This document shows positions 1 to 64,000 of a DNA stretch of 64,000 nt, in pieces. The number at the start of each line of letters is the position of its first letter. The first letter of the stretch is position 1. Source of the stretch: an uncultured Bacteroidales bacterium (GTDB lineage Bacteria; Bacteroidota; Bacteroidia; Bacteroidales; Paludibacteraceae); contig ONMV01000015.1 in NCBI GenBank assembly GCA_900319005.1, forward strand, positions 24,748 through 88,747, in the 5' to 3' direction. The notes below the pieces were generated by a model. It made no database searches and had not been told where the DNA came from. It was given only the letters and a program-made list of their open reading frames with translations. Made by a program: the position numbers and the translations under genes.

Positions 1-283
1 AAGGTTCGAATGGTTTTACAACTTCAACATCTGTATCCAAATAGACACCACCAAATTGCTCCAAAGCCCATAGACGTACGTAGTCGCTAACAAAAGCATA
101 CTTTTTTGCCTCATAAGCCTGTTGGACATAAATAGGCGCATCGGCGATATTAAAACTCGTTTCATCCCAAGCGTGGATGTCCCAGTCGGGCATTTGTTGT
201 TTCCACGTAGCCATGTAGCTAATAAGATGTTTCGGCATCGGGTTCTTTCCAAACCAGCAGTAATGAATGATTTTAGGAATCAT
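1..283 (-). CDS. Och1/TcdB-like sugar transferase, 3' end outside window
   Basis: The reverse strand opens with ATG at 283 and stays open to the window edge (94 codons seen). The N-terminus MIPKIIHYCWFG and the DXD-type stretch YLDTDVEV (about residues 83-90) are hallmarks of the DXD-containing glycosyltransferase family (Gly_transf_sug, Och1/TcdA-TcdB-like), which moves a sugar from a nucleotide sugar onto glycans or lipid-linked precursors. Such proteins normally run 230-260 residues, so more than half lies to the left of the window. It is probably part of a capsule or O-antigen cluster; the GT2 gene at 6461-7459 is a second glycosyltransferase nearby. Acceptor and sugar cannot be inferred. 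Confidence 0.85.
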   Translation of the reverse strand, partial: MIPKIIHYCWFGKNPMPKHLISYMATWKQQMPDWDIHAWDETSFNIADAPIYVQQAYEAKKYAFVSDYVRLWALEQFGGVYLDTDVEVVKPFEP

Positions 284-662
284 TGTAATCAGTTGTTGAG
301 ATAATTAAACAAAAACGCGAATAACTGTTGTTATCCGTGAATTGAGGCTGTAGGAAGTGCCCTAAGAATCGGATAGACATGCAGTTACTCGCGCATGTAT
401 AATATACCCCAACATGCCCAATGGACTTGCGTCCAAGGGCACGGACGGGTGTAAAATACACTCGTGAGCATCTACTTTGTCAGTCTTTTGATTCTTAATT
501 AGAGTTTCCTACATTCCAATTCACAAAAGAACAAACGTGTAAACGCTTTAATTCAATATGTTATCGCGCAACACTTTGCGCGTTTCTCCTATTTTACGTC
601 TTGGAGAGGGACGAGATATAATATTGGTTTTTATTTGTTGTTTAGTAATCTCATATTTGAGG
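284..662. other. Gene-free interval with hairpins
   Basis: I see no convincing gene here. It is the upstream region of the partial sugar transferase and the downstream region of the Fic gene. A good stem-loop lies at 415-441 (TGCCC and TGGAC pair with GTCCA and GGGCA around TTGC), and a second mini-hairpin at 565-582. A 62-codon reverse ORF (273-461) crosses the first hairpin and the sugar transferase start and is unlike any family I recognise. No clear TAnnTTTG promoter was found for the transferase. Confidence 0.5.
565..582. repeat. Mini-hairpin, CGCGCAA-CACT-TTGCGCG
   Basis: Perfect 7-bp arms around a 4-base loop, located about 80 bp beyond the 3' end of the Fic gene. An almost identical hairpin with the same loop size is found at 7728-7745, beyond the 3' end of another minus-strand gene. 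There is no T-run, so if it acts at transcript ends it is not a classical intrinsic terminator. Confidence 0.5.
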
Positions 663-1868
663 TTATTTGTTCGATACCTGATTAAACAGCATCATTCCTT
701 TTACCGTCAGCAGGTATTTCTGGCGAGGGTGACGAGGACTGTCGGGATAAAGCAGACGCACAAAGCCGTTTTCTATGGCGGGATTGAGATAGTTCTCCAT
801 AAAAGTCGGACGGTGCTTCAATTCTATTTTACCCATTATTTCTTTAATAGATAGTTTTTCAAGCCCTATAGACATAACCAAACGAATAGTGTTCTCGTCT
901 TCCGTATATAGCTGATTTCCAGTGCTTATTGGATTGCTTGTCCCGAACTTGTCCTGCACTTGTTCGGTACTTGTTCGGCGCTTGTTCGGTACTTGTTCGG
1001 TCTCCGCGCTTTGAACGTCCTTGTTTGATATATGCAAATCTCTGTTATGCAGCGGCATTTGTTCGCCCAGCAGCAGGTTACGGAAGAAACGCTCCAAGTA
1101 TTGCGGTGAGTTATTGACACCAAGTCGCGCGTTCTTATAATTGGCGCGCACGAGCGCGTTTCTGAAGAACCATGAGTGTTGCTCAAAGAGCGTATTATCT
1201 ATATTCTGAAATCCAATGGAACGCAGGTATTTGATAGTAAAGACAGCGGTAGTACGTGTGTTGCCCTCACGGAAGGGATGGATTTGCCAGATATTCGCCA
1301 CAAATGCAGCAATATGACGAATCGCATCGGGAAGCGCGAGGTTGGAGTAGTCAAACTGCTTCTCTTGCTCCAAATCATACTCCAGCGTTGCTTGCAACTG
1401 TGTACAACTGGCATAAAGCACCGTGTCGCCGTCCAATACCCATTCTTTTTTGGTTATGTCGTAGTCTCGGAACTGCCCAGCGTGCTTAAAGACACCTTTG
1501 AATATCTGCCGATGGATGGACGCCAAACCTGCCACACTGAACGTAAATGATTGCTCACTAAGTAACTTAGTGATATTCATTGCTACTTTATCCGCTTCCT
1601 CTTTCTCATCATCATCGGGCAAACGGATTTCTTTCGCTTGGTAGTATGCTGTAATCCTTTGTTCCGCCTCGTCAGCACTAATCTGCCCCTCTATATGCTC
1701 TTGGGCGGTTTGCTTGAGGAAATCAGAAACGGTCAGTTGATCAACGGCTTGCAGACCGATAGCCGTACGCCAATAATCCGCACGCTCGCGCACAGATGGC
1801 TCCGGAGTTCGAAGATACTTTTCAAACTCCGGAATGTACGGGTTCTCTATGTCCGCCTTCTTTGCCAT
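663..1868 (-). CDS. Fic family protein (putative AMP transferase)
   Basis: A 401-residue Fic/DOC-fold protein. The signature HPFREGNTRT (about residues 196-205) matches the Fic motif HxFx(D/E)GN. Fic enzymes usually transfer AMP from ATP to a hydroxyl of a target protein. The N-terminal part contains ISADEAEQRITAYY (about residues 63-76), which resembles the VbhA-type antitoxin helix, so an inhibitory module may be built in. The C-terminal 80 residues look like a winged-helix region. Between them lies a linker encoded by six 11-bp direct repeats (937-1002). The gene starts 3 bp after leuS stops and probably shares its transcript. Target unknown; it could be an isolated toxin-antitoxin fusion or a housekeeping Fic protein. 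Confidence 0.88.
   Translation of the reverse strand: MAKKADIENPYIPEFEKYLRTPEPSVRERADYWRTAIGLQAVDQLTVSDFLKQTAQEHIEGQISADEAEQRITAYYQAKEIRLPDDDEKEEADKVAMNITKLLSEQSFTFSVAGLASIHRQIFKGVFKHAGQFRDYDITKKEWVLDGDTVLYASCTQLQATLEYDLEQEKQFDYSNLALPDAIRHIAAFVANIWQIHPFREGNTRTTAVFTIKYLRSIGFQNIDNTLFEQHSWFFRNALVRANYKNARLGVNNSPQYLERFFRNLLLGEQMPLHNRDLHISNKDVQSAETEQVPNKRRTSTEQVQDKFGTSNPISTGNQLYTEDENTIRLVMSIGLEKLSIKEIMGKIELKHRPTFMENYLNPAIENGFVRLLYPDSPRHPRQKYLLTVKGMMLFNQVSNK
937..1002. repeat. Six 11-bp tandem repeats inside the Fic gene
   Basis: Six consecutive 11-bp units close to CTTGTTCGGTA. Since 33 bp equals 11 codons, the protein shows an 11-residue period (EQVPNKRRTST, then EQVQDKFGTSN). This lies in the linker between the Fic core and the C-terminal helical region. 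Confidence 0.9.
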
Positions 1869-1871
1869 TCT

Positions 1872-4673
1872 TTACATCACAATATTGACAATCCTGCCGG
1901 GGACGACGATGACTTTTTTAGGCGTGTTGCCGGCGAGATATTTGGATGTGTCTTCGTGCGCAAGAACAAGTTTCTCCACTTCCTCTTTCGGCGTGTCTTT
2001 CGGGCACTCGAGCGTGAAACGCACCTTGCCGTTGAACTGCACAGGGTACTTCTGCGTGTCCTCAACCAAGTACGCTTCGTTGCAAACGGGCCATTCTGCA
2101 TTCACAACAAAACTCTCATTGCCACAACGATGCCATGCCTCCTCTGCAATATGCGGAGCGTACGGCGCGATCAAAACCGCAAACTGCTCGAGTATCGCAC
2201 GCTTGTTGCACTTCAGAGCCGACAACTCGTTCTGCGCGATCATGAAGGCAGGAATAGAGGTATTGAACGAGAAGTTCTCGATGTCCCATGTGATTTTCTT
2301 AATCAGCTTATGCAGGCTCTTAAGTTCCTCTTTCGTCGGTTCCTCGTCCGTGATATTCTCGTACATGTTCCACAGGCGTTTGAGGAAACGGTGCACGCCG
2401 TCGATACCGTTGGTGTCCCAGGGTTTGGACATCTCCAGCGGGCCGAGGAACATCTCGTACAGACGCAGCGTGTCGGCTCCGAACTTAGCAATCACGTCAT
2501 CGGGATTAACCACGTTGAACATGGACTTACTCATCTTCTCAACCGCCCAGCCGCAGATGTACTGCTTTGCGCCGGCGGTGTAGCCCGTCAGTTCGGACGA
2601 TGTGCCGTCTGCAAAAACGAACTCGGCGTTCTTGAACTCCGGCATCCATGCGCGGAAGGCGTTGATGTCCAGCACGTCGTTGTTGACGATATTCACGTTT
2701 ACGTGAATCGGCTGCACTTTGCCCTTGTATTCGGGGTTCTCGATGAGGTTGTAACTGATATAGAGGTTGCCCGTCGCGCCCTCGCCGATATAACGATAGA
2801 CAAAGTTCGAACGGCCCTGAATCATACCTTGGTTGATGAGTTTCTTGAACGGTTCATCTTCGCAAACATAGCCCAAATCATAGAGGAACTTATTCCAGAA
2901 ACGAGAATAGATCAAGTGTCCCGTGGCGTGCTCGGAACCGCCGAGATAGAGGTCCACTTGACGCCAGTAAGCGTTCACGTCCTTATCAACCAGCGCTTTG
3001 TCGTTGTGCGGGTCCATATAACGCAGGTAGTACGCCGACGAGCCTGCGAAGCCCGGCATGGTGCAGAGCTCCAACGGGAAGACGGTCTTGTTGTCAATCA
3101 GCGATTTGTCTACTACCTTGCGGTTCGCTTCGTCCCATGCCCATAGTTGTGCATTGCCCAGCGGCGGTTCGCCGGTCTCGGTGGGTTTGAAGTCCGACAC
3201 CTCCGGCAGTTCGAGCGGCAGGCACTCTTCGGGCAGCGTATAAGGCATGCCGTCTTTGTAGTATATCGGGAACGGTTCGCCCCAGTAACGCTGGCGCGAG
3301 AAAATAGCGTCGCGCAAACGATAGTTCACTTTCACGCGGCCGATACCGGTGTTCGTGATATATTCCTTCATGGCTTGGATAGCCTCTTTGACCTCCATAC
3401 CGTTGAGGAAACCGGAGTTGATCATCTTGCCCTCTTTGGCGTCAAACGACTCCTCGCTCACATCCGCGCCTTCGATCAGCGGAATGATCGGCAGGTTGAA
3501 ATGTTTCGCAAACGCGTAGTCGCGGCTGTCATGTGCCGGAACCGCCATGATAGCGCCTGTGCCGTAGCCTGCAAGCACGTAATCGGAGATATAAATAGGA
3601 ATCTCGCCTTGGGTCAACGGGTTGATGGCATAGGAGCCTGTGAACACACCCGTCACGCGGCGGTCGGCAATACGCTCACGCTCCGTGCGGTTCTTGCAGC
3701 GGGTGAGGTAAGCCTCCACTTCTTCGCGCTGCTCGTCGGTCACCACGCGCTGCACGTACTCGCTCTCCGGTGCCAACACCATAAACGTCACGCCATATAT
3801 CGTGTCCGCACGGGTGGTGAAGATGGTAAACGGCGCGTCTTGCCCTTTGACGGTGAACTGCATTTCTGCTCCTTCGCTTCTTCCTATCCAGTTTCTTTGC
3901 GTCTCTTTTAAACTCTCCGTCCAGTCGATGCGGTCCAAGCCCTCCAACAGACGTCCGGCATAAGCGCTCACGCGCAGACACCATTGCCGCATCACACGTT
4001 GCTCTACCGGATAACCGCCGCGAACAGAGAGACCTTCGCTCACCTCGTCGTTTGCCAGCACCGTACCGAGTTTCGGACACCAGTTGACTTTCGTGTCTGC
4101 CAGATAAGCAATACGGTAGTTCATCAGCCGCTCCTGTTTCTCGCGCTCAGAGTGAGTAGCCCATTTCGGGTCATTCGCTTCGAACTCCGCGATGAGTTTG
4201 CTAATCGGCTGCGCTTTCTGGGTCTTGGGGTCGAAATAGCTGTTGAACATCTGCACGAACGCCCATTGGGTCCATTTATAGAACGCCGGGGCGCACGTGC
4301 GCACTTCACGATTCCAGTCGTAGCAGAAACCGATTTTCTTGAGCTGCGAGATATAACGGTCGATGTTCTCGAAGGTCGTTTTCTCGGGGTGTTGTCCGGT
4401 CTGAATAGCGTACTGTTCCGCCGGCAGACCATAGGAGTCAAAACCCATCGGGTGCAACACGTTAAAGCCCTTCAACCGTTTGTAACGGCTGTAAATATCG
4501 CTGGCAATATAGCCTAACGGGTGACCGACATGCAGACCCGCTCCCGAAGGATAAGGGAACATGTCCAACACATAGTAGTGCGGCTTGTCGGACTCATTGG
4601 AAACGGTGTAAACGCCGTTCTCCTCCCACGCCTTTTGCCACTTTTTCTCAATCTCACTAAAGTTGTATTCCAT
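1872..4673 (-). CDS. leuS: Leucyl-tRNA synthetase
   Basis: A 933-residue class I aminoacyl-tRNA synthetase that charges tRNA-Leu in the cytosol. The HIGH motif appears as HVGHPLGY (about residues 48-55) and the KMSKS loop as [15 protein letters not shown] (about residue 710). The CP1 editing domain is present ([19 protein letters not shown] and [19 protein letters not shown]). The length is normal for Bacteroidota, which are longer than the E. coli enzyme. The ATG at 4673 lies about 110 bp downstream of a good promoter at 4785-4816, with AT-rich repeats filling the leader. The Fic gene follows 3 bp after the stop. Confidence 0.98.
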
Positions 4674-4678
4674 ATAAT

Positions 4679-4735
4679 ATAATTTACGATTTACAAATTT
4701 ACGATGTACGATTTATGTACGATTTTTTTCATTTA
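4679..4735. repeat. Heptamer-like AT-rich repeat (TTTACGA type)
   Basis: Repeated TTACGATTT and TTACAAATT-like words with 7-10 bp spacing in the leuS leader, between promoter and start codon. It belongs to the same class as the heptamer runs at 39997-40036 and 42490-42545. Confidence 0.6.
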
Positions 4736-4784
4736 CTCCCACCGTTCCAACTAGTGATGGGCTTTGCGCGCATAATTTGCGCTG

Positions 4785-4816
4785 CAAAGTTACTGCTTTT
4801 TTTTGACATACACAAG
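4785..4816 (-). promoter_or_regulatory. Promoter for leuS
   Basis: Read on the minus strand: CTTG at 4816-4813, exactly 20 bp, then TAACTTTG at 4792-4785. This matches the Bacteroidota -33 TTTG and -7 TAnnTTTG boxes. Confidence 0.75.
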
Positions 4817-4922
4817 TAAATAGGCAAAAAAGCGTTTCTGGACAAGCTTTTTTGCCAAATAGAATGAAAAACTTCTCCTTTTCAAAGAAAATGAAGAAAA
4901 ATGCAAGAAAATGTTTGCAAAA

Positions 4923-4954
4923 CTTGCTCAAGTCAAAAATATTATGTAATTTTG
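4923..4954 (+). promoter_or_regulatory. Promoter for the DUF4143 ATPase gene
   Basis: CTTG at 4923-4926, a 20-bp spacer and TAATTTTG at 4947-4954. The start codon at 4994 leaves a leader of roughly 35 nt. Confidence 0.7.
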
Positions 4955-4993
4955 CGCCACAATTCCGAAATTGCATAAAAATAAGGTATCGCT

Positions 4994-6166
4994 ATGGCAC
5001 AACAATTCTACATTCCTCGCCGTCTGGAGAGCGTTATTCTGGAGGCAGCACAGTACTTTTCTGTTATCTCTGTTACAGGTCCTCGTCAGTCCGGAAAATC
5101 GACCATGCTGAAACATTTGTTTCCCGATTTGCCGCAGTATAGTATGAAGGATCTGCATGTGCGCGCTTTCGCCGAACAAGACCCTGTCGCCTTTCTGAAT
5201 CAACATAAGGAAGGCATGTTTATTGACGAGGTACAAAAAGTGCCGACTTTATTGGATTACATTCAAGGTATCGTAGATACCGAGCCGGAGAGGCGGTTTG
5301 TGTTGACAGGAAGTAGTAACTTGGAATTGCTGCAAGGGCTTACGGAGTCCCTTCCCGGTCGCGCCGGTGTGTATGAATTAATGCCGATGTCGATGAATGA
5401 GACCAAAGAGCAGATAAAAGAGAAAAGCACAAACCAACTGCTTTATGATGGCTTTTATCCTGCTATTTGTGCAAAAAAGAATATTGCCAGACTCTTTTAT
5501 CCGTCGTATGTCAAGACATATTTGGAGAAAGACGTGCGCGACTTGCTGCGTATCAAAGACCAGATGCAATTTCTAAAGTTTATGAAACTCTGTGCGGCTC
5601 GGATCGGTTCCGTTTTCAATGCCTCGGAAGTGGGAATGGAAGTGGGTGTAGATAGCAAGACCATCAGTCATTGGCTCTCTGTTCTGCAGGCTTCGTATCT
5701 CGTGACGCTTCTTCCGCCGTATTATGAGAATATCACCAAACGGGTTGTGAAGAGCCCCAAATTGTATTTCAATGATCCCGGATTGGCTTGTTATCTGCTG
5801 GATATAGAGACACCGCGGCAGTTGGAGTTGGACAAGTTGCGAGGAGCTATCTTTGAGAATATGATGGTTATGGAGTGTCTCAAGCATCGTTTCAACCAAG
5901 GCAAAGAGGGCAATGTCTTTTTCTACAGGGATAGTAACGGTCAGGAGGTGGATATATTGGTCAAAGAGGAAGGCCAGCTGACAGCAATCGAGGTCAAATC
6001 ATCCATGACTTATCATCCGGACTTTACAAAGTCGTTACAACGTTTGCCGGACTGGACAAGTACACCCATCAAACGCCGCGCCGTAGTCTATGGCGGCGAT
6101 TTCGAGAATACCGCCGGTGATATATGGCTTTTGAGGTATGACCATATAGAGAAGCTATTTGAATAG
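4994..6166 (+). CDS. AAA_14/DUF4143 ATPase
   Basis: A 390-residue member of the AAA_14 plus DUF4143 ATPase family. Walker A is GPRQSGKST (about residues 30-38), Walker B is MFIDEVQK (about residues 74-81), and FVLTGSSN resembles the sensor segment. The C-terminal half carries the DUF4143 nuclease-like region with the stretch EVDILVKEEG and IEVKSS, similar to PD-(D/E)XK folds. Function of this common family is not established; members are scattered in accessory regions. The gene stands alone between its own promoter and a hairpin, next to capsule-type and accessory genes, which fits a gene acquired by transfer. Confidence 0.88.
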   Translation: MAQQFYIPRRLESVILEAAQYFSVISVTGPRQSGKSTMLKHLFPDLPQYSMKDLHVRAFAEQDPVAFLNQHKEGMFIDEVQKVPTLLDYIQGIVDTEPERRFVLTGSSNLELLQGLTESLPGRAGVYELMPMSMNETKEQIKEKSTNQLLYDGFYPAICAKKNIARLFYPSYVKTYLEKDVRDLLRIKDQMQFLKFMKLCAARIGSVFNASEVGMEVGVDSKTISHWLSVLQASYLVTLLPPYYENITKRVVKSPKLYFNDPGLACYLLDIETPRQLELDKLRGAIFENMMVMECLKHRFNQGKEGNVFFYRDSNGQEVDILVKEEGQLTAIEVKSSMTYHPDFTKSLQRLPDWTSTPIKRRAVVYGGDFENTAGDIWLLRYDHIEKLFE

Positions 6167-6170
6167 ACAC

Positions 6171-6196
6171 CACGGGGGCACAATGTGTCACCCGTG
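6171..6196 (+). terminator. Possible terminator hairpin after the ATPase gene
   Basis: CACGGG at 6171-6176 pairs with CCCGTG at 6191-6196, starting 4 bp after the ATPase stop. There is no T-run behind it, so its role as terminator is uncertain. Confidence 0.35.
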
Positions 6197-6263
6197 ATTA
6201 TTATAATTGCCGATTATTAAGATTCTGGCAAATATGGCAACCGACCAAATTGTAGCAGTCAAT

Positions 6264-6296
6264 CAGCCACTCTCAAGCCACTCTTGAGCCACTACT
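6264..6296. repeat. Three 11-bp tandem repeats (AGCCACTCT type)
   Basis: Three degenerate 11-bp units (CAGCCACTCTC, AAGCCACTCTT, GAGCCACTACT), with a weaker fourth copy before them. On the other strand one unit reads AGTGGCTGATT, one base from the unit at 53850-53893. Confidence 0.8.
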
Positions 6297-6379
6297 AGAC
6301 ATGGCATAAGAAAGTTCTGCTGCTAAGATTCACTCATTCATAGATTCACACAACCTTTTGTGTTCAACAGACAAAAGAA

Positions 6380-6408
6380 CCAGCCTGCTTCACATCCAAG
6401 CAGGCTGG
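6380..6408 (-). terminator. Strong hairpin, likely terminator of the GT2 gene
   Basis: Perfect 11-bp stem, CCAGCCTGCTT (6380-6390) with AAGCAGGCTGG (6398-6408), and a 7-base loop. On the minus strand it follows the GT2 stop by about 50 bp and is followed by TTCTTTTG, which makes it a plausible intrinsic terminator for that transcript. Confidence 0.6.
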
Positions 6409-6460
6409 AATCCGACAGATCAAGTAATCGGGAGACTAAAAAGTGGCATAAGAAAATAGC

Positions 6461-7459
6461 CTATTTTGTCGAACGTATCAGGGCAAATGCTTCTTTGTAA
6501 CCCAAGAATAAATACTTTAACGATTTATAGTATTTTGGATGGCAATTAATAAGAATTGTCCAACCTGTCCAATTAATAAATGAATATAAACCCCAGAACA
6601 AGGCTCTAAATTTGTTGAACCATGAAACTTGGTATAGGTATATAAATCTATACCAATAGACAGTGCGATTGCGTGCAATTGTGAAATATCTGAGCGATTT
6701 ATCCTCCAGTTTGCTTCGTGTTCTATGCCCTGCTTCCGCATCCAAATGTTTATACCGTGTACGTAGAGCATAAGCCATACGAAAACCTAATTTGTTCAAT
6801 TTGCTAAAGAATACCGGTTCGTCATAACCGGAATATGATGTGTACGAGCCTTCCTCCAACCATGTTTCTTCTTCAAAATGCGCGGCTTTTGCCCATTTCG
6901 TCTCAATGAAGAAGATCTGAAAACAAGCAGTTGTACACAAGTAGCATGTGTCTAAATTATTACTGTTAATATAAACCTTATGACCTGCTGCCAATGTTAA
7001 TACATCCAAGTATTTCGATTTTCGGCGGCTGGTAAACATCTGCCCGGTAAAACCACTGCGAAGACGAATTTTTAATGGATACTTTAAATCTATTGTGTTT
7101 GCATCCAAATTATTATCCATACCTTGCATCGGCAAACAACAGTTCAGGTTATTGGCTATCATGTATTGATACAATTCTTCAACCATAGTTGCTTCAAATT
7201 CAATATCATCGTCCACAACGAGGATATAATCTGATTTCGCAGCCAATATTCCTTCTGCACGTTGAGTGGTCATCCCTTTCTTGCAACGCACAATACGTTC
7301 ATTACCATAAGAATAATCCAATTCATAACCATAAGGAATGACCACAATAATTTCTTCCGGTTGGATAGTCTGTTTTGCAATAGAATCCAACAACGCTTTG
7401 TACTTGAGCCCTGTGTTTCCGAGGGTTCTGATGACAACAGAATACGATAGTTCTTTCAT
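6461..7459 (-). CDS. GT2 family glycosyltransferase
   Basis: A 332-residue GT-A fold glycosyltransferase. The N-terminus YSVVIRTLGNTG followed by LLDSIAKQTIQPEEIIVV is the typical GT2 start, and YILVVDDDIEFE (about residues 80-91) contains the metal-binding acidic cluster. A hydrophobic stretch near the C-terminus (RALFWGLYSFINWTGWTILI) suggests membrane attachment. It likely adds a sugar to a surface polysaccharide at the inner face of the cytoplasmic membrane. It has its own terminator-like hairpin and a complex set of inverted repeats upstream (7504-7694). Base composition is more AT-rich than in the housekeeping genes to the right. Confidence 0.85.
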   Translation of the reverse strand: MKELSYSVVIRTLGNTGLKYKALLDSIAKQTIQPEEIIVVIPYGYELDYSYGNERIVRCKKGMTTQRAEGILAAKSDYILVVDDDIEFEATMVEELYQYMIANNLNCCLPMQGMDNNLDANTIDLKYPLKIRLRSGFTGQMFTSRRKSKYLDVLTLAAGHKVYINSNNLDTCYLCTTACFQIFFIETKWAKAAHFEEETWLEEGSYTSYSGYDEPVFFSKLNKLGFRMAYALRTRYKHLDAEAGHRTRSKLEDKSLRYFTIARNRTVYWYRFIYLYQVSWFNKFRALFWGLYSFINWTGWTILINCHPKYYKSLKYLFLGYKEAFALIRSTK

Positions 7460-7503
7460 AGATTGACAGTTTTGCGCATAACTATCAATCCGAATACATA
7501 AAA

Positions 7504-7694
7504 AGATGTGAACTTCTTATGTATCTACCAAGGCAGCGTCGGAAATGAAGCCTCTATATCCAATAAGAAAGTTCACATCTAAATGCGAACACTACTATAT
7601 ATTGGATATAAAGAGACTCATTACCTAAAATGATGCCTCTATATTATTTCGATAAATCTTATTTCCTAAAGTTTCCGACGCTTTCGGTAGATAC
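7504..7694. repeat. Three interleaved inverted repeats upstream of the GT2 gene
   Basis: Pair A: 7504-7520 with 7563-7580 (17 of 18 positions). Pair B: 7521-7545 with 7672-7694, matching in blocks of 9 and 11 bp, with about 126 bp between the arms. Pair C: 7552-7565 with 7600-7615. A direct repeat (AAATGAAGCCTCTATAT at 7543 and AAATGATGCCTCTATAT at 7628) overlaps them. The order A-B-C-A'-C'-B' cannot fold into one simple hairpin. No gene and no canonical promoter was found inside. Confidence 0.75.
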
Positions 7695-7727
7695 GAAATA
7701 ATAGTAATGCTTTGTTTTTATTTAATT

Positions 7728-7745
7728 AGCGCAACGCTTTGCGCT
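7728..7745. repeat. Mini-hairpin, AGCGCAA-CGCT-TTGCGCT
   Basis: Second copy of the hairpin type seen at 565-582, 65 bp beyond the 3' end of the 164-residue membrane protein gene. Both copies have 7-bp arms and a 4-base loop. Confidence 0.5.
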
Positions 7746-7810
7746 TGTCTTTGTTCTATTTGTTTTCCTCAATCTTATGTTGCAGAGAGAAAGCATGATA
7801 ATTATTATAC

Positions 7811-8305
7811 TTATGCAAGTACTTCCAGTTTTTTCTTATATTCTTTAAATTTCTCTAGTTCTTTTCTGTCTTGCATAATATTGAGTAATATATCATCTCT
7901 ACTCACTTTGGTCTTTCCACACATATCTTTTCTAATTAGCACCATCAACTCTAGGAAGTAGTGAAATTGATAATATGGATTCTCTTCTGACAAAGAACTT
8001 AAATATTTGTTTAACGCAAATATTACCTCATCAGAACCGTACATAATAAGTTCTTTTTTCGCATCCATTAATTTACCGCTCATCACACTATTATTTGCAT
8101 TCTTTCCACTTTTTTGATTTTTAAATAAATCATAAAAGAAATCATAAAGTTTAGCATATGCAACGTATCTTTTTTCCGACAATTGCTTCTCCATAATTTT
8201 TATTCTTTCTGTTTTTCGACTTAGCAACGCGCCTAATATAGCACATGCAATTGTTGCAATAATAGAAAAAACACCAAGAATTAATGTAATAATATTAAAA
8301 TCCAT
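7811..8305 (-). CDS. Membrane-anchored protein of unknown function (accessory operon)
   Basis: I do not recognise the family. The 164 residues start with a transmembrane segment (about residues 4-29: IITLILGVFSIIATIACAIL) followed by a basic stretch and then a soluble, mainly helical region with many Lys, Tyr and Phe. The topology suggests one anchor with a cytoplasmic body. It is the last gene of an AT-rich operon with the small protein, the SDH protease and the STAS-like protein, about 45 bp after the small gene. It may be the membrane effector or the substrate of the protease; that is inference only. Confidence 0.7.
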   Translation of the reverse strand: MDFNIITLILGVFSIIATIACAILGALLSRKTERIKIMEKQLSEKRYVAYAKLYDFFYDLFKNQKSGKNANNSVMSGKLMDAKKELIMYGSDEVIFALNKYLSSLSEENPYYQFHYFLELMVLIRKDMCGKTKVSRDDILLNIMQDRKELEKFKEYKKKLEVLA

Positions 8306-8349
8306 AAAAGATGCATGATTGTTATGATTAGATAAACTTTATTGCCAAA

Positions 8350-8550
8350 TTATGCATTATTTGTGTCGGCTGAATAGTTGATACCGATGTTTTTCTCTTG
8401 CTCTATAGATCGCAGGTTATACCCACGATGAGTGGTAATCCCATCTGCGACCATAGAATTAAATTCATTTATAGCATTTCTGAATCTTTGCAGTTGATGC
8501 TTATCTATTTTAATATTGATATCTTGAATTTGTTTAATTATGTCTGCCAT
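8350..8550 (-). CDS. Small helical protein of unknown function (accessory operon)
   Basis: A 66-residue protein if it starts at the ATG at 8550 (MADIIKQIQDIN). An upstream ATG at 8586 would give 78 residues but would overlap the protease gene by 26 bp; the shorter form sits 10 bp after the protease stop and looks more natural. Predicted mostly helical, charged, no membrane segment. Size and position between two larger genes resemble adaptor or antitoxin-like proteins, but there is no sequence proof. Confidence 0.6.
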   Translation of the reverse strand: MADIIKQIQDINIKIDKHQLQRFRNAINEFNSMVADGITTHRGYNLRSIEQEKNIGINYSADTNNA

Positions 8551-8560
8551 AATTATTATT

Positions 8561-9418
8561 TTATAAAAAATGACGTGTATGGACAAATAATGGGAATTTA
8601 TTAATACTTACATATTCCATCATCAATTTATAGTATTTTCTAATAATCTCTCTTTGAGGACTATTATTGGAATAATCATTTATCTTTAAACCTAGAGATT
8701 CTAATACTTGTAAATTTATGGGACGTCCATGTGTTTTCCATTTTGTATAATCTCCTAATTCTTTTGCTATGTGCTCTGCCTTTTCTGTCTTCTCCGCATC
8801 TGTGACATCGGATAGGTCCTTGTGTTTCGTCCAGCTCTTGAACTTGTACTTAACAAGCCATTCTTTTAATAATGTGATTGTTAATTCACGAGCTTGCTCG
8901 TACCCTTTTAGTTCAGCCAAATCGAAATCTTTTAATATAAGAAATTCAGCCTGAGTTAATGTATTTGCTTGCGCTTTTGATATTAATTCGGCGATTTTGT
9001 CTAAATATCCCAATGCGGGAACATATTTGCCGTCTTTATTTGGAACTTGTGGATCTATGGGGCCTAAAACAGAAAAATAATCCATCCAAATTTCATCACC
9101 ACTCATGCAGAAAATTGTGCCAGCACTATAGGCGTAATCCGGAACTATGAAGATAACTCTTTTATAGTTATGTCGAATAATATTTACATATCGTTCTACA
9201 ACCGTAGCACTTCCGCCATTTGTAGTCAACACAACGATTAAAGTCTCATGTTTTTTCTCTACAGCAAGTTGCTCTACTATTGACAGAAACTGATTTTCAG
9301 GTCCCTCGTGTATGGGACCTGTAAAAACTAACACATCAGCAGTCAACTGCTTCTCTAATTCTAAAAGAGCAGAGTCCAAAGCTTCTTTTAAAATACTGCT
9401 AACAGAAGATGTTTCCAT
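8561..9418 (-). CDS. SDH-type serine protease (ClpP/crotonase fold)
   Basis: A 285-residue protein like the serine dehydrogenase proteinase family (SDH_protease, related to ClpP and SppA). LTTNGGSATVVERY (about residues 64-77) is the oxyanion-side glycine loop, and DYAYSAGTIFCMSGDEIWMD (about residues 94-113) carries the likely catalytic serine in YSAGT (Ser98). The following FSVLGPIDPQ is conserved in this family. A short hydrophobic N-terminal region exists but no clear signal peptide, so it may act at the cytoplasmic membrane face. It probably cleaves a membrane or partner protein. Gene neighbours (STAS-like protein upstream, two small unknown genes downstream) suggest a regulated proteolysis module. 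AT-rich compared with the surrounding genome, a sign of transfer. Confidence 0.8.
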   Translation of the reverse strand: METSSVSSILKEALDSALLELEKQLTADVLVFTGPIHEGPENQFLSIVEQLAVEKKHETLIVVLTTNGGSATVVERYVNIIRHNYKRVIFIVPDYAYSAGTIFCMSGDEIWMDYFSVLGPIDPQVPNKDGKYVPALGYLDKIAELISKAQANTLTQAEFLILKDFDLAELKGYEQARELTITLLKEWLVKYKFKSWTKHKDLSDVTDAEKTEKAEHIAKELGDYTKWKTHGRPINLQVLESLGLKINDYSNNSPQREIIRKYYKLMMEYVSINKFPLFVHTRHFL

Positions 9419-9518
9419 TCTTGTTAAATTTATTTAAAAAGGCAAATAACATTCAACTTTTCATAGTGGAAGAGATCGTTGTAACTCGAAAGTGTCCCTC
9501 TCTAGGCCCTTACACGGA

Positions 9519-9809
9519 TTATACAATCGTAAAATGGCGACGCTGGAGCGCTGTTAAAACACCTTCTGACGCTATAGGATTTAAGCCACGGAAAGTAGTG
9601 CGGCTTTTTAATTCGGAAAGTGGCATAGTAAGCAATAGCTTGGCTATACACTCATCGGCAAATGAATTGCTAACTACGTTTACACCCGTAAAATCGAGTT
9701 CAACACGCTCATCTTGTTCCAATAACGGTATCAATTGCTCACGCACGCGTTTCCCTAAACGACGCGTGCCGAGATTTTCTCCATATTCTCTAAAGCTGAA
9801 TGTTACCAT
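9519..9809 (-). CDS. STAS-like (DUF4325) domain protein
   Basis: A 96-residue single-domain protein matching the DUF4325/STAS-like pattern: YGENLGTRRLGKRVREQL near the N-terminus, VELDFTGVNVVSNSFADE (about residues 36-53) and a C-terminal RHFTIV strand. STAS-like proteins bind partner proteins in switch modules, such as anti-anti-sigma pairs; DUF4325 proteins are often coded next to ATPases or HTH proteins. Here it is the first gene after a strong promoter (9836-9867) and leads the SDH protease operon, so it may control or recruit the protease. The gap to the protease gene is 100 bp with no terminator seen. Confidence 0.78.
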   Translation of the reverse strand: MVTFSFREYGENLGTRRLGKRVREQLIPLLEQDERVELDFTGVNVVSNSFADECIAKLLLTMPLSELKSRTTFRGLNPIASEGVLTALQRRHFTIV

Positions 9810-9835
9810 TTCTTAATCTTAGCAACTTTCGGCTG

Positions 9836-9867
9836 CAAAGTTACTGCTTTTTTTTGATATATGCAAG
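9836..9867 (-). promoter_or_regulatory. Promoter of the STAS-like/protease operon
   Basis: On the minus strand: CTTG (9867-9864), 20 bp, TAACTTTG (9843-9836). The transcript would start about 20 bp before the STAS-like start codon. No other TAnnTTTG box was seen before the three downstream genes. Confidence 0.75.
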
Positions 9868-9896
9868 GGTATTGTCGTAAAAATCGAGTTTGCACA

Positions 9897-9927
9897 AAAA
9901 AATCTGCACTTTTGATGCAGATTTTTT
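9897..9927 (-). terminator. Intrinsic terminator (works in both directions)
   Basis: AAAAAATCTGCA (9897-9908) pairs with TGCAGATTTTTT (9916-9927) around a 7-base loop. The A/T flanks give a T-run on either strand. It separates the broken antirepressor gene from the accessory operon. Confidence 0.8.
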
Positions 9928-10078
9928 CTTTCTCCTTTTCCGGAGTGCCTGAAAGCACCGATCGGAGAGGGACGATTTCTTATTTCGCCATAAGCGGGAT
10001 TTTGTTATTTTACATGTTTTAGGATATTATCAGTATCAATGCTCAAATGTGCGATTCAACTTATTGCGTATGGGTCAT

Positions 10079-10896
10079 CTATTTATCTTCTTTATCCTCG
10101 AATGGTAATTCTTTCGCTTTGCCTTTTTCTTCTATCGGACGGATGTGGTCAGAAGCGCGTTCGGATGAGATGACGGAATGACCTAAACGACTCTCGATGT
10201 CTGCGCGGGCGTTGCGAGCGACCTCGCCACCTTCTTTGGCTGTTTGGCGGCTCTGAGCCATGCCTTTGGGATTGCGCTGACGGGATATTTCCGTCGCAGT
10301 CACTTCGGCAAGCGTGTTTAGCGCCAGTTCTACATTCGTCATGTTATCACGCAGGTTCTCTTTGGTCAGACCTTTGTGGTGTTTGTATTCACCGGTAGTC
10401 ATGCCGCTCCAGGCCTGCGTGAGGACATTTGTGAGAATTGCAAAATCCGTCTGCTCCGTAATACCTGCACGATGCCATTCATCCGTCAACTCTTTGCGCA
10501 TCTCAATGGAGCGCATTCTTTCGTTAATCCATTTGTCGGAATAACCTTGGCGGCGATAATCCTCCACTGCCATTTGGAAGGTCAGTTCCGGATCAATCAT
10601 CTGGTCTATGCGCTGCTCACCTAACTTTGCCAACCACTGTTTGACAGGCTCGGCTTTCTTGGATGGAACAGACTGAATGAGACGGAAAATACCTTGTAAA
10701 TCAGCGGCTTGAACTTTTCTCTGTTTCCCATCAAAAGCTCTCATTTCAACAGGGGTACAAATTGTACCCCACTTGGAATCTAATTCCGGATCACGTGCGC
10801 GCATTTTCTTAATGTATTGCTTGGCACTTGCTCGGCATCCCAGACGATGCGGACACGCTTTCCTTCAAAGAGTTGTATAGCAAAATTATCGTCCAT
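10079..10896 (-). pseudogene. BRO/DinD-type phage antirepressor-like gene, disrupted near the 5' end
   Basis: The open frame 10079-10804 encodes 241 residues with IFRLIQSVPSKKAEPVKQWL and the downstream helical part typical of BRO-N (prophage antirepressor / DinD-like) proteins. The same frame continues upstream of its first ATG as AKQYIKKMRARDPEL, which is also family sequence. The true N-terminus, MDDNFAIQLFEGKRVRIVWD, begins at ATG 10896 in another frame. The two parts meet near 10835-10840, and about 20-25 residues normally between them (the FSVVDVV...L segment) are missing. So a small deletion with frameshift has broken the DNA-binding domain. It could be a relic of a prophage. A shorter product from 10804 may still be made. 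Confidence 0.7.
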
Positions 10897-10911
10897 CGTT
10901 TTGTGGTATTC

Positions 10912-12921
10912 TTATAGTAATTTCTTTACTTGGTCGTAAACGTTCTGGGCGGTGAAGCCGAGTTTTTCGTCAAGGACTTTGTACGGAGCGGAGAAGCCAA
11001 AGGAGTTGAGACCCCAGATAGCACCGTTTTCGCCCACGAGACCTTCGAGCGTGCAAGGCAGGCCAGCGGTCATACCGAAACGCTTAACGCCTTTCGGAAG
11101 AACGGATTCTTGGTACTCTTTCGGTTGCTCACGGAAGAGACCTTCGGACGGAACGCTGACGATCTGCAAGCGGATTCCCTCTTTACGGAGGAGTTCTGCG
11201 CCGGCAAGCAGGGTCGAAACCTCGGAGCCGGAAGCCAAGAGGACTACTTGCGGATTCTCGTCTTGGCTCACGATGTACGCACCTTTGCGGAAGCCTTCGA
11301 GATTGACGTTTGGAACAGGAGCTATGTCCTGACGGCTGAGGATAAGGGCTGTCGGTGTGTCGTTGTTCTCCATTGCTAAACGCCAAGCGAGAGTTGTCTC
11401 TTCGGCATCAGCCGGACGGAGAACGAGCATGGACGGTTTGCCGGAATGGTTATGCAGTTTCTCCATGAGACGGATCTGTGCCTCTTGCTCTACCGGTTCG
11501 TGGGTCGGTCCGTCTTCGCCGACACGGAACGCGTCGTGGCTCCAGATGAATTTCACCGGCAGTTCCATGAGCGCCGCCATACGAACCGCGGGTTTCATGT
11601 AGTCGCTGAAGACGAAGAACGTACCGCACGCAGGGATGATACCGCCGTGAAGCGCCATTCCGATCATCACGCACGCCATGGTGAGTTCGGACACACCGGC
11701 TTGCAGGAACTGACCGGAGAAATCGCCTTTCTTGAAGGCGTGCGTTTTCTTGAGGAAACCATCGGTCTTGTCGGAGTTCGAGAGGTCCGCGGAAGAAACA
11801 ATCATATTACCCACATTCTCAGCGAGGAAGGAGAGTACTACGCCGCTTGCGTTACGGGTAGCCGCTCCGGCTTTCTGCTGAATGAGAGACCAGTCGATGC
11901 AGGGCGTTTCGCCGGACATGAAGGTCTCATATTCATTGGCAGCCTGCGGATTAGCCTGCTTCCAAGTGTAGTATGCCTCGTATTTCTTGTTGCACAACTC
12001 ACGCAGTTCAGCCGCACGGTCGTCGTACAGTTTCTTTACTTCCGGGAATATTTGGAACGGGTCTTCGGGGTTGCCTCCGAGATGTTCGATGGTCTTCTCG
12101 AAGGACGCTCCGGCTTTGGAGAGCGGGGCTCCGTGGGTAGAACATTTGCCTTCCCAGTTAGCACCTTCTGCTGTTACACAACCTTTACCCATCGTAGTAT
12201 GACCGATGATGAGCGACGGTTCGCCTTTATGGGCTTTCGCTTTGATGAGCGCCTCGCGGATAGCGTCCGGATCGTTGCCCGGGATCTCCTGTACGTACCA
12301 ACCCCACGCTTTGTATTTGGCGGCCACATCTTCGGATGTCACTTCGCCGCAACCCGTCGAGAGCTGAATCGTATTCGAGTCATAGAACATGACGAGGTTG
12401 TCGAGTCCGAGGTGTCCTGCCAAACGTCCTGCTCCTTGCGAGATCTCCTCCTGCACACCACCATCAGAGATGAACGCATAGATGGTCGGGTTATGAATCT
12501 CGCCGTAACGCTGATTGAACCACTTGGCAGCGATGGCTGCTCCGACAGCGAAGGTATGTCCCTGTCCGAGCGGACCGGAGGTATTCTCAATCATTCGCTC
12601 TATCTCACGCTCCGGGTGTCCGGGCGTAACCGAACCCCACTGACGGAGGTTCTTGAGGTCTTCGAGCGTGAACTTGCCTGCCAGACAGAGCTGTCCGTAA
12701 AGCATCGGAGCCATGTGTCCGGGATCCAAGAAGAAGCGGTCACGCGCTTCCCAACCCGGGTTCTCCGGATCATATTCAAGGAACTCACTAAAGAGCACAT
12801 TGATAAAATCTGCTCCACCCATAGCTCCGCCCGGGTGACCACTCTTTGCTTTTTCTACTGCTGCGGCAGCCAGGATACGAATGTTATCCGCTGCACGATT
12901 CAAAATTTGTGTCTTGTTCAT
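10912..12921 (-). CDS. tkt: Transketolase
   Basis: A 669-residue thiamine-diphosphate enzyme that moves two-carbon units between sugar phosphates in the pentose phosphate pathway. KSGHPGGAMGGADFINVLFS (about residues 26-45) is the ThDP/substrate N-terminal motif, GAGRLAGHLGLDNLVMFYDS the diphosphate-binding part, and IWSHDAFRVGEDGPTHEPVE the pyrimidine-binding domain signature. Length is usual for the family. The start at 12921 is preceded by an AT-rich stretch without a perfect TAnnTTTG box. Downstream (left) lies the broken antirepressor gene, only 15 bp away. Confidence 0.97.
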   Translation of the reverse strand: MNKTQILNRAADNIRILAAAAVEKAKSGHPGGAMGGADFINVLFSEFLEYDPENPGWEARDRFFLDPGHMAPMLYGQLCLAGKFTLEDLKNLRQWGSVTPGHPEREIERMIENTSGPLGQGHTFAVGAAIAAKWFNQRYGEIHNPTIYAFISDGGVQEEISQGAGRLAGHLGLDNLVMFYDSNTIQLSTGCGEVTSEDVAAKYKAWGWYVQEIPGNDPDAIREALIKAKAHKGEPSLIIGHTTMGKGCVTAEGANWEGKCSTHGAPLSKAGASFEKTIEHLGGNPEDPFQIFPEVKKLYDDRAAELRELCNKKYEAYYTWKQANPQAANEYETFMSGETPCIDWSLIQQKAGAATRNASGVVLSFLAENVGNMIVSSADLSNSDKTDGFLKKTHAFKKGDFSGQFLQAGVSELTMACVMIGMALHGGIIPACGTFFVFSDYMKPAVRMAALMELPVKFIWSHDAFRVGEDGPTHEPVEQEAQIRLMEKLHNHSGKPSMLVLRPADAEETTLAWRLAMENNDTPTALILSRQDIAPVPNVNLEGFRKGAYIVSQDENPQVVLLASGSEVSTLLAGAELLRKEGIRLQIVSVPSEGLFREQPKEYQESVLPKGVKRFGMTAGLPCTLEGLVGENGAIWGLNSFGFSAPYKVLDEKLGFTAQNVYDQVKKLL

Positions 12922-12970
12922 AATATTTAGAGATATAATTTTTGCCTAACTTTCCTGTAACCCAAGCCTT

Positions 12971-13003
12971 GACTGTCGGTTGACCGTCGTTTGACCGTCG
13001 TTC
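12971..13003. repeat. Three 11-bp tandem repeats (GACCGTCGTTT type)
   Basis: GACTGTCGGTT, GACCGTCGTTT and GACCGTCGTTC in a row, followed by a weaker fourth copy. They fill most of the 122-bp spacer between the outer membrane protein gene and tkt. Confidence 0.8.
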
Positions 13004-13043
13004 AAAGACCGTAATTTGGCAGTGTTTGGAGAGGGTTGTAAAA

Positions 13044-13673
13044 TTAAAATTTCCAGCCGATGTGGTAACTGAGTCCCCACGCGGTGTCCCCTCGGAAACC
13101 GAATCCCGGTACATAAACAGGTGCCATCTGTTCAGCGGTTAGTCCTTCGGCTTGGCGTGTGAACATGATTTTAAGCCTTCCTTGCCATCCCATGTATAAG
13201 CCTCCTTGCACATTTGAGCGTTTATTTTCCCATATTTGCACCTGACATCCCAAAACGACTTCTCCCCAACAATCGGCTCTTTTGGGCTGAAAAGCAGAAG
13301 CAATTCGAACTCCCACGAGGAGTGCGTGTGGCGATTCGGGATGTCGTTTCAAAGGGTTGATGTCGCATCCCACGCGGAAGAATCCTCCGTATGCGTTATA
13401 TCGGATACTATCGCCTCTTTCTGCCTTTCCTCCTCCGACTCCAGCTTCGATCGTCGGATAGAAGCGTTTTGCCAAACGGACGTTAGCCGCCAATTCAATT
13501 TGTTGCATGCGTCCATTGTTTAGAGCGGCTTCCAAAGCCGCAGCTCCCAGGTCGAGTTTCAACGTGACTCCCTGATATACAGAAGGTTTCTTTACCTCGG
13601 TAGTGTCCGCCGCCCAAAGCCCGACGCACAGGACCAACAAGAGCACTATGTTACATAAGCGTTTTCGCCTCAT
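13044..13673 (-). CDS. Secreted beta-rich outer membrane protein, DUF6048-like
   Basis: 209 residues with a signal peptide (about residues 1-21, LCNIVLLLVLCVGLWAADT) and a body of alternating hydrophobic strands ending in aromatic WKF, typical of small outer membrane barrels. It resembles the DUF6048 proteins of Bacteroidales, whose function is unknown. It overlaps the preceding gene (13651-14181) by 23 bp, so the two are probably translated together. Confidence 0.6.
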   Translation of the reverse strand: MRRKRLCNIVLLLVLCVGLWAADTTEVKKPSVYQGVTLKLDLGAAALEAALNNGRMQQIELAANVRLAKRFYPTIEAGVGGGKAERGDSIRYNAYGGFFRVGCDINPLKRHPESPHALLVGVRIASAFQPKRADCWGEVVLGCQVQIWENKRSNVQGGLYMGWQGRLKIMFTRQAEGLTAEQMAPVYVPGFGFRGDTAWGLSYHIGWKF

Positions 13674-14181
13674 TCTTCAGTTCCTCAAGCGCTTTATCAG
13701 TGGGGGTAGTACCATTGGAGGCATAAGCAGTCAGCAATGCCGTGGCATAATTCTGTGCTGTAGCATCGGGAGGCAGTTGTGCGGCGATAGAGATGACGAA
13801 AGCCGCCATTTGGTCACGCGAAGAGATAATAAGATCCCACACCTCGTCGCTGACATACACCTGCTGGCTTTGGTTATGGTCAAACTCCGCACGGATAGTT
13901 TGCAACATATATTGCTGCATCTGACCAATTGACCAAGTAGTCATGGCGTCCGGTTCCTTAGCGCGGAGCTCCATCAACATATGCTCAGGTTTGGTACGCT
14001 CCAACAATAACGCCAAGCGCTCATAAGCCCGCAAACGAATAGGGGAGATTGTCTTCTGACTTTCCTTTTTCAACTCCCATTGACGTTTACGTTCCTCATT
14101 ACGGAACTGCGAGTACTGGATCATCCAGAACCCGAAAATCATCACCACAACAATTAGAATAATCAGCATTGTAGTTGTCAT
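13651..14181 (-). CDS. Conserved Bacteroidota membrane-anchored protein (DUF7935-like)
   Basis: 176 residues from the ATG at 14181. An N-terminal transmembrane helix (about residues 4-22, TMLIILIVVVMIFGFWMI) is followed by a basic linker and a soluble helical domain with SPIRLRAYERLALLLERTKP and TIRAEFDHNQSQQVYVS, a pattern I know from an uncharacterised but widely conserved Bacteroidota family. An upstream ATG at 14250 is rejected because the promoter at 14210-14241 lies between it and 14181. Function unknown. Confidence 0.75.
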   Translation of the reverse strand: MTTTMLIILIVVVMIFGFWMIQYSQFRNEERKRQWELKKESQKTISPIRLRAYERLALLLERTKPEHMLMELRAKEPDAMTTWSIGQMQQYMLQTIRAEFDHNQSQQVYVSDEVWDLIISSRDQMAAFVISIAAQLPPDATAQNYATALLTAYASNGTTPTDKALEELKNEAKTLM

Positions 14182-14209
14182 CTTTCTTTTCCTTTCACCT
14201 TTGCGGCTG

Positions 14210-14241
14210 CAAAGGTAGTAAAAAAAAATGACATGTGCAAA
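14210..14241 (-). promoter_or_regulatory. Promoter for the 14181 gene and downstream outer membrane gene
   Basis: On the minus strand: TTTG (14241-14238), 20 bp, TACCTTTG (14217-14210). Fixes the start codon at 14181. Confidence 0.8.
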
Positions 14242-14242
14242 T

Positions 14243-15073
14243 TTATTCAAACTTTTTGTTGGCTTTGTGTGCGGAGCGTTGCGTAAGGCGTTGTTGAGAA
14301 CGCGTCATGTGCGGATTTCTGTAATGATTCCGACGCACATCGCGGCCAGTAATGATCTCATACCACACACAAGCTGCGGTATATCGACCATAGACATAAT
14401 TAAGATGATACCCATCGCGACAGAGAGAATCTCCTAATTTGGTTGCCCTTGCGTTTTGGATCGCCAAACCGCAGGGAATGAGTTTTAGTTGAGAATTGAA
14501 GATTGACAATTGATAATTAGCCGTATCCATCACATACTGCGTGCAAGCAACGATGGAGTCCCACATCTCGGTTTGAGAGTTGTGATAGCGAGGATAAGCG
14601 GGGTGTTTGGCGTCTTGGCTGTATGCCCAAGTCTGCATCCAACAGAGTTGGGTTTGGGGCTGATAAGCAAGGACGGTATCGATAAGGAGTGAGAGCCAAG
14701 GCTCGTAAGAAGAACGGATACCGGAGTCGTGGCTCGCCTGTTGGAGGGAAATGAAATCATACTTGCCGTCACGGAGTGCTTGGCGGAGCGAGATGGTGTC
14801 TTTGACAAGACGAAACCTTTCCCCATCCCTCTCATAAAGAGAGGGAGAAAGGTTTGTACAAACACGATGGGAATAGGCGGCGGTGTCTTTTTGCAGGAAC
14901 TCAGCATGTTGCTGCAGCGAACAACCGCCATAATAGAGGTTGTGGACCTCGACCTCAATACCTTTCGCGTCGCAGAGCGGCACGAGTTCCTGCTCTACTG
15001 CATCCCAAGAGAAGGAGTTTCCGATGCATAATACTCGGATAGCGAGTAATATAGTTAAAATGGTGCTTTGCAC
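14243..15073 (-). CDS. DUF4886 (SGNH-hydrolase-like) protein
   Basis: 276 residues starting with GTG at 15073. LCIGNSFSWDAVEQEL (about residues 15-30) with the block I serine, YYGGCSLQQH and the C-terminal DGYHLN (catalytic Asp/His block) fit DUF4886, a group of SGNH-type esterases or lipases. Such proteins probably de-esterify glycans. The signal peptide is very short and merges with the first strand. The coding sequence carries two in-frame repeat insertions: a GC-rich palindrome (14813-14855, giving NLSPSLYERDGER) and a heptamer run (14483-14520, giving NYQLSIFNSQLK), both absent from the family consensus as I know it. Confidence 0.75.
   Translation of the reverse strand: MQSTILTILLAIRVLCIGNSFSWDAVEQELVPLCDAKGIEVEVHNLYYGGCSLQQHAEFLQKDTAAYSHRVCTNLSPSLYERDGERFRLVKDTISLRQALRDGKYDFISLQQASHDSGIRSSYEPWLSLLIDTVLAYQPQTQLCWMQTWAYSQDAKHPAYPRYHNSQTEMWDSIVACTQYVMDTANYQLSIFNSQLKLIPCGLAIQNARATKLGDSLCRDGYHLNYVYGRYTAACVWYEIITGRDVRRNHYRNPHMTRSQQRLTQRSAHKANKKFE
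14483..14520. repeat. Heptamer run inside the DUF4886 gene
   Basis: On the coding strand five 7-bp units: ATTATCA, ATTGTCA, ATCTTCA, ATTCTCA, ACTAAAA. Read in frame as NYQLSIFNSQLK. Confidence 0.85.
14813..14855. repeat. GC-rich palindromic element inside the DUF4886 gene
   Basis: AAACCTTTC and CCCTCTC pair with GAGAGGG and GAAAGGTTT around ATAAA, 43 bp in total. Coding strand reads SPSLYERDGE, similar to peptides at the other palindromes. Confidence 0.85.
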
Positions 15074-15121
15074 GTTAAAGAGTTAAAATGGTTTTTATTT
15101 TATAAAAACGTTAAACAATTA
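15073..15121. repeat. Dispersed GTTAAAATGG repeat, copy 1
   Basis: Begins at the DUF4886 GTG and ends in the polA stop codon. Contains GTTAAAATGGTTTTT, a small AT palindrome and AAAAACGTTAAA. A second copy with the same order lies at 46149-46203. Confidence 0.65.
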
Positions 15122-17446
15122 GTGTGCTTCGAGCCAGTTGTTCCCCACTCCACACTCGGCGATAAGGGGAACGGAGAGATGGACGGCATTCTGCATCTCA
15201 GAGACCACAATCTCACGTACACGCTCTACTTCGGCAGCAGGGACGTTGAAGTTGAGTTCGTCATGGACCTGCATCGTCATCTGGGTTCGCAGATTTTCCT
15301 CTTTGAGTCGGCGGTGAATGGAAACCATCGCCATTTTGATGATATCAGCAGCTGTTCCTTGAATAGGAGCGTTCACGGCGTTGCGTTCGGCAAACGAGCG
15401 GACGGTAGCATTCTGCGAATGGATATCCGGCAGGTAGCGTTTGCGACCAAAGAGCGTCTCTGCGTAGCCTTTTTGGCGCGCGAGCTCTTTCTGGGATTCA
15501 ATATAGCTGATGATCCTCGGGAAAGCTGCGAAATAATCGTCAATGAGTTGTTTGGCCTCGGAACGGCTGCATTCCAATTGTTGTGCCAAACCAAAAGCAG
15601 AGATACCATAAATGATACCAAAATTAGCGGTTTTGGCTTTTCTGCGTTGGTCTTTGGTTACTTGGTCAATCGGCAGACCGTAAATCCTCGCCGCCGTAGC
15701 AGCGTGGATATCCTGCCCCGACCGGAACGCCGCTAACATATGTTCATCCTGGCTGAAATGCGCCATAAGCCGGAGCTCAATCTGGCTGTAGTCGGCAGAG
15801 AGGAAGAGACATCCCTCATCAGGGATGACCGCTTCACGTATGAAACGTCCTCGCTCGGAACGAATCGGCAGGTTTTGCAGATTCGGGTTACTTGACGAAA
15901 GACGACCTGTGGCAGTAACCGTCTGGTTGTATGTCGTGTGGATTTTTCCGTCCGCAGCGATATAACCCGGCAGAGCTGCTATATACGTGGTTATCAGTTT
16001 TTTCAGTTCGCGGTAATCCAAGATCAGCCCCACAATCTCATGCTTCTCCTTGAGCGCCATAAGCACTTCTTCGGAAGTGGAGTACTGGCCTGTTTTGGAT
16101 TTCTTCGCCTTGCTGTCCAGTTTGAGTTTATCGAACAGGAGTTCGCCCACCTGTCGGGGGCTGTTGATATTAAAAGGTTCGCCTGCAAGGTCGTAGATTT
16201 TCTGCTCCAAGGCATTCAGTTCATCAGTAAGAGCTATCTCAGCACTTTTCAGTTTATTCACGTCGATACGGACTCCGGCGGCTTCCATTTCACGCAACAC
16301 CTCGACCAAGGGCAATTCCACTTCGTTATAGAGGTTCCAGAGGTCGGCATCGGCTTTGAGAGCCTCCCAATCGGGTTCTTTATTGGGGTTGAAGGCTACT
16401 TCCGGGTTGAGGAGGTATTGGCACAATCGAGCTTCGATGGTATCGAATAACCCCACCCCTTCCCTCCCCACAAGGGAGGGAGATTCTTCTACGGGATCGG
16501 CGAAGAGGTCGAGCTGGTTGGGGTCAGCGGGCTTGGCTTTTTTGGATGCTGGTTTATCCGCCAAACTCGGCGGATTGATGGAGGAGGGGGCAAGTTTCTT
16601 GAGGAGGGTGTTGAACTCGAGGTCTTGATAGAGGGCAGTGAGGGCATCGAGTTTGGGTTCTTTCTTAGCGAGAAGGTCTTCGTCTAAGTCAATAGGAACA
16701 TCCGTACGGATAGTAGCCAGGAAACGTGAGAACTTGATCTCCTCGACTTGAGATTCCACTTTCGTACGCAGGGCACCCTTGATCTCATCGGTATGAGCGA
16801 GCATGTTGTCAATATCGCCAAACTGCTGCAATAGTGCCACCGCGGTCTTCTCCCCCACTCCTTTACAACCGGGAATATTATCGGAAGCATCACCCATAAG
16901 TCCCAGCAAATCAATGACTTGTTCTTTACGCTGCAATCCGTATTTGTCACACACTTCCTTAGGTCCCATCAACTCAAAACCTCCAGAATGACGCGGACGA
17001 TACATGAACACATGGTCGGAGACGAGTTGCCCGTAGTCCTTATCGGGTGTCGCCATATAGACTTCGTATCCCGCCTGTTCTCCTTTCTTGGAAAGCGTAC
17101 CGATGACGTCATCGGCTTCAAATCCGGGGACTTCCAGCACAGGGATATTCATTGCCTCCAGGATCTGCTTAATAACCGGAACCGCTTTCCGGATATCTTC
17201 CGGAGTCTCCGGACGTTGCGCTTTGTATTGCTCGTACGCCTCATGCCGGAAGGTTCCCCCGGCAGGATCAAATGCCACACCAAGATGGGTCGGGTTGATT
17301 TTCTTGATCAGATCCTCTAAGGTTACGCAAAAACCGAATATAGCAGAGGTATTCTCTCCCTTGCTATTCATTCGCGGCACGCGGATAAAAGCGTAATACG
17401 CGCGGAAAATCATCGCGTAAGCATCAATAAGCAGAAGCTTTTTCAT
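15119..17446 (-). CDS. polA: DNA polymerase I without a recognisable proofreading domain
   Basis: 775 residues. The 5' nuclease domain spans about 1-300 (LLLIDAYAMIFRAYYAF; GFEADDVIGTL; GDASDNIPGCKGVGEKTA). The polymerase domain spans about 375-775: motif A SADYSQIELRLMAH, motif B KTANFGIIYGISAFGL, motif C MQVHDELNF. Family members usually have about 920-950 residues; the roughly 190-residue 3'-5' exonuclease domain is missing between them. Only a linker remains, with a QLDLF stretch, the palindrome-encoded ESPSLVGREGVG (16448-16485) and a short DTIEARLCQYLLNPE remnant. The enzyme should still do primer removal and gap filling, but without proofreading of its own. Followed 7 bp upstream by ung. 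Confidence 0.95.
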   Translation of the reverse strand: MKKLLLIDAYAMIFRAYYAFIRVPRMNSKGENTSAIFGFCVTLEDLIKKINPTHLGVAFDPAGGTFRHEAYEQYKAQRPETPEDIRKAVPVIKQILEAMNIPVLEVPGFEADDVIGTLSKKGEQAGYEVYMATPDKDYGQLVSDHVFMYRPRHSGGFELMGPKEVCDKYGLQRKEQVIDLLGLMGDASDNIPGCKGVGEKTAVALLQQFGDIDNMLAHTDEIKGALRTKVESQVEEIKFSRFLATIRTDVPIDLDEDLLAKKEPKLDALTALYQDLEFNTLLKKLAPSSINPPSLADKPASKKAKPADPNQLDLFADPVEESPSLVGREGVGLFDTIEARLCQYLLNPEVAFNPNKEPDWEALKADADLWNLYNEVELPLVEVLREMEAAGVRIDVNKLKSAEIALTDELNALEQKIYDLAGEPFNINSPRQVGELLFDKLKLDSKAKKSKTGQYSTSEEVLMALKEKHEIVGLILDYRELKKLITTYIAALPGYIAADGKIHTTYNQTVTATGRLSSSNPNLQNLPIRSERGRFIREAVIPDEGCLFLSADYSQIELRLMAHFSQDEHMLAAFRSGQDIHAATAARIYGLPIDQVTKDQRRKAKTANFGIIYGISAFGLAQQLECSRSEAKQLIDDYFAAFPRIISYIESQKELARQKGYAETLFGRKRYLPDIHSQNATVRSFAERNAVNAPIQGTAADIIKMAMVSIHRRLKEENLRTQMTMQVHDELNFNVPAAEVERVREIVVSEMQNAVHLSVPLIAECGVGNNWLEAH
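16448..16485. repeat. GC-rich palindromic element inside polA
   Basis: CCCTCCC (16462-16468) pairs with GGGAGGG (16474-16480). It is translated in frame as SPSLVGREGVG at the point where the exonuclease domain is missing. Confidence 0.85.
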
Positions 17447-17453
17447 TTACGAT

Positions 17454-18116
17454 TTACCATTTAATAGGCTCGAGGCCGTTTTTAATCAAATAATTATTGG
17501 CGGCGGAGAAATGTCCACAACCGTCGAATCCGCGGTAAACGGAAAGGGGCGAAGGATGCGATGTTTGAAGCACTAAGTGTTTCTTGCGGTCGATGAACTG
17601 TCCTTTTCGCTGTGCGTACGATCCCCACAACATAAAGACCAGATGTTCGCGTTCTCTATTGAGCGCAGCGATCGCAGCGTCGGTCAGTTCCTCCCATCCT
17701 TTTCCCTGATGGCTGCCGGCTTTGTGCGCTTCGACTGTGAGGGTCGCGTTGAGAAGGAGGACACCTTGTTCCGCCCAACGGCGAAGATCTCCGGAGGAAG
17801 GAATAGGTGTACCTAAATCACGATGGATCTCCTTGTATATGTTCGCGAGCGAAGGAGGTATTTGCACACCATCCGGAACAGAGAAAGAGAGCCCCATCGC
17901 CTGTCCCGGTTCATGATACGGGTCTTGCCCTATAATCACCACTCTTACTCGCTCAAAAGGACAAGAATCGAAGGCGTTAAAAATAAGGCCCGCCGGCGGA
18001 AAACACCGACAGGTCTTATATTGTTGGCGCACATATTGGGTGAGGAGTTCGAAATAAGGCTTGTCAAACTCCGTCTGCAATACGCGTTGCCAAGATGGAT
18101 CTATTCTAACTTGCAT
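17454..18116 (-). CDS. ung: Uracil-DNA glycosylase
   Basis: 220 residues of family 1 uracil-DNA glycosylase, which removes uracil from DNA. Water-activating motif GQDPYHEPGQAMGLSFSV (about residues 62-79), LLLNATLTVEAHKAGSHQGKG and the DNA-intercalating loop HPSPLSVYRGF (about residues 187-197) are all intact. Normal length. Its ATG shares one base with the queA stop (TGATG), so the two are translationally coupled; polA follows after 7 bp, giving a DNA repair pair. Confidence 0.97.
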   Translation of the reverse strand: MQVRIDPSWQRVLQTEFDKPYFELLTQYVRQQYKTCRCFPPAGLIFNAFDSCPFERVRVVIIGQDPYHEPGQAMGLSFSVPDGVQIPPSLANIYKEIHRDLGTPIPSSGDLRRWAEQGVLLLNATLTVEAHKAGSHQGKGWEELTDAAIAALNREREHLVFMLWGSYAQRKGQFIDRKKHLVLQTSHPSPLSVYRGFDGCGHFSAANNYLIKNGLEPIKW

Positions 18117-19237
18117 CAGTCCACAATTAACATAGCGTCGCCGTAATCGCCGAAGTGATATCCTTCTTTGACAGCCTCTTCATAGGCGTGCATCGTCTCT
18201 TCATAACCTGCGAAAGCCGCAACCATCAGTAACTGACTTGACATCGGCATGTAGAAATTCACGAAGAATCGGTCCGCTACCGAGAAAGTATAAGGCGGGA
18301 AAATAAACTTATTTGTCCATCCGTCATAAGCTTTCAGCATGCCGTTCGTACCAGCCACATGCTCCAATCCTCTCATCACTTCCGTTCCGACAGCACATAC
18401 ATGTTTCTGGTTCTCACGCGTACGATTAACCAAATCTACCATCTTCTCGGACAAGATAATCTGCTCGGACTCCATCTTATTCTTCGTCAAATCCTCCACA
18501 TCGATATCTTTGAAAATACCGAGTGACACATGGCTTGTCATGAAGGTGGTTTCAATGCCACGGATCTCCATTCGCTTGAGCAGTTGTTTGGAGAAATGCA
18601 GACCGGAAGCAGGGGCAGCAACGGCTCCTATCTTATCTGCAAAAATAGTTTGGTAACGCTCAATATCCATTTCGCGCACAGGCTGGTCATGGAAAACCTC
18701 TTCGTACTGAGCTTGCGTCTCGGCATCCATCGGGCGACGGATATATTTGGGCAGCGGTGCGCTACCCAAAGCATATAAACGAGGCACAAACTCTTCGTTA
18801 TCATAATCGGTCAAGAAACGGAACGTACGACCACGGCTGGTAGTGTTATCTATCACTTCCGCAACGATAGACGGATCATCGTCGAAAGTGAGCTTATTAC
18901 CGATACGGATCTTACGCGCCGGATCAACCAGCACATCCCAATAACGCGCTTTATGGTTCAGTTCACGCAACAGGAACACTTCAATCAAAGCGTTCGTTTT
19001 CTCCTTATGCGCCCATAAACGAGCCGGGAAAACCTTACTGTCATTGAATACAAACAAATCGCCATCATCGAAATATTGTACCAATTCGTTGACGGTTTTA
19101 TGCTCTATCTCACCTGTCTTGCGATGCAACACCATCATACGCGCATCATCGCGGTACGACGCAGGGAATTGTGCAATCAGTTCCTCAGGCAGCCGAAATT
19201 TGAACTGGCTGAGTCTCATATCATTCGCTTTATACAT
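18116..19237 (-). CDS. queA: tRNA preQ1-34 S-adenosylmethionine ribosyltransferase-isomerase
   Basis: 373 residues. QueA transfers and rearranges the ribosyl part of SAM onto preQ1 in tRNA to form epoxyqueuosine. Matching segments are DDGDLFVFNDSKVFPARLWA, PLPKYIRRPMDAETQAQYEE, GAVAAPASGLHFSKQLL and FMTSHVSLGIF. The ATG at 19237 gives MYKANDMRLSQF; the second ATG at 19219 (MRLSQFKF) aligns better with the family start, so the first six residues are doubtful. Five bp after truB. Confidence 0.96.
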   Translation of the reverse strand: MYKANDMRLSQFKFRLPEELIAQFPASYRDDARMMVLHRKTGEIEHKTVNELVQYFDDGDLFVFNDSKVFPARLWAHKEKTNALIEVFLLRELNHKARYWDVLVDPARKIRIGNKLTFDDDPSIVAEVIDNTTSRGRTFRFLTDYDNEEFVPRLYALGSAPLPKYIRRPMDAETQAQYEEVFHDQPVREMDIERYQTIFADKIGAVAAPASGLHFSKQLLKRMEIRGIETTFMTSHVSLGIFKDIDVEDLTKNKMESEQIILSEKMVDLVNRTRENQKHVCAVGTEVMRGLEHVAGTNGMLKAYDGWTNKFIFPPYTFSVADRFFVNFYMPMSSQLLMVAAFAGYEETMHAYEEAVKEGYHFGDYGDAMLIVD

Positions 19238-19242
19238 ATTCT

Positions 19243-19980
19243 TTATAGGGTTTCTGCCGTCAACCGACAGCTTTCAGTTTGCAATTTTTCTAAAAATTGT
19301 TCTATCGTCATACAATCCTCCACGCGCGTGTTTCCGACACGGGTTCGCCGCAGAGCTATCAAATGGGCGCCCGACTCCAAACGCTCTCCTATATCGCGCG
19401 CCAAGGCGCGTATATACGTTCCTTTTGAACACACCACACGGATGGTCAGTTGCATCGTCTGTTCGTCAAAGGACAGCACTTCTATCTCATCTATCTTCAA
19501 CAGTTTCGGTTTGAGCTCCACCGTCTCGCCTTTACGGGCAAAATCATAGGCACGTTTGCCATTAATTTGCACGGCAGAGAAGATGGGCGGTATTTGCCAC
19601 TGCTCTCCCAGAAACTGGGGGATCGTCTTGTCAATCAACTCACGTGTGATATGCGCAGTTGGATAGGTAGCATCAATCTCCTTCTCTAAGTCAAAAGAGG
19701 GTGTTGTTGCCCCCAATTGGAGCGTGGCTATATACTCCTTCACGTCATACTGGAGTTGGTCAATCAACTTCGTTTTCTTACCCGTACAAACGATCACCAC
19801 ACCAGTTGCCAAGGGGTCCAAAGTGCCAGAATGACCGACCTTCAGTTTTTTCGTCCCTAACTTGCGGCAGAGATTATATCTCACTTTGGCTACCAGATCA
19901 AAAGAGGTCCAATGGAGCGGCTTGTCAAACGCCAAAATCTCACCTGTCACAAAATCCCACATATCAGCAAACGGTTGCAA
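19243..19980 (-). CDS. truB: tRNA pseudouridine-55 synthase
   Basis: 245 residues. Catalytic motif [20 protein letters not shown] (about residues 47-66, Asp in GTLDP), preceded by [15 protein letters not shown]. It makes pseudouridine 55 in the T-loop of tRNAs. The start overlaps the 3' end of uppP by 17 bp. The truB-uppP-DUF3098-ftsX order is a known conserved block of Bacteroidota. Confidence 0.96.
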
Positions 19981-20770
19981 TAATAGCCGTAGTACCGATG
20001 ATAGCGCAGTAAAGGGAGAACCATATTAGACGCTGACGACGTACTACCTCTAACATAAAACGGCATGCCAGACAACCCGTTACAAAAGCCGCCAGAAAGC
20101 CGACTACCGCAGGGATTAACTCCAACTCACTCGTTACCTCGCCCTGAACAATCTTAATTCCATCCAGCAGCGCTTCGCCCAAAATCGGAATGAGTACCAT
20201 CAGAAACGAGAACTGCGCAACGCTCTCTTTCTTCACGCCACAAAGCAGACCTGTAGCGATAGTAGTACCTGACCGGCTCAAACCGGGCAATACCGCACAA
20301 GCTTGTGCGATACCGATGATAAAGGCGTCCTTGAAACCCACTTCGTGCCCTTTTGTCTGACGCCCTTTTTGCAGCCACTCGCTCAGTGCCAGTAATAAAG
20401 CCGTTACCAACAGACATATGCCCACTAATAGCAAACCATTGCCGAAAAGGGCCTCTACTTCTTCTTTGAAGAAAATACCCACTACGAAAACAGGTATCAT
20501 CGAGACGAAAATCTTCGCCACATAGTTTTTCTCGTTATTCCACTTCGGCGTAGTGAATGTACCCACGAATAGTTGTGCCACCTCTCTCCAGAGAACCACT
20601 AAGGTCGAGAGCACAGTAGCAGCATGCACTAACACAGCAAAACTCAGATTATCGTCTCCAGAAGTGCCCAACAGCGCGTGACCTATCTCCAGATGTCCCG
20701 ATGAAGAAACCGGCAGAAACTCAGTCAAGCCCTGCACAATGCCCAATATCAATGCTTCTAACCAACTCAT
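19964..20770 (-). CDS. uppP: Undecaprenyl-diphosphatase
   Basis: 268-residue BacA/UppP-type membrane phosphatase that recycles the undecaprenyl-diphosphate carrier of peptidoglycan and surface polysaccharides. Motif 1 [20 protein letters not shown] (about residues 8-27) and motif 2 [19 protein letters not shown] are intact. About eight hydrophobic helices. Overlaps DUF3098 by 4 bp (ATGA-type coupling). Confidence 0.96.
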
Positions 20771-20979
20771 TTCTTAGCACGGAATAAGATAGCAAAAATC
20801 ATGCCTACAAAACCGAAGAGAGCAACCATCGGACCCAACGTTATGCGGCGGAAAGAGAAGATATCAGGATTATACTCCTCACCGGAAGGAGCTCCCACCA
20901 TCAGGGCAAAACCGATCACAATGATAGCAAAACAAACAGCTATCAAAATAAGATTGAGTTTGGGTAATGTATGTTTCAT
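20767..20979 (-). CDS. DUF3098 family small membrane protein
   Basis: 70 residues with two transmembrane helices ([20 protein letters not shown] and [18 protein letters not shown]) joined by a short loop with [15 protein letters not shown], the DUF3098 pattern. Function unknown; it almost always sits between ftsX and uppP in Bacteroidota, as here, so a role in cell envelope growth or division is likely. Confidence 0.88.
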
Positions 20980-20995
20980 AAAAAGAATTCAGATT

Positions 20996-21868
20996 TTAAA
21001 TCTCATATAGTGAGTTGTTATCCATGCGGATGTATTTGCCAGTTGCAATAAGCGAAGCAAAAAGAGTGATCAGCAAACCGCTGCATAACACAATACCACA
21101 AACAATTGCAATATTCTGCCATGTAAGCGGCATAAGCAACAATCCCATACGGAACTGCACGTAATACACCATACCACTAAGTACCGCCAATGCTGCGATT
21201 CCCGAGAGAAAACCGATCAGCACGTTACGCAAAACAAACGGACGTCGAGTCACCCACGATGTAGCACCCACTAATGTCATCGTATTAATCAAAAAGCGCT
21301 TTGCATAAATCTGCAAACGAATTGTATTGACAATCAACACCATCGAAACCAACAAGAGCAACAAAGCAGCTCCCAGCAGTATAAATGAGAAATCATGCAC
21401 GTTTCGATTCATCAAATCCGCCAAATCATGAGGATAGATTACTTGCGACACATATGGCAACGACTCCAATTTCGAAACCATAACCGCCAAACTATCCGGA
21501 TGGCTATAGGCATCGGACGGATGTATCTCATAACTTGCGGAAAGCGGATTATAGCCCAGAAAGGCAGTTGGGTCTTCACCCAACGAGGTTATATGTTCAT
21601 GCAAAGCGTCCTCTTTGGACACATAACGATAACTACTATACCCTTCATTGACATCCAGCATCCGCTCAAGACGGGCACACTGCGTGCTATCTGCCTCTTC
21701 GGTCAATACTACCGTTAGCGTAATGTTCTCACGCATGCGCGTAAGAAGCGCTCCTGCCGATAGCAGGAGCACACTTTCCAACCCAATCAGACATAACACA
21801 AGCGTTACGCTGACTGCGGAAATGAAATAAGAATTTCTAAATCTGTGCTTACGCATTAATACTCCCAA
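20996..21868 (-). CDS. ftsX: Cell division protein FtsX
   Basis: 290 residues, an ABC transporter-like permease without its own ATPase. One N-terminal helix (SYFISAVSVTLVLCLIGLESV), a periplasmic domain (about residues 45-165) and three C-terminal helices match FtsX topology. With FtsE it activates periplasmic cell wall hydrolases at the division site; the EnvC-like protein at 56945-58195 is a natural partner. ftsE is not in the window. Its start overlaps the end of gldN by 13 bp. Confidence 0.92.
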   Translation of the reverse strand: MGVLMRKHRFRNSYFISAVSVTLVLCLIGLESVLLLSAGALLTRMRENITLTVVLTEEADSTQCARLERMLDVNEGYSSYRYVSKEDALHEHITSLGEDPTAFLGYNPLSASYEIHPSDAYSHPDSLAVMVSKLESLPYVSQVIYPHDLADLMNRNVHDFSFILLGAALLLLLVSMVLIVNTIRLQIYAKRFLINTMTLVGATSWVTRRPFVLRNVLIGFLSGIAALAVLSGMVYYVQFRMGLLLMPLTWQNIAIVCGIVLCSGLLITLFASLIATGKYIRMDNNSLYEI

Positions 21869-22803
21869 AGATCTTGCTCAAAATTAAGCAACTCTGTTGC
21901 GATACGTTCTTGCTCCTGGCGCACCTTTTCTTCATCGCCCGTATAATCGGGGATCCAGCGGTTATACATATTACCCTCACCTACAATGTACGAAGTGTAA
22001 AGACGTTTTTGGAAAAACTCGTCAAAGGTTACACGTTTCGTCTCGTTGCGGTTAGGTATAGCATACTGCATAGCCAGATAGGGACGAAGTCCATCAAACG
22101 GAATCCAGAACATAATCGACTCACGCAAAGATTGCATAATATTCGAATTGTCACGTGTGGATATCTTATCTGACTGAAGAGGAGCTATCGCCATAATCTT
22201 TGTATGGAGGCGCGATGTGTGCTTGTCGAAGAACACAATCTCTTGCGTTAGATACTTAATCTGATTCTTAACGATTTTCTCAAACGGATAGAAGTGGAAA
22301 GATAACTCGTCAGCAATACTGTCATAGTGTACCAACATAGCATCCGAAGAAGAGATATCATAGTGCGAAGGATCATCCGAATAGTCCACCAGAGGATCAT
22401 CCACCATAAACATCATCGGAATAGAAGTACGGCTAACAGGATCCTGTTTGAAATCAGGCTTGATGGTCTCCATATTCTTCTCGTAAATCGGCATACCATC
22501 CACCACTGCATCCGTAATCACTTTAAAGAGATTACGATAGTCGATATCATCCGATTTGGTTGGGAAATACAACTGATAGTTCTGCTTATAGCGCATATCG
22601 ATAATACGATACACATAGCGGGACCATATTACGTCATCCCAACGATGATCTACCATCACGATGGTATCATGTGCTTCTGAATACTCCTCTGTCTGGATAC
22701 GGGCACTACCCACCTCATCGAAGAACGAGATAACCTTATGCTGCGCGTGTGCCGTAAAGACACCCAGCATTAAGCTTGCGATAATACTAAGTTTCTTAAT
22801 CAT
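21856..22803 (-). CDS. gldN: Type IX secretion system / gliding protein GldN (PorN)
   Basis: 315 residues with signal peptide ending TAHAQ (residue 20). The body has VDHRWDDVIWSRYVYRIIDM and YFPTKSDDIDYRNLFKVITD, the GldN/PorN family pattern. PorN forms the periplasmic ring of the T9SS with PorK. It is the last por gene in the cluster porP-K-L-M-N, 12 bp after gldM, and leads into ftsX. Confidence 0.95.
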   Translation of the reverse strand: MIKKLSIIASLMLGVFTAHAQHKVISFFDEVGSARIQTEEYSEAHDTIVMVDHRWDDVIWSRYVYRIIDMRYKQNYQLYFPTKSDDIDYRNLFKVITDAVVDGMPIYEKNMETIKPDFKQDPVSRTSIPMMFMVDDPLVDYSDDPSHYDISSSDAMLVHYDSIADELSFHFYPFEKIVKNQIKYLTQEIVFFDKHTSRLHTKIMAIAPLQSDKISTRDNSNIMQSLRESIMFWIPFDGLRPYLAMQYAIPNRNETKRVTFDEFFQKRLYTSYIVGEGNMYNRWIPDYTGDEEKVRQEQERIATELLNFEQDLWEY

Positions 22804-22815
22804 ATTCTTTTGGTA

Positions 22816-24384
22816 TTAATTCAGATATAGAGGAATTGGTGCCAAACGGGTTTCTTTACCATCCGGACCTTTTGCGCGAACATCCGTAATGACCACGATA
22901 GCACCCATTTTCAGTTTACCAAGGCGATCCATCTGATCTCGAGTAAACTTATTACCGCGCGCCTCGGTAAAGACTCCGTTGATATTAACCTTAAAGCTTG
23001 TGATGTCGTACGGGAGGTCTAACAAACCATCCGGTCCATACGAAGCAATCACAGTAGCCGATGAATTCAAGAGCGCACCACGGGAAATACTACCTTCATT
23101 ATACTCTTTTTCACCAGACTTAAAGTAAGCACCCGGTTTTGGCAATGCTTTAACACGATAATCTCGGCTACCCATAGACTGCATACGACCGTCCAGTTCT
23201 GCCGAAACAGAAATCGTAACACTCTTCGTATTATCGCCCGGTTTGATGATCCAAAGACCACCTTGCTGACGAACAGTAGCTCCATTAACATTCACTTTGA
23301 CTTTATCATTCGCCACACCAGGAACTGAAATAGAGAACTTATTGTCATAGCCGCGGTACATAATGTTGAGATCCGTATTCGAAATCGTCACAGCAGGTTC
23401 ACCCACACTATACTCACTCGAAAATGGCAGGTTCTCCATTGCTCCAGTCGAAGGATTCTGATAAGCAATCCAACCCGAATATTTCTTTAAACCGACACCA
23501 GAAGCCGCTACTTCGTAAATACCTTGGTCATTAATACGCTGACCCTCAATGTAATACTCAGGACGCTGCGTCGAATCTACTGCTGCAAGAATAATCTGTG
23601 CAGAATATTTACCACCACGTATCACATAGTTCGAGTTCGGTATCACGTACGCGTTCAATTTATTCACGCGCAGGTCACCCGCATCCGTGCGATCCATCAA
23701 GTATTGGATTAACTGACTCTCGGTTGTACGAACATCATTCTGCATTTTAGTCAGAATGGTAATTGAAGCGCCGACAGGCATACCGTCAAATACAGCCACT
23801 TCCCAGTCGCACGAATCTTTCTCGTGCGCATTCCAACCACGCTCTGTCGCCAAAGATTGACGAATAGCATTGCGCAACTCAACATCATTCTCAGCCAAAT
23901 TAGCTGCGTAGTCACGGTAATATGCCACCATTTCCTTGAGAATCAAGCCATTACCTTGTACAATAGCATACTGGCCCGTCACATCCAAATTGGAGTTTCC
24001 TTCAATATGCATTGTCGGATCCAAACCTTGCGCTTTCAACTCATCCACCTGTTTCTTTCCATCAGCCAAGATAGCAATATGCTCCTTGAAATCCTGAATA
24101 TAATTAAACAGCGAGTCGGCACGTCTCTGTACCTCTTTTGCCTTATCGAACCACTCCTGTGTCTTTTCAGGGTTATCGGCATTAGCCGCCTGGAAGTCAC
24201 GATAGAGTTTTGCATTACGCGTATCCGATGCAGCGATAGAGGAATGCAGACTATTGTCCACCAACGTAAAACCATTTAAGATATCTGTACTTACGTTCAA
24301 TGCCAACATGGCAGTGAGCACCAAGTACATCATACCTATCATTTTTTGTCTCGGAGTTTCCGGACAGTTTTTTGCTCCACCCAT
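22816..24384 (-). CDS. gldM: Type IX secretion / gliding protein GldM (PorM)
   Basis: 522 residues. N-terminal motif PRQKMIGMMYLVLTAMLALN (about residues 11-30) is the single transmembrane helix that interacts with GldL; the rest is a long periplasmic region of four domains. GldM and GldL make the proton-driven motor of the T9SS and transmit energy to the PorK/N ring. Length equals known GldM proteins. Start codon at 24384, 24 bp after the gldL stop. Confidence 0.96.
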   Translation of the reverse strand: MGGAKNCPETPRQKMIGMMYLVLTAMLALNVSTDILNGFTLVDNSLHSSIAASDTRNAKLYRDFQAANADNPEKTQEWFDKAKEVQRRADSLFNYIQDFKEHIAILADGKKQVDELKAQGLDPTMHIEGNSNLDVTGQYAIVQGNGLILKEMVAYYRDYAANLAENDVELRNAIRQSLATERGWNAHEKDSCDWEVAVFDGMPVGASITILTKMQNDVRTTESQLIQYLMDRTDAGDLRVNKLNAYVIPNSNYVIRGGKYSAQIILAAVDSTQRPEYYIEGQRINDQGIYEVAASGVGLKKYSGWIAYQNPSTGAMENLPFSSEYSVGEPAVTISNTDLNIMYRGYDNKFSISVPGVANDKVKVNVNGATVRQQGGLWIIKPGDNTKSVTISVSAELDGRMQSMGSRDYRVKALPKPGAYFKSGEKEYNEGSISRGALLNSSATVIASYGPDGLLDLPYDITSFKVNINGVFTEARGNKFTRDQMDRLGKLKMGAIVVITDVRAKGPDGKETRLAPIPLYLN

Positions 24385-24408
24385 TGCTGAAGTGTTTAAA
24401 TGTTAAAC

Positions 24409-25353
24409 TTATGCAAGCGCATTAAGCATATTTCCATAAATAGAGTTCAAATCAGCCACCTGCTTATGCAACTGTTTGGTACCCGCCGCAAATGCAGCCT
24501 GAGCCTCTGCAGCTTCCTTTGCCGAAGCGGTAACAGCCTTTTGAGCCTCTGTCTGAGCATTTAAAGCCTGTAATTGCAGCTCGTAAACGGAATTCAACGA
24601 AGCCAGCTTCTGTCCCATATCTGCAACACCTTGCTTGTAAGCTTTTGTCTCATCTGCTACGCTCTTCATATCAGCGCTTACCTGCGTGTAACTCTGCGCC
24701 AAATTAGCAGTTGCGGCAGCATACGAATCAACTGCTGCTCCTGCAGCTGACATCTTTGAGGAGTACGCCTCTGTTGCAACACCTGCTGCCTCTAATTTTT
24801 CACCCAACTTAACACCTGTCTGAGCTACTTTGCCTAACTCGGCAAACTGCGAAGCCGTTTTGGCCAAATCAGCGATACCATCCTTCAGTGCCTTCATATC
24901 CTCATCTTTGAGAGAAGGAACTTTAGCGCTTGTTGCCTCACCTGGAGCGGCAACAGGAGCAACTGACGAAGCGGCAAGACCACTCGTAGCAGCTACGGCA
25001 CCACCTGCAACACCCGCTCCCAACAACGTCGGACGAGCCTGATGCGATTTCTCTTCGAGCAACTCAGGCTTTGTTCCATACTCCAACAATTGCGGGAACA
25101 CATTCTCCCAGTGGAACTCAGGATGCGGATGCTCTAATGTTCCAATGAGGAACAAGAAAGCCTCAGTAAACATACCCACCATCAAAACCTGACTTGCGCC
25201 CGGCCAGTGGAGAATCTTAAACAATGCACCGATAATTACGACTGATGCACCAACCGAATAAACGATGTTCGTAATGTTTTTTCCTTGGTAAGACTCATAC
25301 CAATGCATGAACCTTGCGCCAAAACCTTGCTTTGCAGCATTTTCTGTAGCCAT
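24409..25353 (-). CDS. gldL: Type IX secretion / gliding motor protein GldL (PorL)
   Basis: 314 residues. Two transmembrane helices (NIVYSVGASVVIIGALFKIL and VLMVGMFTEAFLFLIGTLEH, the second with the conserved Glu of the proton path) followed by the PHPEFHWENVFPQL stretch typical of GldL. The C-terminal 200 residues are rich in Ala and predicted coiled-coil in the cytoplasm. Partner of GldM. Confidence 0.96.
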   Translation of the reverse strand: MATENAAKQGFGARFMHWYESYQGKNITNIVYSVGASVVIIGALFKILHWPGASQVLMVGMFTEAFLFLIGTLEHPHPEFHWENVFPQLLEYGTKPELLEEKSHQARPTLLGAGVAGGAVAATSGLAASSVAPVAAPGEATSAKVPSLKDEDMKALKDGIADLAKTASQFAELGKVAQTGVKLGEKLEAAGVATEAYSSKMSAAGAAVDSYAAATANLAQSYTQVSADMKSVADETKAYKQGVADMGQKLASLNSVYELQLQALNAQTEAQKAVTASAKEAAEAQAAFAAGTKQLHKQVADLNSIYGNMLNALA

Positions 25354-25387
25354 AATGTATGTAACTTTTAATATTTTTTATCTATTT

Positions 25388-26740
25388 TTAATCTCCAATA
25401 TAAGCACGTACGCAACGGAATCCGATGTACGGACGGCTCTCATATTGATACTCATACGAGCGTACACCACATTGCATGAAATAACTGATATCTTTCCAAC
25501 TTCCGCCCTTAATCACCTTGCGCTTCAAAATATCAGGATCTGCTTTACGTGCCATGTAGCTAAAATCAGGATTGAGATCATGTACATGTGTATTCATAGC
25601 GCTCTGATATGCAGAATTGGTCCATTCTGCCACATTACCTGCCATATCAAACAGACCGAAATCATTCGGACGGAACTGCGCTACTTTCATTGTCGTAGTA
25701 CCGGTATCATCATTATACGCACCGCGGTAAGGCTTGAAGTTCGCAAAGAAACAGCCTTTTGCATCACGCGCATAGTTACTACCCCACGGATACATCGCCA
25801 TCTTACGACCTCCACGAGCCGCATACTCCCACTGGGCCTCAGTCGGAAGGCGATAATCATTGGCAACAGTTGACGAATGCTCATTGAACAATTTCGTACG
25901 CCAGTTACAGAAGGCGTGTGCCTGCTCCCACGTTACACCGACAACAGGATACTCTGCATAACCGGGGTGCCTGAAATACATCTGCAACAACGGGTCGTTG
26001 TACGAGAACTGGAAATCACGCGCCCACACGAGCGTGTCAGGATAAATACAAATTATACGATTAGTCAACAAATCTTTTGGCTCACGTAGAGGACGAATAA
26101 TCGTTGAGTCTTTAATCTCACCCAACTCGTTTACCCAAAAGGTATCTACACGAGCAGTTGCTCCGGGAGGATAAGTACTAGTTGCCACATCGAATTTATT
26201 ACGCTGCGACAATGCCTGATCCATATTCACCCAACTATAGCGATAATGAAGATGATTGGTATTGAAAGAGCCATCCGAATAAAACATCGGAGCCAGCGCG
26301 TCAACCACATCCTCTTCCTTGCTTCCCCAAGGAATTCGTTTATGCCAGTTAAGCGTAAAATGCTCCTCGTCGAAGTCTTCATCCTTCGGCTGGACTGCAT
26401 AATCCGTCATTCCGGCGGCCACCAGGTTAGTCAACGCAATAGAGTCACGCACCCAGTTCACGAACTGGCGATACTCATTGTTGGTAATCTCCGTCTCGTC
26501 CATCCAGAATGCGTCCACGGTCACCATCACCACGTTATCCGGCTGCTCAAACACAGCAGACTGCGTGTTGGCTCCCATCATAAAGGATCCCTTCTTGATA
26601 AACAACATACCATAAGGATTGGCCTCCTTAAACGTAGTACTTTTCATTGCTCCCACCAATTCTCCGGCAGGCTTGTTGCAACTCGCCACTAACATCGCAA
26701 AAGCGATAATTGGCAAAATTTTTGCTACTTTCATATTCAT
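25388..26740 (-). CDS. gldK: Type IX secretion / gliding lipoprotein GldK (PorK)
   Basis: 450 residues. Lipobox LVASC at about residue 21, so a lipoprotein of the outer membrane inner face. The body is a formylglycine-generating-enzyme (FGE-sulfatase) fold: GSFMMGANTQSAVFEQPDNV, RLPTEAQWEYAARGG, GLFDMAGNVAEWTNSAYQ and GGSWKD...GFRCVR. In PorK this fold is structural. It builds the ring with PorN. Starts 5 bp after porP. Confidence 0.96.
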   Translation of the reverse strand: MNMKVAKILPIIAFAMLVASCNKPAGELVGAMKSTTFKEANPYGMLFIKKGSFMMGANTQSAVFEQPDNVVMVTVDAFWMDETEITNNEYRQFVNWVRDSIALTNLVAAGMTDYAVQPKDEDFDEEHFTLNWHKRIPWGSKEEDVVDALAPMFYSDGSFNTNHLHYRYSWVNMDQALSQRNKFDVATSTYPPGATARVDTFWVNELGEIKDSTIIRPLREPKDLLTNRIICIYPDTLVWARDFQFSYNDPLLQMYFRHPGYAEYPVVGVTWEQAHAFCNWRTKLFNEHSSTVANDYRLPTEAQWEYAARGGRKMAMYPWGSNYARDAKGCFFANFKPYRGAYNDDTGTTTMKVAQFRPNDFGLFDMAGNVAEWTNSAYQSAMNTHVHDLNPDFSYMARKADPDILKRKVIKGGSWKDISYFMQCGVRSYEYQYESRPYIGFRCVRAYIGD

Positions 26741-26745
26741 TTATA

Positions 26746-27702
26746 TTATAAGTATCTAATTGATTTATATTTATTGGTACGCTTAGGCTTTAAAATATCG
26801 AATCCATAGGATAACATTAACTCGTGGCTGCCATAACTCTCAACCAACAATTTATTAGTTGGCAACTCGCAGCTATATCCCAACTGCAATCCCGATATAA
26901 TATCTACGCCCAGCAATATATTTACACTTCCGTCTATTCTGTAGCCCAAGCCCCAACGATAGCGATCTTTGAAATCACACATCAGAGTCAGGTTCACATC
27001 CCAACTGATAAAATCACTCATTATCATTGCACTCGGTGTCAACACCCATTCCCTGTGATCTTTCAATCGAAAATGATATCCACCCGTGATAAACATCGTA
27101 CCCACCAATTTCAAATCTGATTTTTCGTCCAAATCGACAACAGGTCGAGTCACGTGACTGTAACTGCCACCCACCCACCAAATCGGTGTGCAATAATAAA
27201 TTCCCACGCCCATATCAAATTTCATCCCAGACTTACTGGCTGTTGGGATCGCTTCATCGTTCGCCCCATCCGCATGATACTCGTCTTCCAAATCTTTAAG
27301 ATTCACCGAGTCACCTTTGAAGCCCACATTCACGAATCCGAGATCCACTCCGACACTCAAATAACCTTTACTAATCTTCTGACGATAAGCATACTGACCG
27401 TAAAAAGCTTGAGTCGTGAACAAACCAAACCGGTCATTCAAAAATCTCACTCCCGCACCATGTCGTGTCTTGCCTATTACGAACGGCGATGAAAAAGTGA
27501 ACCAAGTACTCATCGGAGCATTTCTCAAACTGATGTACTGCATGCGGTGCATTCCCGCCACTTTCATCAAATCGCCTTCTCCAACCGCTGCCGGATTATA
27601 GGCACTTTGCATATACATATATTGCCCCATCTGTGGGTCAAACTGCGCATGAGCAGTCACCACAGCCAACAACCCCAACAAAAGAACAATATAACGTTTC
27701 AA
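26746..27702 (-). CDS. porP: PorP/SprF family type IX secretion outer membrane protein
   Basis: 318 residues with signal peptide (ends VTAHAQF, about residue 20). FDPQMGQYMYMQSAYNPAAV is the signature start of the PorP/SprF family, followed by a 14-strand-like barrel pattern (RHGAGVRFLNDRFGLFTTQ). It tethers the T9SS to the outer membrane and helps surface anchoring. Heptamer repeats fill the 25 bp between it and the upstream DUF2795 gene. Confidence 0.95.
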   Translation of the reverse strand: MKRYIVLLLGLLAVVTAHAQFDPQMGQYMYMQSAYNPAAVGEGDLMKVAGMHRMQYISLRNAPMSTWFTFSSPFVIGKTRHGAGVRFLNDRFGLFTTQAFYGQYAYRQKISKGYLSVGVDLGFVNVGFKGDSVNLKDLEDEYHADGANDEAIPTASKSGMKFDMGVGIYYCTPIWWVGGSYSHVTRPVVDLDEKSDLKLVGTMFITGGYHFRLKDHREWVLTPSAMIMSDFISWDVNLTLMCDFKDRYRWGLGYRIDGSVNILLGVDIISGLQLGYSCELPTNKLLVESYGSHELMLSYGFDILKPKRTNKYKSIRYL

Positions 27703-27729
27703 TTCTCAACTTTCAATTTTCAATTAATC
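27703..27729. repeat. Heptamer run between DUF2795 and porP
   Basis: ATTCTCA, ACTTTCA, ATTTTCA, ATTAATC: 7-bp units making up the whole intercistronic spacer. Confidence 0.75.
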
Positions 27730-27955
27730 AATACTCTTCTTCGTCAAAGAAGAAATCTTCGTCCTGAATAGGATAATCAGGCCAAATATCCAAGATGCTT
27801 TCGTATTGTTCTTCGTCCTCGTCCTCCAATTCTTGCAGATTTTCAATCACCTCTGCAGGAGCACCTATACGATTTGCATAATCCAGCAACTCTTCTTTCG
27901 TTGCAGGCCACGGAGCATCCTCCAATTTCGAAGCTAATTCAAGTGTCCAATACAT
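27728..27955 (-). CDS. DUF2795 family small acidic protein
   Basis: 75 residues. The N-terminal half (WTLELASKLEDAPWPATKEE, then LLDYANRIGAPAEVIENL) is the DUF2795 pattern, a small helical domain whose role is unknown; the tail is strongly acidic (EDEDEEQYESILDIWPDYP...FFFDEEEY). In Bacteroidota it is common and often single. Here it is the first gene behind the promoter at 28012-28043 that appears to drive the T9SS genes. Confidence 0.82.
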   Translation of the reverse strand: MYWTLELASKLEDAPWPATKEELLDYANRIGAPAEVIENLQELEDEDEEQYESILDIWPDYPIQDEDFFFDEEEY

Positions 27956-28011
27956 AACTTTAGTCCATCACAAATCCACCCAATATGGGCATAATGTTTC
28001 AAAATACCGTG

Positions 28012-28043
28012 CAAAAGTAGTAAAAACTTTCGAATCATGCAAA
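28012..28043 (-). promoter_or_regulatory. Promoter of the DUF2795-T9SS operon
   Basis: On the minus strand: TTTG (28043-28040), 20 bp, TACTTTTG (28019-28012). No further such box or terminator was noticed between DUF2795, porP, gldK, gldL, gldM, gldN, ftsX, uppP, truB, queA, ung and polA, which are tightly spaced. Confidence 0.75.
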
Positions 28044-28117
28044 TATTTAAGAGAATATTTTACATTTTTTGGCATTTTTTACACAAAAGTAGCGTTTACC
28101 GTCAATTTTTCCCCATT

Positions 28118-28648
28118 TTACACCCTATTCCACGTTTCTTCCACCACATTCATTCGATGCCCCACATAACGTGCAAACACGAACAGATAATCACTGATTC
28201 GGTTCATGAGCTGCATTGCCTCATCCTGACACCCTAAAGCGATCATTCTACGCTCTGCTCGACGGCAAATAGTACGACAAACATGGCATCTTGTCATCGT
28301 TTCATTACCGCTCGGCAAAATGAACGCACGCTGTTTCGGAACCTCTGCCTGCAAGGTATCAATCCACTTCTCTACCTGCTGTACATCCGATACCGAAATC
28401 CACTTTCCCGGAGCCTGACTCAATTCTGCGCCAAGATTAAAGAGTTTGTTCTGAATCCATTGCAATTCAGCCTGCAGTTCTTTATCTTCAAAGCCCTCCT
28501 TCTGCATTCCGGCACGCAAAAGACCAACCCAACTATTCAGTTCATCTACCGTACCGTACGCCTCTATGCGGGCATCTGCTTTGGAGATTCGCTCACCATT
28601 CGCCAGCGAAGTCTCACCTTTGTCTCCTGTTTTGGTATAAATAGCCAT
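28118..28648 (-). CDS. ATP:cob(I)alamin adenosyltransferase (PduO type)
   Basis: 176 residues from the ATG at 28648 (MAIYTKTGDKGETSLANGER), which is the typical family start; an ATG three codons upstream is less likely. SKADARIEAYGTVDELNSWV (about residues 21-40) and the C-terminal CRTICRRAERRMIAL and NRISDYLFVFARYV contain the ATP and cobalamin binding residues. It makes adenosylcobalamin, needed by methylmalonyl-CoA mutase in succinate-propionate conversion. Follows the methyltransferase gene. Confidence 0.94.
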   Translation of the reverse strand: MAIYTKTGDKGETSLANGERISKADARIEAYGTVDELNSWVGLLRAGMQKEGFEDKELQAELQWIQNKLFNLGAELSQAPGKWISVSDVQQVEKWIDTLQAEVPKQRAFILPSGNETMTRCHVCRTICRRAERRMIALGCQDEAMQLMNRISDYLFVFARYVGHRMNVVEETWNRV

Positions 28649-28675
28649 AATTTTCAATTATCAATCATCAATTAA
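28649..28675. repeat. Heptamer run between methyltransferase and adenosyltransferase genes
   Basis: TTTTCAA, TTATCAA, TCATCAA, TTAATTC. The methyltransferase stop codon is inside the run. Confidence 0.75.
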
Positions 28676-29483
28676 TTCGTATTCTGTAATGTCGTTTCAG
28701 ATAGTGGGGATCCACAAAAATCAACCCCATATGGTACAAATCCATTGTGGTCGTGACTTGCGGATCCTGTTTCAGTTCTTCCCATGCGCGCTCCATTTCC
28801 TCGGAATAATGGATATCATCGATAGCGACGATGCCTTTCTCCGACATCCGCGGCAAAAGAAAGCGCACATAACGTGTAGTGGCTTCAAAAGTATGGTTGG
28901 CATCCACATAGACCAAATCCAATCTCTCGCGCGCGCAATTATATAAGGTGTCATCAATATTGCCTGCTCGCCATTCAATATTCTCCAATTGCAAAGCCCG
29001 CCACACACCTTTCGCCACGCGTAATACCGACTCGCTTCCCTCCATCGTCATGACCCTGTTTCTGCTATCTGCACTCGCCAGATAAGCCGTAGTCACGCCT
29101 AACGATGTACCCAATTCCAAAATCTCCAGCGGCCTTTTCTCTTCCTGCCCCATGAAATTGAGGATTCGGAAAAGAAGTTGTCCCATGCGGGCACTCTCCA
29201 GATGCGTCTTTGCAATATCGCACATACGCCGCGACACATGCACTCCCTCTTTGCTGCCCGATGACCCGTAATCCACCACATCCAACTCATCCTTGCACGC
29301 CAGCAGTAACTCTCTCCTTCGCTCGATATCCGAAAAACAATAATAACTGTTTTCATCCCGCATAACGAAACGAACCAACCGGAATAAATAAGGAGAATGA
29401 ATGCCTTCACCCGTGGTATTCCATGCGGTCAGAAAGTGCCGAACGAACGACCAAACCCTATGAATCTGTTTACATTTTGCCAT
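28668..29483 (-). CDS. Class I SAM-dependent methyltransferase
   Basis: 271 residues. ILELGTSLGVTTAYLA (about residues 118-133) is motif I, MTMEGSES the acidic motif II, and DLVYVDANHTFEATTRYV the motif IV region, as in O-methyltransferases of the Methyltransf_24 type. An N-terminal extension (about 90 residues) with FSDIERRRELLLACK precedes the domain. The substrate is unknown; such enzymes are common in Bacteroidales beside cofactor genes. Own promoter at 29492-29523, shared in mirror image with the gene to the right. Confidence 0.85.
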   Translation of the reverse strand: MAKCKQIHRVWSFVRHFLTAWNTTGEGIHSPYLFRLVRFVMRDENSYYCFSDIERRRELLLACKDELDVVDYGSSGSKEGVHVSRRMCDIAKTHLESARMGQLLFRILNFMGQEEKRPLEILELGTSLGVTTAYLASADSRNRVMTMEGSESVLRVAKGVWRALQLENIEWRAGNIDDTLYNCARERLDLVYVDANHTFEATTRYVRFLLPRMSEKGIVAIDDIHYSEEMERAWEELKQDPQVTTTMDLYHMGLIFVDPHYLKRHYRIRIN

Positions 29484-29491
29484 TTATGGTG

Positions 29492-29539
29492 CAAAATTAC
29501 AAAATTATTTGCATATATGCAAAAAAAAGTGTACTTTTG
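29492..29539. promoter_or_regulatory. Symmetric divergent promoter pair
   Basis: The perfect palindrome TTTGCATATATGCAAA (29508-29523) carries both -33 boxes. To the right: TTTG 29508-29511, 20 bp, TACTTTTG 29532-29539. To the left: TTTG 29523-29520, 20 bp, TAATTTTG 29499-29492. Distances are equal on both sides. Confidence 0.85.
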
Positions 29540-29543
29540 TCGC

Positions 29544-30776
29544 ATGATTTTGAATTATATTTGGATTTCGCTCATTTTACTAGCCGTTCTAATGGGGTTA
29601 GTGCAAGCACTTTGCTTCGGAAACGTGGATATCTTTTCTGCGATTCTCAACTCCACCTTTGATAGTGCGAAAACAGGCTTTGAACTGTCTATCGGACTCA
29701 CCGGTGTCTTATCGCTTTGGATGGGAATCATGAAAATTGGAGAGAAAGCAGGAGCTGTCAATACGCTGGGTAAAGCCATCAATCCGTTCTTCAGCCGTAT
29801 TTTCCCTGACATCCCTAAAGGACACCCCGTTTATGGCACAATGCTAATGAATTTCGCAGCAAACATGCTCGGATTGGATAATGCCGCAACCCCGATGGGA
29901 CTCAAAGCGATGGGCGAATTGCAAGAACTGAACTCCGACAAAACAAAAGCCTCCAATGCCATGATCATGTTTGTCGTTTTGGGAGCGAGCGGCTTAACCC
30001 TCATCCCAACCACGATTATGGCTTATCGGGCACAACTCGGAGCGGCAAACCCCGCGGATGTATTCATACCCATTCTGATTGCCACGTATGCAGCTACTCT
30101 CGTCGGACTCATTTGTGTGTGTCTGGCTCAAAAAATACGTTTGAAGGATCCGGTAGTCATCGGCACACTCCTCGGTCTCACTGCACTTGTTGGCACGCTC
30201 GTTTGGGGTGCTACAAGGCTTTCACCCGACAAACTATCTGCCGTCTCAGCAGCTGTTGCTGCCATCCTCTTACTCGGCGTCATCTGTTGGTTCATCATCC
30301 AGGCGATGACGCAAAAGATCAACGTTTACGATGCTTTCATTGATGGAGCGAAAGGCGGTTTCCAAACTGCCATAGGAATCATCCCTTACCTCATAGCTAT
30401 CTTAGTGGCAGTCGGTATGTTCCGCGCATCTGGAGCTATGGGATTATTAGAACAAGGAATCGCTTGGTGTTTCGCGGCGTGCGGCATCAATCCTGATTTG
30501 GCAGGGGCTGTTCCAACGGCGTTGATGAAGCCTCTAAGCGGAGGTGGGGCACGCGGACTGATGCTTGAAGCCATGACAACACACGGAGCTGACAGCCTCG
30601 TGGGCAGACTATGCTGCATCCTGCAAGGTACAACGGACACCACTTTCTACGTCTTGGCCGTCTATTTTGGCTCCGTGAACATTAAGGACACACGGCATGC
30701 GGTAGTTTGTTGCTTATTGGCGGATTTAGCCGGAGTAATGGCTGCATTTGCTATCGCTCCGTTGTTCTTCGGCTAA
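29544..30776 (+). CDS. SpmA/SpmB-like fused nucleoside-recognition membrane protein
   Basis: 410 residues from ATG 29544. Two Gate/nucleoside-recognition modules: an SpmA-like half (FSAILNSTFDSAKTGFELSI; NFAANMLGLDNAATPMGLKA) and an SpmB-like half (GGFQTAIGIIPYLIAILVAV; PTALMKPLSGGGARGLMLEA), about ten membrane helices in total. Spore maturation homologues exist in many non-sporulating Bacteroidota; the role is probably transport. Longer starts upstream are rejected because the promoter -7 box ends at 29539, only 4 bp before this ATG. Confidence 0.88.
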   Translation: MILNYIWISLILLAVLMGLVQALCFGNVDIFSAILNSTFDSAKTGFELSIGLTGVLSLWMGIMKIGEKAGAVNTLGKAINPFFSRIFPDIPKGHPVYGTMLMNFAANMLGLDNAATPMGLKAMGELQELNSDKTKASNAMIMFVVLGASGLTLIPTTIMAYRAQLGAANPADVFIPILIATYAATLVGLICVCLAQKIRLKDPVVIGTLLGLTALVGTLVWGATRLSPDKLSAVSAAVAAILLLGVICWFIIQAMTQKINVYDAFIDGAKGGFQTAIGIIPYLIAILVAVGMFRASGAMGLLEQGIAWCFAACGINPDLAGAVPTALMKPLSGGGARGLMLEAMTTHGADSLVGRLCCILQGTTDTTFYVLAVYFGSVNIKDTRHAVVCCLLADLAGVMAAFAIAPLFFG

Positions 30777-30794
30777 AAAAAGTGAAAATAGCCA

Positions 30795-30818
30795 GTATTA
30801 TATATTTATATATAATAC
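30795..30818. other. AT-rich perfect palindrome
   Basis: GTATTATATA and TATATAATAC around TTTA, 18 bp after the SpmA/B stop. Could be a weak terminator or a protein-binding site; without GC pairs or a T-run it is not a standard terminator. Confidence 0.5.
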
Positions 30819-30853
30819 CAAGGGTATAAAGAGCGACCATTACCGCGTGAAAC

Positions 30854-30886
30854 GTTAGTTATAAGTTAGATATTAGTTAGATATTA
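30854..30886. repeat. Three 11-bp tandem repeats (GTTAGATATTA type)
   Basis: GTTAGTTATAA followed by two identical units GTTAGATATTA, 34 bp before ybeY. Confidence 0.85.
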
Positions 30887-30919
30887 CCGGAGGGTATTCG
30901 GAATAATTACAGGGTAAAT

Positions 30920-31330
30920 ATGGTATCATTCATAGCGGATAGTATAGAAATGCCTGCACTCGATGAGCGCAAGGTGACTCGTTGGATCCGGTCGGTAGCC
31001 GCCGATTATAACTTTGCCGTGGGAAACATCAATTATATCTTCTGCTCTGATGAGCGGGAGTTAGAAGTGAACAGGCAGTTTTTGGGGCACGATTATTATA
31101 CAGACGTCATTACTTTTGATTACACGTCAGGCAAGACGCTGAACGGAGATATTTTCATTTCCTTGGAAACCGTGCGCTCCAATGCCAAGATGATGGGCGT
31201 TTCCTTTGATGCCGAGTTACTCCGAATAATCATCCACGGCGTGCTACATCTAACGGGACAGGGCGACAAAACCCCCGAGACAAAAGCCCAAATGACCGAA
31301 AAAGAAGAGAAGGCGCTCGCTAAATGGTAA
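30920..31330 (+). CDS. ybeY: Endoribonuclease / rRNA maturation factor YbeY
   Basis: 136 residues. VNRQFLGHDYYTDVITFDYT (about residues 51-70) and the metal site IIIHGVLHLTGQGDK (about residues 101-115) match YbeY. The third histidine of the general HGxLHLxGxDH motif is replaced by Asp/Lys, as usual in Bacteroidota. It works in 16S rRNA 3' end maturation and ribosome quality control. Confidence 0.92.
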   Translation: MVSFIADSIEMPALDERKVTRWIRSVAADYNFAVGNINYIFCSDERELEVNRQFLGHDYYTDVITFDYTSGKTLNGDIFISLETVRSNAKMMGVSFDAELLRIIIHGVLHLTGQGDKTPETKAQMTEKEEKALAKW

Positions 31331-31357
31331 AAAACACTACTCCAAAACAGATAAACT

Positions 31358-32236
31358 ATGCGGAAAATCCTATTTTTACTACTCCTTCTGCCGGCAATGA
31401 TGATGGCGAAGGACATTCATGAAGCAGACACCCTTTGGGTGAACAAGCACTACAAAATAGCGGAGCAGGAGGATGCCACTTTCTGCGGTTTCGTCAAGCA
31501 CGTGGACACTATAGAGAATGTAGCTACCATTGAGTACTACACGATAGAAAACCCACGTCTGGTGGCGATCCGCCATCAGGTAGCTTTGGGAGATGGAGCA
31601 GGATACAGCAAAGGCGAACAGCTCTATTTCAACGAAGAGGGGAAATTGGAAAGCAAGCAGATATATACCGTCATATACAACCAGCAGCGGAAAAGCAAAG
31701 TGAGCAACCGACTCACGAAGGAAACCCTTTTCTATCCCGATGGTAACACCAAAGAGGAACTGACGATCACCTATACGAAGGAAGACAAGAAAGAGAAACG
31801 CACGTATGACCGTCAATGTTACTATCCGGAAGGAGCATTGCAATACGAAGAGCATTTTGACGGAAAAGAGACCAATACCGTTTATTACAAGCCCAACGGC
31901 AAAGTGGACCGGAAACCCAAAGAGAAGATTGAGCCGTACGAGACACCTCCCTCTTTCCCCGGTGGATTAGATGCTTTGTTTGAATACTTAAGCCAAAACG
32001 TCAAGTACCCCCCGATAGCCCGTAAAAACAACATCCAAGGCAGAGTGATTGTCCAGTTTGTTGTGGGCAAAAACGGCAAAATAAAAGATGTGGAAGTAGT
32101 TCGTAGCGGCGGCGATCCATCGCTGGACAAAGAGGCAGCACGTGTCATCAAATCCATGCCCCAATGGATCCCCGGAAAACAGCGCGGTGTGCCTGTTCGG
32201 GTTAAATACACCGCCCCCGTTAATTTCAAATTATAA
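31358..32236 (+). CDS. TonB C-terminal domain protein with MORN-like region
   Basis: 292 residues. Signal peptide (about 1-17, ILFLLLLLPAMMMAKD) rather than a classical TonB anchor helix. The middle contains TLFYPDGNTKEEL, CYYPEGALQYEEHF and VYYKPNGKVDRKP, resembling MORN/toxin-immunity repeats. The C-terminal TonB domain is complete (FPGGLDALFEYLSQNVKYPP, then ...GRVIVQFVVGKNGKI ... VKYTAPVNFKL). Probably periplasmic, perhaps binding the cell wall or outer membrane receptors instead of transducing energy. It precedes the pectate lyase gene by 16 bp. Confidence 0.85.
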   Translation: MRKILFLLLLLPAMMMAKDIHEADTLWVNKHYKIAEQEDATFCGFVKHVDTIENVATIEYYTIENPRLVAIRHQVALGDGAGYSKGEQLYFNEEGKLESKQIYTVIYNQQRKSKVSNRLTKETLFYPDGNTKEELTITYTKEDKKEKRTYDRQCYYPEGALQYEEHFDGKETNTVYYKPNGKVDRKPKEKIEPYETPPSFPGGLDALFEYLSQNVKYPPIARKNNIQGRVIVQFVVGKNGKIKDVEVVRSGGDPSLDKEAARVIKSMPQWIPGKQRGVPVRVKYTAPVNFKL

Positions 32237-32252
32237 TTAGAAAAACTCAGAT

Positions 32253-34808
32253 ATGAAACGATTCATCCTTTTATGCGCCCTGTGCGCAATCACAGTAAGC
32301 CTTTCCGCTTTCAACTACTGCGCAGAGCAGAGTTGGGGTTACGCCGGTACGACCGTCACGGGAGGTGGTAGTGCTACACCAACGCTGGTCAAGAGCGTGA
32401 GTGAACTGAAATCGGCACTAAACAAAGGGAAGAACAAAGTGATCATCATCACGCAGAATCTGACCTTTACCTCCATGTTATCCGTTCAAGACGGATCGAA
32501 CGTCACACTCATGGCGTTACCGGGTGTAAAACTGACCAGTGACAAGCAGGATGCTACCAATTCCGGCATCTTGTATGTAAAACGGTTCAGCAATCTGATT
32601 ATCAGAAACATCACCTTCGTTGGACCCGGTGCTTATGACTGTGATGGCAACGACCTTTTGTGTTTTGAAAATGTAACCAAAGCATGGGTGGACCACTGCG
32701 ATTTTCAAGATGGTTGTGACGGAAACTTCGATAATAAAGGAGGAACAGATAACATAACTGTCAGTTGGTGTCGTTTCCATTATCTGAAAGCACCAAAGGC
32801 GGGTGGTTCCGGCGGGGCAGATGACCATCGTTTCACGAACCTGCTGGGTTCTTCGTCCTCCGACAAACCTTCAGACGGTACGTATAACTTCACCTGGGCA
32901 TATTGCTGGTGGGACGAAGGATGCAAGGAACGCATGGTACGCTGCCGTAACTGCGAGTTACACTTTTTGAACTGCTACTGGAACAGTTCGGTAGCGAACT
33001 ACTACGTAGGTCCGGAGAATGCGAAATGCTATTTCGAAGGCTGCACGTTTGCCGGCAAAGCAAACTCCGCCAAGAATATCTTTAAGTCTTACGGAGGCAC
33101 CAATGCCTGTAAGTTTGTGAACTGCGTGGGTAATCTGCCCTCCAATAGCGGGAGTGTGAATGCACCGAGCTACGCTTATGACAAGCTGAGTGCTGCGGAC
33201 GCTAAAAACTACGTGACCAATAGTTCCTGCGGAGCGGGAGCAACATTGACTATCAACACAAAAGGTGAGATTGGTTCGTCCTGCGACGGAGGTTCGACTC
33301 CTACTCCGGTTACCTCAGACCTGACATGGGATTTCTCAACAAGCGATTTCAACGCGCTCGGTACGATCACGAGCTCAACGACGATAAACGGACTCACTAT
33401 TGTTGCTACAAGCGACAAAGCCGTTACAATAGCTGAAGGAGCAAAGACGATTGACGGTCATTCCTTCACACACGTAATGAAAACAGGTGGTTCGGGATCG
33501 GCCGCAGCGCGCAGTCTGAACTTTGCAGTTACCGGAGCTTGTACCATCGAAGTCTATCTGATAAGTGCCAACGCGACCACCGAGCGTACGCTCAATATCT
33601 ACAGCGGTTCATACGGAGGGACTCTGCTAACGACGTTGCCTGCCGCAACGACAGCTGCAAAGCAGACTTATGCGTATTCCGGTGGAGCAACCACGATACA
33701 TATGGGAAGTGCCAATAGTGGCATCAATTTCTATGCCATCAACCTCATCTACTCCGGAGGAGACGATCCTACTCCAATACAGACCTACACCCTCTCTTAT
33801 GACGAAAACGGAGGTAGCGGTACTATGGAGGAACAAAGCGGCACTTCCGTTACGGTTGCTACAAATAGTTTTACTGCTCCTACCGGATACACTTTCAAAG
33901 AATGGAACACCAATGCAAAGGGTTCCGGTACCAAATATACAGCAGGACAGAACGTAACGCTGACGGAAGACCTGACACTCTATGCCGTTTGGTCACCGCT
34001 CAGTTACACGATTTCCCTGAATGCAATGGGAGGAACCGGAGGTACAACCAGCATAACCGCTACCTTCGACGCTGCTATGCCGAACATCACTATCCCAAGC
34101 CGTAACGGATACACTTTCAAGGGTTATTTCTCTGAGCAGAACGGCTCAGGCAGACAATACTATGATGAAAACGGAAGCAGTACCAACAGCTGGACAACTG
34201 CCTCAAATGCGACACTTTATGCTTTGTGGGAAGAGCAGAGCGGCGAGACACCAGTGGTAGAAGGAGACCTCCATTTCTGGTTTTTCGGTGCCGCTGACGC
34301 TTCCGCTAACGGCGTGAGCAACGATGCTACGGTTTTCCGGAACATGTACAGTTCAACCAGCAGCCAAGCCGGCAGCATCACTATTGACGGCAAGAGCTAC
34401 TCCATCACCCGACGATCAGGCGACACGCCCAAGTTCGGCGAGTTCACTATCCCGGCAGGAAAAACAGCCATCTTCTACGCCCTGGCTATATCATCGGGAG
34501 GTAGCGATCGACAGATCAACTTGATCTGCGGCAACGAGAAGATCGAGATGGATGTGCCGGGAGGCAGCAAGGTATATCAGCGGTTAGAAAGCGAGGAACT
34601 GCCGGCAGGCACCTACAGCATCGAACGCGAAGGCAGCGGCAACGTACGGATAGGCGTGATTGTGCTGAAATTCATTAGCAATAGCACCACCGGCATCTAT
34701 TCGGCCGATGCGCATGATACCCCTACCCGCAAAATAATACGCGAAGGAAGAGTGCTCATCCTTCGCGATAACAAAGCCTACGATATCTTCGGCAGACGGG
34801 TGGAATGA
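32253..34808 (+). CDS. Secreted pectate lyase (PL1) with InlB-like repeats and probable T9SS signal
   Basis: 851 residues. Signal peptide ends near ITVSLSA (19). The PL1 beta-helix covers about 25-340: DLLCFENVTKAWVDHCDFQD, DNITVSWCRFHYLKAPKAGG and ERMVRCRNCELHFLNCYW carry the calcium-site and catalytic region of pectate lyase. Then come two unknown beta domains, and two Listeria-Bacteroides (Flg_new/InlB B) repeats, with GYTFKEWNTNAKGSGTKY and GYTFKGYFSEQNGSGRQYYD. The last 30 residues (KIIREGRVLILRDNKAYDIF then GRRVE) look like a Bacteroidales T9SS sorting domain. It cleaves homogalacturonan by beta-elimination at the cell surface. Functionally matched with the pectinesterase at 61775-62965. 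Confidence 0.92.
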   Translation: MKRFILLCALCAITVSLSAFNYCAEQSWGYAGTTVTGGGSATPTLVKSVSELKSALNKGKNKVIIITQNLTFTSMLSVQDGSNVTLMALPGVKLTSDKQDATNSGILYVKRFSNLIIRNITFVGPGAYDCDGNDLLCFENVTKAWVDHCDFQDGCDGNFDNKGGTDNITVSWCRFHYLKAPKAGGSGGADDHRFTNLLGSSSSDKPSDGTYNFTWAYCWWDEGCKERMVRCRNCELHFLNCYWNSSVANYYVGPENAKCYFEGCTFAGKANSAKNIFKSYGGTNACKFVNCVGNLPSNSGSVNAPSYAYDKLSAADAKNYVTNSSCGAGATLTINTKGEIGSSCDGGSTPTPVTSDLTWDFSTSDFNALGTITSSTTINGLTIVATSDKAVTIAEGAKTIDGHSFTHVMKTGGSGSAAARSLNFAVTGACTIEVYLISANATTERTLNIYSGSYGGTLLTTLPAATTAAKQTYAYSGGATTIHMGSANSGINFYAINLIYSGGDDPTPIQTYTLSYDENGGSGTMEEQSGTSVTVATNSFTAPTGYTFKEWNTNAKGSGTKYTAGQNVTLTEDLTLYAVWSPLSYTISLNAMGGTGGTTSITATFDAAMPNITIPSRNGYTFKGYFSEQNGSGRQYYDENGSSTNSWTTASNATLYALWEEQSGETPVVEGDLHFWFFGAADASANGVSNDATVFRNMYSSTSSQAGSITIDGKSYSITRRSGDTPKFGEFTIPAGKTAIFYALAISSGGSDRQINLICGNEKIEMDVPGGSKVYQRLESEELPAGTYSIEREGSGNVRIGVIVLKFISNSTTGIYSADAHDTPTRKIIREGRVLILRDNKAYDIFGRRVE

Positions 34809-34813
34809 TTACT

Positions 34814-36763
34814 TCACCCGCTGACCGGTGTATATTCTACTCCGCTGCGGATAATAATCAATTGTCCGTGGCGGATTTCTTTACGTGCTTGCGGCTCAAT
34901 TTGCACCATCTCCAGTGCTGTAGGAGCAGAATTGCCTAAGATGATATCAATCACATAGGGGTCATGATCAGACCATGATTGAGCGTAAGATACGGCGCTG
35001 TTACATTTGTATGCACAAATATGCTCTACGTGTGCATTCACGATTTGCGCAGCCATAGACGGGTTAGCCAACACGTGGTCTATCAATTCGCCTCCGTCGT
35101 AACAGTGCGACCAAGCAGCCGAATTATACTTGAGCAACTGCTCTTCAAAGCCGGCGTTAATAATGGTCGTTATCGGAACTTCGCCATATTCGCAGTTGAG
35201 GTCGCCCAAGATCAGAATATCCGGATCGGCAGTGAGGTTGTCCACAGCGCTCACAAGGTTATTTGCATTGGTCTGACGCTGTGATTCGCCTTGGTCGGAC
35301 GAAGAGTCTTTCGCTTTGAAATGGTTCATGCTCACGATCAACTTCTCGTTACTTGCTAACTGGCGGAACGTTTGGATACGCATTGTACGTGAATAATAGC
35401 CGTTACCGCCTACTGCGGCCGTGTTGCTACCAACCGTAGCCACCTTATCTGTACGATAAATAAAACCGGATTTGATTTGATTGTCGGAGATACCATCATA
35501 CCACGTATAGTCAATACCATCGCTCACCGCTGCATATCGACCTGCTTCACCGGCGTAGGCGTTCATGGAATCAGCCAACTGCTGCAGCACGATCGGTTTT
35601 GCTTCTACCTCACAGAAAGCATAGATGTCCGCATCGATGGTCAACATCGCATTGACAATCTTTACCGTCTTTGTACGGAAACCTTCCGCATCACTATAAC
35701 TCGGGCGCGAAGACTGCGTGTAGTTATAGTAGTAGTTCTCTAAGTTCTGTGCGCAGATACGCAACGATCCTGCTTGTCCGCTCGATGCCGGATGAACATG
35801 GCTGATGTAATGAGCACTGGTAACCTCGTTCTTACTATTATACAGTTGATAGATACCGGTAATCGACAAGGTGTCTCCTTCTGAAATATCTGAAGCATTG
35901 AATGCGAACGCATTACCATCTTCATCTTTATCAATGCCCCACACGATAATATCTGCTGTCTCATCGGTCAATGTAAAATGGCCGTACGTTTGGTCTGTAA
36001 TGAGCGAAACAACACCGCGCAGAATATACCGTTTTCCATCGTTAAGCGCAATAAATTCGCTAATCGTCTTCGGAACCGGAACCCATGCCTCAGTCGGTTT
36101 TTTATGGCTAATATATCTCGCTCCGACTACCTCATGGGTAGATTTATACAGAGTATAAACACCGGCAACGGTCACCGTATCGCCCTCTTCTATGCCATAA
36201 CTTGTGAAATTGGACAAACCATACACATATGCAGTACCTGTATTGTCTTCTATATAAAAGTTACCATATTGCGTGCTGGCGATGTTGGTCACCACACCGG
36301 TTAAGATACAAGTATCTTTGGTATTGGCGAGTGATATAAACTCAGCGATTGTCTTTGGGCCAAGGTTGATCGGAGGTTCACCATTATCAATAATCTCACA
36401 AGTACAACCTTGCGCGAACTCCGGCGTTGTACCATACTTGGTCAGTTGACCGGTCACTCGCACTAACGCACCCACGTTGGGAGCATCCGCTTGTGTTTCT
36501 GCCACGCATTTGTATGCCTCGATAACTTTTCCGCCATTCTGCGTATCGGCCATCCAGAAAGTAACGTTCTTATACGTGGAATTCCATGCATACTGAATAG
36601 AAGTCACATAACCTTGCACAACATACATCTCACCTCCGTTGTATAATTCATTGTTTGTTCCCACACTCAATGCATAGGAGCGCGCTTCCGTGCAAGAAAT
36701 TTCTGTCTGTGCTTGTACCAGCATTGCCGGCATTAAGAGAAAAAATAAGAATAATTTTTTCAT
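34814..36763 (-). CDS. Secreted endonuclease/exonuclease/phosphatase-family protein with OB-like repeats
   Basis: About 649 residues if it starts at the ATG at 36763 (MKKLFLFF); the ATG at 36769 is also possible. Signal peptide ends PAMLVQAQ. Then three OB-like domains of about 95 residues, the last two clearly repeated (TIAEFISLANTKDTCILTGV; TISEFIALNDGKRYILRGVV). The EEP catalytic domain follows (ICAQNLENYY, IYAFCEVEAK, NHFKAKDSS, ILGDLNCEYG, SWSDHDPYVIDI), with all key Asn, Glu, Asp and His residues. The C-terminus (ARKEIRHGQLIIIRSGVEYT) resembles a T9SS signal. Probably an extracellular nuclease. Convergent with the pectate lyase gene, only 5 bp apart. Confidence 0.88.
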   Translation of the reverse strand: MKKLFLFFLLMPAMLVQAQTEISCTEARSYALSVGTNNELYNGGEMYVVQGYVTSIQYAWNSTYKNVTFWMADTQNGGKVIEAYKCVAETQADAPNVGALVRVTGQLTKYGTTPEFAQGCTCEIIDNGEPPINLGPKTIAEFISLANTKDTCILTGVVTNIASTQYGNFYIEDNTGTAYVYGLSNFTSYGIEEGDTVTVAGVYTLYKSTHEVVGARYISHKKPTEAWVPVPKTISEFIALNDGKRYILRGVVSLITDQTYGHFTLTDETADIIVWGIDKDEDGNAFAFNASDISEGDTLSITGIYQLYNSKNEVTSAHYISHVHPASSGQAGSLRICAQNLENYYYNYTQSSRPSYSDAEGFRTKTVKIVNAMLTIDADIYAFCEVEAKPIVLQQLADSMNAYAGEAGRYAAVSDGIDYTWYDGISDNQIKSGFIYRTDKVATVGSNTAAVGGNGYYSRTMRIQTFRQLASNEKLIVSMNHFKAKDSSSDQGESQRQTNANNLVSAVDNLTADPDILILGDLNCEYGEVPITTIINAGFEEQLLKYNSAAWSHCYDGGELIDHVLANPSMAAQIVNAHVEHICAYKCNSAVSYAQSWSDHDPYVIDIILGNSAPTALEMVQIEPQARKEIRHGQLIIIRSGVEYTPVSG

Positions 36764-36837
36764 AGGCATAGAATTAAAATTAGCAATAGTGCAACGAGGG
36801 CGGTAATCAGCCGCCCTCGAGCTATAGACTTCTGCTA

Positions 36838-37593
36838 TTAGTCTTTGAATTTAGCCGCCAGGAACTCGCGATTGAGACGCGCGATGTTCGCGAGGCTAAC
36901 GGATTTCGGGCACTCAGCGGCACAAGCGCCAGTGTTGGTACAGTTACCGAAACCGAGTTCGTCCATCTTAGCGACCATCGCTTTCGCACGTGCCGCCGCC
37001 TCGATCTTACCTTGCGGAAGCAGGGCAAGCTGACTTACCTTTGCAGCTACGAACAACATTGCCGAGCCGTTCTTACAAGCGGCCGCACAGGCACCGCAAC
37101 CGATACAGGAAGCTGCATCCATCGCCTCGTCTGCTACAGGCTTCGGAATAGGAATAGCGTTGGCGTCGGGTACACCGCCGGTGTTAACCGATACGAATCC
37201 GCCTGCCTGCATGATTTTGTCATACGCACCACGGTCCACCATCAGGTCCTTAATCACAGGGAACGCACGGCTGCGCCACGGCTCTACGGTGATGGTCTCG
37301 CCGTCTTTGAACTTACGCATGTGCAACTGGCAGGTTGTGATGGCACTATCTGGTCCGTGCGGGTGACCGTTCACGTACATCGAGCACATACCACAGATAC
37401 CCTCACGGCAATCATGATCGTAGGTTACAGGGTCTTTGTGCTCAGCAACAAGTTGCTCGTTGAGGATGTCGATCATCTCCAAGAACGAAGCGCCTTGGAA
37501 TACATGTTTCAGCTCGTAGGTCTCGAAATGTCCCTGAGCCTTCGGGCCGGCCTGACGCCAAACCCGTACTTTAATATCAATATACTGATCCAT
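36838..37593 (-). CDS. frdB: Fumarate reductase/succinate dehydrogenase iron-sulfur subunit
   Basis: 251 residues. Plant-ferredoxin-type 2Fe-2S cysteines in [15 protein letters not shown] (about residues 61-75), and the two cubane-cluster motifs [18 protein letters not shown] (about 147-164) and [15 protein letters not shown] (about 204-218). It carries electrons from the menaquinol-oxidising cytochrome b subunit to FrdA. Length normal. Last gene in the operon frdC-frdA-small gene-frdB. Confidence 0.95.
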
Positions 37594-37604
37594 TGTTCTA
37601 TGTA

Positions 37605-37835
37605 TTATTGATTAATGAAATTATTTTCCAGAAGATACAATACTATAAATACAATACCCACTAATAAAGGTGTCACTACATATCCAATAATATGGATAGT
37701 TTTACCTAGTTTTTCTCCAAATGTTTTTTTCATGGATTCCAGTTTACCAAACTTTTCAGTCTTACCGGCAACCCACAAATACAAGGAGTAACAACCAAAA
37801 CAGAGGGCAAATATTCCAAATATTAAATTAAACAT
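37605..37835 (-). CDS. Small membrane protein inside the frd operon, unknown
   Basis: 76 residues with two transmembrane helices ([20 protein letters not shown] and [18 protein letters not shown]) separated by a basic loop [21 protein letters not shown] do not recognise the family. It is 5 bp after frdA and 11 bp before frdB, so it is cotranscribed and probably translated. The position suggests an accessory or assembly subunit of the complex, but in the Bacteroides-type operons I know, frdC-frdA-frdB are adjacent without such a gene. Confidence 0.75.
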
Positions 37836-37840
37836 GGTTT

Positions 37841-39988
37841 TTAGTTCTTGTAATTTCTGGTTTTACGTTCCGTAAACTCGTAGTCAAGCGGCTCCTTGAT
37901 GAGTTGCGGCTCTTTGTCCTCACCCATATATTTCCAGCAGCCGACATAGGAGAACTTGTCATCCTGACGGAGCGCTTCGCCTTCCGGTGTCTGGTATTCC
38001 TCGCGGAAGTGACCACCGCAGGACTCCTCACGATGGAGTGCATCGACAGCCATCAGACGGCCGATCTCGATGAAGTCAGCCAGACGGAGTGCTTTCTCCA
38101 ACTCATTGTTGAGGCTGTTAGCCTCACCCGGGATATAGACGTTGGTCCAGAACTCTTTCTTGATGGCGTCAATCTTCTTGATACCTTCCTTCAAGCCCTC
38201 TGCGGTACGACCCATTCCGACGAAGTCCCACATGATGAGACCGAGCTCTTTGTGAATCGAGTCAACAGAACGCTTACCTTGGATAGCCATCAGACGGTCG
38301 ATCTTGTCCTGAACGGCTTTCTCTGCTGCAGCGAACTCCGGTAGGTCGGTGCTCATACGCGGTACGCCGATCTGGTCACTCAGATAGTTCTGGATGGTGT
38401 ACGGCAGAACGAAGTAACCATCAGCAAGACCCTGCATCAGAGCCGAAGCACCCAGACGGTTAGCTCCGTGGTCGGAGAAGTTCGCCTCACCGATACAGAA
38501 CAGACCCTTAACGGAAGTCTGCAACTCGTAGTCCACCCAGATTCCGCCCATCGTATAGTGGATAGCCGGGAAGATCATCATCGGGTTCTCGTACGGGTTC
38601 TCGTCCACGATCTTCTCGTACATCTGGAAGAGGTTACCATATTTCTGCGCTACTACATCCTTGCCCAGACGCTGTATAGCATCAGAGAAATCAAGGAAGA
38701 CAGCGAGACCGGTGTTGTTGACACCGTAGCCTTTGTCGCAACGCTCTTTGGCAGCACGGGAAGCTACGTCACGCGGAACGAGGTTACCGAATGCCGGATA
38801 GCGACGCTCCAAGTAGTAATCACGATCCTCTTCAGGGATATCGCGTCCTTTGATCTCGCCTGCTTGGAGACGTTTCGCGTCCTCCAGTTTCTTCGGAACC
38901 CAAATACGTCCATCGTTACGGAGCGACTCCGACATAAGGGTCAGTTTGGACTGGAAGTCTCCGTGCTTTGGAATACAGGTCGGGTGAATCTGTGCATAGC
39001 ACGGGTTAGCGAAATATGCGCCGTGACGATACATCTGCATAGCCGCCGAACCGTTGGAAGCCATCGCGTTGGTAGAGAGGAAGAAGGTGTTTCCGTATCC
39101 GCCCGAACCAACTACTACTGCGTGAGCGAAGAAACGCTCGATGCGACCGGTAACAAGGTTGCGAGCAATAATACCACGCGCACGTTTCTCGCCGTTCTCA
39201 TCCGGGATGAGGACGATGTCGAGCATCTCGTAACGGGTGTACATCTTTACTTTGCCCTTACCGATCTGGCGGCTGAGCGCGCTATAAGCACCGAGCAGCA
39301 ACTGCTGACCGGTCTGACCTTTTGCGTAGAACGTACGGCTTACTTGCGCACCACCGAAGGAACGGTTGTCGAGCAGACCTCCGTATTCGCGTGCGAAAGG
39401 AACACCTTGTGCCACACACTGGTCGATAATATTGTTGGAAACCTCTGCCAGACGATAGACGTTCGCCTCGCGGGCACGGTAGTCACCACCTTTGATCGTA
39501 TCGTAGTAGAGACGATAAACGGAGTCACCGTCATTCTGGTAGTTCTTCGCAGCGTTGATACCGCCCTGTGCAGCAATTGAGTGCGCACGACGGGGCGAGT
39601 CCTGGATACAGAAGTTGAGCACGTTAAAGCCCATCTCTGCGAGGGAAGCCGCTGCCGAAGCGCCAGCGAGACCTGTTCCCACTACGATCACGTCTAGACG
39701 GCGTTTGTTAGCCGGGTTCACCAGTTTCTGGTGGTTCTTGTAGTTCGTCCATTTGAGCTCCAGAGGACCCTCGGGGATCTTAGCGTCCTTCGGGGTGATC
39801 ACTTTTGCCTCTTTCTTGGCTGCCGGTTTAGCCTCTGCCTTCGGAGCCTCTGCTTGCTGTGCTTCTTTGGCGTCCTCTAAAGCCTCTGCGGCTTTGTCCA
39901 GCACTTTGCCGGCAACGTCCAGCGCTGCTTCAGCTGCCTTTACTGCTACTTTCTTCGCAGCGTCTAATATCTCTTCTTTCTTTGTCAT
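37841..39988 (-). CDS. frdA: Fumarate reductase flavoprotein subunit with Ala/Lys-rich N-terminal extension
   Basis: 715 residues. The FAD-binding start [20 protein letters not shown] lies at about residues 98-117, and [40 protein letters not shown] and [17 protein letters not shown] match the Bacteroidota FrdA/SdhA. It reduces fumarate to succinate at the end of anaerobic respiration. The family normally starts near [20 protein letters not shown] (here about residue 71). The first 65 residues are extra: an Ala, Lys and Glu-rich amphipathic region ([20 protein letters not shown]). Confidence 0.96.
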
Positions 39989-39996
39989 AAGACCTT

Positions 39997-40036
39997 ACAA
40001 TTTACGATTTACAATTCACAATTCACAATTACAGCA
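39997..40036. repeat. Heptamer run between frdC and frdA
   Basis: CAATTTA, CGATTTA, CAATTCA, CAATTCA, CAATTAC. Fills the spacer between frdC stop and frdA start. Confidence 0.8.
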
Positions 40037-40718
40037 TAGCAATTCCCATACCAAGGTAATACAGAACTACAACCGTGAACGGCAGCACAACGAGAGTAGC
40101 CATAACGGTACTGATCACCTCAACGCGTTTCTGCCATTTGAGATTGTTCAGACCCATGGAAGTCATAGCCGAGCCCACACCGTGATTGAGGTGAAGCCAC
40201 AGAACTACGAGCCACAACAGGTACAGCACGCAATACACTTGACCCCATACCGGCTCTGTAAACAGCGCTTTCACATAAGCAGCACCGTTCTGCGGATCAA
40301 AAGCTCCTGTCTCGATGCCCGTCAGCTCAGCGAACTGCATCTTGTACCAGAAATTGTAGAGGTGCAAGCACATGAAACCGAGGATCACGAAGCCCAGAAC
40401 AAGCATGTTCTCACTCTCCCAAGTCACACCTTTTTTCTTGTCCGTCACTGCGTAACGGTCGTTACCGCGCGCTGCACGATTCTGTACGGTCAAATACAAA
40501 CCATAGCAGAAATGAACCAGCACAAGGAAAGCAATACCCATAGAGCCGATGACAGCATACCAATTAGCGCCGAGGAAACGGCAGATAGCGTTGTACGCCT
40601 CTTCGCTGAACACCAGCGCAAGGTTCATACACCCGTGAAACAGCAGGAAGAAAACCAATGCCGCTCCACTCAAAGCCATAACGAACTTACGGCCGATTGA
40701 TGAATCTTTTAACCACAT
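40029..40718 (-). CDS. frdC: Fumarate reductase/succinate dehydrogenase cytochrome b subunit
   Basis: 229 residues with five transmembrane helices, as in diheme B-type subunits. LSGAALVFFLLFHGCMNLAL (about 17-36) carries a haem-ligating histidine, and further histidines lie in FLVLVHFCYGLYLTVQ, FVILGFMCLHLYNFWYKMQF and LWLHLNHGVGSAM. It anchors the complex and oxidises menaquinol. The operon start has no clear TAnnTTTG box. Confidence 0.94.
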   Translation of the reverse strand: MWLKDSSIGRKFVMALSGAALVFFLLFHGCMNLALVFSEEAYNAICRFLGANWYAVIGSMGIAFLVLVHFCYGLYLTVQNRAARGNDRYAVTDKKKGVTWESENMLVLGFVILGFMCLHLYNFWYKMQFAELTGIETGAFDPQNGAAYVKALFTEPVWGQVYCVLYLLWLVVLWLHLNHGVGSAMTSMGLNNLKWQKRVEVISTVMATLVVLPFTVVVLYYLGMGIAML

Positions 40719-40763
40719 AAAAATAAATGTTTTTTTAATATTATAATGTTATTTATGTCTTTC

Positions 40764-41291
40764 TTAATATTGCGCAGCGTCATAAACGGAATCTGCGACC
40801 TCAGAACCTTTGAGTCGCTCAATGATGCAGAATGCAAAATCGGCACTCAAACCCGGGCCTTTAGCGGTAATCACATTCTTCGATTCCACCACTAATCCAC
40901 CCACATAACTCTCACCCAACGCTTCTTGGAAGCCGGGATAACAGGTAGCCTGCTTGCCTGCCAAAATACCCAGTTTGCCGAGTACCGACGGTGCAGCACA
41001 GATAGCAGCAATCAGTTTATCGGCTTTGTTGTGCTCCACCAGCAGATCGCACAGCGCAGAGCACTCACCAAGTTTAGTTTGTCCGCCCGGAAGAATAAGC
41101 ATCTCTGCGTCCGAAAAATCAATACGCTCTATAACTCCATCCGCTTCTACAGCGATGTTATGCGCACCAAGCACCATCGGATTACCCGTGATGGAAACCG
41201 TAGTCAACGCAATCCCTGCGCGTCGCAACAAATCAATCGTTGTGATCGCTTCGATTTCTTCGAAACCATTGTCTAAAAACAGATAATTCAT
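40764..41291 (-). CDS. DJ-1/PfpI family protein
   Basis: 175 residues. YLFLDNGFEEIEAITTIDLL is the DJ-1 start (with the conserved Glu), and KLIAAICAAPSVLGKLGIL (about residues 93-111) has the nucleophile-elbow cysteine (about Cys99). It is closest to the YajL/ThiJ group, proposed to repair or protect proteins and metabolites from carbonyl damage. The neighbour upstream is the TonB gene. Confidence 0.9.
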   Translation of the reverse strand: MNYLFLDNGFEEIEAITTIDLLRRAGIALTTVSITGNPMVLGAHNIAVEADGVIERIDFSDAEMLILPGGQTKLGECSALCDLLVEHNKADKLIAAICAAPSVLGKLGILAGKQATCYPGFQEALGESYVGGLVVESKNVITAKGPGLSADFAFCIIERLKGSEVADSVYDAAQY

Positions 41292-41314
41292 AAATTCATT
41301 TACAATTTGATTTC

Positions 41315-42088
41315 TTACTCTGGAATTTCATATGTAATATAACCTAATTGATCATTTTTTTGATCTAAAGCTGTAAATGTCACTTCACGAGCTTTTTTTA
41401 GCATTGCATCAATAGTAGCCTTGTCGCCTATATTGCCTCCCATTTCACGAGCACTTACTACTCGACCTTCTGGATTTACACGAATTTCTATTACAACTTT
41501 TCCGGCTGCATATTTTCCTTTTTCAGGTACAGGGAACTTTCCAATAATATCACGTCCTGCGAGACTCCATGAGTTTCCCCCCACCGAACCGTGCCCAATG
41601 GGGTTTCCTTTCTGCCCGTTGCCTTGACTATCTCCCGAACCGGTGGTGTTACCGCTTTGTCCGAAGAGCGAACCGAACTGATTAGCTTTCGCAATCGCTT
41701 CTGTCTCTTTCGCCTTTTTCTCTGCTTCGGCTGCCTCACGTGCCTTGCGCTCCGCCTCGAGCCGTGCTTTTTCCTCCGCTTCACGTTTCTTCTTTGCCTC
41801 ATTGAGCGCTAAAGCTTCCTGCTCTTCCGATGTCAGCATTTCTTCTTCGGCAGGAGAGGCAGGTTGAACGGGTGCTGCAGGTTCAGGAGCCGGCAAAGGC
41901 ATCGCTTCCGATTGCTCCGCCATGTATCCACCGGCTTCTTCCACTTCACCGAAAGCTATCTCTACTCCCTCTTCCTCCTCCGGTACATAAGCCGTGAGAT
42001 AGACGAACCATAATAAAAGGAACAACAGGAACATAAAAAGAGCTGTTCCTACTGAAGCAATTATATGTCGCTTTGTTTTCTGCGTCAT
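41315..42088 (-). CDS. tonB: Energy transducer TonB
   Basis: 257 residues with an N-terminal anchor helix (ASVGTALFMFLLFLLLWFVY, about residues 11-30), a Pro-rich segment (AMPLPAPEPAAPVQPASPAE), a long charged helix of KKREAEEKARLEAERKAR type and a short C-terminal TonB-like domain ending in LGYITYEIPE. It takes proton-motive energy from ExbB/ExbD to outer membrane receptors. Overlaps exbD by 4 bp. Confidence 0.88.
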   Translation of the reverse strand: MTQKTKRHIIASVGTALFMFLLFLLLWFVYLTAYVPEEEEGVEIAFGEVEEAGGYMAEQSEAMPLPAPEPAAPVQPASPAEEEMLTSEEQEALALNEAKKKREAEEKARLEAERKAREAAEAEKKAKETEAIAKANQFGSLFGQSGNTTGSGDSQGNGQKGNPIGHGSVGGNSWSLAGRDIIGKFPVPEKGKYAAGKVVIEIRVNPEGRVVSAREMGGNIGDKATIDAMLKKAREVTFTALDQKNDQLGYITYEIPE

Positions 42089-42495
42089 TGCCTTTTAGTA
42101 GCGACTACCAGTTTCATCTTATGTTCATTAGCGATATCCAGAACGCGTACCACCTCTTTGTATGCCACATCCTCATCGGCATGCAAAGCGATGTACATCG
42201 TACTATCCGACGCCTGTACACGACTCAAATAACCCTCCAGATTCTCCGGATCAACCGACACCGGTTTATCCTTTCCAATCGCTACGAAATAGTTACCGAG
42301 GTTATCAATAGACACTTTCGCTACCTGCGGTCTAGTCACCTGTTGTGCGCGGGACGTGGGCAGGTTAATCTTAATATCGTTGGGCGAAGAGAGCGTGGAT
42401 GCCATGACGAAGAAGAGGAGCAAGAGGAACACCAAGTCCGTCATCGAACTCATCGCAAACGTCGCTTCTACCCTATTTCGTTTCTTTAACGACAT
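42085..42495 (-). CDS. exbD: Biopolymer transport protein ExbD
   Basis: 136 residues. A single transmembrane helix AMSSMTDLVFLLLLFFVMAS (about residues 14-33) with the proton-carrying Asp (TDLVF) and a periplasmic domain. Forms the proton channel with ExbB. The 145-bp gap to exbB is filled with heptamer-like repeats (42490-42545) and CAATCGT-type repeats (42590-42645). Confidence 0.92.
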   Translation of the reverse strand: MSLKKRNRVEATFAMSSMTDLVFLLLLFFVMASTLSSPNDIKINLPTSRAQQVTRPQVAKVSIDNLGNYFVAIGKDKPVSVDPENLEGYLSRVQASDSTMYIALHADEDVAYKEVVRVLDIANEHKMKLVVATKRQ

Positions 42496-42645
42496 AAATA
42501 TAATTTACAGATTTATGATTTACAGATTTACGATTTATTGACGAATTATTTTTATTTACGATTTACGCGGCTGACAATCGTCCATTTCTTTCAATCGTCA
42601 ATCAATCGTACCTCGTCAATCGTCAAATCGTCAATTTCGTTTATG
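42490..42645. repeat. Two repeat blocks between exbB and exbD
   Basis: First block (42490-42545) has TTTACAGA/TTTACGA-like units of 7-8 bp; second (42590-42640) has repeated ATCGTCA words. Together they make almost the entire spacer. Confidence 0.65.
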
Positions 42646-43330
42646 CCGGTTCATTAAGAAGATCCATGAACTCCATTGTACGACTCTCCAGCACACGAAC
42701 CACGCGGTCAATAAGTGCCACAAGGTAGTTATACGCGAACATAGAGAGGATTCCTACTATCAGACCTCCGATAGTGGTCACCATAGCCTGATACATACCT
42801 GTAGAGAGGGCACTCATCTCGATCACCCCGCCCGAAGTCTGAGCCATGTTATAGAACGTCTGAACCATACCGAGTACGGTACCCAAGAAACCCAACATCG
42901 GAGCTCCCCCTGCTACGGTAGCTAACACGACGAGACCTTTCTCCAAACGTCCCACTTCTATATTTCCGACATTCTCTACTGCTACCTGCACATCCTGCAT
43001 CGGACGACCGATACGCGTGATACCTTTCTCTATCATGTGAGCAGAAGGAGTGTCCGTCTGATGACAGAGATTAAGCGCCGAATCAATCTTACCCTCATGA
43101 ATATAATCACGGATACGATCCATGAATGATTTGTCTTCACGGGTAGCCTGCCTGATCACCACCAGACGTTCAATAAAGATGTAACATGCTCCGGCAAGAA
43201 GGATTGCCAGAATAATCATAATCCAACCTCCGTACTGAGCCATTTCCCAAAGGTTGATAGACTGCGTTGTTTTTTCGATGGTTGCTAACTCTTCCTGGAT
43301 AGCTGCAACCGTGTCAATTTGTAAAAGCAT
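42641..43330 (-). CDS. exbB: MotA/TolQ/ExbB proton channel protein
   Basis: 229 residues from ATG 43330 (MLLQIDTVAAIQ). A longer reading frame from 43411 would abut pdxJ and adds a nonsense N-terminus, so it is rejected. Three transmembrane helices; GGWIMIILAILLAGACYIFI, APMLGFLGTVLGMVQTFYNM and MYQAMVTTIGGLIVGILSMF are the ExbB hallmarks. Works with ExbD and TonB. Confidence 0.94.
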   Translation of the reverse strand: MLLQIDTVAAIQEELATIEKTTQSINLWEMAQYGGWIMIILAILLAGACYIFIERLVVIRQATREDKSFMDRIRDYIHEGKIDSALNLCHQTDTPSAHMIEKGITRIGRPMQDVQVAVENVGNIEVGRLEKGLVVLATVAGGAPMLGFLGTVLGMVQTFYNMAQTSGGVIEMSALSTGMYQAMVTTIGGLIVGILSMFAYNYLVALIDRVVRVLESRTMEFMDLLNEPA

Positions 43331-43411
43331 ATAAATCTTTCTATTTTCAATTTTCAAGATTTTCGCTTGTCGAAAATAATCGTTCGAGCAAAGCGAGATA
43401 AGAATTATCAA

Positions 43412-44125
43412 TTACTTCAGTAAATCCAAATATTCCTGAATTGTTTCTTGAATGCCCAAATACAAGGCATCGCAGATGATAGCATGACCGATGGACACTT
43501 CTGCTGTCCAAGGGAATGCCTGTATGAACGGCTTGAGATTTCGGAGATTAAGGTCATGCCCTGCGTTCATACCCAAACCTAACTCGTGCGCCTTCACCGC
43601 TGCCGGACGGTATTTCTCAATCGCCCGCTTGGGATCGGCATCAAACATCTCTGCATACGGACCCGTATAGAGCTCTACACGGTCAGCTCCCGTACGAAGC
43701 GCATATTCCACCATCACCGGATCGGGATCCACGAAGATACTCACCCTCATCCGATAAGCATGCAACTGATTCACTACACCCTTCAGAAAATCCAAATGAC
43801 GACGGGTATCCCAACCGTGATTAGAAGTAAGCTGCGAAGGATCATCGGGCACTAAGGTCACCTGGGTCGGACGAACATCCGTCACCAACGCAAGGAACTC
43901 CTCCGTCGGATTACCCTCAATATTGAGCTCCGTTGTTACCATCGACTTGAGTTGGTACACATCTTCCTTGCGTATATGACGCTCATCAGGACGAGGATGC
44001 ACCGTTATTCCCTGCGCACCAAACAACTCACAATCCACCGCAAAACGCTGAACATCAGGCAGATTACCACCACGTGCATTGCGTAGCGTAGCTACTTTGT
44101 TGATATTAACACTTAACTTCGTCAT
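43412..44125 (-). CDS. pdxJ: Pyridoxine 5'-phosphate synthase
   Basis: 237 residues from ATG 44125 ([20 protein letters not shown]), the usual family start. It condenses 1-deoxyxylulose 5-phosphate with 3-amino-2-oxopropyl phosphate to make vitamin B6. [41 protein letters not shown] and [14 protein letters not shown] are typical. The ATG at 44152 is rejected because the promoter box overlaps it. Confidence 0.96.
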
Positions 44126-44149
44126 TGTATATGGCATTAAAAATCGCGG

Positions 44150-44181
44150 CAAAGTTACAAAAACTTTTTCATATACGCAAG
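44150..44181 (-). promoter_or_regulatory. Promoter of pdxJ-exbB-exbD-tonB
   Basis: Minus strand: CTTG (44181-44178), 20 bp, TAACTTTG (44157-44150). Decides the pdxJ start. Confidence 0.78.
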
Positions 44182-44231
44182 TACGCGCGCATTATTTTTA
44201 TAAAAAGTGCATTTTTATGCCTTCTGAGGCA

Positions 44232-44265
44232 AATTTTTAATTTTTAATTTTTAATTTTCAATTAA
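44232..44265. repeat. Heptamer run in the nadK promoter
   Basis: Three TTTTTAA units, then TTTTCAA and TTAAATG. It covers the position where the -33 box of nadK should be. Confidence 0.75.
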
Positions 44266-44279
44266 ATGTAGTACCTTTG
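44248..44279 (+). promoter_or_regulatory. Promoter of nadK
   Basis: TACCTTTG at 44272-44279, 20 bp before the ATG at 44300. The -33 position (44248-44251) reads TTTT inside the heptamer run, a weak match. Confidence 0.65.
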
Positions 44280-44299
44280 CGCATTATTTTGCGTTTTTT

Positions 44300-45232
44300 A
44301 TGACGATTGCTATTTTTGGAAATGCAATGAAGTCCGAAACCTTACATGAGGTAAGGCATCTTCTTGACTTCATGAAAGAGAAAGGTATTAACGTCGTCTT
44401 GTCCCATGAATTGAGACAAGAGTTGAATCTGCGGGAATACCCTTGTTTTGACCACTCCTTCCCAAAGGGACTGACGATCTCCGACCTCAAAGACCACAAG
44501 ACCGATTTCCTGTTCTTGGAAGCCGCTAACTACGAGCCGATTGACTTTGCCCTGTCGGTCGGAGGGGATGGTACTTTCCTTACCAGCGCTGCATCAATAG
44601 GACAGAAGAATATTCCTATCTTGGGCATCAACTGCGGGCACTTAGGTTTTTTAGCGGAAGTACAGAGTCAGGACGTAGATGACATCTTGCAGCAACTCAT
44701 AGCCGGACAGTACACCATTGAGCAACGCAGTTTGCTGAAAGTAAGCGTTTTAGATAAGTCCGGCAGCGAACGGGAAGGACTCATCATGGCTCCCAACGCG
44801 CTGAACGAGATCGCTATCTTGAAAGAGGGTCTCAGTAGTATGTTGCAGATCGAACTCAAGGTCAACGGGGAGTACCTGCATACCTATAACTCCGACGGTT
44901 TGGTCATTGCTACCCCGACAGGCAGTACCGCCTATAACCTCTCCATCGGCGGACCGCTGATGGTTCCGCAGAGTAGAGGGATTATTTTAACGCCGATAGC
45001 GCCTCATAGCTTGACTGTCAAACCACTCGTTGTGCCCGACGACTGGCAATTTGATATCAAGGTCACCAGTCGGTACGACTCTTACATGGTCTCTGTGGAC
45101 GGACGCAGTCAAAGTCTGAGCAACGACATGAGTCTGCATATTGAACGGGCACCCTATACCATCAAAGTGGTACAGATCGGTGATAACAGTTTCTTGAAAT
45201 CGCTTCGTACAAAACTCAACTGGGGGAGATAA
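44300..45232 (+). CDS. nadK: NAD kinase
   Basis: 310 residues. DFALSVGGDGTFLTSAASIG (about residues 87-106) is the GGDG motif and GINCGHLGFLAEV follows; LIMAPNALNEIAILKEG carries the NE motif and TPTGSTAYNLSIGGPLMVP the second conserved region. It phosphorylates NAD to NADP. The start MTIAIFGNAMK fits Bacteroidota homologues. First gene in a plus-strand group nadK-lgt-fmt-HD protein. Confidence 0.96.
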   Translation: MTIAIFGNAMKSETLHEVRHLLDFMKEKGINVVLSHELRQELNLREYPCFDHSFPKGLTISDLKDHKTDFLFLEAANYEPIDFALSVGGDGTFLTSAASIGQKNIPILGINCGHLGFLAEVQSQDVDDILQQLIAGQYTIEQRSLLKVSVLDKSGSEREGLIMAPNALNEIAILKEGLSSMLQIELKVNGEYLHTYNSDGLVIATPTGSTAYNLSIGGPLMVPQSRGIILTPIAPHSLTVKPLVVPDDWQFDIKVTSRYDSYMVSVDGRSQSLSNDMSLHIERAPYTIKVVQIGDNSFLKSLRTKLNWGR

Positions 45233-45243
45233 AACAAAAGATT

Positions 45244-46158
45244 ATGTTTAATTTTATTGTTTGGGACGTTGATCCGATACTCATTCATTTCGGGGACGGA
45301 GGAATACGCTGGTACGGCTTGCTATGGGCGGTCGGACTATATGTCTGCTGGGCATTGAACGATCGGATGTACAAAAGCGAGAACTGTCCTGCCGAATGGT
45401 CCGACCAACTCTTCTTCTGGATGGCTGCCGGAACTATCATCGGAGCACGTTTGGGACATTGCTGGTTCTATGAATGGCATCAATACGGCGAACCTTGGCA
45501 TCTCTTCGGATGGGAGTTCACCTATCGTAATCCCTATATTGAGCATCCACTCCGTTTGTTCAGAATATGGGAAGGTGGATTAGCCAGTCATGGAGGAACC
45601 CTCGGAATCATTATTACCGCTATTTTGCTCAATAAATATCGTTTCAGCCGTTACCCCCAGTTCGGTACCAGTTGGATTTGGATCTTGGATCGTCTCTGTA
45701 TAGGCGCAGGATTGACCGGCGCACTGATTCGATTGGGTAATCTCTTTAACAGCGAGATATACGGCGGACCGACAGACCTGCCGTGGGGATTCATCTTCGT
45801 GCGGGAAGGACTAACTATCCCTTGTCACCCCACGCAGATCTATGAGATGATTTACTGTCTCATCGCGTTTGCTGTCACCTATACCCTGTACCATAAAACG
45901 GACGCCCGTCGTCGCGAAGGACTGCTACTCGGTATCTTCTTGGAGATCGTCTTCTTCACGCGTTTCTGCTTGGAGTTCATCAAAAACGACCAAGAGGCTT
46001 TCGAAGCGGGACACCTCCTCAATATGGGTCAACTACTGAGCATTCCCTTCATCGTCCTCGGCTTATACCTTATTATACGCGCGTATAGAAGACCCCTCAG
46101 TCCGGTGGTGGACAAACGACCGAGGAGTCTTGATCCAAAATATCAAGACGTTAAATAG
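45244..46158 (+). CDS. lgt: Prolipoprotein diacylglyceryl transferase
   Basis: 304 residues, about seven transmembrane helices. GGDGGIRWYGLLWAVG-like start, ASHGGTLGIIITAILLN and the signature GALIRLGNLFNSEIYGGPTD (about residues 160-179) are intact. It attaches diacylglycerol to lipobox cysteines, for example of GldK, the DUF4292 protein and the FKBP protein in this window. Located 11 bp after nadK. Confidence 0.95.
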   Translation: MFNFIVWDVDPILIHFGDGGIRWYGLLWAVGLYVCWALNDRMYKSENCPAEWSDQLFFWMAAGTIIGARLGHCWFYEWHQYGEPWHLFGWEFTYRNPYIEHPLRLFRIWEGGLASHGGTLGIIITAILLNKYRFSRYPQFGTSWIWILDRLCIGAGLTGALIRLGNLFNSEIYGGPTDLPWGFIFVREGLTIPCHPTQIYEMIYCLIAFAVTYTLYHKTDARRREGLLLGIFLEIVFFTRFCLEFIKNDQEAFEAGHLLNMGQLLSIPFIVLGLYLIIRAYRRPLSPVVDKRPRSLDPKYQDVK

Positions 46159-46203
46159 TTAAATCGTTAAAATGGTTTTTTCTATCGAAAAAACGTTAAA
46201 TTG
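46149..46203. repeat. Dispersed GTTAAAATGG repeat, copy 2
   Basis: Starts before the lgt stop codon. GTTAAAT/GTTAAAAT units, then GTTTTTTCTATCGAAAAAAC (a palindrome) and GTTAAAT. The same arrangement occurs at 15073-15121. Confidence 0.65.
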
Positions 46204-46204
46204 T

Positions 46205-47134
46205 ATGACAAAATCTGATCTTAGAATCATATATTTAGGAACACCGGAGTTTGCAGCAACCAGTCTGCGGGCGTTGGTGGAAGGTGGATACAACGTAGTA
46301 GCAGTCGTCACGATGCCGGATAAACCCGCGGGACGAGGTCACCAAATACAATTCTCCGAGGTGAAGAAATATGCCTTGGAGGTGGGACTACCCGTCCTGC
46401 AACCCGAGAAACTCAAAGACGAAGCGTTCGTGGAAGAACTACGTTCCTACCAAGCCGACCTGCAGATCGTTGTAGCTTTCCGTATGTTACCGGAAGTGGT
46501 CTGGGCGATGCCTCGCTTGGGCACCTTCAACCTGCATGCCTCGCTTTTACCACAGTACCGGGGTGCAGCTCCGATCAACTGGGCTGTCATGAACGGCGAC
46601 CAAGAGACGGGAGCAACTACTTTCATGCTCAAACATGAGATCGACACGGGAAACATGATCCTTCAGGAACGCCTTCCTATCGGACCCGACGAGAACGTCG
46701 GTTCGGTACACGACCGGCTTATGCAGATGGGAACAGGCTTGGTAACACGCACAGTAGATCTCATCATCGAATGCGAGAACAAAGGTATCCCTATTCCCAC
46801 AACCCCACAACCGGAGATAGCAGAACTGCGTCCCGCACCGAAGATCTTCAAAGAAGACTGCGAGATTCATTTCGACCAAATGACGGCAGAACAGGTCCAT
46901 AATTTCGTGCGTGGATTGAGTCCATACCCTGCCGCATGGGCGAACCTCACCATCAACGGCCAACTCTTCGAGAATGTGAAGATCTACAAGGTGGAAGTCT
47001 ACCCCCATCCCCTCCATGAAGGGAAGGGAGATATCATTGTGCCGTGCAAGGAGGGTGCAGTGCAGATTCTTGAACTCCAAGTACCGGGAAAGAAACGAAT
47101 GGACGCTAAATCGTTCTTGAATGGATTACATTAA
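46205..47134 (+). CDS. fmt: Methionyl-tRNA formyltransferase
   Basis: 309 residues from ATG 46205; the ATG at 46172 lies in the dispersed repeat and is less likely. LRIIYLGTPEFAATSLRALV is the start of the formyltransferase domain, and SLLPQYRGAAPINWAVMNGD, then ETGATTFMLKHEIDTGNM hold the Asn-His-Asp catalytic region. It formylates initiator Met-tRNA. A weak palindromic element (about 47000-47032) codes for YPHPLHEGKGD in the C-terminal domain. The end overlaps the next gene by 14 bp. Confidence 0.96.
   Translation: MTKSDLRIIYLGTPEFAATSLRALVEGGYNVVAVVTMPDKPAGRGHQIQFSEVKKYALEVGLPVLQPEKLKDEAFVEELRSYQADLQIVVAFRMLPEVVWAMPRLGTFNLHASLLPQYRGAAPINWAVMNGDQETGATTFMLKHEIDTGNMILQERLPIGPDENVGSVHDRLMQMGTGLVTRTVDLIIECENKGIPIPTTPQPEIAELRPAPKIFKEDCEIHFDQMTAEQVHNFVRGLSPYPAAWANLTINGQLFENVKIYKVEVYPHPLHEGKGDIIVPCKEGAVQILELQVPGKKRMDAKSFLNGLH
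47000..47032. repeat. GC-rich imperfect palindrome inside fmt
   Basis: CCCCTCC and GGGAAGGGAG flank ATGAA. Peptide PHPLHEGKG resembles those of the other palindromes. Confidence 0.6.
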
Positions 47135-47678
47135 ACTCATAGATAAGTACTACGGCAACTATCCTGCCTTGCGGGATGTACTGGTAACACATAGCCGTCA
47201 AGTGGCGGACCGTGCGTTACGCATCGTGGACGCACATCCTCAATGGATTGAACAAGGATTAGTGGACCGCACCTTCATCGAAGAGGCTGCTATGCTTCAT
47301 GATATAGGTATCATCTTTTGCAACGCCCCGAAGATTCATTGCCGAGGACAGCACAAATATATCGAGCATGGTTATTTAGGGGCGGAGTTATTACGTGCGG
47401 AGGGTTACCCCAAACATGCCTTGGTAGCCGAACGGCATACCGGAACAGGTATCACTATGGAACAGGTCATCCGCGAAGAACTGCCTATCCCCGAACGCGA
47501 TTATTGTCCTCAGTCGATGGAAGAGAAAATCATCTGCTATGCCGACAAGTTCTACTCCAAGTCCCACCTCGGTGAAGAAGTATCCATCGATAAAATCAAA
47601 TACAACATCTGGAAATACGGTCACGAAGCGATCCTTCGCTGGAATGAGTTAGTGGAACTTATGGGCGAAGCCCAATGA
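47121..47678 (+). CDS. HD domain protein
   Basis: 185 residues. THSRQVADRALRI with EEAAMLHDIGIIF (about residues 54-66) and the later ERHTGTGI form an HD-type metal site (H...HD...D). Family members are phosphohydrolases of unknown substrate. It overlaps fmt by 14 bp and its 3' end overlaps the end of the opposite DUF3078 gene by 30 bp. Confidence 0.85.
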   Translation: MDYIKLIDKYYGNYPALRDVLVTHSRQVADRALRIVDAHPQWIEQGLVDRTFIEEAAMLHDIGIIFCNAPKIHCRGQHKYIEHGYLGAELLRAEGYPKHALVAERHTGTGITMEQVIREELPIPERDYCPQSMEEKIICYADKFYSKSHLGEEVSIDKIKYNIWKYGHEAILRWNELVELMGEAQ

Positions 47679-48812
47679 CAGTAATTCGCGGAACTGTATC
47701 TTGGCACGACGATCGCCTTCCATGATAACCGACGAGTCATAGCGCGGATGTAACATCAGACGGGCGGAGAGGAAACGATTGATAATAAAATCGCAGTTTG
47801 CCTCCAGATCAATCTCCACATGATGATAATTGGTGTAGAAATAGAACCGTGTCTCCAGTGACACCTCGCGCACAGGTTTCCATACATACTCCACACGCAC
47901 GGACGAACCGATCGTGTGGAGTGTTTTTTGTCCGGGATCAAGACCATAATCTTTTACCTCCACTCGTGCAGTGTCCATGATATGGATCACCTTGTACGAG
48001 AGAGGTGAGACGGAAACGGACAGTCCGTTGACCGGTTTCCAGTCTATACCCAATGCCGCATTGAAACGGAATGGGGAGAACGGTCCGGACTTGAGGGCGT
48101 TGGAGTTGGATTTATAGGTCGGAAACAAACGGGTCTCTATCTCGCCCGAGATCGAGGCAAAAAGGGTCGGAACGATCCGATAATTAGCTTTGGTATAAAG
48201 TCTCAACAGGTCATCCGTCGTGTTCACTTTATGCAGACTGTCCGCAGAAATAGTAGAACCGCCTATCCGCCATTCGCCGAAATTCTCCCATGTGAACCGA
48301 TCGGAAATATAACTGATTTGTCCTTTGGCTATACCGAGACCGGCAAAAGAAGACGAACCCCCTTGGTACCAGTTGGGAGTGACGTAGTTCTGGGTGATCT
48401 GTGCCATCAGCGTTGCCTCTCGGCGCCAATGGGTCTTCGCGTCACGGATAGCACGGAGCACATCATTACGATCCTCCTCCACATCCTTGATCCATGATTT
48501 CTCGATCGCGATAAGAGGTATACTGTCGGGTCTCTTGATGGCTAATTGGGCGTTCAGAGCCCGCAATGAATCCATCTCCGACTGTGCGCGTGCAATAGAA
48601 TCCCGCTGCATGATCTCCGCGAAGGTCAGCGTATCGACCGTGTCGTTGGCATGAAGCATCTCGCTCTGTCTGCGAACCAGATCCAATAGATACGTATCCA
48701 TATCCACTGTCTGTTTCTGTTCGCCCAACCGAAACGTATCGGTATATAATTGTTGTGCCGTCACATTCATGGCGGCACAAACAATCAGCAAGATGGTTAA
48801 AATTTTCTGCAT
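47649..48812 (-). CDS. DUF3078 family outer membrane protein
   Basis: 387 residues with signal peptide (ends MNVTAQQ). The stretch TQNYVTPNWYQGGSSSFAGL (about residues 140-159) is the DUF3078 signature, followed by beta strands of a probable barrel ending in LSLGFAHKFH. Function unknown, conserved in Bacteroidota. A Thr/Arg/Asp-rich helical region precedes the barrel. Follows secA, separated by a 23-bp tandem repeat. Confidence 0.85.
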   Translation of the reverse strand: MQKILTILLIVCAAMNVTAQQLYTDTFRLGEQKQTVDMDTYLLDLVRRQSEMLHANDTVDTLTFAEIMQRDSIARAQSEMDSLRALNAQLAIKRPDSIPLIAIEKSWIKDVEEDRNDVLRAIRDAKTHWRREATLMAQITQNYVTPNWYQGGSSSFAGLGIAKGQISYISDRFTWENFGEWRIGGSTISADSLHKVNTTDDLLRLYTKANYRIVPTLFASISGEIETRLFPTYKSNSNALKSGPFSPFRFNAALGIDWKPVNGLSVSVSPLSYKVIHIMDTARVEVKDYGLDPGQKTLHTIGSSVRVEYVWKPVREVSLETRFYFYTNYHHVEIDLEANCDFIINRFLSARLMLHPRYDSSVIMEGDRRAKIQFRELLSLGFAHKFH

Positions 48813-48815
48813 CTA

Positions 48816-48869
48816 CGGTCTATACTCTATCAGCGTAGCGGTCTATACTCTATCAGCGAAGCGGTCTCT
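48816..48869. repeat. 23-bp tandem repeat (GACCGCTTCGCT family)
   Basis: Two 23-bp units (48816-48838 and 48839-48861) and a partial third up to the secA stop codon. On the minus strand they begin GACCGCTTCGCTGATAGAG. Related copies are at 55529-55551 and 56953-56975. Confidence 0.85.
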
Positions 48870-51800
48870 TAAATCCCCGCGGCATTTAATCTTCCGTGGC
48901 ATTGCTTGTATTTCTTGCCACTTCCGCACGGACACGGATCATTCGGTCTCGGTTTCTTATCCGCATGAATCGGTTCGGGACGGGCGTTCTCACGGGTGTC
49001 ACGTCCTGCTGCTTGCGCTGCACCGGAAGCATGAGCAGCCTGCTGCACCGCATCTTTCTGCGTCCGGTAACGGCTGTAATCCATTCGGCGTTGTTGCTGT
49101 GCCTGCTGTACCTGATCCGGCTCGGTCACATGAATCTGACCGCGCAGCAGGATTGCGATCGCACGGCGGTTCAGCGCATCCAGCATTGCTTTGAAAATAT
49201 GGAACGACTCCAACTTATAGATCAACAGCGGATCTTTCTGCTCATACGAAGCGTTCTGAACACTCTGCTTGAGGTCGTCCAACTGACGGAGATGCTCTTT
49301 CCACTCATCATCGATGACGTAGAGCAACATACGTTTCTCGAACTCCTTCACCACCTCTTTGCAATGCGTCTCTGCTGCTTTCTTGAGGTTCACGGCGATG
49401 TTATAGACACGTTTGCCGTCGGTGATCGGAATGAGGATGTTCTCATACATCTGTCCCTTGGTCTCATAGACGTACTGGATCTGAGGATCAGCTATCTGGG
49501 TCAACTTGTCCATACGGCGTTTGAAGCTGTCGAGCGCAGACTCAGCGAGTTGGTTGGATAGCGCTTCACGTTTGCCACGACTGAACGTCTCCTCGTCAAA
49601 CGGCATCTCGATAGCGAAAACCTGCATCGTATCGAACTTGAGTCCCTCGTAGTCATTCGCGCTCTTGGCATCCGAAACGAGGTTTTCTGCGATCTCATAG
49701 ATCATGTTCGTTATATCCACACCGATTCGCTCGCCCATCAACGCGTGACGACGTTTGGCGTAGATGAGGTTACGCTGCTGGTTCATCACATCGTCGTATT
49801 CGATAAGGCGTTTTCGGATACCGAAGTTGTTCTCCTCCACTTTCTTCTGCGCACGTTCGATAGAGTTCGATATCATCGAGTGCTCGATCATCTCGCCTTC
49901 CTCGAAGCCCATACGATCCATGATAGAAGCGATTTTTTCGCTACCGAACATACGCATCAAATCATCTTCGAGCGATACATAGAAGACCGAACTACCCGGG
50001 TCACCCTGACGTCCGGCACGACCACGTAACTGTCTGTCCACACGGCGGCTCTCATGACGCTCGGTACCGATGATAGCGAGACCTCCCGCCTCTTTCACCT
50101 CCGGCGTCAACTTGATATCGGTACCACGACCCGCCATGTTGGTCGCGATCGTCACCACGCCCGCACGACCTGCTTCGGCTACGACCTGCGCTTCCTGTTG
50201 GTGCAACTTGGCGTTCAGCACATTATGTTTGATCTTACGCATCGTAAGCATCTTGCTCAGCAACTCCGATATCTCCACACTCGTCGTACCCACCAGTACC
50301 GGACGACCTTGGTTCACCATGTTCACGATCTCGTCGATGACGGCGTTGTATTTCTCGCGTTTGGTTCGGTAAATACGGTCGTTCATATCGATACGGGCGA
50401 TGGGTTTGTTGGTCGGGATAACCACTACGTCCAACTTGTAGATATTCCAGAACTCACCTGCCTCGGTCTCTGCGGTACCGGTCATACCGGCGAGTTTATG
50501 GTACATACGGAAGTAGTTCTGCAGCGTGATGGTCGCAAAAGTCTGGGTAGCCCCTTCGACCTTCACGTTCTCTTTCGCTTCCACCGCCTGATGCAGACCG
50601 TCACTCCAGCGACGACCCTCCATCACACGGCCTGTCTGCTCATCTACGATCTTCACCTCGCCGCCGTCAATGATGTAATCCACATCTTTCTCGAAGAGGG
50701 TGTACGCTTTGAGCAGCTGGTGAACGGTGTGTACGCGTTCCGACTTGATCGAATAGTTAGTGAGGATCTCGTCTTTCTTCTGCTGAGCCTCTTCCTTCGT
50801 ACATCGTCCTTCGTTACTTTGTACTTCTACTTCCGCCATCTCACTTCCTACATCCGGCAGAACGAAGAAATTCGGGTCATCGGTCGAACCCGTGAGGGCA
50901 TCGATACCCTTATCGGTCAGTTCGATGGACTTGTTCTTCTCGTCAATTACGAAATAGAGTTCGTCCGTCGCAATGTGCATATTCTTCTCGTTCTCTTGCA
51001 GATAGAACTCTTCCGTCTTCTGCAAACGCACTTTGACACCTGGCTCGGAGAGGTACTTGATCAGCGCCTTGCTCTTCGGCAGACCCTTGAAAGCACGGAA
51101 AAGCGCCAACTCACCTGCCTCACGCTCTTTCTCGTCCTGTGACGACATCTTCTTTTTCGCTTCAACCAACAGGTTCGTCGTCAAGGTCGTCTGCTGTCTT
51201 ACCAACGCTGCCACACGGTCTTTGTACTCATCGAACATCTGATCCTCTCCGCGGGGAACAGGACCACTGATAATCAACGGAGTACGGGCATCGTCAATCA
51301 ACACCGAGTCCACCTCATCCACGATCGCATAGTTATGTCCGCGTTGTACCAGATCCAGCGGAGAGGTTGCCATGTTATCGCGCAGGTAGTCGAAACCGAA
51401 CTCATTGTTCGTTCCGAAAGTGATATCGCAGGCATAAGCCTTACGACGCTCGTCCGAATTCGGTTTGTGCTTGTCGATACAATCGACCGTCAGACCGAGG
51501 AACATATAGATCGGACCGTTCCATTCCGAGTCACGTTTGGCGAGGTAGTCGTTCACCGTCACCACATGGACACCCTCGTGCGTCAACGCGTTCAGATAAA
51601 CCGGCAGCGTAGCCACGAGGGTCTTACCTTCACCGGTTGCCATCTCGGCTATCTTACCTTGATGCAGAACAACACCACCGAACAACTGCACGTCGTAATG
51701 GATCATATCCCATTTGATCTCATTTCCTCCCGCCATCCAGTGGTTCTTATAAACAGCGATATCCTTCGTACTTGGTACTTGGTCACTTTGTTCCTTAGAC

Positions 51801-52249
51801 ACGATTTCCACGAAATCGAAACGCGGGTCAGCTGCCAAGTCTCTATCCATCTGCGTAGCGGTCACCTCTATCGTCTCGTTCTGGGCAAAACGACGGGCGG
51901 TCGATTTGACGATCGCATATGCCTCCGGCAATATCTCATTCAGAACGCGCTCGTACGTGTTCTGTATCTCTTTTTCCAACTTATCTACCTCGTTGTAAAT
52001 CTTCTCGCGCTTCTCAATAGGTGTTCCTTCGATGGACTCCTTCAAACGGCTGATTTCTGACTTCTGATCACGGACTGCTGCCTGCAACTTGTCCATCAGC
52101 GCCCATGAATGAGCACGCAACTCATCATTGGAAAGGGCGTCAATCACCTCGTACTGCGCCTTGATCTGGTCAACTATCGGCTGGATGGCGCGCATATCTT
52201 TCTGCGCCTTGTTGCCGAAAAGTTTCGTAATAATCTCAATAAAATTCAT
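48869..52249 (-). CDS. secA: Preprotein translocase ATPase SecA
   Basis: 1126 residues. Walker [21 protein letters not shown] (about residues 204-223), Walker [21 protein letters not shown], helicase motif [13 protein letters not shown] and [16 protein letters not shown] are all present, and the C-terminus has the zinc site [15 protein letters not shown]. It drives Sec export across the inner membrane. The length fits Bacteroidota SecA, which are longer than the E. coli protein. The promoter is at 52283-52314. Confidence 0.98.
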
Positions 52250-52282
52250 ATGTCGTTTCAGTATTTACACAAAATGTGGGTG

Positions 52283-52314
52283 CAAAAGTACAAAAAAATT
52301 TTGATATACGCAAA
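52283..52314 (-). promoter_or_regulatory. Promoter of secA
   Basis: Minus strand: TTTG (52314-52311), 20 bp, TACTTTTG (52290-52283), about 34 bp before the start codon. Confidence 0.78.
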
Positions 52315-52426
52315 TTTATACGTCAAAATATTTCATAGTTCCTTCCAATTTGTTAAAAACAACTATCATGCCACACTATTTATTCTGCCATTTTGGCAGT
52401 ATTCCTAATTCTCAACTCGCGAATCT

Positions 52427-52469
52427 TAATTTTCAATTTTCAATTTTCAATTCTCAATTTTCAATTATT
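52427..52469. repeat. Heptamer run between secA and the HTH-like gene
   Basis: Several TTTTCAA units with TTCTCAA and TTATTTT variants in the 380-bp intergenic region. A small hairpin TGCCATTTTGGCA precedes it at about 52386-52398. Confidence 0.8.
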
Positions 52470-52535
52470 TTCTGTGCCCCGTTAATCACTTTTCAAAATT
52501 CACTAACTCCCTATTATTCAGAACTCTACATCCCT

Positions 52536-52568
52536 TTATCACACGCTTTTTGTGATAAGGCTTATCAC
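52536..52568. promoter_or_regulatory. Triple TTATCAC half-site, probable operator
   Basis: TTATCACA at 52536-52543, TGTGATAA at 52551-52558 and CTTATCAC at 52561-52568. The last two form the perfect 17-bp palindrome GTGATAAGGCTTATCAC. It ends 6 bp before the -33 box of the next promoter, a good place for a repressor or activator. Confidence 0.65.
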
Positions 52569-52573
52569 TAACT

Positions 52574-52605
52574 ATTGCGTATATTATAAAAAAGCAGTAC
52601 CTTTG
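52574..52605 (+). promoter_or_regulatory. Promoter of the HTH-like membrane protein gene
   Basis: ATTG 52574-52577, 20 bp, TACCTTTG 52598-52605; ATG at 52631. Confidence 0.75.
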
Positions 52606-52630
52606 CACCGGATTTCAAAAACACAAAATT

Positions 52631-53092
52631 ATGGAAAGTCATTTTTTCGGAGTACCTGACATTATTATTATCGCGAACGCGGCGGTAATTTTAACCATCG
52701 CCTTTATTGTCGAACGGATCATCTCGTTCAAGAACGAACTCACGGACCTGCGCATCCGCCTACTTGCGTCCCAACACGAACAGGCACGCCGCGACCAGCT
52801 GATGCTTGAGCAGATCAAGCAACACACCAACAAACCGGACGCATTGAACGAGTTGTTGCAACTTTTCGGCAGCAAAGTGAACGCCATCCGCCGCGAATAC
52901 CCATCGCTCACGGACACGGACGCGCAGGTACTTATTTTAATCGGATTAGGCGTGGACAACAACGAGATTCTCTCCTTCACGGACATGTCCAAACGCACCT
53001 ATTACAAACGCCGCCAACTCATCGCACAGCGGATGAACACCACCGCCGCGCAACTCGACGAACTTGCAAAATCATTATTCACTTCTAAATAA
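52631..53092 (+). CDS. Membrane-anchored protein with C-terminal HTH-like domain
   Basis: 153 residues. N-terminal transmembrane helix (IIIIANAAVILTIAFIVERI, about 11-30), a coiled-coil region (about 33-75) and a C-terminal helical domain with YPSLTDTDAQVLILIGLGVD, NNEILSFTDMSKRTYYKRRQ, resembling a LuxR/GerE-type helix-turn-helix. It may be a membrane-bound transcription factor that regulates itself through the palindromes upstream. Followed after 9 bp by a second membrane protein gene, likely its partner. I cannot name the family. Confidence 0.7.
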   Translation: MESHFFGVPDIIIIANAAVILTIAFIVERIISFKNELTDLRIRLLASQHEQARRDQLMLEQIKQHTNKPDALNELLQLFGSKVNAIRREYPSLTDTDAQVLILIGLGVDNNEILSFTDMSKRTYYKRRQLIAQRMNTTAAQLDELAKSLFTSK

Positions 53093-53101
53093 TTTAACAT
53101 T

Positions 53102-53818
53102 ATGAAACGCTTTTATTGGATACGTTGTATCGACCTATTAGGCCTCTTTCTTGTAGATATCTTAGGAAGCTATCTGGATGCCATTTTTTCATTTACTGAT
53201 CGCTGGATAAGTCTTGTTCTTGTCATAGCTTACGTAGGCATAACCTATATTCTTCTCTATCGCAAAACGCCTGTCACCTTGACAGAAGAGGAGAAGAATG
53301 AGACCCTCCCCGAACGACAGGATTTCAGCCATGACTCCTCTAAAACTAATTGGAAAATTATACTATTCGGCATCTTTGCCTTTATAGCCTTGGTGTTTAT
53401 ATTTGAGTTTACATATTTTGGCTTGTATAGAATTTTCCTTGGCGCACCGGTTATGGAAACAGTAATATTTCTTCTGGAAACCTATTTAATCATCTTCAAA
53501 TCAATCACTTGGTGGATAGTAATAATTGGATTAATCGTTTTGTTTATTATCGACTCCCGGCGTAAGAACAACAATAAATATATTATCGATGGAGACACCC
53601 TCATTATTCAGGAAAACCGCATCTTCAAAACCGAAGAGGAACTTCGCATCCCGTTAGACACCATCGACGAGGTGTATATGCGCTTTAACGGAACAGGTTA
53701 TAGCGGTTTGTATCTCAATGTGCAAGGCATCAAACGTCGCCTGAACACCAGTACCGACTCCCTCGCCCTCGGCAAAGCTATCCTTCAGCACAAACAACGG
53801 ATCACAGCGGAGAAATAA
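53102..53818 (+). CDS. Integral membrane protein, unknown
   Basis: 238 residues with about four transmembrane segments (GLFLVDILGSYLDAIFSF; ISLVLVIAYVGITYILLY; IILFGIFAFIALVFIFEFTY; WWIVIIGLIVLFIIDS) and a cytoplasmic C-terminal domain of about 75 residues rich in beta strands (DGDTLIIQENRIFKTEEELR; IPLDTIDEVYMRFNG), similar in outline to bacterial PH domains. Probably coexpressed with the HTH-like protein. Function unknown. Confidence 0.65.
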   Translation: MKRFYWIRCIDLLGLFLVDILGSYLDAIFSFTDRWISLVLVIAYVGITYILLYRKTPVTLTEEEKNETLPERQDFSHDSSKTNWKIILFGIFAFIALVFIFEFTYFGLYRIFLGAPVMETVIFLLETYLIIFKSITWWIVIIGLIVLFIIDSRRKNNNKYIIDGDTLIIQENRIFKTEEELRIPLDTIDEVYMRFNGTGYSGLYLNVQGIKRRLNTSTDSLALGKAILQHKQRITAEK

Positions 53819-53960
53819 CCACAAAAAAACGGGATAAAAACGACATTCGAGTGGGTGATTAGTGGGTGATTAGTGGGTGGATAGTGGGTGGATAAGCCAA
53901 CGTGAGGCTAAGATCAAGCCTCAAAAAGAACGATTTCGGCTACACTTGCAAATCACGGTG
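53819..53960 (-). ncRNA. Possible small RNA from an orphan promoter
   Basis: A minus-strand promoter (53961-53992) would transcribe this gene-free region leftward. The RNA would contain the four 11-bp repeats and end near a T-rich stretch at about 53830-53820, or continue as antisense into the 53102-53818 gene. No start codon with a useful frame was seen. Existence is inference from the promoter only. Confidence 0.3.
53850..53893. repeat. Four 11-bp tandem repeats (AGTGGGTGATT type)
   Basis: AGTGGGTGATT twice, then AGTGGGTGGAT twice, 31 bp after the stop of the preceding gene. They lie downstream of the orphan minus-strand promoter at 53961-53992. Confidence 0.9.
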
Positions 53961-53992
53961 CAAAGGTACAAAAAAAAATTGGAATATGCAAA
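53961..53992 (-). promoter_or_regulatory. Orphan promoter pointing left
   Basis: Minus strand: TTTG (53992-53989), 20 bp, TACCTTTG (53968-53961). It has the same ideal spacing as the gene promoters, yet no minus-strand gene follows. Confidence 0.6.
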
Positions 53993-54039
53993 TTTACGAC
54001 TTCAAAAAACTCATAAAATGAAAAAAAGTGGCATACACT

Positions 54040-54071
54040 CTTGTGTATGTCATTTATTTTTTGTACCTTTG
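54040..54071 (+). promoter_or_regulatory. Promoter of the lipid kinase gene
   Basis: CTTG 54040-54043, 20 bp, TACCTTTG 54064-54071; the ATG at 54103 is 31 bp further. Confidence 0.78.
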
Positions 54072-54102
54072 CAGCCGATTTAGATTGCATAATTATGTAC
54101 TT

Positions 54103-54996
54103 ATGAAAAATATAGCATTTATCATCAATCCTATTTCGGGCAACAAAGAGACGCAGAACGCGAAGAAAAAATTGCCGAAGTTGATCATGCAGACCTTGGA
54201 CACCGACCAATGGTTGCCGAACATCGTCTGTACAGAGTACGCCGGACATGCCTCGGAACTCGCCTACCAATACGCACGAATGGGCTTTGACGCAGTAGTC
54301 GCTGTCGGAGGTGACGGCACGGTGAACGAAGTAGCGAAAGGGCTCAAAGGCACCAACACCGCCCTCGGCATCATCCCGATGGGTAGCGGTAACGGCTTTG
54401 CACGACATCTGAACATCCCCATCCGACCTCAGAAAGCGATTGAGATGATCAATCATAGCGAACCCATCTCCGTGGATTACGGCTTGGCGAACGGCAAACT
54501 GTTCGTCAGCACGTGTGGCACGGGTTTTGATGCACTCATAGCAGACCATTTCGCAGGCAGCAACAAACGCGGATTCGCTACTTACCTGCAGAAAGTGCTG
54601 CATGACGCTTTCTCGTATCATCCGCAGACTTACCACATCGTAGGCGACGGACTCGACGTGACGCACAAAGCGTTTCTCATCACTTTCGCTAACGCAAACC
54701 AGTGGGGCTACGAAGCGCTCATCGCACCTCGGGCAAGTGTGCAGGACGGCATGATGGATATCATGCTCATGTCCAGCAATGCCCTCTTAGGCAGCGCGAG
54801 TCTGGCACTTCGGCTCTTTACAGGCAGCATTGATGACAGCCATTTCATGGACACCCTGCGCGCCAAAGAAGTCACCCTCTTCCGCGAAGAAGTAGGACCC
54901 TTCCACCTCGACGGTGATCCCGTGGAAATGGAGAAAGATATACACATCAAAATCGTTCCCGACGGACTACGCGTTCTCGTTGAGAAGCGATTTTAA
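54103..54996 (+). CDS. Diacylglycerol/lipid kinase family protein (YegS-like)
   Basis: 297 residues from ATG 54103 (MKNIAFIINPISGNK). An upstream start at 54028 is ruled out by the promoter. VVAVGGDGTVNEVAKGL (about residues 62-78) is the nucleotide-binding signature of DAGK_cat, with LGIIPMGSGNGFARHLNIP and LDGDPVEM in the C-terminal domain. It phosphorylates a lipid such as diacylglycerol or a sphingoid base; Bacteroidales make sphingolipids. Followed by an 8-bp tandem repeat and dut. Confidence 0.93.
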   Translation: MKNIAFIINPISGNKETQNAKKKLPKLIMQTLDTDQWLPNIVCTEYAGHASELAYQYARMGFDAVVAVGGDGTVNEVAKGLKGTNTALGIIPMGSGNGFARHLNIPIRPQKAIEMINHSEPISVDYGLANGKLFVSTCGTGFDALIADHFAGSNKRGFATYLQKVLHDAFSYHPQTYHIVGDGLDVTHKAFLITFANANQWGYEALIAPRASVQDGMMDIMLMSSNALLGSASLALRLFTGSIDDSHFMDTLRAKEVTLFREEVGPFHLDGDPVEMEKDIHIKIVPDGLRVLVEKRF

Positions 54997-54998
54997 AT

Positions 54999-55038
54999 AG
55001 TCCACTAGTCCACTAGTCTACTAGTCCACTAGTTTACC
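54999..55038. repeat. 8-bp tandem repeat (AGTCCACT x5)
   Basis: AGTCCACT, AGTCCACT, AGTCTACT, AGTCCACT, AGTTTACC, starting 3 bp after the lipid kinase stop and ending 14 bp before dut. Confidence 0.9.
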
Positions 55039-55052
55039 AGAATATTCGAATT

Positions 55053-55487
55053 ATGGAACTAAAAATAATCAACAAGAGCAATAATCCGCTGCCTCGTTAC
55101 GAGAGTGAGCAGGCAGCAGGAATGGATATACGATGCAACATCAGCGAGGCAATCACCTTGCAGCCGATGGAAAGACGTCTTATCCCGACAGGTCTCTTCA
55201 TCGAGTTACCGGTCGGTTATGAAGCACAGATCCGTCCGCGTAGCGGTCTTGCCCTCAAACGCGGACTGACCGTACTCAACACACCGGGTACCATCGATGC
55301 CGACTACCGCGGAGAGATAGGCGTCATCCTCATCAACCTCAGCGGTGAAGCGCAGACCATCGAACCCGGCGAACGGATATGCCAGATGGTGATCGCCGGA
55401 CATGAGACACCGGAGGTTGTGGAAGTGACCGAACTGAGTGCTACCGAACGAGGAGAAGGCGGGTTCGGACACTCGGGAAGAAAATGA
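55053..55487 (+). CDS. dut: dUTP diphosphatase
   Basis: 144 residues. AAGMDIRC (motif 1), [11 protein letters not shown] (motif 2), [18 protein letters not shown] (motif 3), ERICQMVI (motif 4) and [11 protein letters not shown] (motif 5) are all present. It converts dUTP to dUMP and keeps uracil out of DNA, complementing Ung. Normal length. Confidence 0.97.
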
Positions 55488-55530
55488 AAAGTGAAAGGTA
55501 AAAGATGAAAGTAGGAATAAAGAATAAAGA
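55485..55530. repeat. Heptamer run from the dut stop into the TPR gene start
   Basis: TGAAAAG, TGAAAGG, TAAAAGA, TGAAAGT, AGGAATA, AAGAATA. The dut stop and the TPR start codon lie within it. Confidence 0.8.
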
Positions 55531-56416
55531 CCGCTTCGCTAAAAGAATAAAGACTAAACGACTACTGATGATAGCATTTTTGTCTTTATTCCTTACTCCT
55601 TATTCTTTAATCGTTTCTCAAAACACGGTTGAGCAGGAACAGCAGTTCACTTATTATTGGTATGCCGCCAAACAAGCCATCAACGCAGAGAAATACGACG
55701 AAGCCCTGACACTCTTGGAGTTCTGCCGGCTCATCAAACCCGACGACGGACAGACCCTCACATTCTTAGGCACGATGTACGACGCGCTGAGAATGCCGGA
55801 AAGGGCTATGAAACTGTTTAAAGAAGCCTATGAAGCCGATCCCGACGGGCAATGGAAAAACTACCTCGAGAGACTTCTCCAGCAAGCCGTCAACGAAGGA
55901 CAATGGAAACAAGCCATTAAGATCCAAGACGAGATAGACAAACACCAGGAATACGATGCAGCAAGCGCATATACGCACGGACGATTGTACCTCTTTGCCG
56001 GCAAACCTAAAAAAGCCCTCGCTGCGATTGATAAGTACTTGGAGACCGACCCGACTCACCTGCCCTTACTGACTTTCCGCGTGGAGATCATGGAGCAGAC
56101 GAAAGCGAAGAGCAAGGATCTGTACACCTATTACAAACGGATCTTGGCGCTCAACCCGGGACATTTGATGATCCTCAATAACTACGCTTACCATCTCGCT
56201 ACACATGGCGGAGATCTCAAAGAGGCAGAGCGGATGAGTGCTATCACTATCCGGGAAGAACCCGACAACGCCGTTTATCTGGATACATACGGATGGATTC
56301 TCCATCTGCAGGGACAAGACGAACTGGCACTCTTCTTCCTCCAACGTGCCCTCAGTAACGCATCCGAAAACACCAACGAAGAAATACAAAAACATATCAA
56401 TGCAATTAAAAAATAA
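55505..56416 (+). CDS. TPR repeat protein, secreted or membrane-anchored
   Basis: 303 residues. Signal or anchor sequence RLLMIAFLSLFLTPYSLIVS (about residues 19-38) followed by about six TPR-like helical pairs (EKYDEALTLLEFCRLIKPDD; MPERAMKLFKEAYEADPDGQ; LDTYGWILHLQGQDELALFF). TPR proteins hold protein complexes; in this cluster (DUF4292 lipoprotein, EnvC-like protein) an envelope role is likely. The n-region is encoded by a 23-bp repeat copy and the hydrophobic core by four heptamers (55583-55610). 3' end overlaps the next gene by 17 bp. Confidence 0.82.
   Translation: MKVGIKNKDRFAKRIKTKRLLMIAFLSLFLTPYSLIVSQNTVEQEQQFTYYWYAAKQAINAEKYDEALTLLEFCRLIKPDDGQTLTFLGTMYDALRMPERAMKLFKEAYEADPDGQWKNYLERLLQQAVNEGQWKQAIKIQDEIDKHQEYDAASAYTHGRLYLFAGKPKKALAAIDKYLETDPTHLPLLTFRVEIMEQTKAKSKDLYTYYKRILALNPGHLMILNNYAYHLATHGGDLKEAERMSAITIREEPDNAVYLDTYGWILHLQGQDELALFFLQRALSNASENTNEEIQKHINAIKK
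55529..55551. repeat. 23-bp repeat copy in the TPR gene start
   Basis: GACCGCTTCGCTAAAAGAAT plus AAA, matching the family at 48816 and 56953. It codes for the basic n-region of the signal sequence. Confidence 0.75.
55583..55610. repeat. Heptamer run coding for a signal-peptide core
   Basis: TCTTTAT, TCCTTAC, TCCTTAT, TCTTTAA: four 7-bp units reading SLFLTPYSLI in frame. Confidence 0.8.
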
Positions 56417-56954
56417 ATACCTGTTTCTGCTGGCTGCTCTGTTTCTCATCAGTTGTGGAACGAAAAAGAAAATAACTGAGAGCCATCAGCCGGAAATGAG
56501 CCAACCGACTTGGCACACCTGTCTTATCCAGAATGCCAAAGCAACCCTCTCCATGGACGGAAACCCTCTCTCCGCTACCGTCACCATGCAGACGGTTCAC
56601 GACTCGATGCTCGTCATCAGCGTTATGCCCCTCTTGGGAATAGAGGTGGCACGATTCGAAGCTACACCCTTGGAGTTAACCGGTATCAATAAGTTCGACG
56701 GCACTTATGCCACCATAACCTATGCCGAACTGAACCGTACACTTACCCCCTCTCTGAACTGGGACATCCTCCAGCAGACCTGTACCGCCGAACTGCCTAC
56801 AGGCTCAGAGAAAGCCCGATTAGTGTACCAACTGGGAGAGAAAACGATTGAACTGATCATTGACTACACTCCACGACGGCTGGATGTACCCGTCCGGGTG
56901 AGCCATCAGAACCTCAGCAGATACAAAAAAATAGATATCAATAAATGGTTATGA
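56400..56954 (+). CDS. DUF4292 lipoprotein
   Basis: 184 residues from ATG 56400. Lipobox LFLISCGTKK (Cys at about 18). The body (LDGNPLSATVTMQ-like start, MPLLGIEVARFEATPLELTG, VSHQNLSRYKKIDINKWL at the end) matches DUF4292, a LolA/LolB-like fold in Bacteroidota, possibly involved in lipoprotein handling. It overlaps the TPR gene by 17 bp and the M23 gene by 10 bp, so the three are likely coupled. Confidence 0.85.
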   Translation: MQLKNKYLFLLAALFLISCGTKKKITESHQPEMSQPTWHTCLIQNAKATLSMDGNPLSATVTMQTVHDSMLVISVMPLLGIEVARFEATPLELTGINKFDGTYATITYAELNRTLTPSLNWDILQQTCTAELPTGSEKARLVYQLGEKTIELIIDYTPRRLDVPVRVSHQNLSRYKKIDINKWL

Positions 56955-58195
56955 CCGCTTCGCTGAAAGACATAAGACCGCTCGTTGCTCTCGCTAAAAG
57001 ACAAAAGACGAAATGGGTTCGACTAATCTTATTAGTCCTTTGTCCTTTGTCCTTTGCCCTTTGTCCACTTCAGGCTGCGGATAATGTGAAAGACTTGCAA
57101 AACAAGCAGAAGAAACTACAACAGGAGATTGAGCATACCAACAAAATGCTCAAGCAGACCAAGAAAGATGAAAGTGCTACGATGAACAAGTTGCAGCTGA
57201 TCGGTAATAATATCAAGAACCAAAAGAAACTGATCAATGCCTTGGACAATGAGATCTTCGCCCTCAATGCGGAGATGACCGCTTTAAGTGCTACCCGTGA
57301 TTCATTGCAAACCGTACTGGAATCCTACAAAGCCGATTACGCCGAGATGGTACGTCAGAGCCATTTCGCACAAATGCAACAATCCCCCCTCTTGTTTCTC
57401 CTGAGCAGCGACAGTTTTCAGCAATTAGCGCGCAGAGCACGTTACCTCCAGGAGTTTGCGGCATTCCGGCAGGAACAAGTCCGACGCATCGAACATACAC
57501 AATCGGAGATAGACATCCAGAACGAACTGCTGCAAGCTAACAAACATGACAAACTGACCGCCCTCGACACCCGCAAACGTGAGCAAGAGAACCTCAAACG
57601 AGACGAACGCAAGCAGCAGACCATGCTCAAACAGCTCAAGAGCAAAGAGAAAGATCTCAGCAAACAGCTCAAAGCCCAGCAAAAGAAAGTAGCGGAGCTG
57701 AACAAGAAAATCGACGAGATGGTTCGCCAACAAGCGCAGAAAGCTTCCAAGACATCCCTCACCAAAGAGCAAAAACTACTTGCCGGAGGTTTTGAAGCGA
57801 ACAAAGGACGTCTCCCTTGGCCCGTTGAGAAAGGCATGATCAGTGGACATTTCGGCAAACAGCAACACCCTCTCCATGAACATGTGATCATTGATAACAA
57901 AGGCATATACATCCAAACGACTGCAGGTACCAAAGCGCGTGCAGTCTATAAAGGAGAAGTTACCAGTTGTTTCATCATCGCCGGCACATATGCCGTCATC
58001 GTGCAGCATGGTAACTACCGCACAGTCTATTCCAACCTCACCTCGCTTAACGTTAAGCAGGGCGACCAAGTGGATACCAAACAAGTGATCGGTACCATCT
58101 TCACCGACCCCGAACAAGACCAGAAAACGGAATTATATTTCCAGATATACAAAGATATGAACATCGTAAACCCTGAATTATGGATAGCAAAATAA
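56945..58195 (+). CDS. EnvC-like coiled-coil protein with degenerate M23 domain
   Basis: 416 residues. Signal sequence (about 22-45), a long coiled coil (about 48-285) and a C-terminal LytM/M23 domain (MISGHFGKQQHPLHEHVIID; KGEVTSCFIIAGTYAVIVQH; GNYRTVYSNLTSLNVKQGDQ). The zinc-binding residues are partly lost (the last LHFE-type motif reads LYFQI), as in EnvC, which activates amidases at the septum together with FtsEX. So likely a regulator and not an enzyme. The first residues come from 23-bp repeat copies and the signal core from heptamers. Confidence 0.85.
   Translation: MVMTASLKDIRPLVALAKRQKTKWVRLILLVLCPLSFALCPLQAADNVKDLQNKQKKLQQEIEHTNKMLKQTKKDESATMNKLQLIGNNIKNQKKLINALDNEIFALNAEMTALSATRDSLQTVLESYKADYAEMVRQSHFAQMQQSPLLFLLSSDSFQQLARRARYLQEFAAFRQEQVRRIEHTQSEIDIQNELLQANKHDKLTALDTRKREQENLKRDERKQQTMLKQLKSKEKDLSKQLKAQQKKVAELNKKIDEMVRQQAQKASKTSLTKEQKLLAGGFEANKGRLPWPVEKGMISGHFGKQQHPLHEHVIIDNKGIYIQTTAGTKARAVYKGEVTSCFIIAGTYAVIVQHGNYRTVYSNLTSLNVKQGDQVDTKQVIGTIFTDPEQDQKTELYFQIYKDMNIVNPELWIAK
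56953..56975. repeat. 23-bp repeat copy in the EnvC-like gene start
   Basis: GACCGCTTCGCTGAAAGACA plus TAA, followed by a second diverged copy to about 57010. It forms codons 3-20 of the EnvC-like gene. Confidence 0.8.
57037..57064. repeat. Heptamer run coding for a signal-peptide core
   Basis: CCTTTGT, CCTTTGT, CCTTTGC, CCTTTGT; in frame LCPLSFALCP, which forms the hydrophobic core of the signal peptide. Confidence 0.85.
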
Positions 58196-58698
58196 AGTTG
58201 AAAGTAGAAAGTTTAAAGTGGATAGTTATCTCGCTCATAGCGATCACTTTTCTGCCCGGCTGCAAGCAAGATGAATGGACCGATTGGAGATTGCAGAACG
58301 ACATATGGTTGGAGTTGAACAAGGCGAAAGATAGTGTGCAAACCACCTCCACCGGTTTACAATACAAAATCATTGCCGACCCCTTGGCGGAGAACAATGA
58401 TGCCAAGCCCAAACCCAATAGTACAGTGGTTTGTGATTACACCTTGAGACTGATCAACGGAACTGTCATCGAGTCCAGAAAGGAACAACCCATCTATCTG
58501 GCAAGTACGATTCCCGGATTCAGAGAAGGATGTATCAAAGTACGCACCCACGGAGACATTCACCTCTATATCCCGGCACACTTAGGCTATGATTACGACA
58601 CCTCAGACGGAAGAGGAGCCGGCACGGAGGGTTACAAGACCTATATTCCCCCTTATTCAACGCTTATTTACGAGATTCATATATGCAGTTTCTATTAA
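58180..58698 (+). CDS. FKBP-type peptidyl-prolyl isomerase lipoprotein
   Basis: 172 residues. Lipobox ITFLPGCKQD (Cys at about 28) after a signal helix, then an FKBP domain (TSTGLQYKIIADPLAE; STVVCDYTLRLINGTVIESR; GFREGCIKVRTHGDIHLYIP; YDTSDGRG). It should help fold exported proteins in the periplasm. The first codons after ATG consist of four heptamers (58194-58221). Start overlaps the EnvC-like gene by 16 bp. Confidence 0.9.
   Translation: MDSKIKLKVESLKWIVISLIAITFLPGCKQDEWTDWRLQNDIWLELNKAKDSVQTTSTGLQYKIIADPLAENNDAKPKPNSTVVCDYTLRLINGTVIESRKEQPIYLASTIPGFREGCIKVRTHGDIHLYIPAHLGYDYDTSDGRGAGTEGYKTYIPPYSTLIYEIHICSFY
58194..58221. repeat. Heptamer run at the FKBP gene start
   Basis: AAAGTTG, AAAGTAG, AAAGTTT, AAAGTGG: codes for KLKVESLKW, the signal n-region. 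Confidence 0.8.
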
Positions 58699-59174
58699 AA
58701 AGCAGCTTGTTTGTCAGCCTCCTTGTGCTGCTTGCCGCCTGTGACAGTATAGGTTCGCAATCCAGCGTACCCCGTATGCCGGTGAATGTGACGATTGATA
58801 CCCGTCAAGGAGAGTTTGTCCATTTCACACCCGAAGCGCTGAACACATACGTCATCATCGACAAAGACGGTTATCACTATAACGGTCACGACATTCCTCT
58901 GCCTTTCACGGGAGCTTTCGGCTGCGGAGGAGTACTCGTATATGTGAATATTTTAGGGGGTTACAGTGCTTATGACTTAGCTTGTCCGTATTGTTACCCC
59001 AAAGGGCATATCGAATCCTGTAAGGTCGATGCACCTTTCGCCACATGCCCGCGATGCGGAGAAATATATGACATTAGCGGCGGCATCGGAGTGCCTACCA
59101 AAGGCATCGGAAACGAGTGTCTGCGATCGCTTCCTCTCACATATGTCAACAGTGTAATCCGTATTCAACAATGA
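58683..59174 (+). CDS. Rieske/zinc-ribbon-like lipoprotein
   Basis: 163 residues. Lipobox LVLLAACDSI (Cys about 20), then a beta-rich domain with YSAYDLACPYCYPKGHIESC and FATCPRCGEIYDISGG. The layout resembles periplasmic Rieske-like proteins, but the metal ligands are two CPxC pairs and not the Cys-His pairs of a Rieske cluster, so zinc or a rubredoxin-like site is more likely. Overlaps FKBP by 16 bp. Function unknown. Confidence 0.75.
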   Translation: MQFLLKSSLFVSLLVLLAACDSIGSQSSVPRMPVNVTIDTRQGEFVHFTPEALNTYVIIDKDGYHYNGHDIPLPFTGAFGCGGVLVYVNILGGYSAYDLACPYCYPKGHIESCKVDAPFATCPRCGEIYDISGGIGVPTKGIGNECLRSLPLTYVNSVIRIQQ

Positions 59175-59575
59175 TCACCAAAGACGATTTACTCTCCCTC
59201 GGTTTTCTCAAACGAACCCACAACAAAGACTTACCTCCGTTCGTCTTTGTGCAACGTGACGGGCTCTTTGTACCTTTCCGCTCCGAAGAGATTGCTTCGC
59301 TCATGGGCGAGGAGATTTGGGTACTTCGCAGCGACGTGCAGGAAGAAGAGGACGGACTGATGACTTGGCAGGATCTGGTAGGTTACACCATCGAGGACGA
59401 AGGAGCAAAAGGTGAATGGGTAACGGTCGGCGTCATTGCAGACATCGACGAGAGTACCATCAACACCTTAGCGACCCTTGAAGACGGACGGATGATCCCC
59501 CTTCATGAAGATTTTATTATAGATATAGACGAAGACGCACATCTTCTGCGCGTCCATTTACCCTTTGCGCTATGA
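59171..59575 (+). CDS. rimM: RimM-like ribosome maturation protein, shortened
   Basis: 134 residues from ATG 59171. The C-terminal PRC-type half is clear (LVGYTIEDE; VGVIADIDESTINTLATLED; MIPLHEDFIIDIDEDAHLLR, then VHLPFAL). The N-terminal domain (LGFLKRTHNKDLPPFVFVQR) is about 35 residues shorter than in usual RimM of 170 residues; the HGxxGE-type segment is not there. It assists 30S head assembly. Placed 4 bp into trmH (overlap), a fitting RNA-related pair. Confidence 0.72.
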   Translation: MITKDDLLSLGFLKRTHNKDLPPFVFVQRDGLFVPFRSEEIASLMGEEIWVLRSDVQEEEDGLMTWQDLVGYTIEDEGAKGEWVTVGVIADIDESTINTLATLEDGRMIPLHEDFIIDIDEDAHLLRVHLPFAL

Positions 59576-60144
59576 GAGAAAAACTAACCGCACAAGAGAT
59601 GGGGCGCATGAACGTGGAGCAATACCGCGAAGCCGACAAACTGCCGCTGGTAGTAGTCCTTGACAACGTGCGCAGCCAACATAACGTGGGGGCAGTCTTC
59701 CGCACAGCCGACGCCATGCGGATTGAGAAAGTGGTGCTCTGCGGGATCTGTTGCTGCCCCCCGAACCAAGAGATCCATAAGACCGCCCTCGGAGCAGAGG
59801 AGAGTGTGGATTGGGTCTATTTCAAAGAGACACTTGATGCCGTCCATGATCTCCAAGCCGAAGGCTACACCGTTTATGCTATCGAACAAGCCCATAACTC
59901 CATCACCCTCGAAGAAGCAGTGGAGCAATTATCAATTGTCAATTATCAATTGTCAATTAGTCCTAAGACAGCCGTTGTCTTAGGACACGAGGTCTTCGGT
60001 GTTCAACAAGAAGTAGTAGATAGTTGTAATCAATGTATAGAGATCCCTCAATACGGAACGAAGCACTCAATGAACGTGTCGGTAACGGCAGGCATTGTGA
60101 TGTACCGCTTTGCCTCCTCTCTCCGGCGAAGAACAAAGAAGTAG
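59572..60144 (+). CDS. TrmH/SpoU family RNA 2'-O-methyltransferase
   Basis: 190 residues with the SPOUT motifs: LVVVLDNVRSQHNVGAVFRT (motif 1), AVVLGHEVFGVQQEVVDSCN (motif 2) and IPQYGTKHSMNVSVTAGIVM (motif 3). It methylates ribose in tRNA or rRNA using SAM. The coding sequence contains five heptamers (59936-59970) that read as QLSIVNYQLSIS between motifs 1 and 2, directly before the motif 2 strand. Its last 112 bp are shared in another frame with the U32 gene. Confidence 0.93.
   Translation: MREKLTAQEMGRMNVEQYREADKLPLVVVLDNVRSQHNVGAVFRTADAMRIEKVVLCGICCCPPNQEIHKTALGAEESVDWVYFKETLDAVHDLQAEGYTVYAIEQAHNSITLEEAVEQLSIVNYQLSISPKTAVVLGHEVFGVQQEVVDSCNQCIEIPQYGTKHSMNVSVTAGIVMYRFASSLRRRTKK
59936..59970. 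repeat. Heptamer run inside trmH
   Basis: CAATTAT, CAATTGT, CAATTAT, CAATTGT, CAATTAG, in frame QLSIVNYQLSIS. Confidence 0.9.
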
Positions 60145-61604
60145 CAAAGGCTGCCATTCAAGCAGGAGCAGACGCTGTTTATATTGGTCCTCCGGCTTTC
60201 GGTGCGCGGCAAGCGGCAGGTAACTCGTTGGAGGACTTGGCGGAAGTGGTTCGTTACGCGCATACATACGGAGTGCAGGTCTTGGTGACGATGAACACCT
60301 TACTCCATGAGGACGAGTACCCAGAAGCCGTCTCGCTCGCGCACGCGCTATATAAAATAGGAGTCGATGCGCTGATCATTCAGGATTTACATTTGTTGGA
60401 GTTGGACTTGCCGCCTATCAGGCTGCACGCTTCCACACAGTGCGACAACCGTACGCCCGAACAAGTAAAACGGCTCAAAGAGTTGGGCTTCAAACGGGTC
60501 GTTTTAGCGCGCGAGTTAAGCATCGAGGAGATTCGGGCAATCCATGATGAAGTGCCGGATATAGAGTTGGAGGCGTTTGTTCATGGCGCTTTGTGCGTCT
60601 CTTATTCCGGACGATGCTATATATCCGAAGTGCTCGCCGGACGAAGTGCCAACAGAGGTGCTTGCGCACAGTTCTGCCGTATGGCGTACGACCTGTTGGA
60701 CAGCGAGATGAATGAGGTCTTGGACGAACAAGGAGTGCCTATTCATCAGCGGCATTTACTGAGTTTGCAGGACATGGACCGCTCTGCCTATCTGAACGAA
60801 ATGATAGAAGCAGGTGTGACGACTTTTAAGATTGAAGGACGACTAAAAGACGCTGATTATGTGACGAATATAACGGCGTATTACAGAGAGAAATTAGATA
60901 ACCTCACCCCGACCCTCTCCATAGGGAGAGGGAGTTCCTCCCTTGAGGGGAGGTCAGGAGGGGTTTTTACCCGCTCTTTTACACCGAATCCCGAGAAGAC
61001 GTTTCATCGAGGAGGGATTGATTATTTCTTGCACGGACGGACAGCACATATGGCGAATTGGGACACCCCAAAATCAACAGGAGAGTACATCGGCGAAGTG
61101 CTGGAAGCCCGCGGTAACACGCTGAGAGTGAGACTAAAAGAGGGCATCGTGCTGCATAACGGAGACGGTCTGACGATAAGTAGCGAAGGGTTTAGTGTAA
61201 ATGGGGTCGAAGAGAATATTGTGAAGATTAATAAAACTATCACCAATAACCTATCACCTATCACCTTTACTCCGTTATATCGAAATCTGGATGTGGAATT
61301 CGTGAAGAACCTGAGAAGCGAACGGAAGATTCCTGTAGATGTTGTTTTGAGAGAGACAGAAGACGGTTTTGAGTTGATATATACCCCTATTGATTCAAAG
61401 CTCTCTCCCCTTGTGGGGAGAGTTGGAGAGGGGTTCAACAAAGAGCCTGCCAAGAATGCAGACAAAGCCCTCGATACGATCCGTACTCAGCTCTCCAAAT
61501 TAGGCGACACGCCCTATATAGCGCGCGAAGTGCGAATTGAGAGTAAACCGTATTTTATACCGATTAGTGTTTTGAACGAATGGAGACGAGCAACTATCCT
61601 TTGA
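60033..61604 (+). CDS. Peptidase U32 family protein (collagenase-like), C-terminal domain split off
   Basis: 523 residues. LLSPAKNKEVAKAAIQAGAD, YIGPPAFGARQAAGNSLEDL, EAFVHGALCVSYSGRCYISE and NRGACAQFCRMAYDL, with the cysteines of the U32 cluster, are clear. Related proteins hydroxylate tRNA (TrhP) or act as proteases. The only in-frame start is ATG 60033, giving 27 extra residues that overlap trmH. Three in-frame insertions: palindromes at 60913-60953 and 61403-61422, heptamers at 61237-61271. The normal C-terminal domain is missing and appears as a separate ORF at 61580-61768. Confidence 0.88.
   Translation: MYRDPSIRNEALNERVGNGRHCDVPLCLLSPAKNKEVAKAAIQAGADAVYIGPPAFGARQAAGNSLEDLAEVVRYAHTYGVQVLVTMNTLLHEDEYPEAVSLAHALYKIGVDALIIQDLHLLELDLPPIRLHASTQCDNRTPEQVKRLKELGFKRVVLARELSIEEIRAIHDEVPDIELEAFVHGALCVSYSGRCYISEVLAGRSANRGACAQFCRMAYDLLDSEMNEVLDEQGVPIHQRHLLSLQDMDRSAYLNEMIEAGVTTFKIEGRLKDADYVTNITAYYREKLDNLTPTLSIGRGSSSLEGRSGGVFTRSFTPNPEKTFHRGGIDYFLHGRTAHMANWDTPKSTGEYIGEVLEARGNTLRVRLKEGIVLHNGDGLTISSEGFSVNGVEENIVKINKTITNNLSPITFTPLYRNLDVEFVKNLRSERKIPVDVVLRETEDGFELIYTPIDSKLSPLVGRVGEGFNKEPAKNADKALDTIRTQLSKLGDTPYIAREVRIESKPYFIPISVLNEWRRATIL
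60913..60953. repeat. Double GC-rich palindrome inside the U32 gene
   Basis: CCCTCTCC with GGAGAGGG (60913-60932) and CCTCCC with GGGGAGG (60937-60953). Peptide LTPTLSIGRGSSSLEGRSGG. Confidence 0.85.
61237..61271. repeat. Heptamer run inside the U32 gene
   Basis: CTATCAC, CAATAAC, CTATCAC, CTATCAC, CTTTACT, reading TITNNLSPITFTP in frame. Confidence 0.85.
61403..61422. repeat. GC-rich palindrome inside the U32 gene
   Basis: CTCTCCCC and GGGGAGAG around TTGT; peptide LSPLVGRVGEG. Confidence 0.85.
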
Positions 61605-61768
61605 TGACTTGCAAATACTGCCTGCTCTTTGAGTTGGGACATTGTCGCAAGATTAATCCTTATCCGAAAGATAAGGAGCCACGTTTTCTGCGTCTCCGTA
61701 CGGGCAAAATTCTCCGCCTTACCTTCGATTGCAAGAACTGCGAAATGCTGGTAGATAACAATGAATAA
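61580..61768 (+). CDS. Detached C-terminal domain of the U32 protein
   Basis: 62 residues: NYPLMTCKYCLLFELGHCRK and LRLTFDCKNCEMLV match the zinc-like C-terminal domain that normally ends U32 proteins of Bacteroidota. It overlaps the U32 gene by 25 bp in another frame and has its own ATG (61580). Either a frameshift split one gene (mutation or sequencing error near 61590-61600) or the domain is made as a coupled separate protein. Confidence 0.75.
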   Translation: METSNYPLMTCKYCLLFELGHCRKINPYPKDKEPRFLRLRTGKILRLTFDCKNCEMLVDNNE

Positions 61769-61774
61769 TTAATA

Positions 61775-62965
61775 ATGAATATTTTCGTAGCGAGTATATT
61801 ATTCTTAGTGCTACACGTTTCTACGGGGGAGAGCGTGACGGCAGCGGTAGATAGTGCGCGGGCTGTGTATAAGGAACGGGGAGAGAGGACAACGATAGTC
61901 ATTGAACCGGGGACTTATTGCGAGGAACTGACGATTGATGTGCCGGGATTGAGCTTGAAGAACGCAAGTCGGAAACCTTCTATCGGGCTGAAGAACCACG
62001 GCGTGGAAGCCGATCCGGAGGCTGTACGGCTGACTTGGTACTATGGGCATGGATACCAATACAAGAGCATGGGTAACCGCGTGAACTATGGTGGATCAAG
62101 AGAGAGACGATGGAACGCGTCGGTACTGGTGACGGCTCCGGATTTCTATGCAGAGAATATCATCTTTGAGAACTCGTTTAACCTCTATGTCTGCGAGAAA
62201 GAAGCAGCAGACAGTCTGGTAGATATTTCGCAATCCGACATGCCGTGGACAGCAAAAGAGCGACCAAAGAAAGTGATGCCGGTTCGCCCGAAAGAGGTGG
62301 GTTCGACAGAGGTGCAAAAGAAGAAATACAGGGAACGCGCAGCGGCTATCTCGTTTACAGAGACGGCGAAGAATGCGCATTTAAAGAACTGCCGTGCCGT
62401 GGGACGACAAGATGTGTTGTACGGCGATGATGGAGCAAGTATCTACTGGGAAGGCGGTATTTTGGCAGGAGGCGTGGATTTTATCTTCGGAGCGATGACG
62501 ATGTGCGTGAACAAGGCAACTATTGTAGCCAATATCAATGGCGAGAAAGGCGATAAGTGTTACATCGCGGCAGGCAGAAGTGAAGAGGGCACACGGGGTA
62601 TGTTATTCTATAAATGTCACATCCGGTTGGCGAATGAGGAGGAGTTGGAAATTTCAAATTTCAAATCTCAAATCTCAAATGCCAAACCCGAGGTTTGGCT
62701 CGCTCGTCCGTGGAGATGGTGGGGCGAGACCGTTTGGGCATATACCACATGGGACGAGGGAGTCTTGAACAGCGAAGGTTGGTCCTTGGGTTTGGTGAAA
62801 GACAAAGAGGGATACAATGCAGATGATCCGTGTCCAAACAGCTATGAGTACAAGTCGCAGGATCAATCAAAAGGAAGACCGAGTTGGGTACGCGTGCTGA
62901 AGAAGCCGGTCTTACCGGACGGAACCAAGATTAGCCCGAAGAAGTGGATAAAAAATACATATTGA
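61775..62965 (+). CDS. Pectinesterase-like CE8 protein
   Basis: 396 residues, right-handed beta-helix pectin methylesterase family. TTIVIEPGTYCEELTIDVPG, LVTAPDFYAENIIFENSF, RQDVLYGDD and GGVDFIFGAMTMCVNKATIV (with the catalytic Asp in VDFIFG) followed by WLARPWRWWGETVWAY are typical. It removes methyl groups from pectin so that the PL1 lyase can cut. Signal peptide is short (about 1-18). Heptamers at 62653-62687 add EISNFKSQISNAKPE. Confidence 0.92.
   Translation: MNIFVASILFLVLHVSTGESVTAAVDSARAVYKERGERTTIVIEPGTYCEELTIDVPGLSLKNASRKPSIGLKNHGVEADPEAVRLTWYYGHGYQYKSMGNRVNYGGSRERRWNASVLVTAPDFYAENIIFENSFNLYVCEKEAADSLVDISQSDMPWTAKERPKKVMPVRPKEVGSTEVQKKKYRERAAAISFTETAKNAHLKNCRAVGRQDVLYGDDGASIYWEGGILAGGVDFIFGAMTMCVNKATIVANINGEKGDKCYIAAGRSEEGTRGMLFYKCHIRLANEEELEISNFKSQISNAKPEVWLARPWRWWGETVWAYTTWDEGVLNSEGWSLGLVKDKEGYNADDPCPNSYEYKSQDQSKGRPSWVRVLKKPVLPDGTKISPKKWIKNTY
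62653..62687. repeat. Heptamer run inside the pectinesterase gene
   Basis: TTCAAAT, TTCAAAT, CTCAAAT, CTCAAAT, GCCAAAC; reads SNFKSQISNAK in frame. Confidence 0.9.
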
Positions 62966-62995
62966 TGTAGAAAAATTGACGGAAAGGGTATAAAA

Positions 62996-63020
62996 GGAGC
63001 GTTTAGGCGCTCTTTTTTAT
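62996..63020 (+). terminator. Intrinsic terminator after the pectinesterase gene
   Basis: GGAGCG-TTTAGG-CGCTC stem followed by TTTTTTAT, about 35 bp after the stop codon, directly in front of the dapB promoter. Confidence 0.85.
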
Positions 63021-63027
63021 ACATATA

Positions 63028-63059
63028 CTTGTATATGTAAGAATTTTTTAGTAATTTTG
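63028..63059 (+). promoter_or_regulatory. Promoter of dapB-lepB
   Basis: CTTG 63028-63031 in the palindrome ACATATACTTGTATATGT, 20 bp, TAATTTTG 63052-63059. The ATG at 63069 is only 9 bp beyond, so the leader is extremely short. Confidence 0.78.
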
Positions 63060-63068
63060 CGCCCGCTT

Positions 63069-63707
63069 ATGAAAATTGCAATTATAGGATACGGAAAAAT
63101 GGGGCACATGATTGAGGAAGTGGCTCTGAGTAGAGGACACGAGATCGTGGCGACTATTGATGCCGGTGATGCTTTCGACCTGAAGGAAGCCGACGTAGCA
63201 ATAGAGTTCACAACGCCGCTTACAGCGAAGGATAATATTCTACGCGCGTGGGCGCAAGGCGTGCCCGTTGTATGCGGTAGTACAGGTTGGGATGCCGCTT
63301 CGCTGATGGCAGAAGACAAGCGGATACATGAACATCCCATGCTTATATGGAAAAGCAATTTTTCGGTAGGCGTGAATATATTCTTTGATCTCAACAAGCA
63401 ATTAGCCTCAGCAATGAAGTCTCAACCGCAGTATACCCCGAGTATCACGGAGATTCACCATATTCACAAACTCGACAAACCGAGCGGGACAGCGAAGACA
63501 TTGGCGGAAGACCTCTCCCTAACCCTCTCACAAGGAGAGGGGATAGAGGTTCCCATTGAGAGTATTCGTGAGGGCGAAGTGCCGGGAACGCATGAGGTGA
63601 AATGGGACAGCGAGGAGGACACCATCATTATTACCCACATCGCCAAGGGAAGAAGGGGCTTTGCATTAGGAGCAGTATTAGCAGCTGAAAAAATTGGGAT
63701 CAGGTAA
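63069..63707 (+). CDS. dapB: 4-hydroxy-tetrahydrodipicolinate reductase
   Basis: 212 residues from ATG 63069 (MKIAIIGYGKMGHMIEEVAL); a TTG start at 63057 would overlap the promoter and is rejected. NAD(P)-binding GYGKMG, VVCGSTGWD, KSNFSVGVNIFF and EIHHIHKLDKPSGTAKTLAE (catalytic His/Lys region) are present. It acts in lysine and diaminopimelate synthesis. A palindrome at 63511-63550 codes for LSLTLSQGEGIEV. Short for the family (usually 240-270). Confidence 0.95.
   Translation: MKIAIIGYGKMGHMIEEVALSRGHEIVATIDAGDAFDLKEADVAIEFTTPLTAKDNILRAWAQGVPVVCGSTGWDAASLMAEDKRIHEHPMLIWKSNFSVGVNIFFDLNKQLASAMKSQPQYTPSITEIHHIHKLDKPSGTAKTLAEDLSLTLSQGEGIEVPIESIREGEVPGTHEVKWDSEEDTIIITHIAKGRRGFALGAVLAAEKIGIR
63511..63550. 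repeat. GC-rich palindrome inside dapB
   Basis: Inner arms CCCTCTC (63523-63529) and GAGAGGG (63535-63541), outer arms ACCTCT and AGAGGT. In-frame peptide LSLTLSQGEG. Confidence 0.85.
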
Positions 63708-63733
63708 TAATCAGGTTAAAACCAGGTAATAAT
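63701..63733. repeat. Three 11-bp tandem repeats (CAGGTAATAAT type)
   Basis: CAGGTAATAAT, CAGGTTAAAAC, CAGGTAATAAT. The dapB stop codon lies in the first unit; lepB starts 22 bp after the last. Confidence 0.85.
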
Positions 63734-63755
63734 AAGTACAAAAGCACGAGTGAGA

Positions 63756-64000
63756 ATGAAAAGTTTGCAAGATAGAATCAACGAAGTGCCGCGTAGCGGA
63801 TGGATCCGCGCGTGTGTCTGGAGCGCGTTGTATATCGCGTTCGTTATTTGGGTCGCATGGGGCGACTGGAAGAGTTTGGGTTGGCTGGCATTGCTGCCGC
63901 TGATCGTAGATATGTTCACTACGCGGTACATCAACTATAGTTGGTGGCGGAAATACAAAGACACCCAACCTGCCCTCTACACCCTCTGCTCATGGATCGA
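63756..64000 (+). CDS. lepB: Signal peptidase I, N-terminal part, cut by the window end
   Basis: ATG at 63756, open to the edge (81 codons). MKSLQDRINEVPRSGWIRAC, VWSALYIAFVIWVAW, LGWLALLPLIVDMFTTRYI and NYSWWRKYK match the Bacteroidota-type signal peptidase I, which carries extra N-terminal membrane helices before the catalytic Ser/Lys domain (outside the window). dapB-lepB order is common in Bacteroidales. Confidence 0.82.
   Translation, partial: MKSLQDRINEVPRSGWIRACVWSALYIAFVIWVAWGDWKSLGWLALLPLIVDMFTTRYINYSWWRKYKDTQPALYTLCSWI

Follow-up and report, generated by a model that had tools for sequence, protein, structure and literature searches.

Heptamer arrays in the window

The window analyzed here, a stretch of 64,000 nucleotides from an uncultured Bacteroidales bacterium (contig ONMV01000015.1 of GenBank assembly GCA_900319005.1), carries short tandem arrays of 7-bp units in spacers, at gene junctions and inside genes. 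Its source genome is a rumen MAG of the Paludibacteraceae type (2.18 Mb, 41 contigs, 85% complete). Arrays were located with Tandem Repeats Finder (TRF) and with our own lag-7 detector, and the window was compared with G055, a sister species whose main blocks are 83 to 87% identical to it. TRF finds a TTTCAAT array in a spacer at 27697–27725 (degenerate in G055), AATTATC and TTACAAT arrays at gene junctions at 28649–28674 and 39995–40030 (G055 has a different, ACACATT-like run at the former and different sequence at the latter), a short TTTCAAT array at 43338–43357 with one extra unit (7 bp) in G055, an AATTTTT array in a divergent spacer at 44232–44263 that is identical in G055, a weak CTTGGTA array at 51764–51788 (a different repeat-like sequence in G055) and an AATTTTC array in a divergent spacer at 52428–52466 that is absent from G055. 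The runs that a preliminary description had reported at 27703, 28649, 39997, 44232 and 52427 are recovered at, or within a few bases of, these positions. Its run at 55485 is present but weak and mixed; this gene-junction run spans 55481–55530 by our detector, appears as TRF rows 55515–55530 and 55542–55564, and is absent from G055.

Six further arrays lie on the plus strand between 57035 and 62686. In frame are a GTCCTTT array in an M23 peptidase gene (array 57035–57066, gene 56945–58195; one base different in G055), an AAAGTTG array at the start of an FKBP lipoprotein gene (58194–58227 in 58180–58698), a CAATTAT/CAATTGT array in trmH (59926–59959 in 59572–60144; loop residues about 118–131), a CTATCAC array in a U32 peptidase gene (61237–61266 in 60033–61604) and an AAATTTC/AAATCTC array, identical in G055, in a pectinesterase gene (62649–62686 in 61775–62965). 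An AATGAAT run crosses the junction before the pectinesterase gene (61760–61781; 7 bp more in G055). In-frame heptamers had previously been described for trmH, the U32 gene and the pectinesterase gene, all three of which hold TRF arrays, and for a DUF4886 gene; the four frames are open and encode the expected Pfam domains. The M23 and FKBP arrays are two translated arrays beyond those. The DUF4886 run (14483–14520, in the minus-strand gene 14243–15073; peptide NYQLSIFNSQL) is detected by TRF at 14489–14518 but is the weakest, with a score of 32 and 78% matches, below the threshold of our own detector. The G055 protein has 14 extra residues within this run; there the array is interrupted by other inserted sequence, as if the array were an insertion target.

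A period of seven nucleotides

Exact lag-7 runs of at least 10 number seven in the window, where 20 dinucleotide shuffles average 0.1; an excess is also seen at lag 11, with seven such runs against 0.0. The claim that period-7 repeats pervade this DNA holds well beyond the window. At a score of at least 14, 464 kb of the source genome contain 64 lag-7 arrays, far above chance (0 in one block-wise first-order resampling), beside 13 at lag 11, six at lag 8 and at most two at each of lags 4, 5, 6, 9, 10, 12 and 13. In 1.00 Mb of relatives, 185 arrays are found at lag 7, 34 at lag 8 and 23 at lag 11, with lags 4, 5, 6, 9, 10, 12 and 13 at seven or fewer. Seven nucleotides is therefore the leading unit length among those of 4–13 nt, in the source genome and in its relatives. 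When the score limit is set at 13, lag-7 arrays number 71 in 464 kb of the source genome, 25 in 391 kb from 20 other genomes of the genus and 4 in 311 kb from 20 phylum-wide stretches, four of which (L211, L219, L222 and L223; short, GC 0.0) are seemingly masked.

The second enriched class, 11-bp tandem arrays, is represented in the window by ACTTGTTCGGT at 947–1001, TTGACCGTCGT at 12969–13002 and AGTGGGTGATT at 53850–53894. Of 18 such arrays in the 464 kb, 14 are intergenic; two of the unit families are found at more than one place, each of them several times.

The period is constant, but many different units occur. A census of 1.47 Mb of the source genome and relatives (score of at least 12, each locus counted once) gave 314 arrays with 112 distinct consensus units, rotation and strand ignored. 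The motif that these units share is weak, about 0.7 to 0.9 bit above random heptamers, and is purine-rich on one strand.

Arrays, genes and reading frame

Of 76 arrays, our simple codon-usage gene caller assigns 30 to gene interiors, 22 to gene edges and 24 to the sequence between genes. As genes cover 89% of the bases and wholly contain only these 30, arrays are depleted in genes, although the inside count is too low by at least two, because the caller missed at least the TrmH array, which it misplaced, and the M23 array, which it put between genes. The preliminary description had stressed coding insertion on an unusual scale: the arrays are indeed translated in frame, but genes hold fewer of them than their share of the sequence.

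Since 7 is not divisible by 3, an array of at least three units passes through all three frames and encodes the identical cyclic heptapeptide in any phase. With the TrmH placement corrected, the coding-strand unit is stop-free in any frame in 25 of 31 in-gene arrays, against 11 of 31 on the other strand; for the 24 intergenic arrays the figure is 11 on each strand.

The TrmH loop

The window TrmH was compared with its best 80 named relatives, all of them MAG records, whose titles are mostly Bacteroidales or Paludibacteraceae and many of which come from rumen or other animal gut; as elsewhere in this work, each species is represented by one genome. The earlier suggestion that the array-coded residues are insertions is borne out by the alignment, in which related species lack the array or have a replacement at the same residues. 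A lag-7 score of at least 7 is reached by 37 of 80 loops (window included, L111 dropped as its anchor was not found, though its loop looks heptamer-like), whereas 0.385 are expected when codons are shuffled within loops. Lag 8 gives six loops, lag 11 two, and lags 4, 5, 6, 9, 10, 12 and 13 none. The 37 array loops hold 27 different units, such as CAATTAT in the window, CAAATCA in the closest relative (92% protein identity), TTTCAAC, GAATTAC/GAATGAC, AAATCTC, GGAAAAT/GGACAAT, TACAAAG and TGCACAA. In trmH of G055 the CAAATCA array equals in length the CAATTAT/CAATTGT array of the window. Over 666 pairs, loop and flank identity are hardly coupled (r = 0.22). That one loop holds different heptamers, octamers, palindromes or nothing, according to species, is the most telling feature of the system.

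In the structural model, the array-coded residues form a low-confidence loop, predicted to sit between a helix (113–122) and a strand (133–137) before the GHEVFG motif; residues 121–130 have a mean pLDDT of 56, and 124–126 fall below 50. The commonest lengths of array loops are 69 nt (17 loops, with 13 units among them) and 60 nt (10 loops), while the commonest length of array-free loops is 42 nt (14 of 43). The loops of L107 and L120 have a common unit, of which one loop holds three more copies (21 bp), and a difference of 21 bp likewise separates the loops of L096 and L097. In L065 and L095 an 8-nt unit stands among 7-nt ones. These 21-bp steps and odd units fit the earlier proposal that neighboring bases compensate for array lengths that are not multiples of three. 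The frame is open through the loop in all 81 sequences, two of which have a stop only directly before the start codon.

The heptamer array in the TrmH loop of L121 is broken by other inserted sequence, again as if arrays were insertion targets. The window also holds a 23-bp tandem repeat, CGGTCTATACTCTATCAGCGAAG, at 48816–48867, and a similar element, judged by eye, fills the TrmH loop of L077 and others.

The U32 and pectinesterase loops

The loops of the U32 peptidase and the pectinesterase behave like that of TrmH. Among the 73 U32 loops matched (8 of 81 sequences gave no match), 13 hold heptamers, for which codon shuffling predicts 0.3, and 14 hold octamers. Among the 33 pectinesterase loops (48 of 81 without a match), nine hold heptamers against 0.14 expected, lags 5 and 8 account for two each, and eight carry no insert and measure 21 nt. 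Loops of the TrmH, U32 and pectinesterase type in other species hold, by eye, palindromes or the 23-bp-type element; perfect stems of at least 7 occur in only 5 of 73 U32 and 4 of 33 pectinesterase loops.

Palindromic inserts of the form CCCTCTCC...GGAGAGGG lie in frame in the U32 gene and in dapB of the window, at 60908–60965, 61400–61440 and 63516–63543, and similar inserts are present in U32 and pectinesterase loops of relatives.

Arrays in signal-peptide regions

Arrays also overlap signal-peptide regions. The array at 57035–57066 encodes the hydrophobic part of an M23 signal peptide, LVLCPLSFALCPLQA. An array precedes the mature M23 peptidase in 21 of 64 relatives (lag 6 gives one, seven other lags none) and the mature FKBP lipoprotein in 34 of 75 (lags 6 and 9 give two each, six others none). 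The units AAAGTTG and AAAGGTG supply the basic part (KLKVESLK, which is encoded by the window array, and KVKGERLKVKG), and GTCCTTT and TCCTTAT the hydrophobic part (LVLCPLSF and LVLIPYSLFLTP). Across eight genomes, 607 genes with a hydrophobic segment at the N-terminus were screened, and 26 have an array there, some of these 26 being mutual orthologues and some maybe not signal peptides, compared with 10 of 658 genes without such a segment (p = 0.0025) and 33 of 2067 interior windows (p = 0.0002). Control lags at the hydrophobic N-terminal segments give 0 to 9 of 607. The array-coded segments presumably work as signal peptides.

Change between relatives

Of 13 window arrays with a score of at least 10, four are the same or nearly so in G055 (44232, 57035, 58194 and 62649), one differs by 7 bp (43338) and the other eight are altered, degenerate or missing; G055 has another three arrays to which no scored window array corresponds. 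Because the arrays at 57035, 58194 and 62649 are unchanged or nearly so, not all in-gene arrays are recent.

A closer pair, G061 and G062, aligns over 50.9 kb (blocks 97.6% and 96.2% identical) with 15 structural differences. Seven of the 15 lie in heptamer context, compared with 3% of windows placed at random. These seven differ in length by 97, 70, 49, 21, 9, 9 and 17 bp, three of the values being multiples of seven. Different heptamers occupy one place clearly and another weakly.

Within arrays, neighboring units are most alike. Under an order-blind rule, the difference between units in 82 arrays rises from 0.96 to 1.22 over distances 1 to 5, compared with 1.12 to 1.05 after shuffling.

Relation to known repeats

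Rickettsia palindromic elements, which are inserted in frame in genes, are likewise repeat DNA that stays in frame where conserved proteins tolerate it; they are palindromic, whereas the present arrays are direct tandem repeats. The STRR heptamers of cyanobacteria consist of a few fixed units, such as CCCCAGT, TTGGTCA and CAACAGT; these three are the consensus of 0, 1 and 0 of the 314 arrays. The likeness to STRR drawn in the preliminary description stands as to kind, heptamer repeats being known from other bacteria, but not as to unit. STRR are mentioned in Calothrix in a passage of PMC4692102, and share with the present arrays their genome-wide spread as 7-bp tandem arrays.

Passages of PMC4679880 relate that the survey of long simple sequence repeats by Mrazek et al. 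(2007) found heptamers the most abundant class in most genomes, and that polymerase slippage was proposed, the 7-nt step reflecting polymerase contact. Here too heptamers lead and tandem 7-nt units exceed chance, but the present arrays are imperfect, a single genome has many units, conserved genes carry them in frame, and from species to species one array stands in place of another at a given site. The TAACTGA repeats described in those passages, from Beggiatoaceae, some Cyanobacteria and five Bacteroidetes including Paludibacter, are likewise heptamer direct repeats, many of them near start codons and one set reported within a purC gene (PMC4679880); they differ from the present arrays in having one fixed unit, and not one of the 314 arrays has TAACTGA as its consensus. 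The G-rich heptamers of Xanthomonas and Nostoc, according to PMC4692102, form dispersed arrays of variable copy number that are over-represented outside genes. The arrays here are similarly dispersed and commoner outside genes, but AT-rich, and GGGAATC is the consensus of 0 of 314. The same text cites simple repeats enriched near N-termini and states, as of 2015, that no detailed literature on heptamers existed (PMC4692102). Searches of an open-licence library gave no report of in-frame heptamers replaced at one site, which is not proof of absence. We place the arrays among heptamer simple repeats, as a variant rather than a separate kind.

Origin and turnover of the arrays

We consider it most likely, with a probability of roughly 0.6, that the arrays are bacterial heptamer simple-sequence repeats that turn over in a slippage-like manner, are kept where they are tolerated and are filtered by reading frame in genes. 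Slippage or small tandem duplication would lengthen or shorten arrays mostly by 7 nt, so that the period would be kept and the unit would be free to drift. Neighboring units would copy each other, edge variants could take over, and a site could change its unit yet keep its place. Arrays would survive at sites that can absorb additional sequence, namely spacers, gene junctions, surface loops and signal peptides, and in genes selection would retain mainly stop-free orientations and frame-restoring lengths, either three units (21 bp) or one odd-length unit. Some arrays may by now provide signal peptides with their basic or hydrophobic part.

The period, its excess, the in-frame location, the same-site replacement, some 7-bp and 21-bp steps, the likeness of neighboring units and the overlap with signal-peptide regions are direct observations. 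That neighboring units are alike fits the expectation from local gain and loss of units. We infer slippage as the engine, 7 nt as its polymerase-set step and selection as the filter; slippage-like turnover under frame and stop selection is probably the simplest engine. The length steps of 49, 70 and 21 bp between G061 and G062, of 7 bp at 43338 and 61760 in G055 and of 21 bp in TrmH argue for it, while the remaining four G061–G062 differences in heptamer context (97, 9, 9 and 17 bp) are not multiples of seven and argue against it. By itself, slippage leaves unexplained the whole-unit swaps between flanks that are nearly identical, the loops common to tree-distant species and the lineage vocabularies. 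In-place slippage does not easily yield cases such as L075 and L077, whose TrmH flanks are 96% and 99% identical and whose loops are unrelated, or L074 and L115, with flanks 73–74% and loops 96% identical. Arrays may also have to be copied from one another, or alleles imported.

Copying in trans, in which a lineage-specific heptamer family spreads among loci and overwrites existing arrays by ectopic conversion, template switching or an unknown copying enzyme, is the strongest competitor, though we regard it as rather improbable. It draws on the fact that genomes prefer particular units: pairs of arrays with identical units make up 5.5% within genomes compared with 2.4% when labels are shuffled (maximum 3.8% in 1000). 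The unit AATTNTCAATTNTCAATT has 142 matches in the source genome, 156 in G055 and 0 to 137 in the other 59 genomes of the genus, being present in 37 of 61 (range 0 to 156); phylum-wide it is present in 42 of 198 genomes including the source genome, none of the others exceeding 25 matches, in a survey that covers one unit and so undercounts heptamers in general. For ATTGGTRATTGGTRATT (ATTGGTR), G061 has 115 matches, the closely related G062 has 42 and four other genomes have 0 to 3. Close genomes also hold different heptamers at one place, as G061 and G062 do. Where the TrmH loop is of the AAATCNC type, the genome-wide matches number 31, 10, 12 and 11, the median being 4, a weak signal (p = 0.043, with matches in the loop itself counted and G041, which lacks the loop, left out); the reversed pattern is no clean control here, as it matches real arrays in several genomes. 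For a second loop-unit type, represented by a single genome, the same test gave p = 0.064.

Against copying in trans, the TrmH units of 33 species match the remaining arrays of their own 8.5-kb locus no better than they match arrays from other species (p = 0.80), a negative result for a vocabulary shared with TrmH at the level of the locus, and no insertion boundary or carrier was found. The 49-bp insertion of L087, considered as a complete new array, proved to be a seven-unit expansion, since L079 carries a shorter array at that place. As a mark of templated copying, transition bias among units was not strong (385 transitions, 422 transversions; no separate control).

A bolder reading, which we hold to be doubtful, would make the arrays a genome-wide, lineage-tuned source of new peptide segments, rewritten in trans at fixed permissive sites. 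Because an array gives one heptapeptide in every frame, it would supply ready loops and signal-peptide parts whatever its phase.

Exchange of loop alleles between species by homologous recombination, reshuffling an old pool of alleles, is less probable still. Near-identical TrmH loops occur in tree-distant species (L074/L115, L060/L062 and L101/L108/L114). Some of the tree nodes are weakly supported, however, and the flanks of loop-sharing pairs are only 68 to 80% identical, so that the shared tract is about the loop itself. Recombination also leaves the fixed period unexplained.

Phase variation, by which 7-bp length changes would switch genes on and off, is very improbable, although the arrays are in frame and have units of a length that three does not divide. 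The units are not perfect copies, several arrays do not differ between species about 83 to 87% identical, and the TrmH frame is open in every sequence. Phase-variable genes are usually of the surface type, and the array-bearing genes here are not. An assembly artifact, conceivable in that the most closely compared genomes are MAGs, can practically be dismissed, given that the arrays are short, frames stay open and arrays recur at orthologous places across assemblies of different projects.

About 80 related species show one period with different units at the same sites, which makes it possible to trace how arrays arise, grow and are replaced. The arrays are also an example of a simple route to new protein segments, being translated both in housekeeping-enzyme loops and in signal peptides.

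Other repeats

An octamer array, TAGTCCAC, lies at 54998–55033 of the window. A perfect ACAT run of 64 bp is present at positions 807–870 of L024 in the source genome. The spacer at 42503–42635 of the window is repeat-rich, and two more copies of it (84–85% identical) are found elsewhere on contig C4 of G055.
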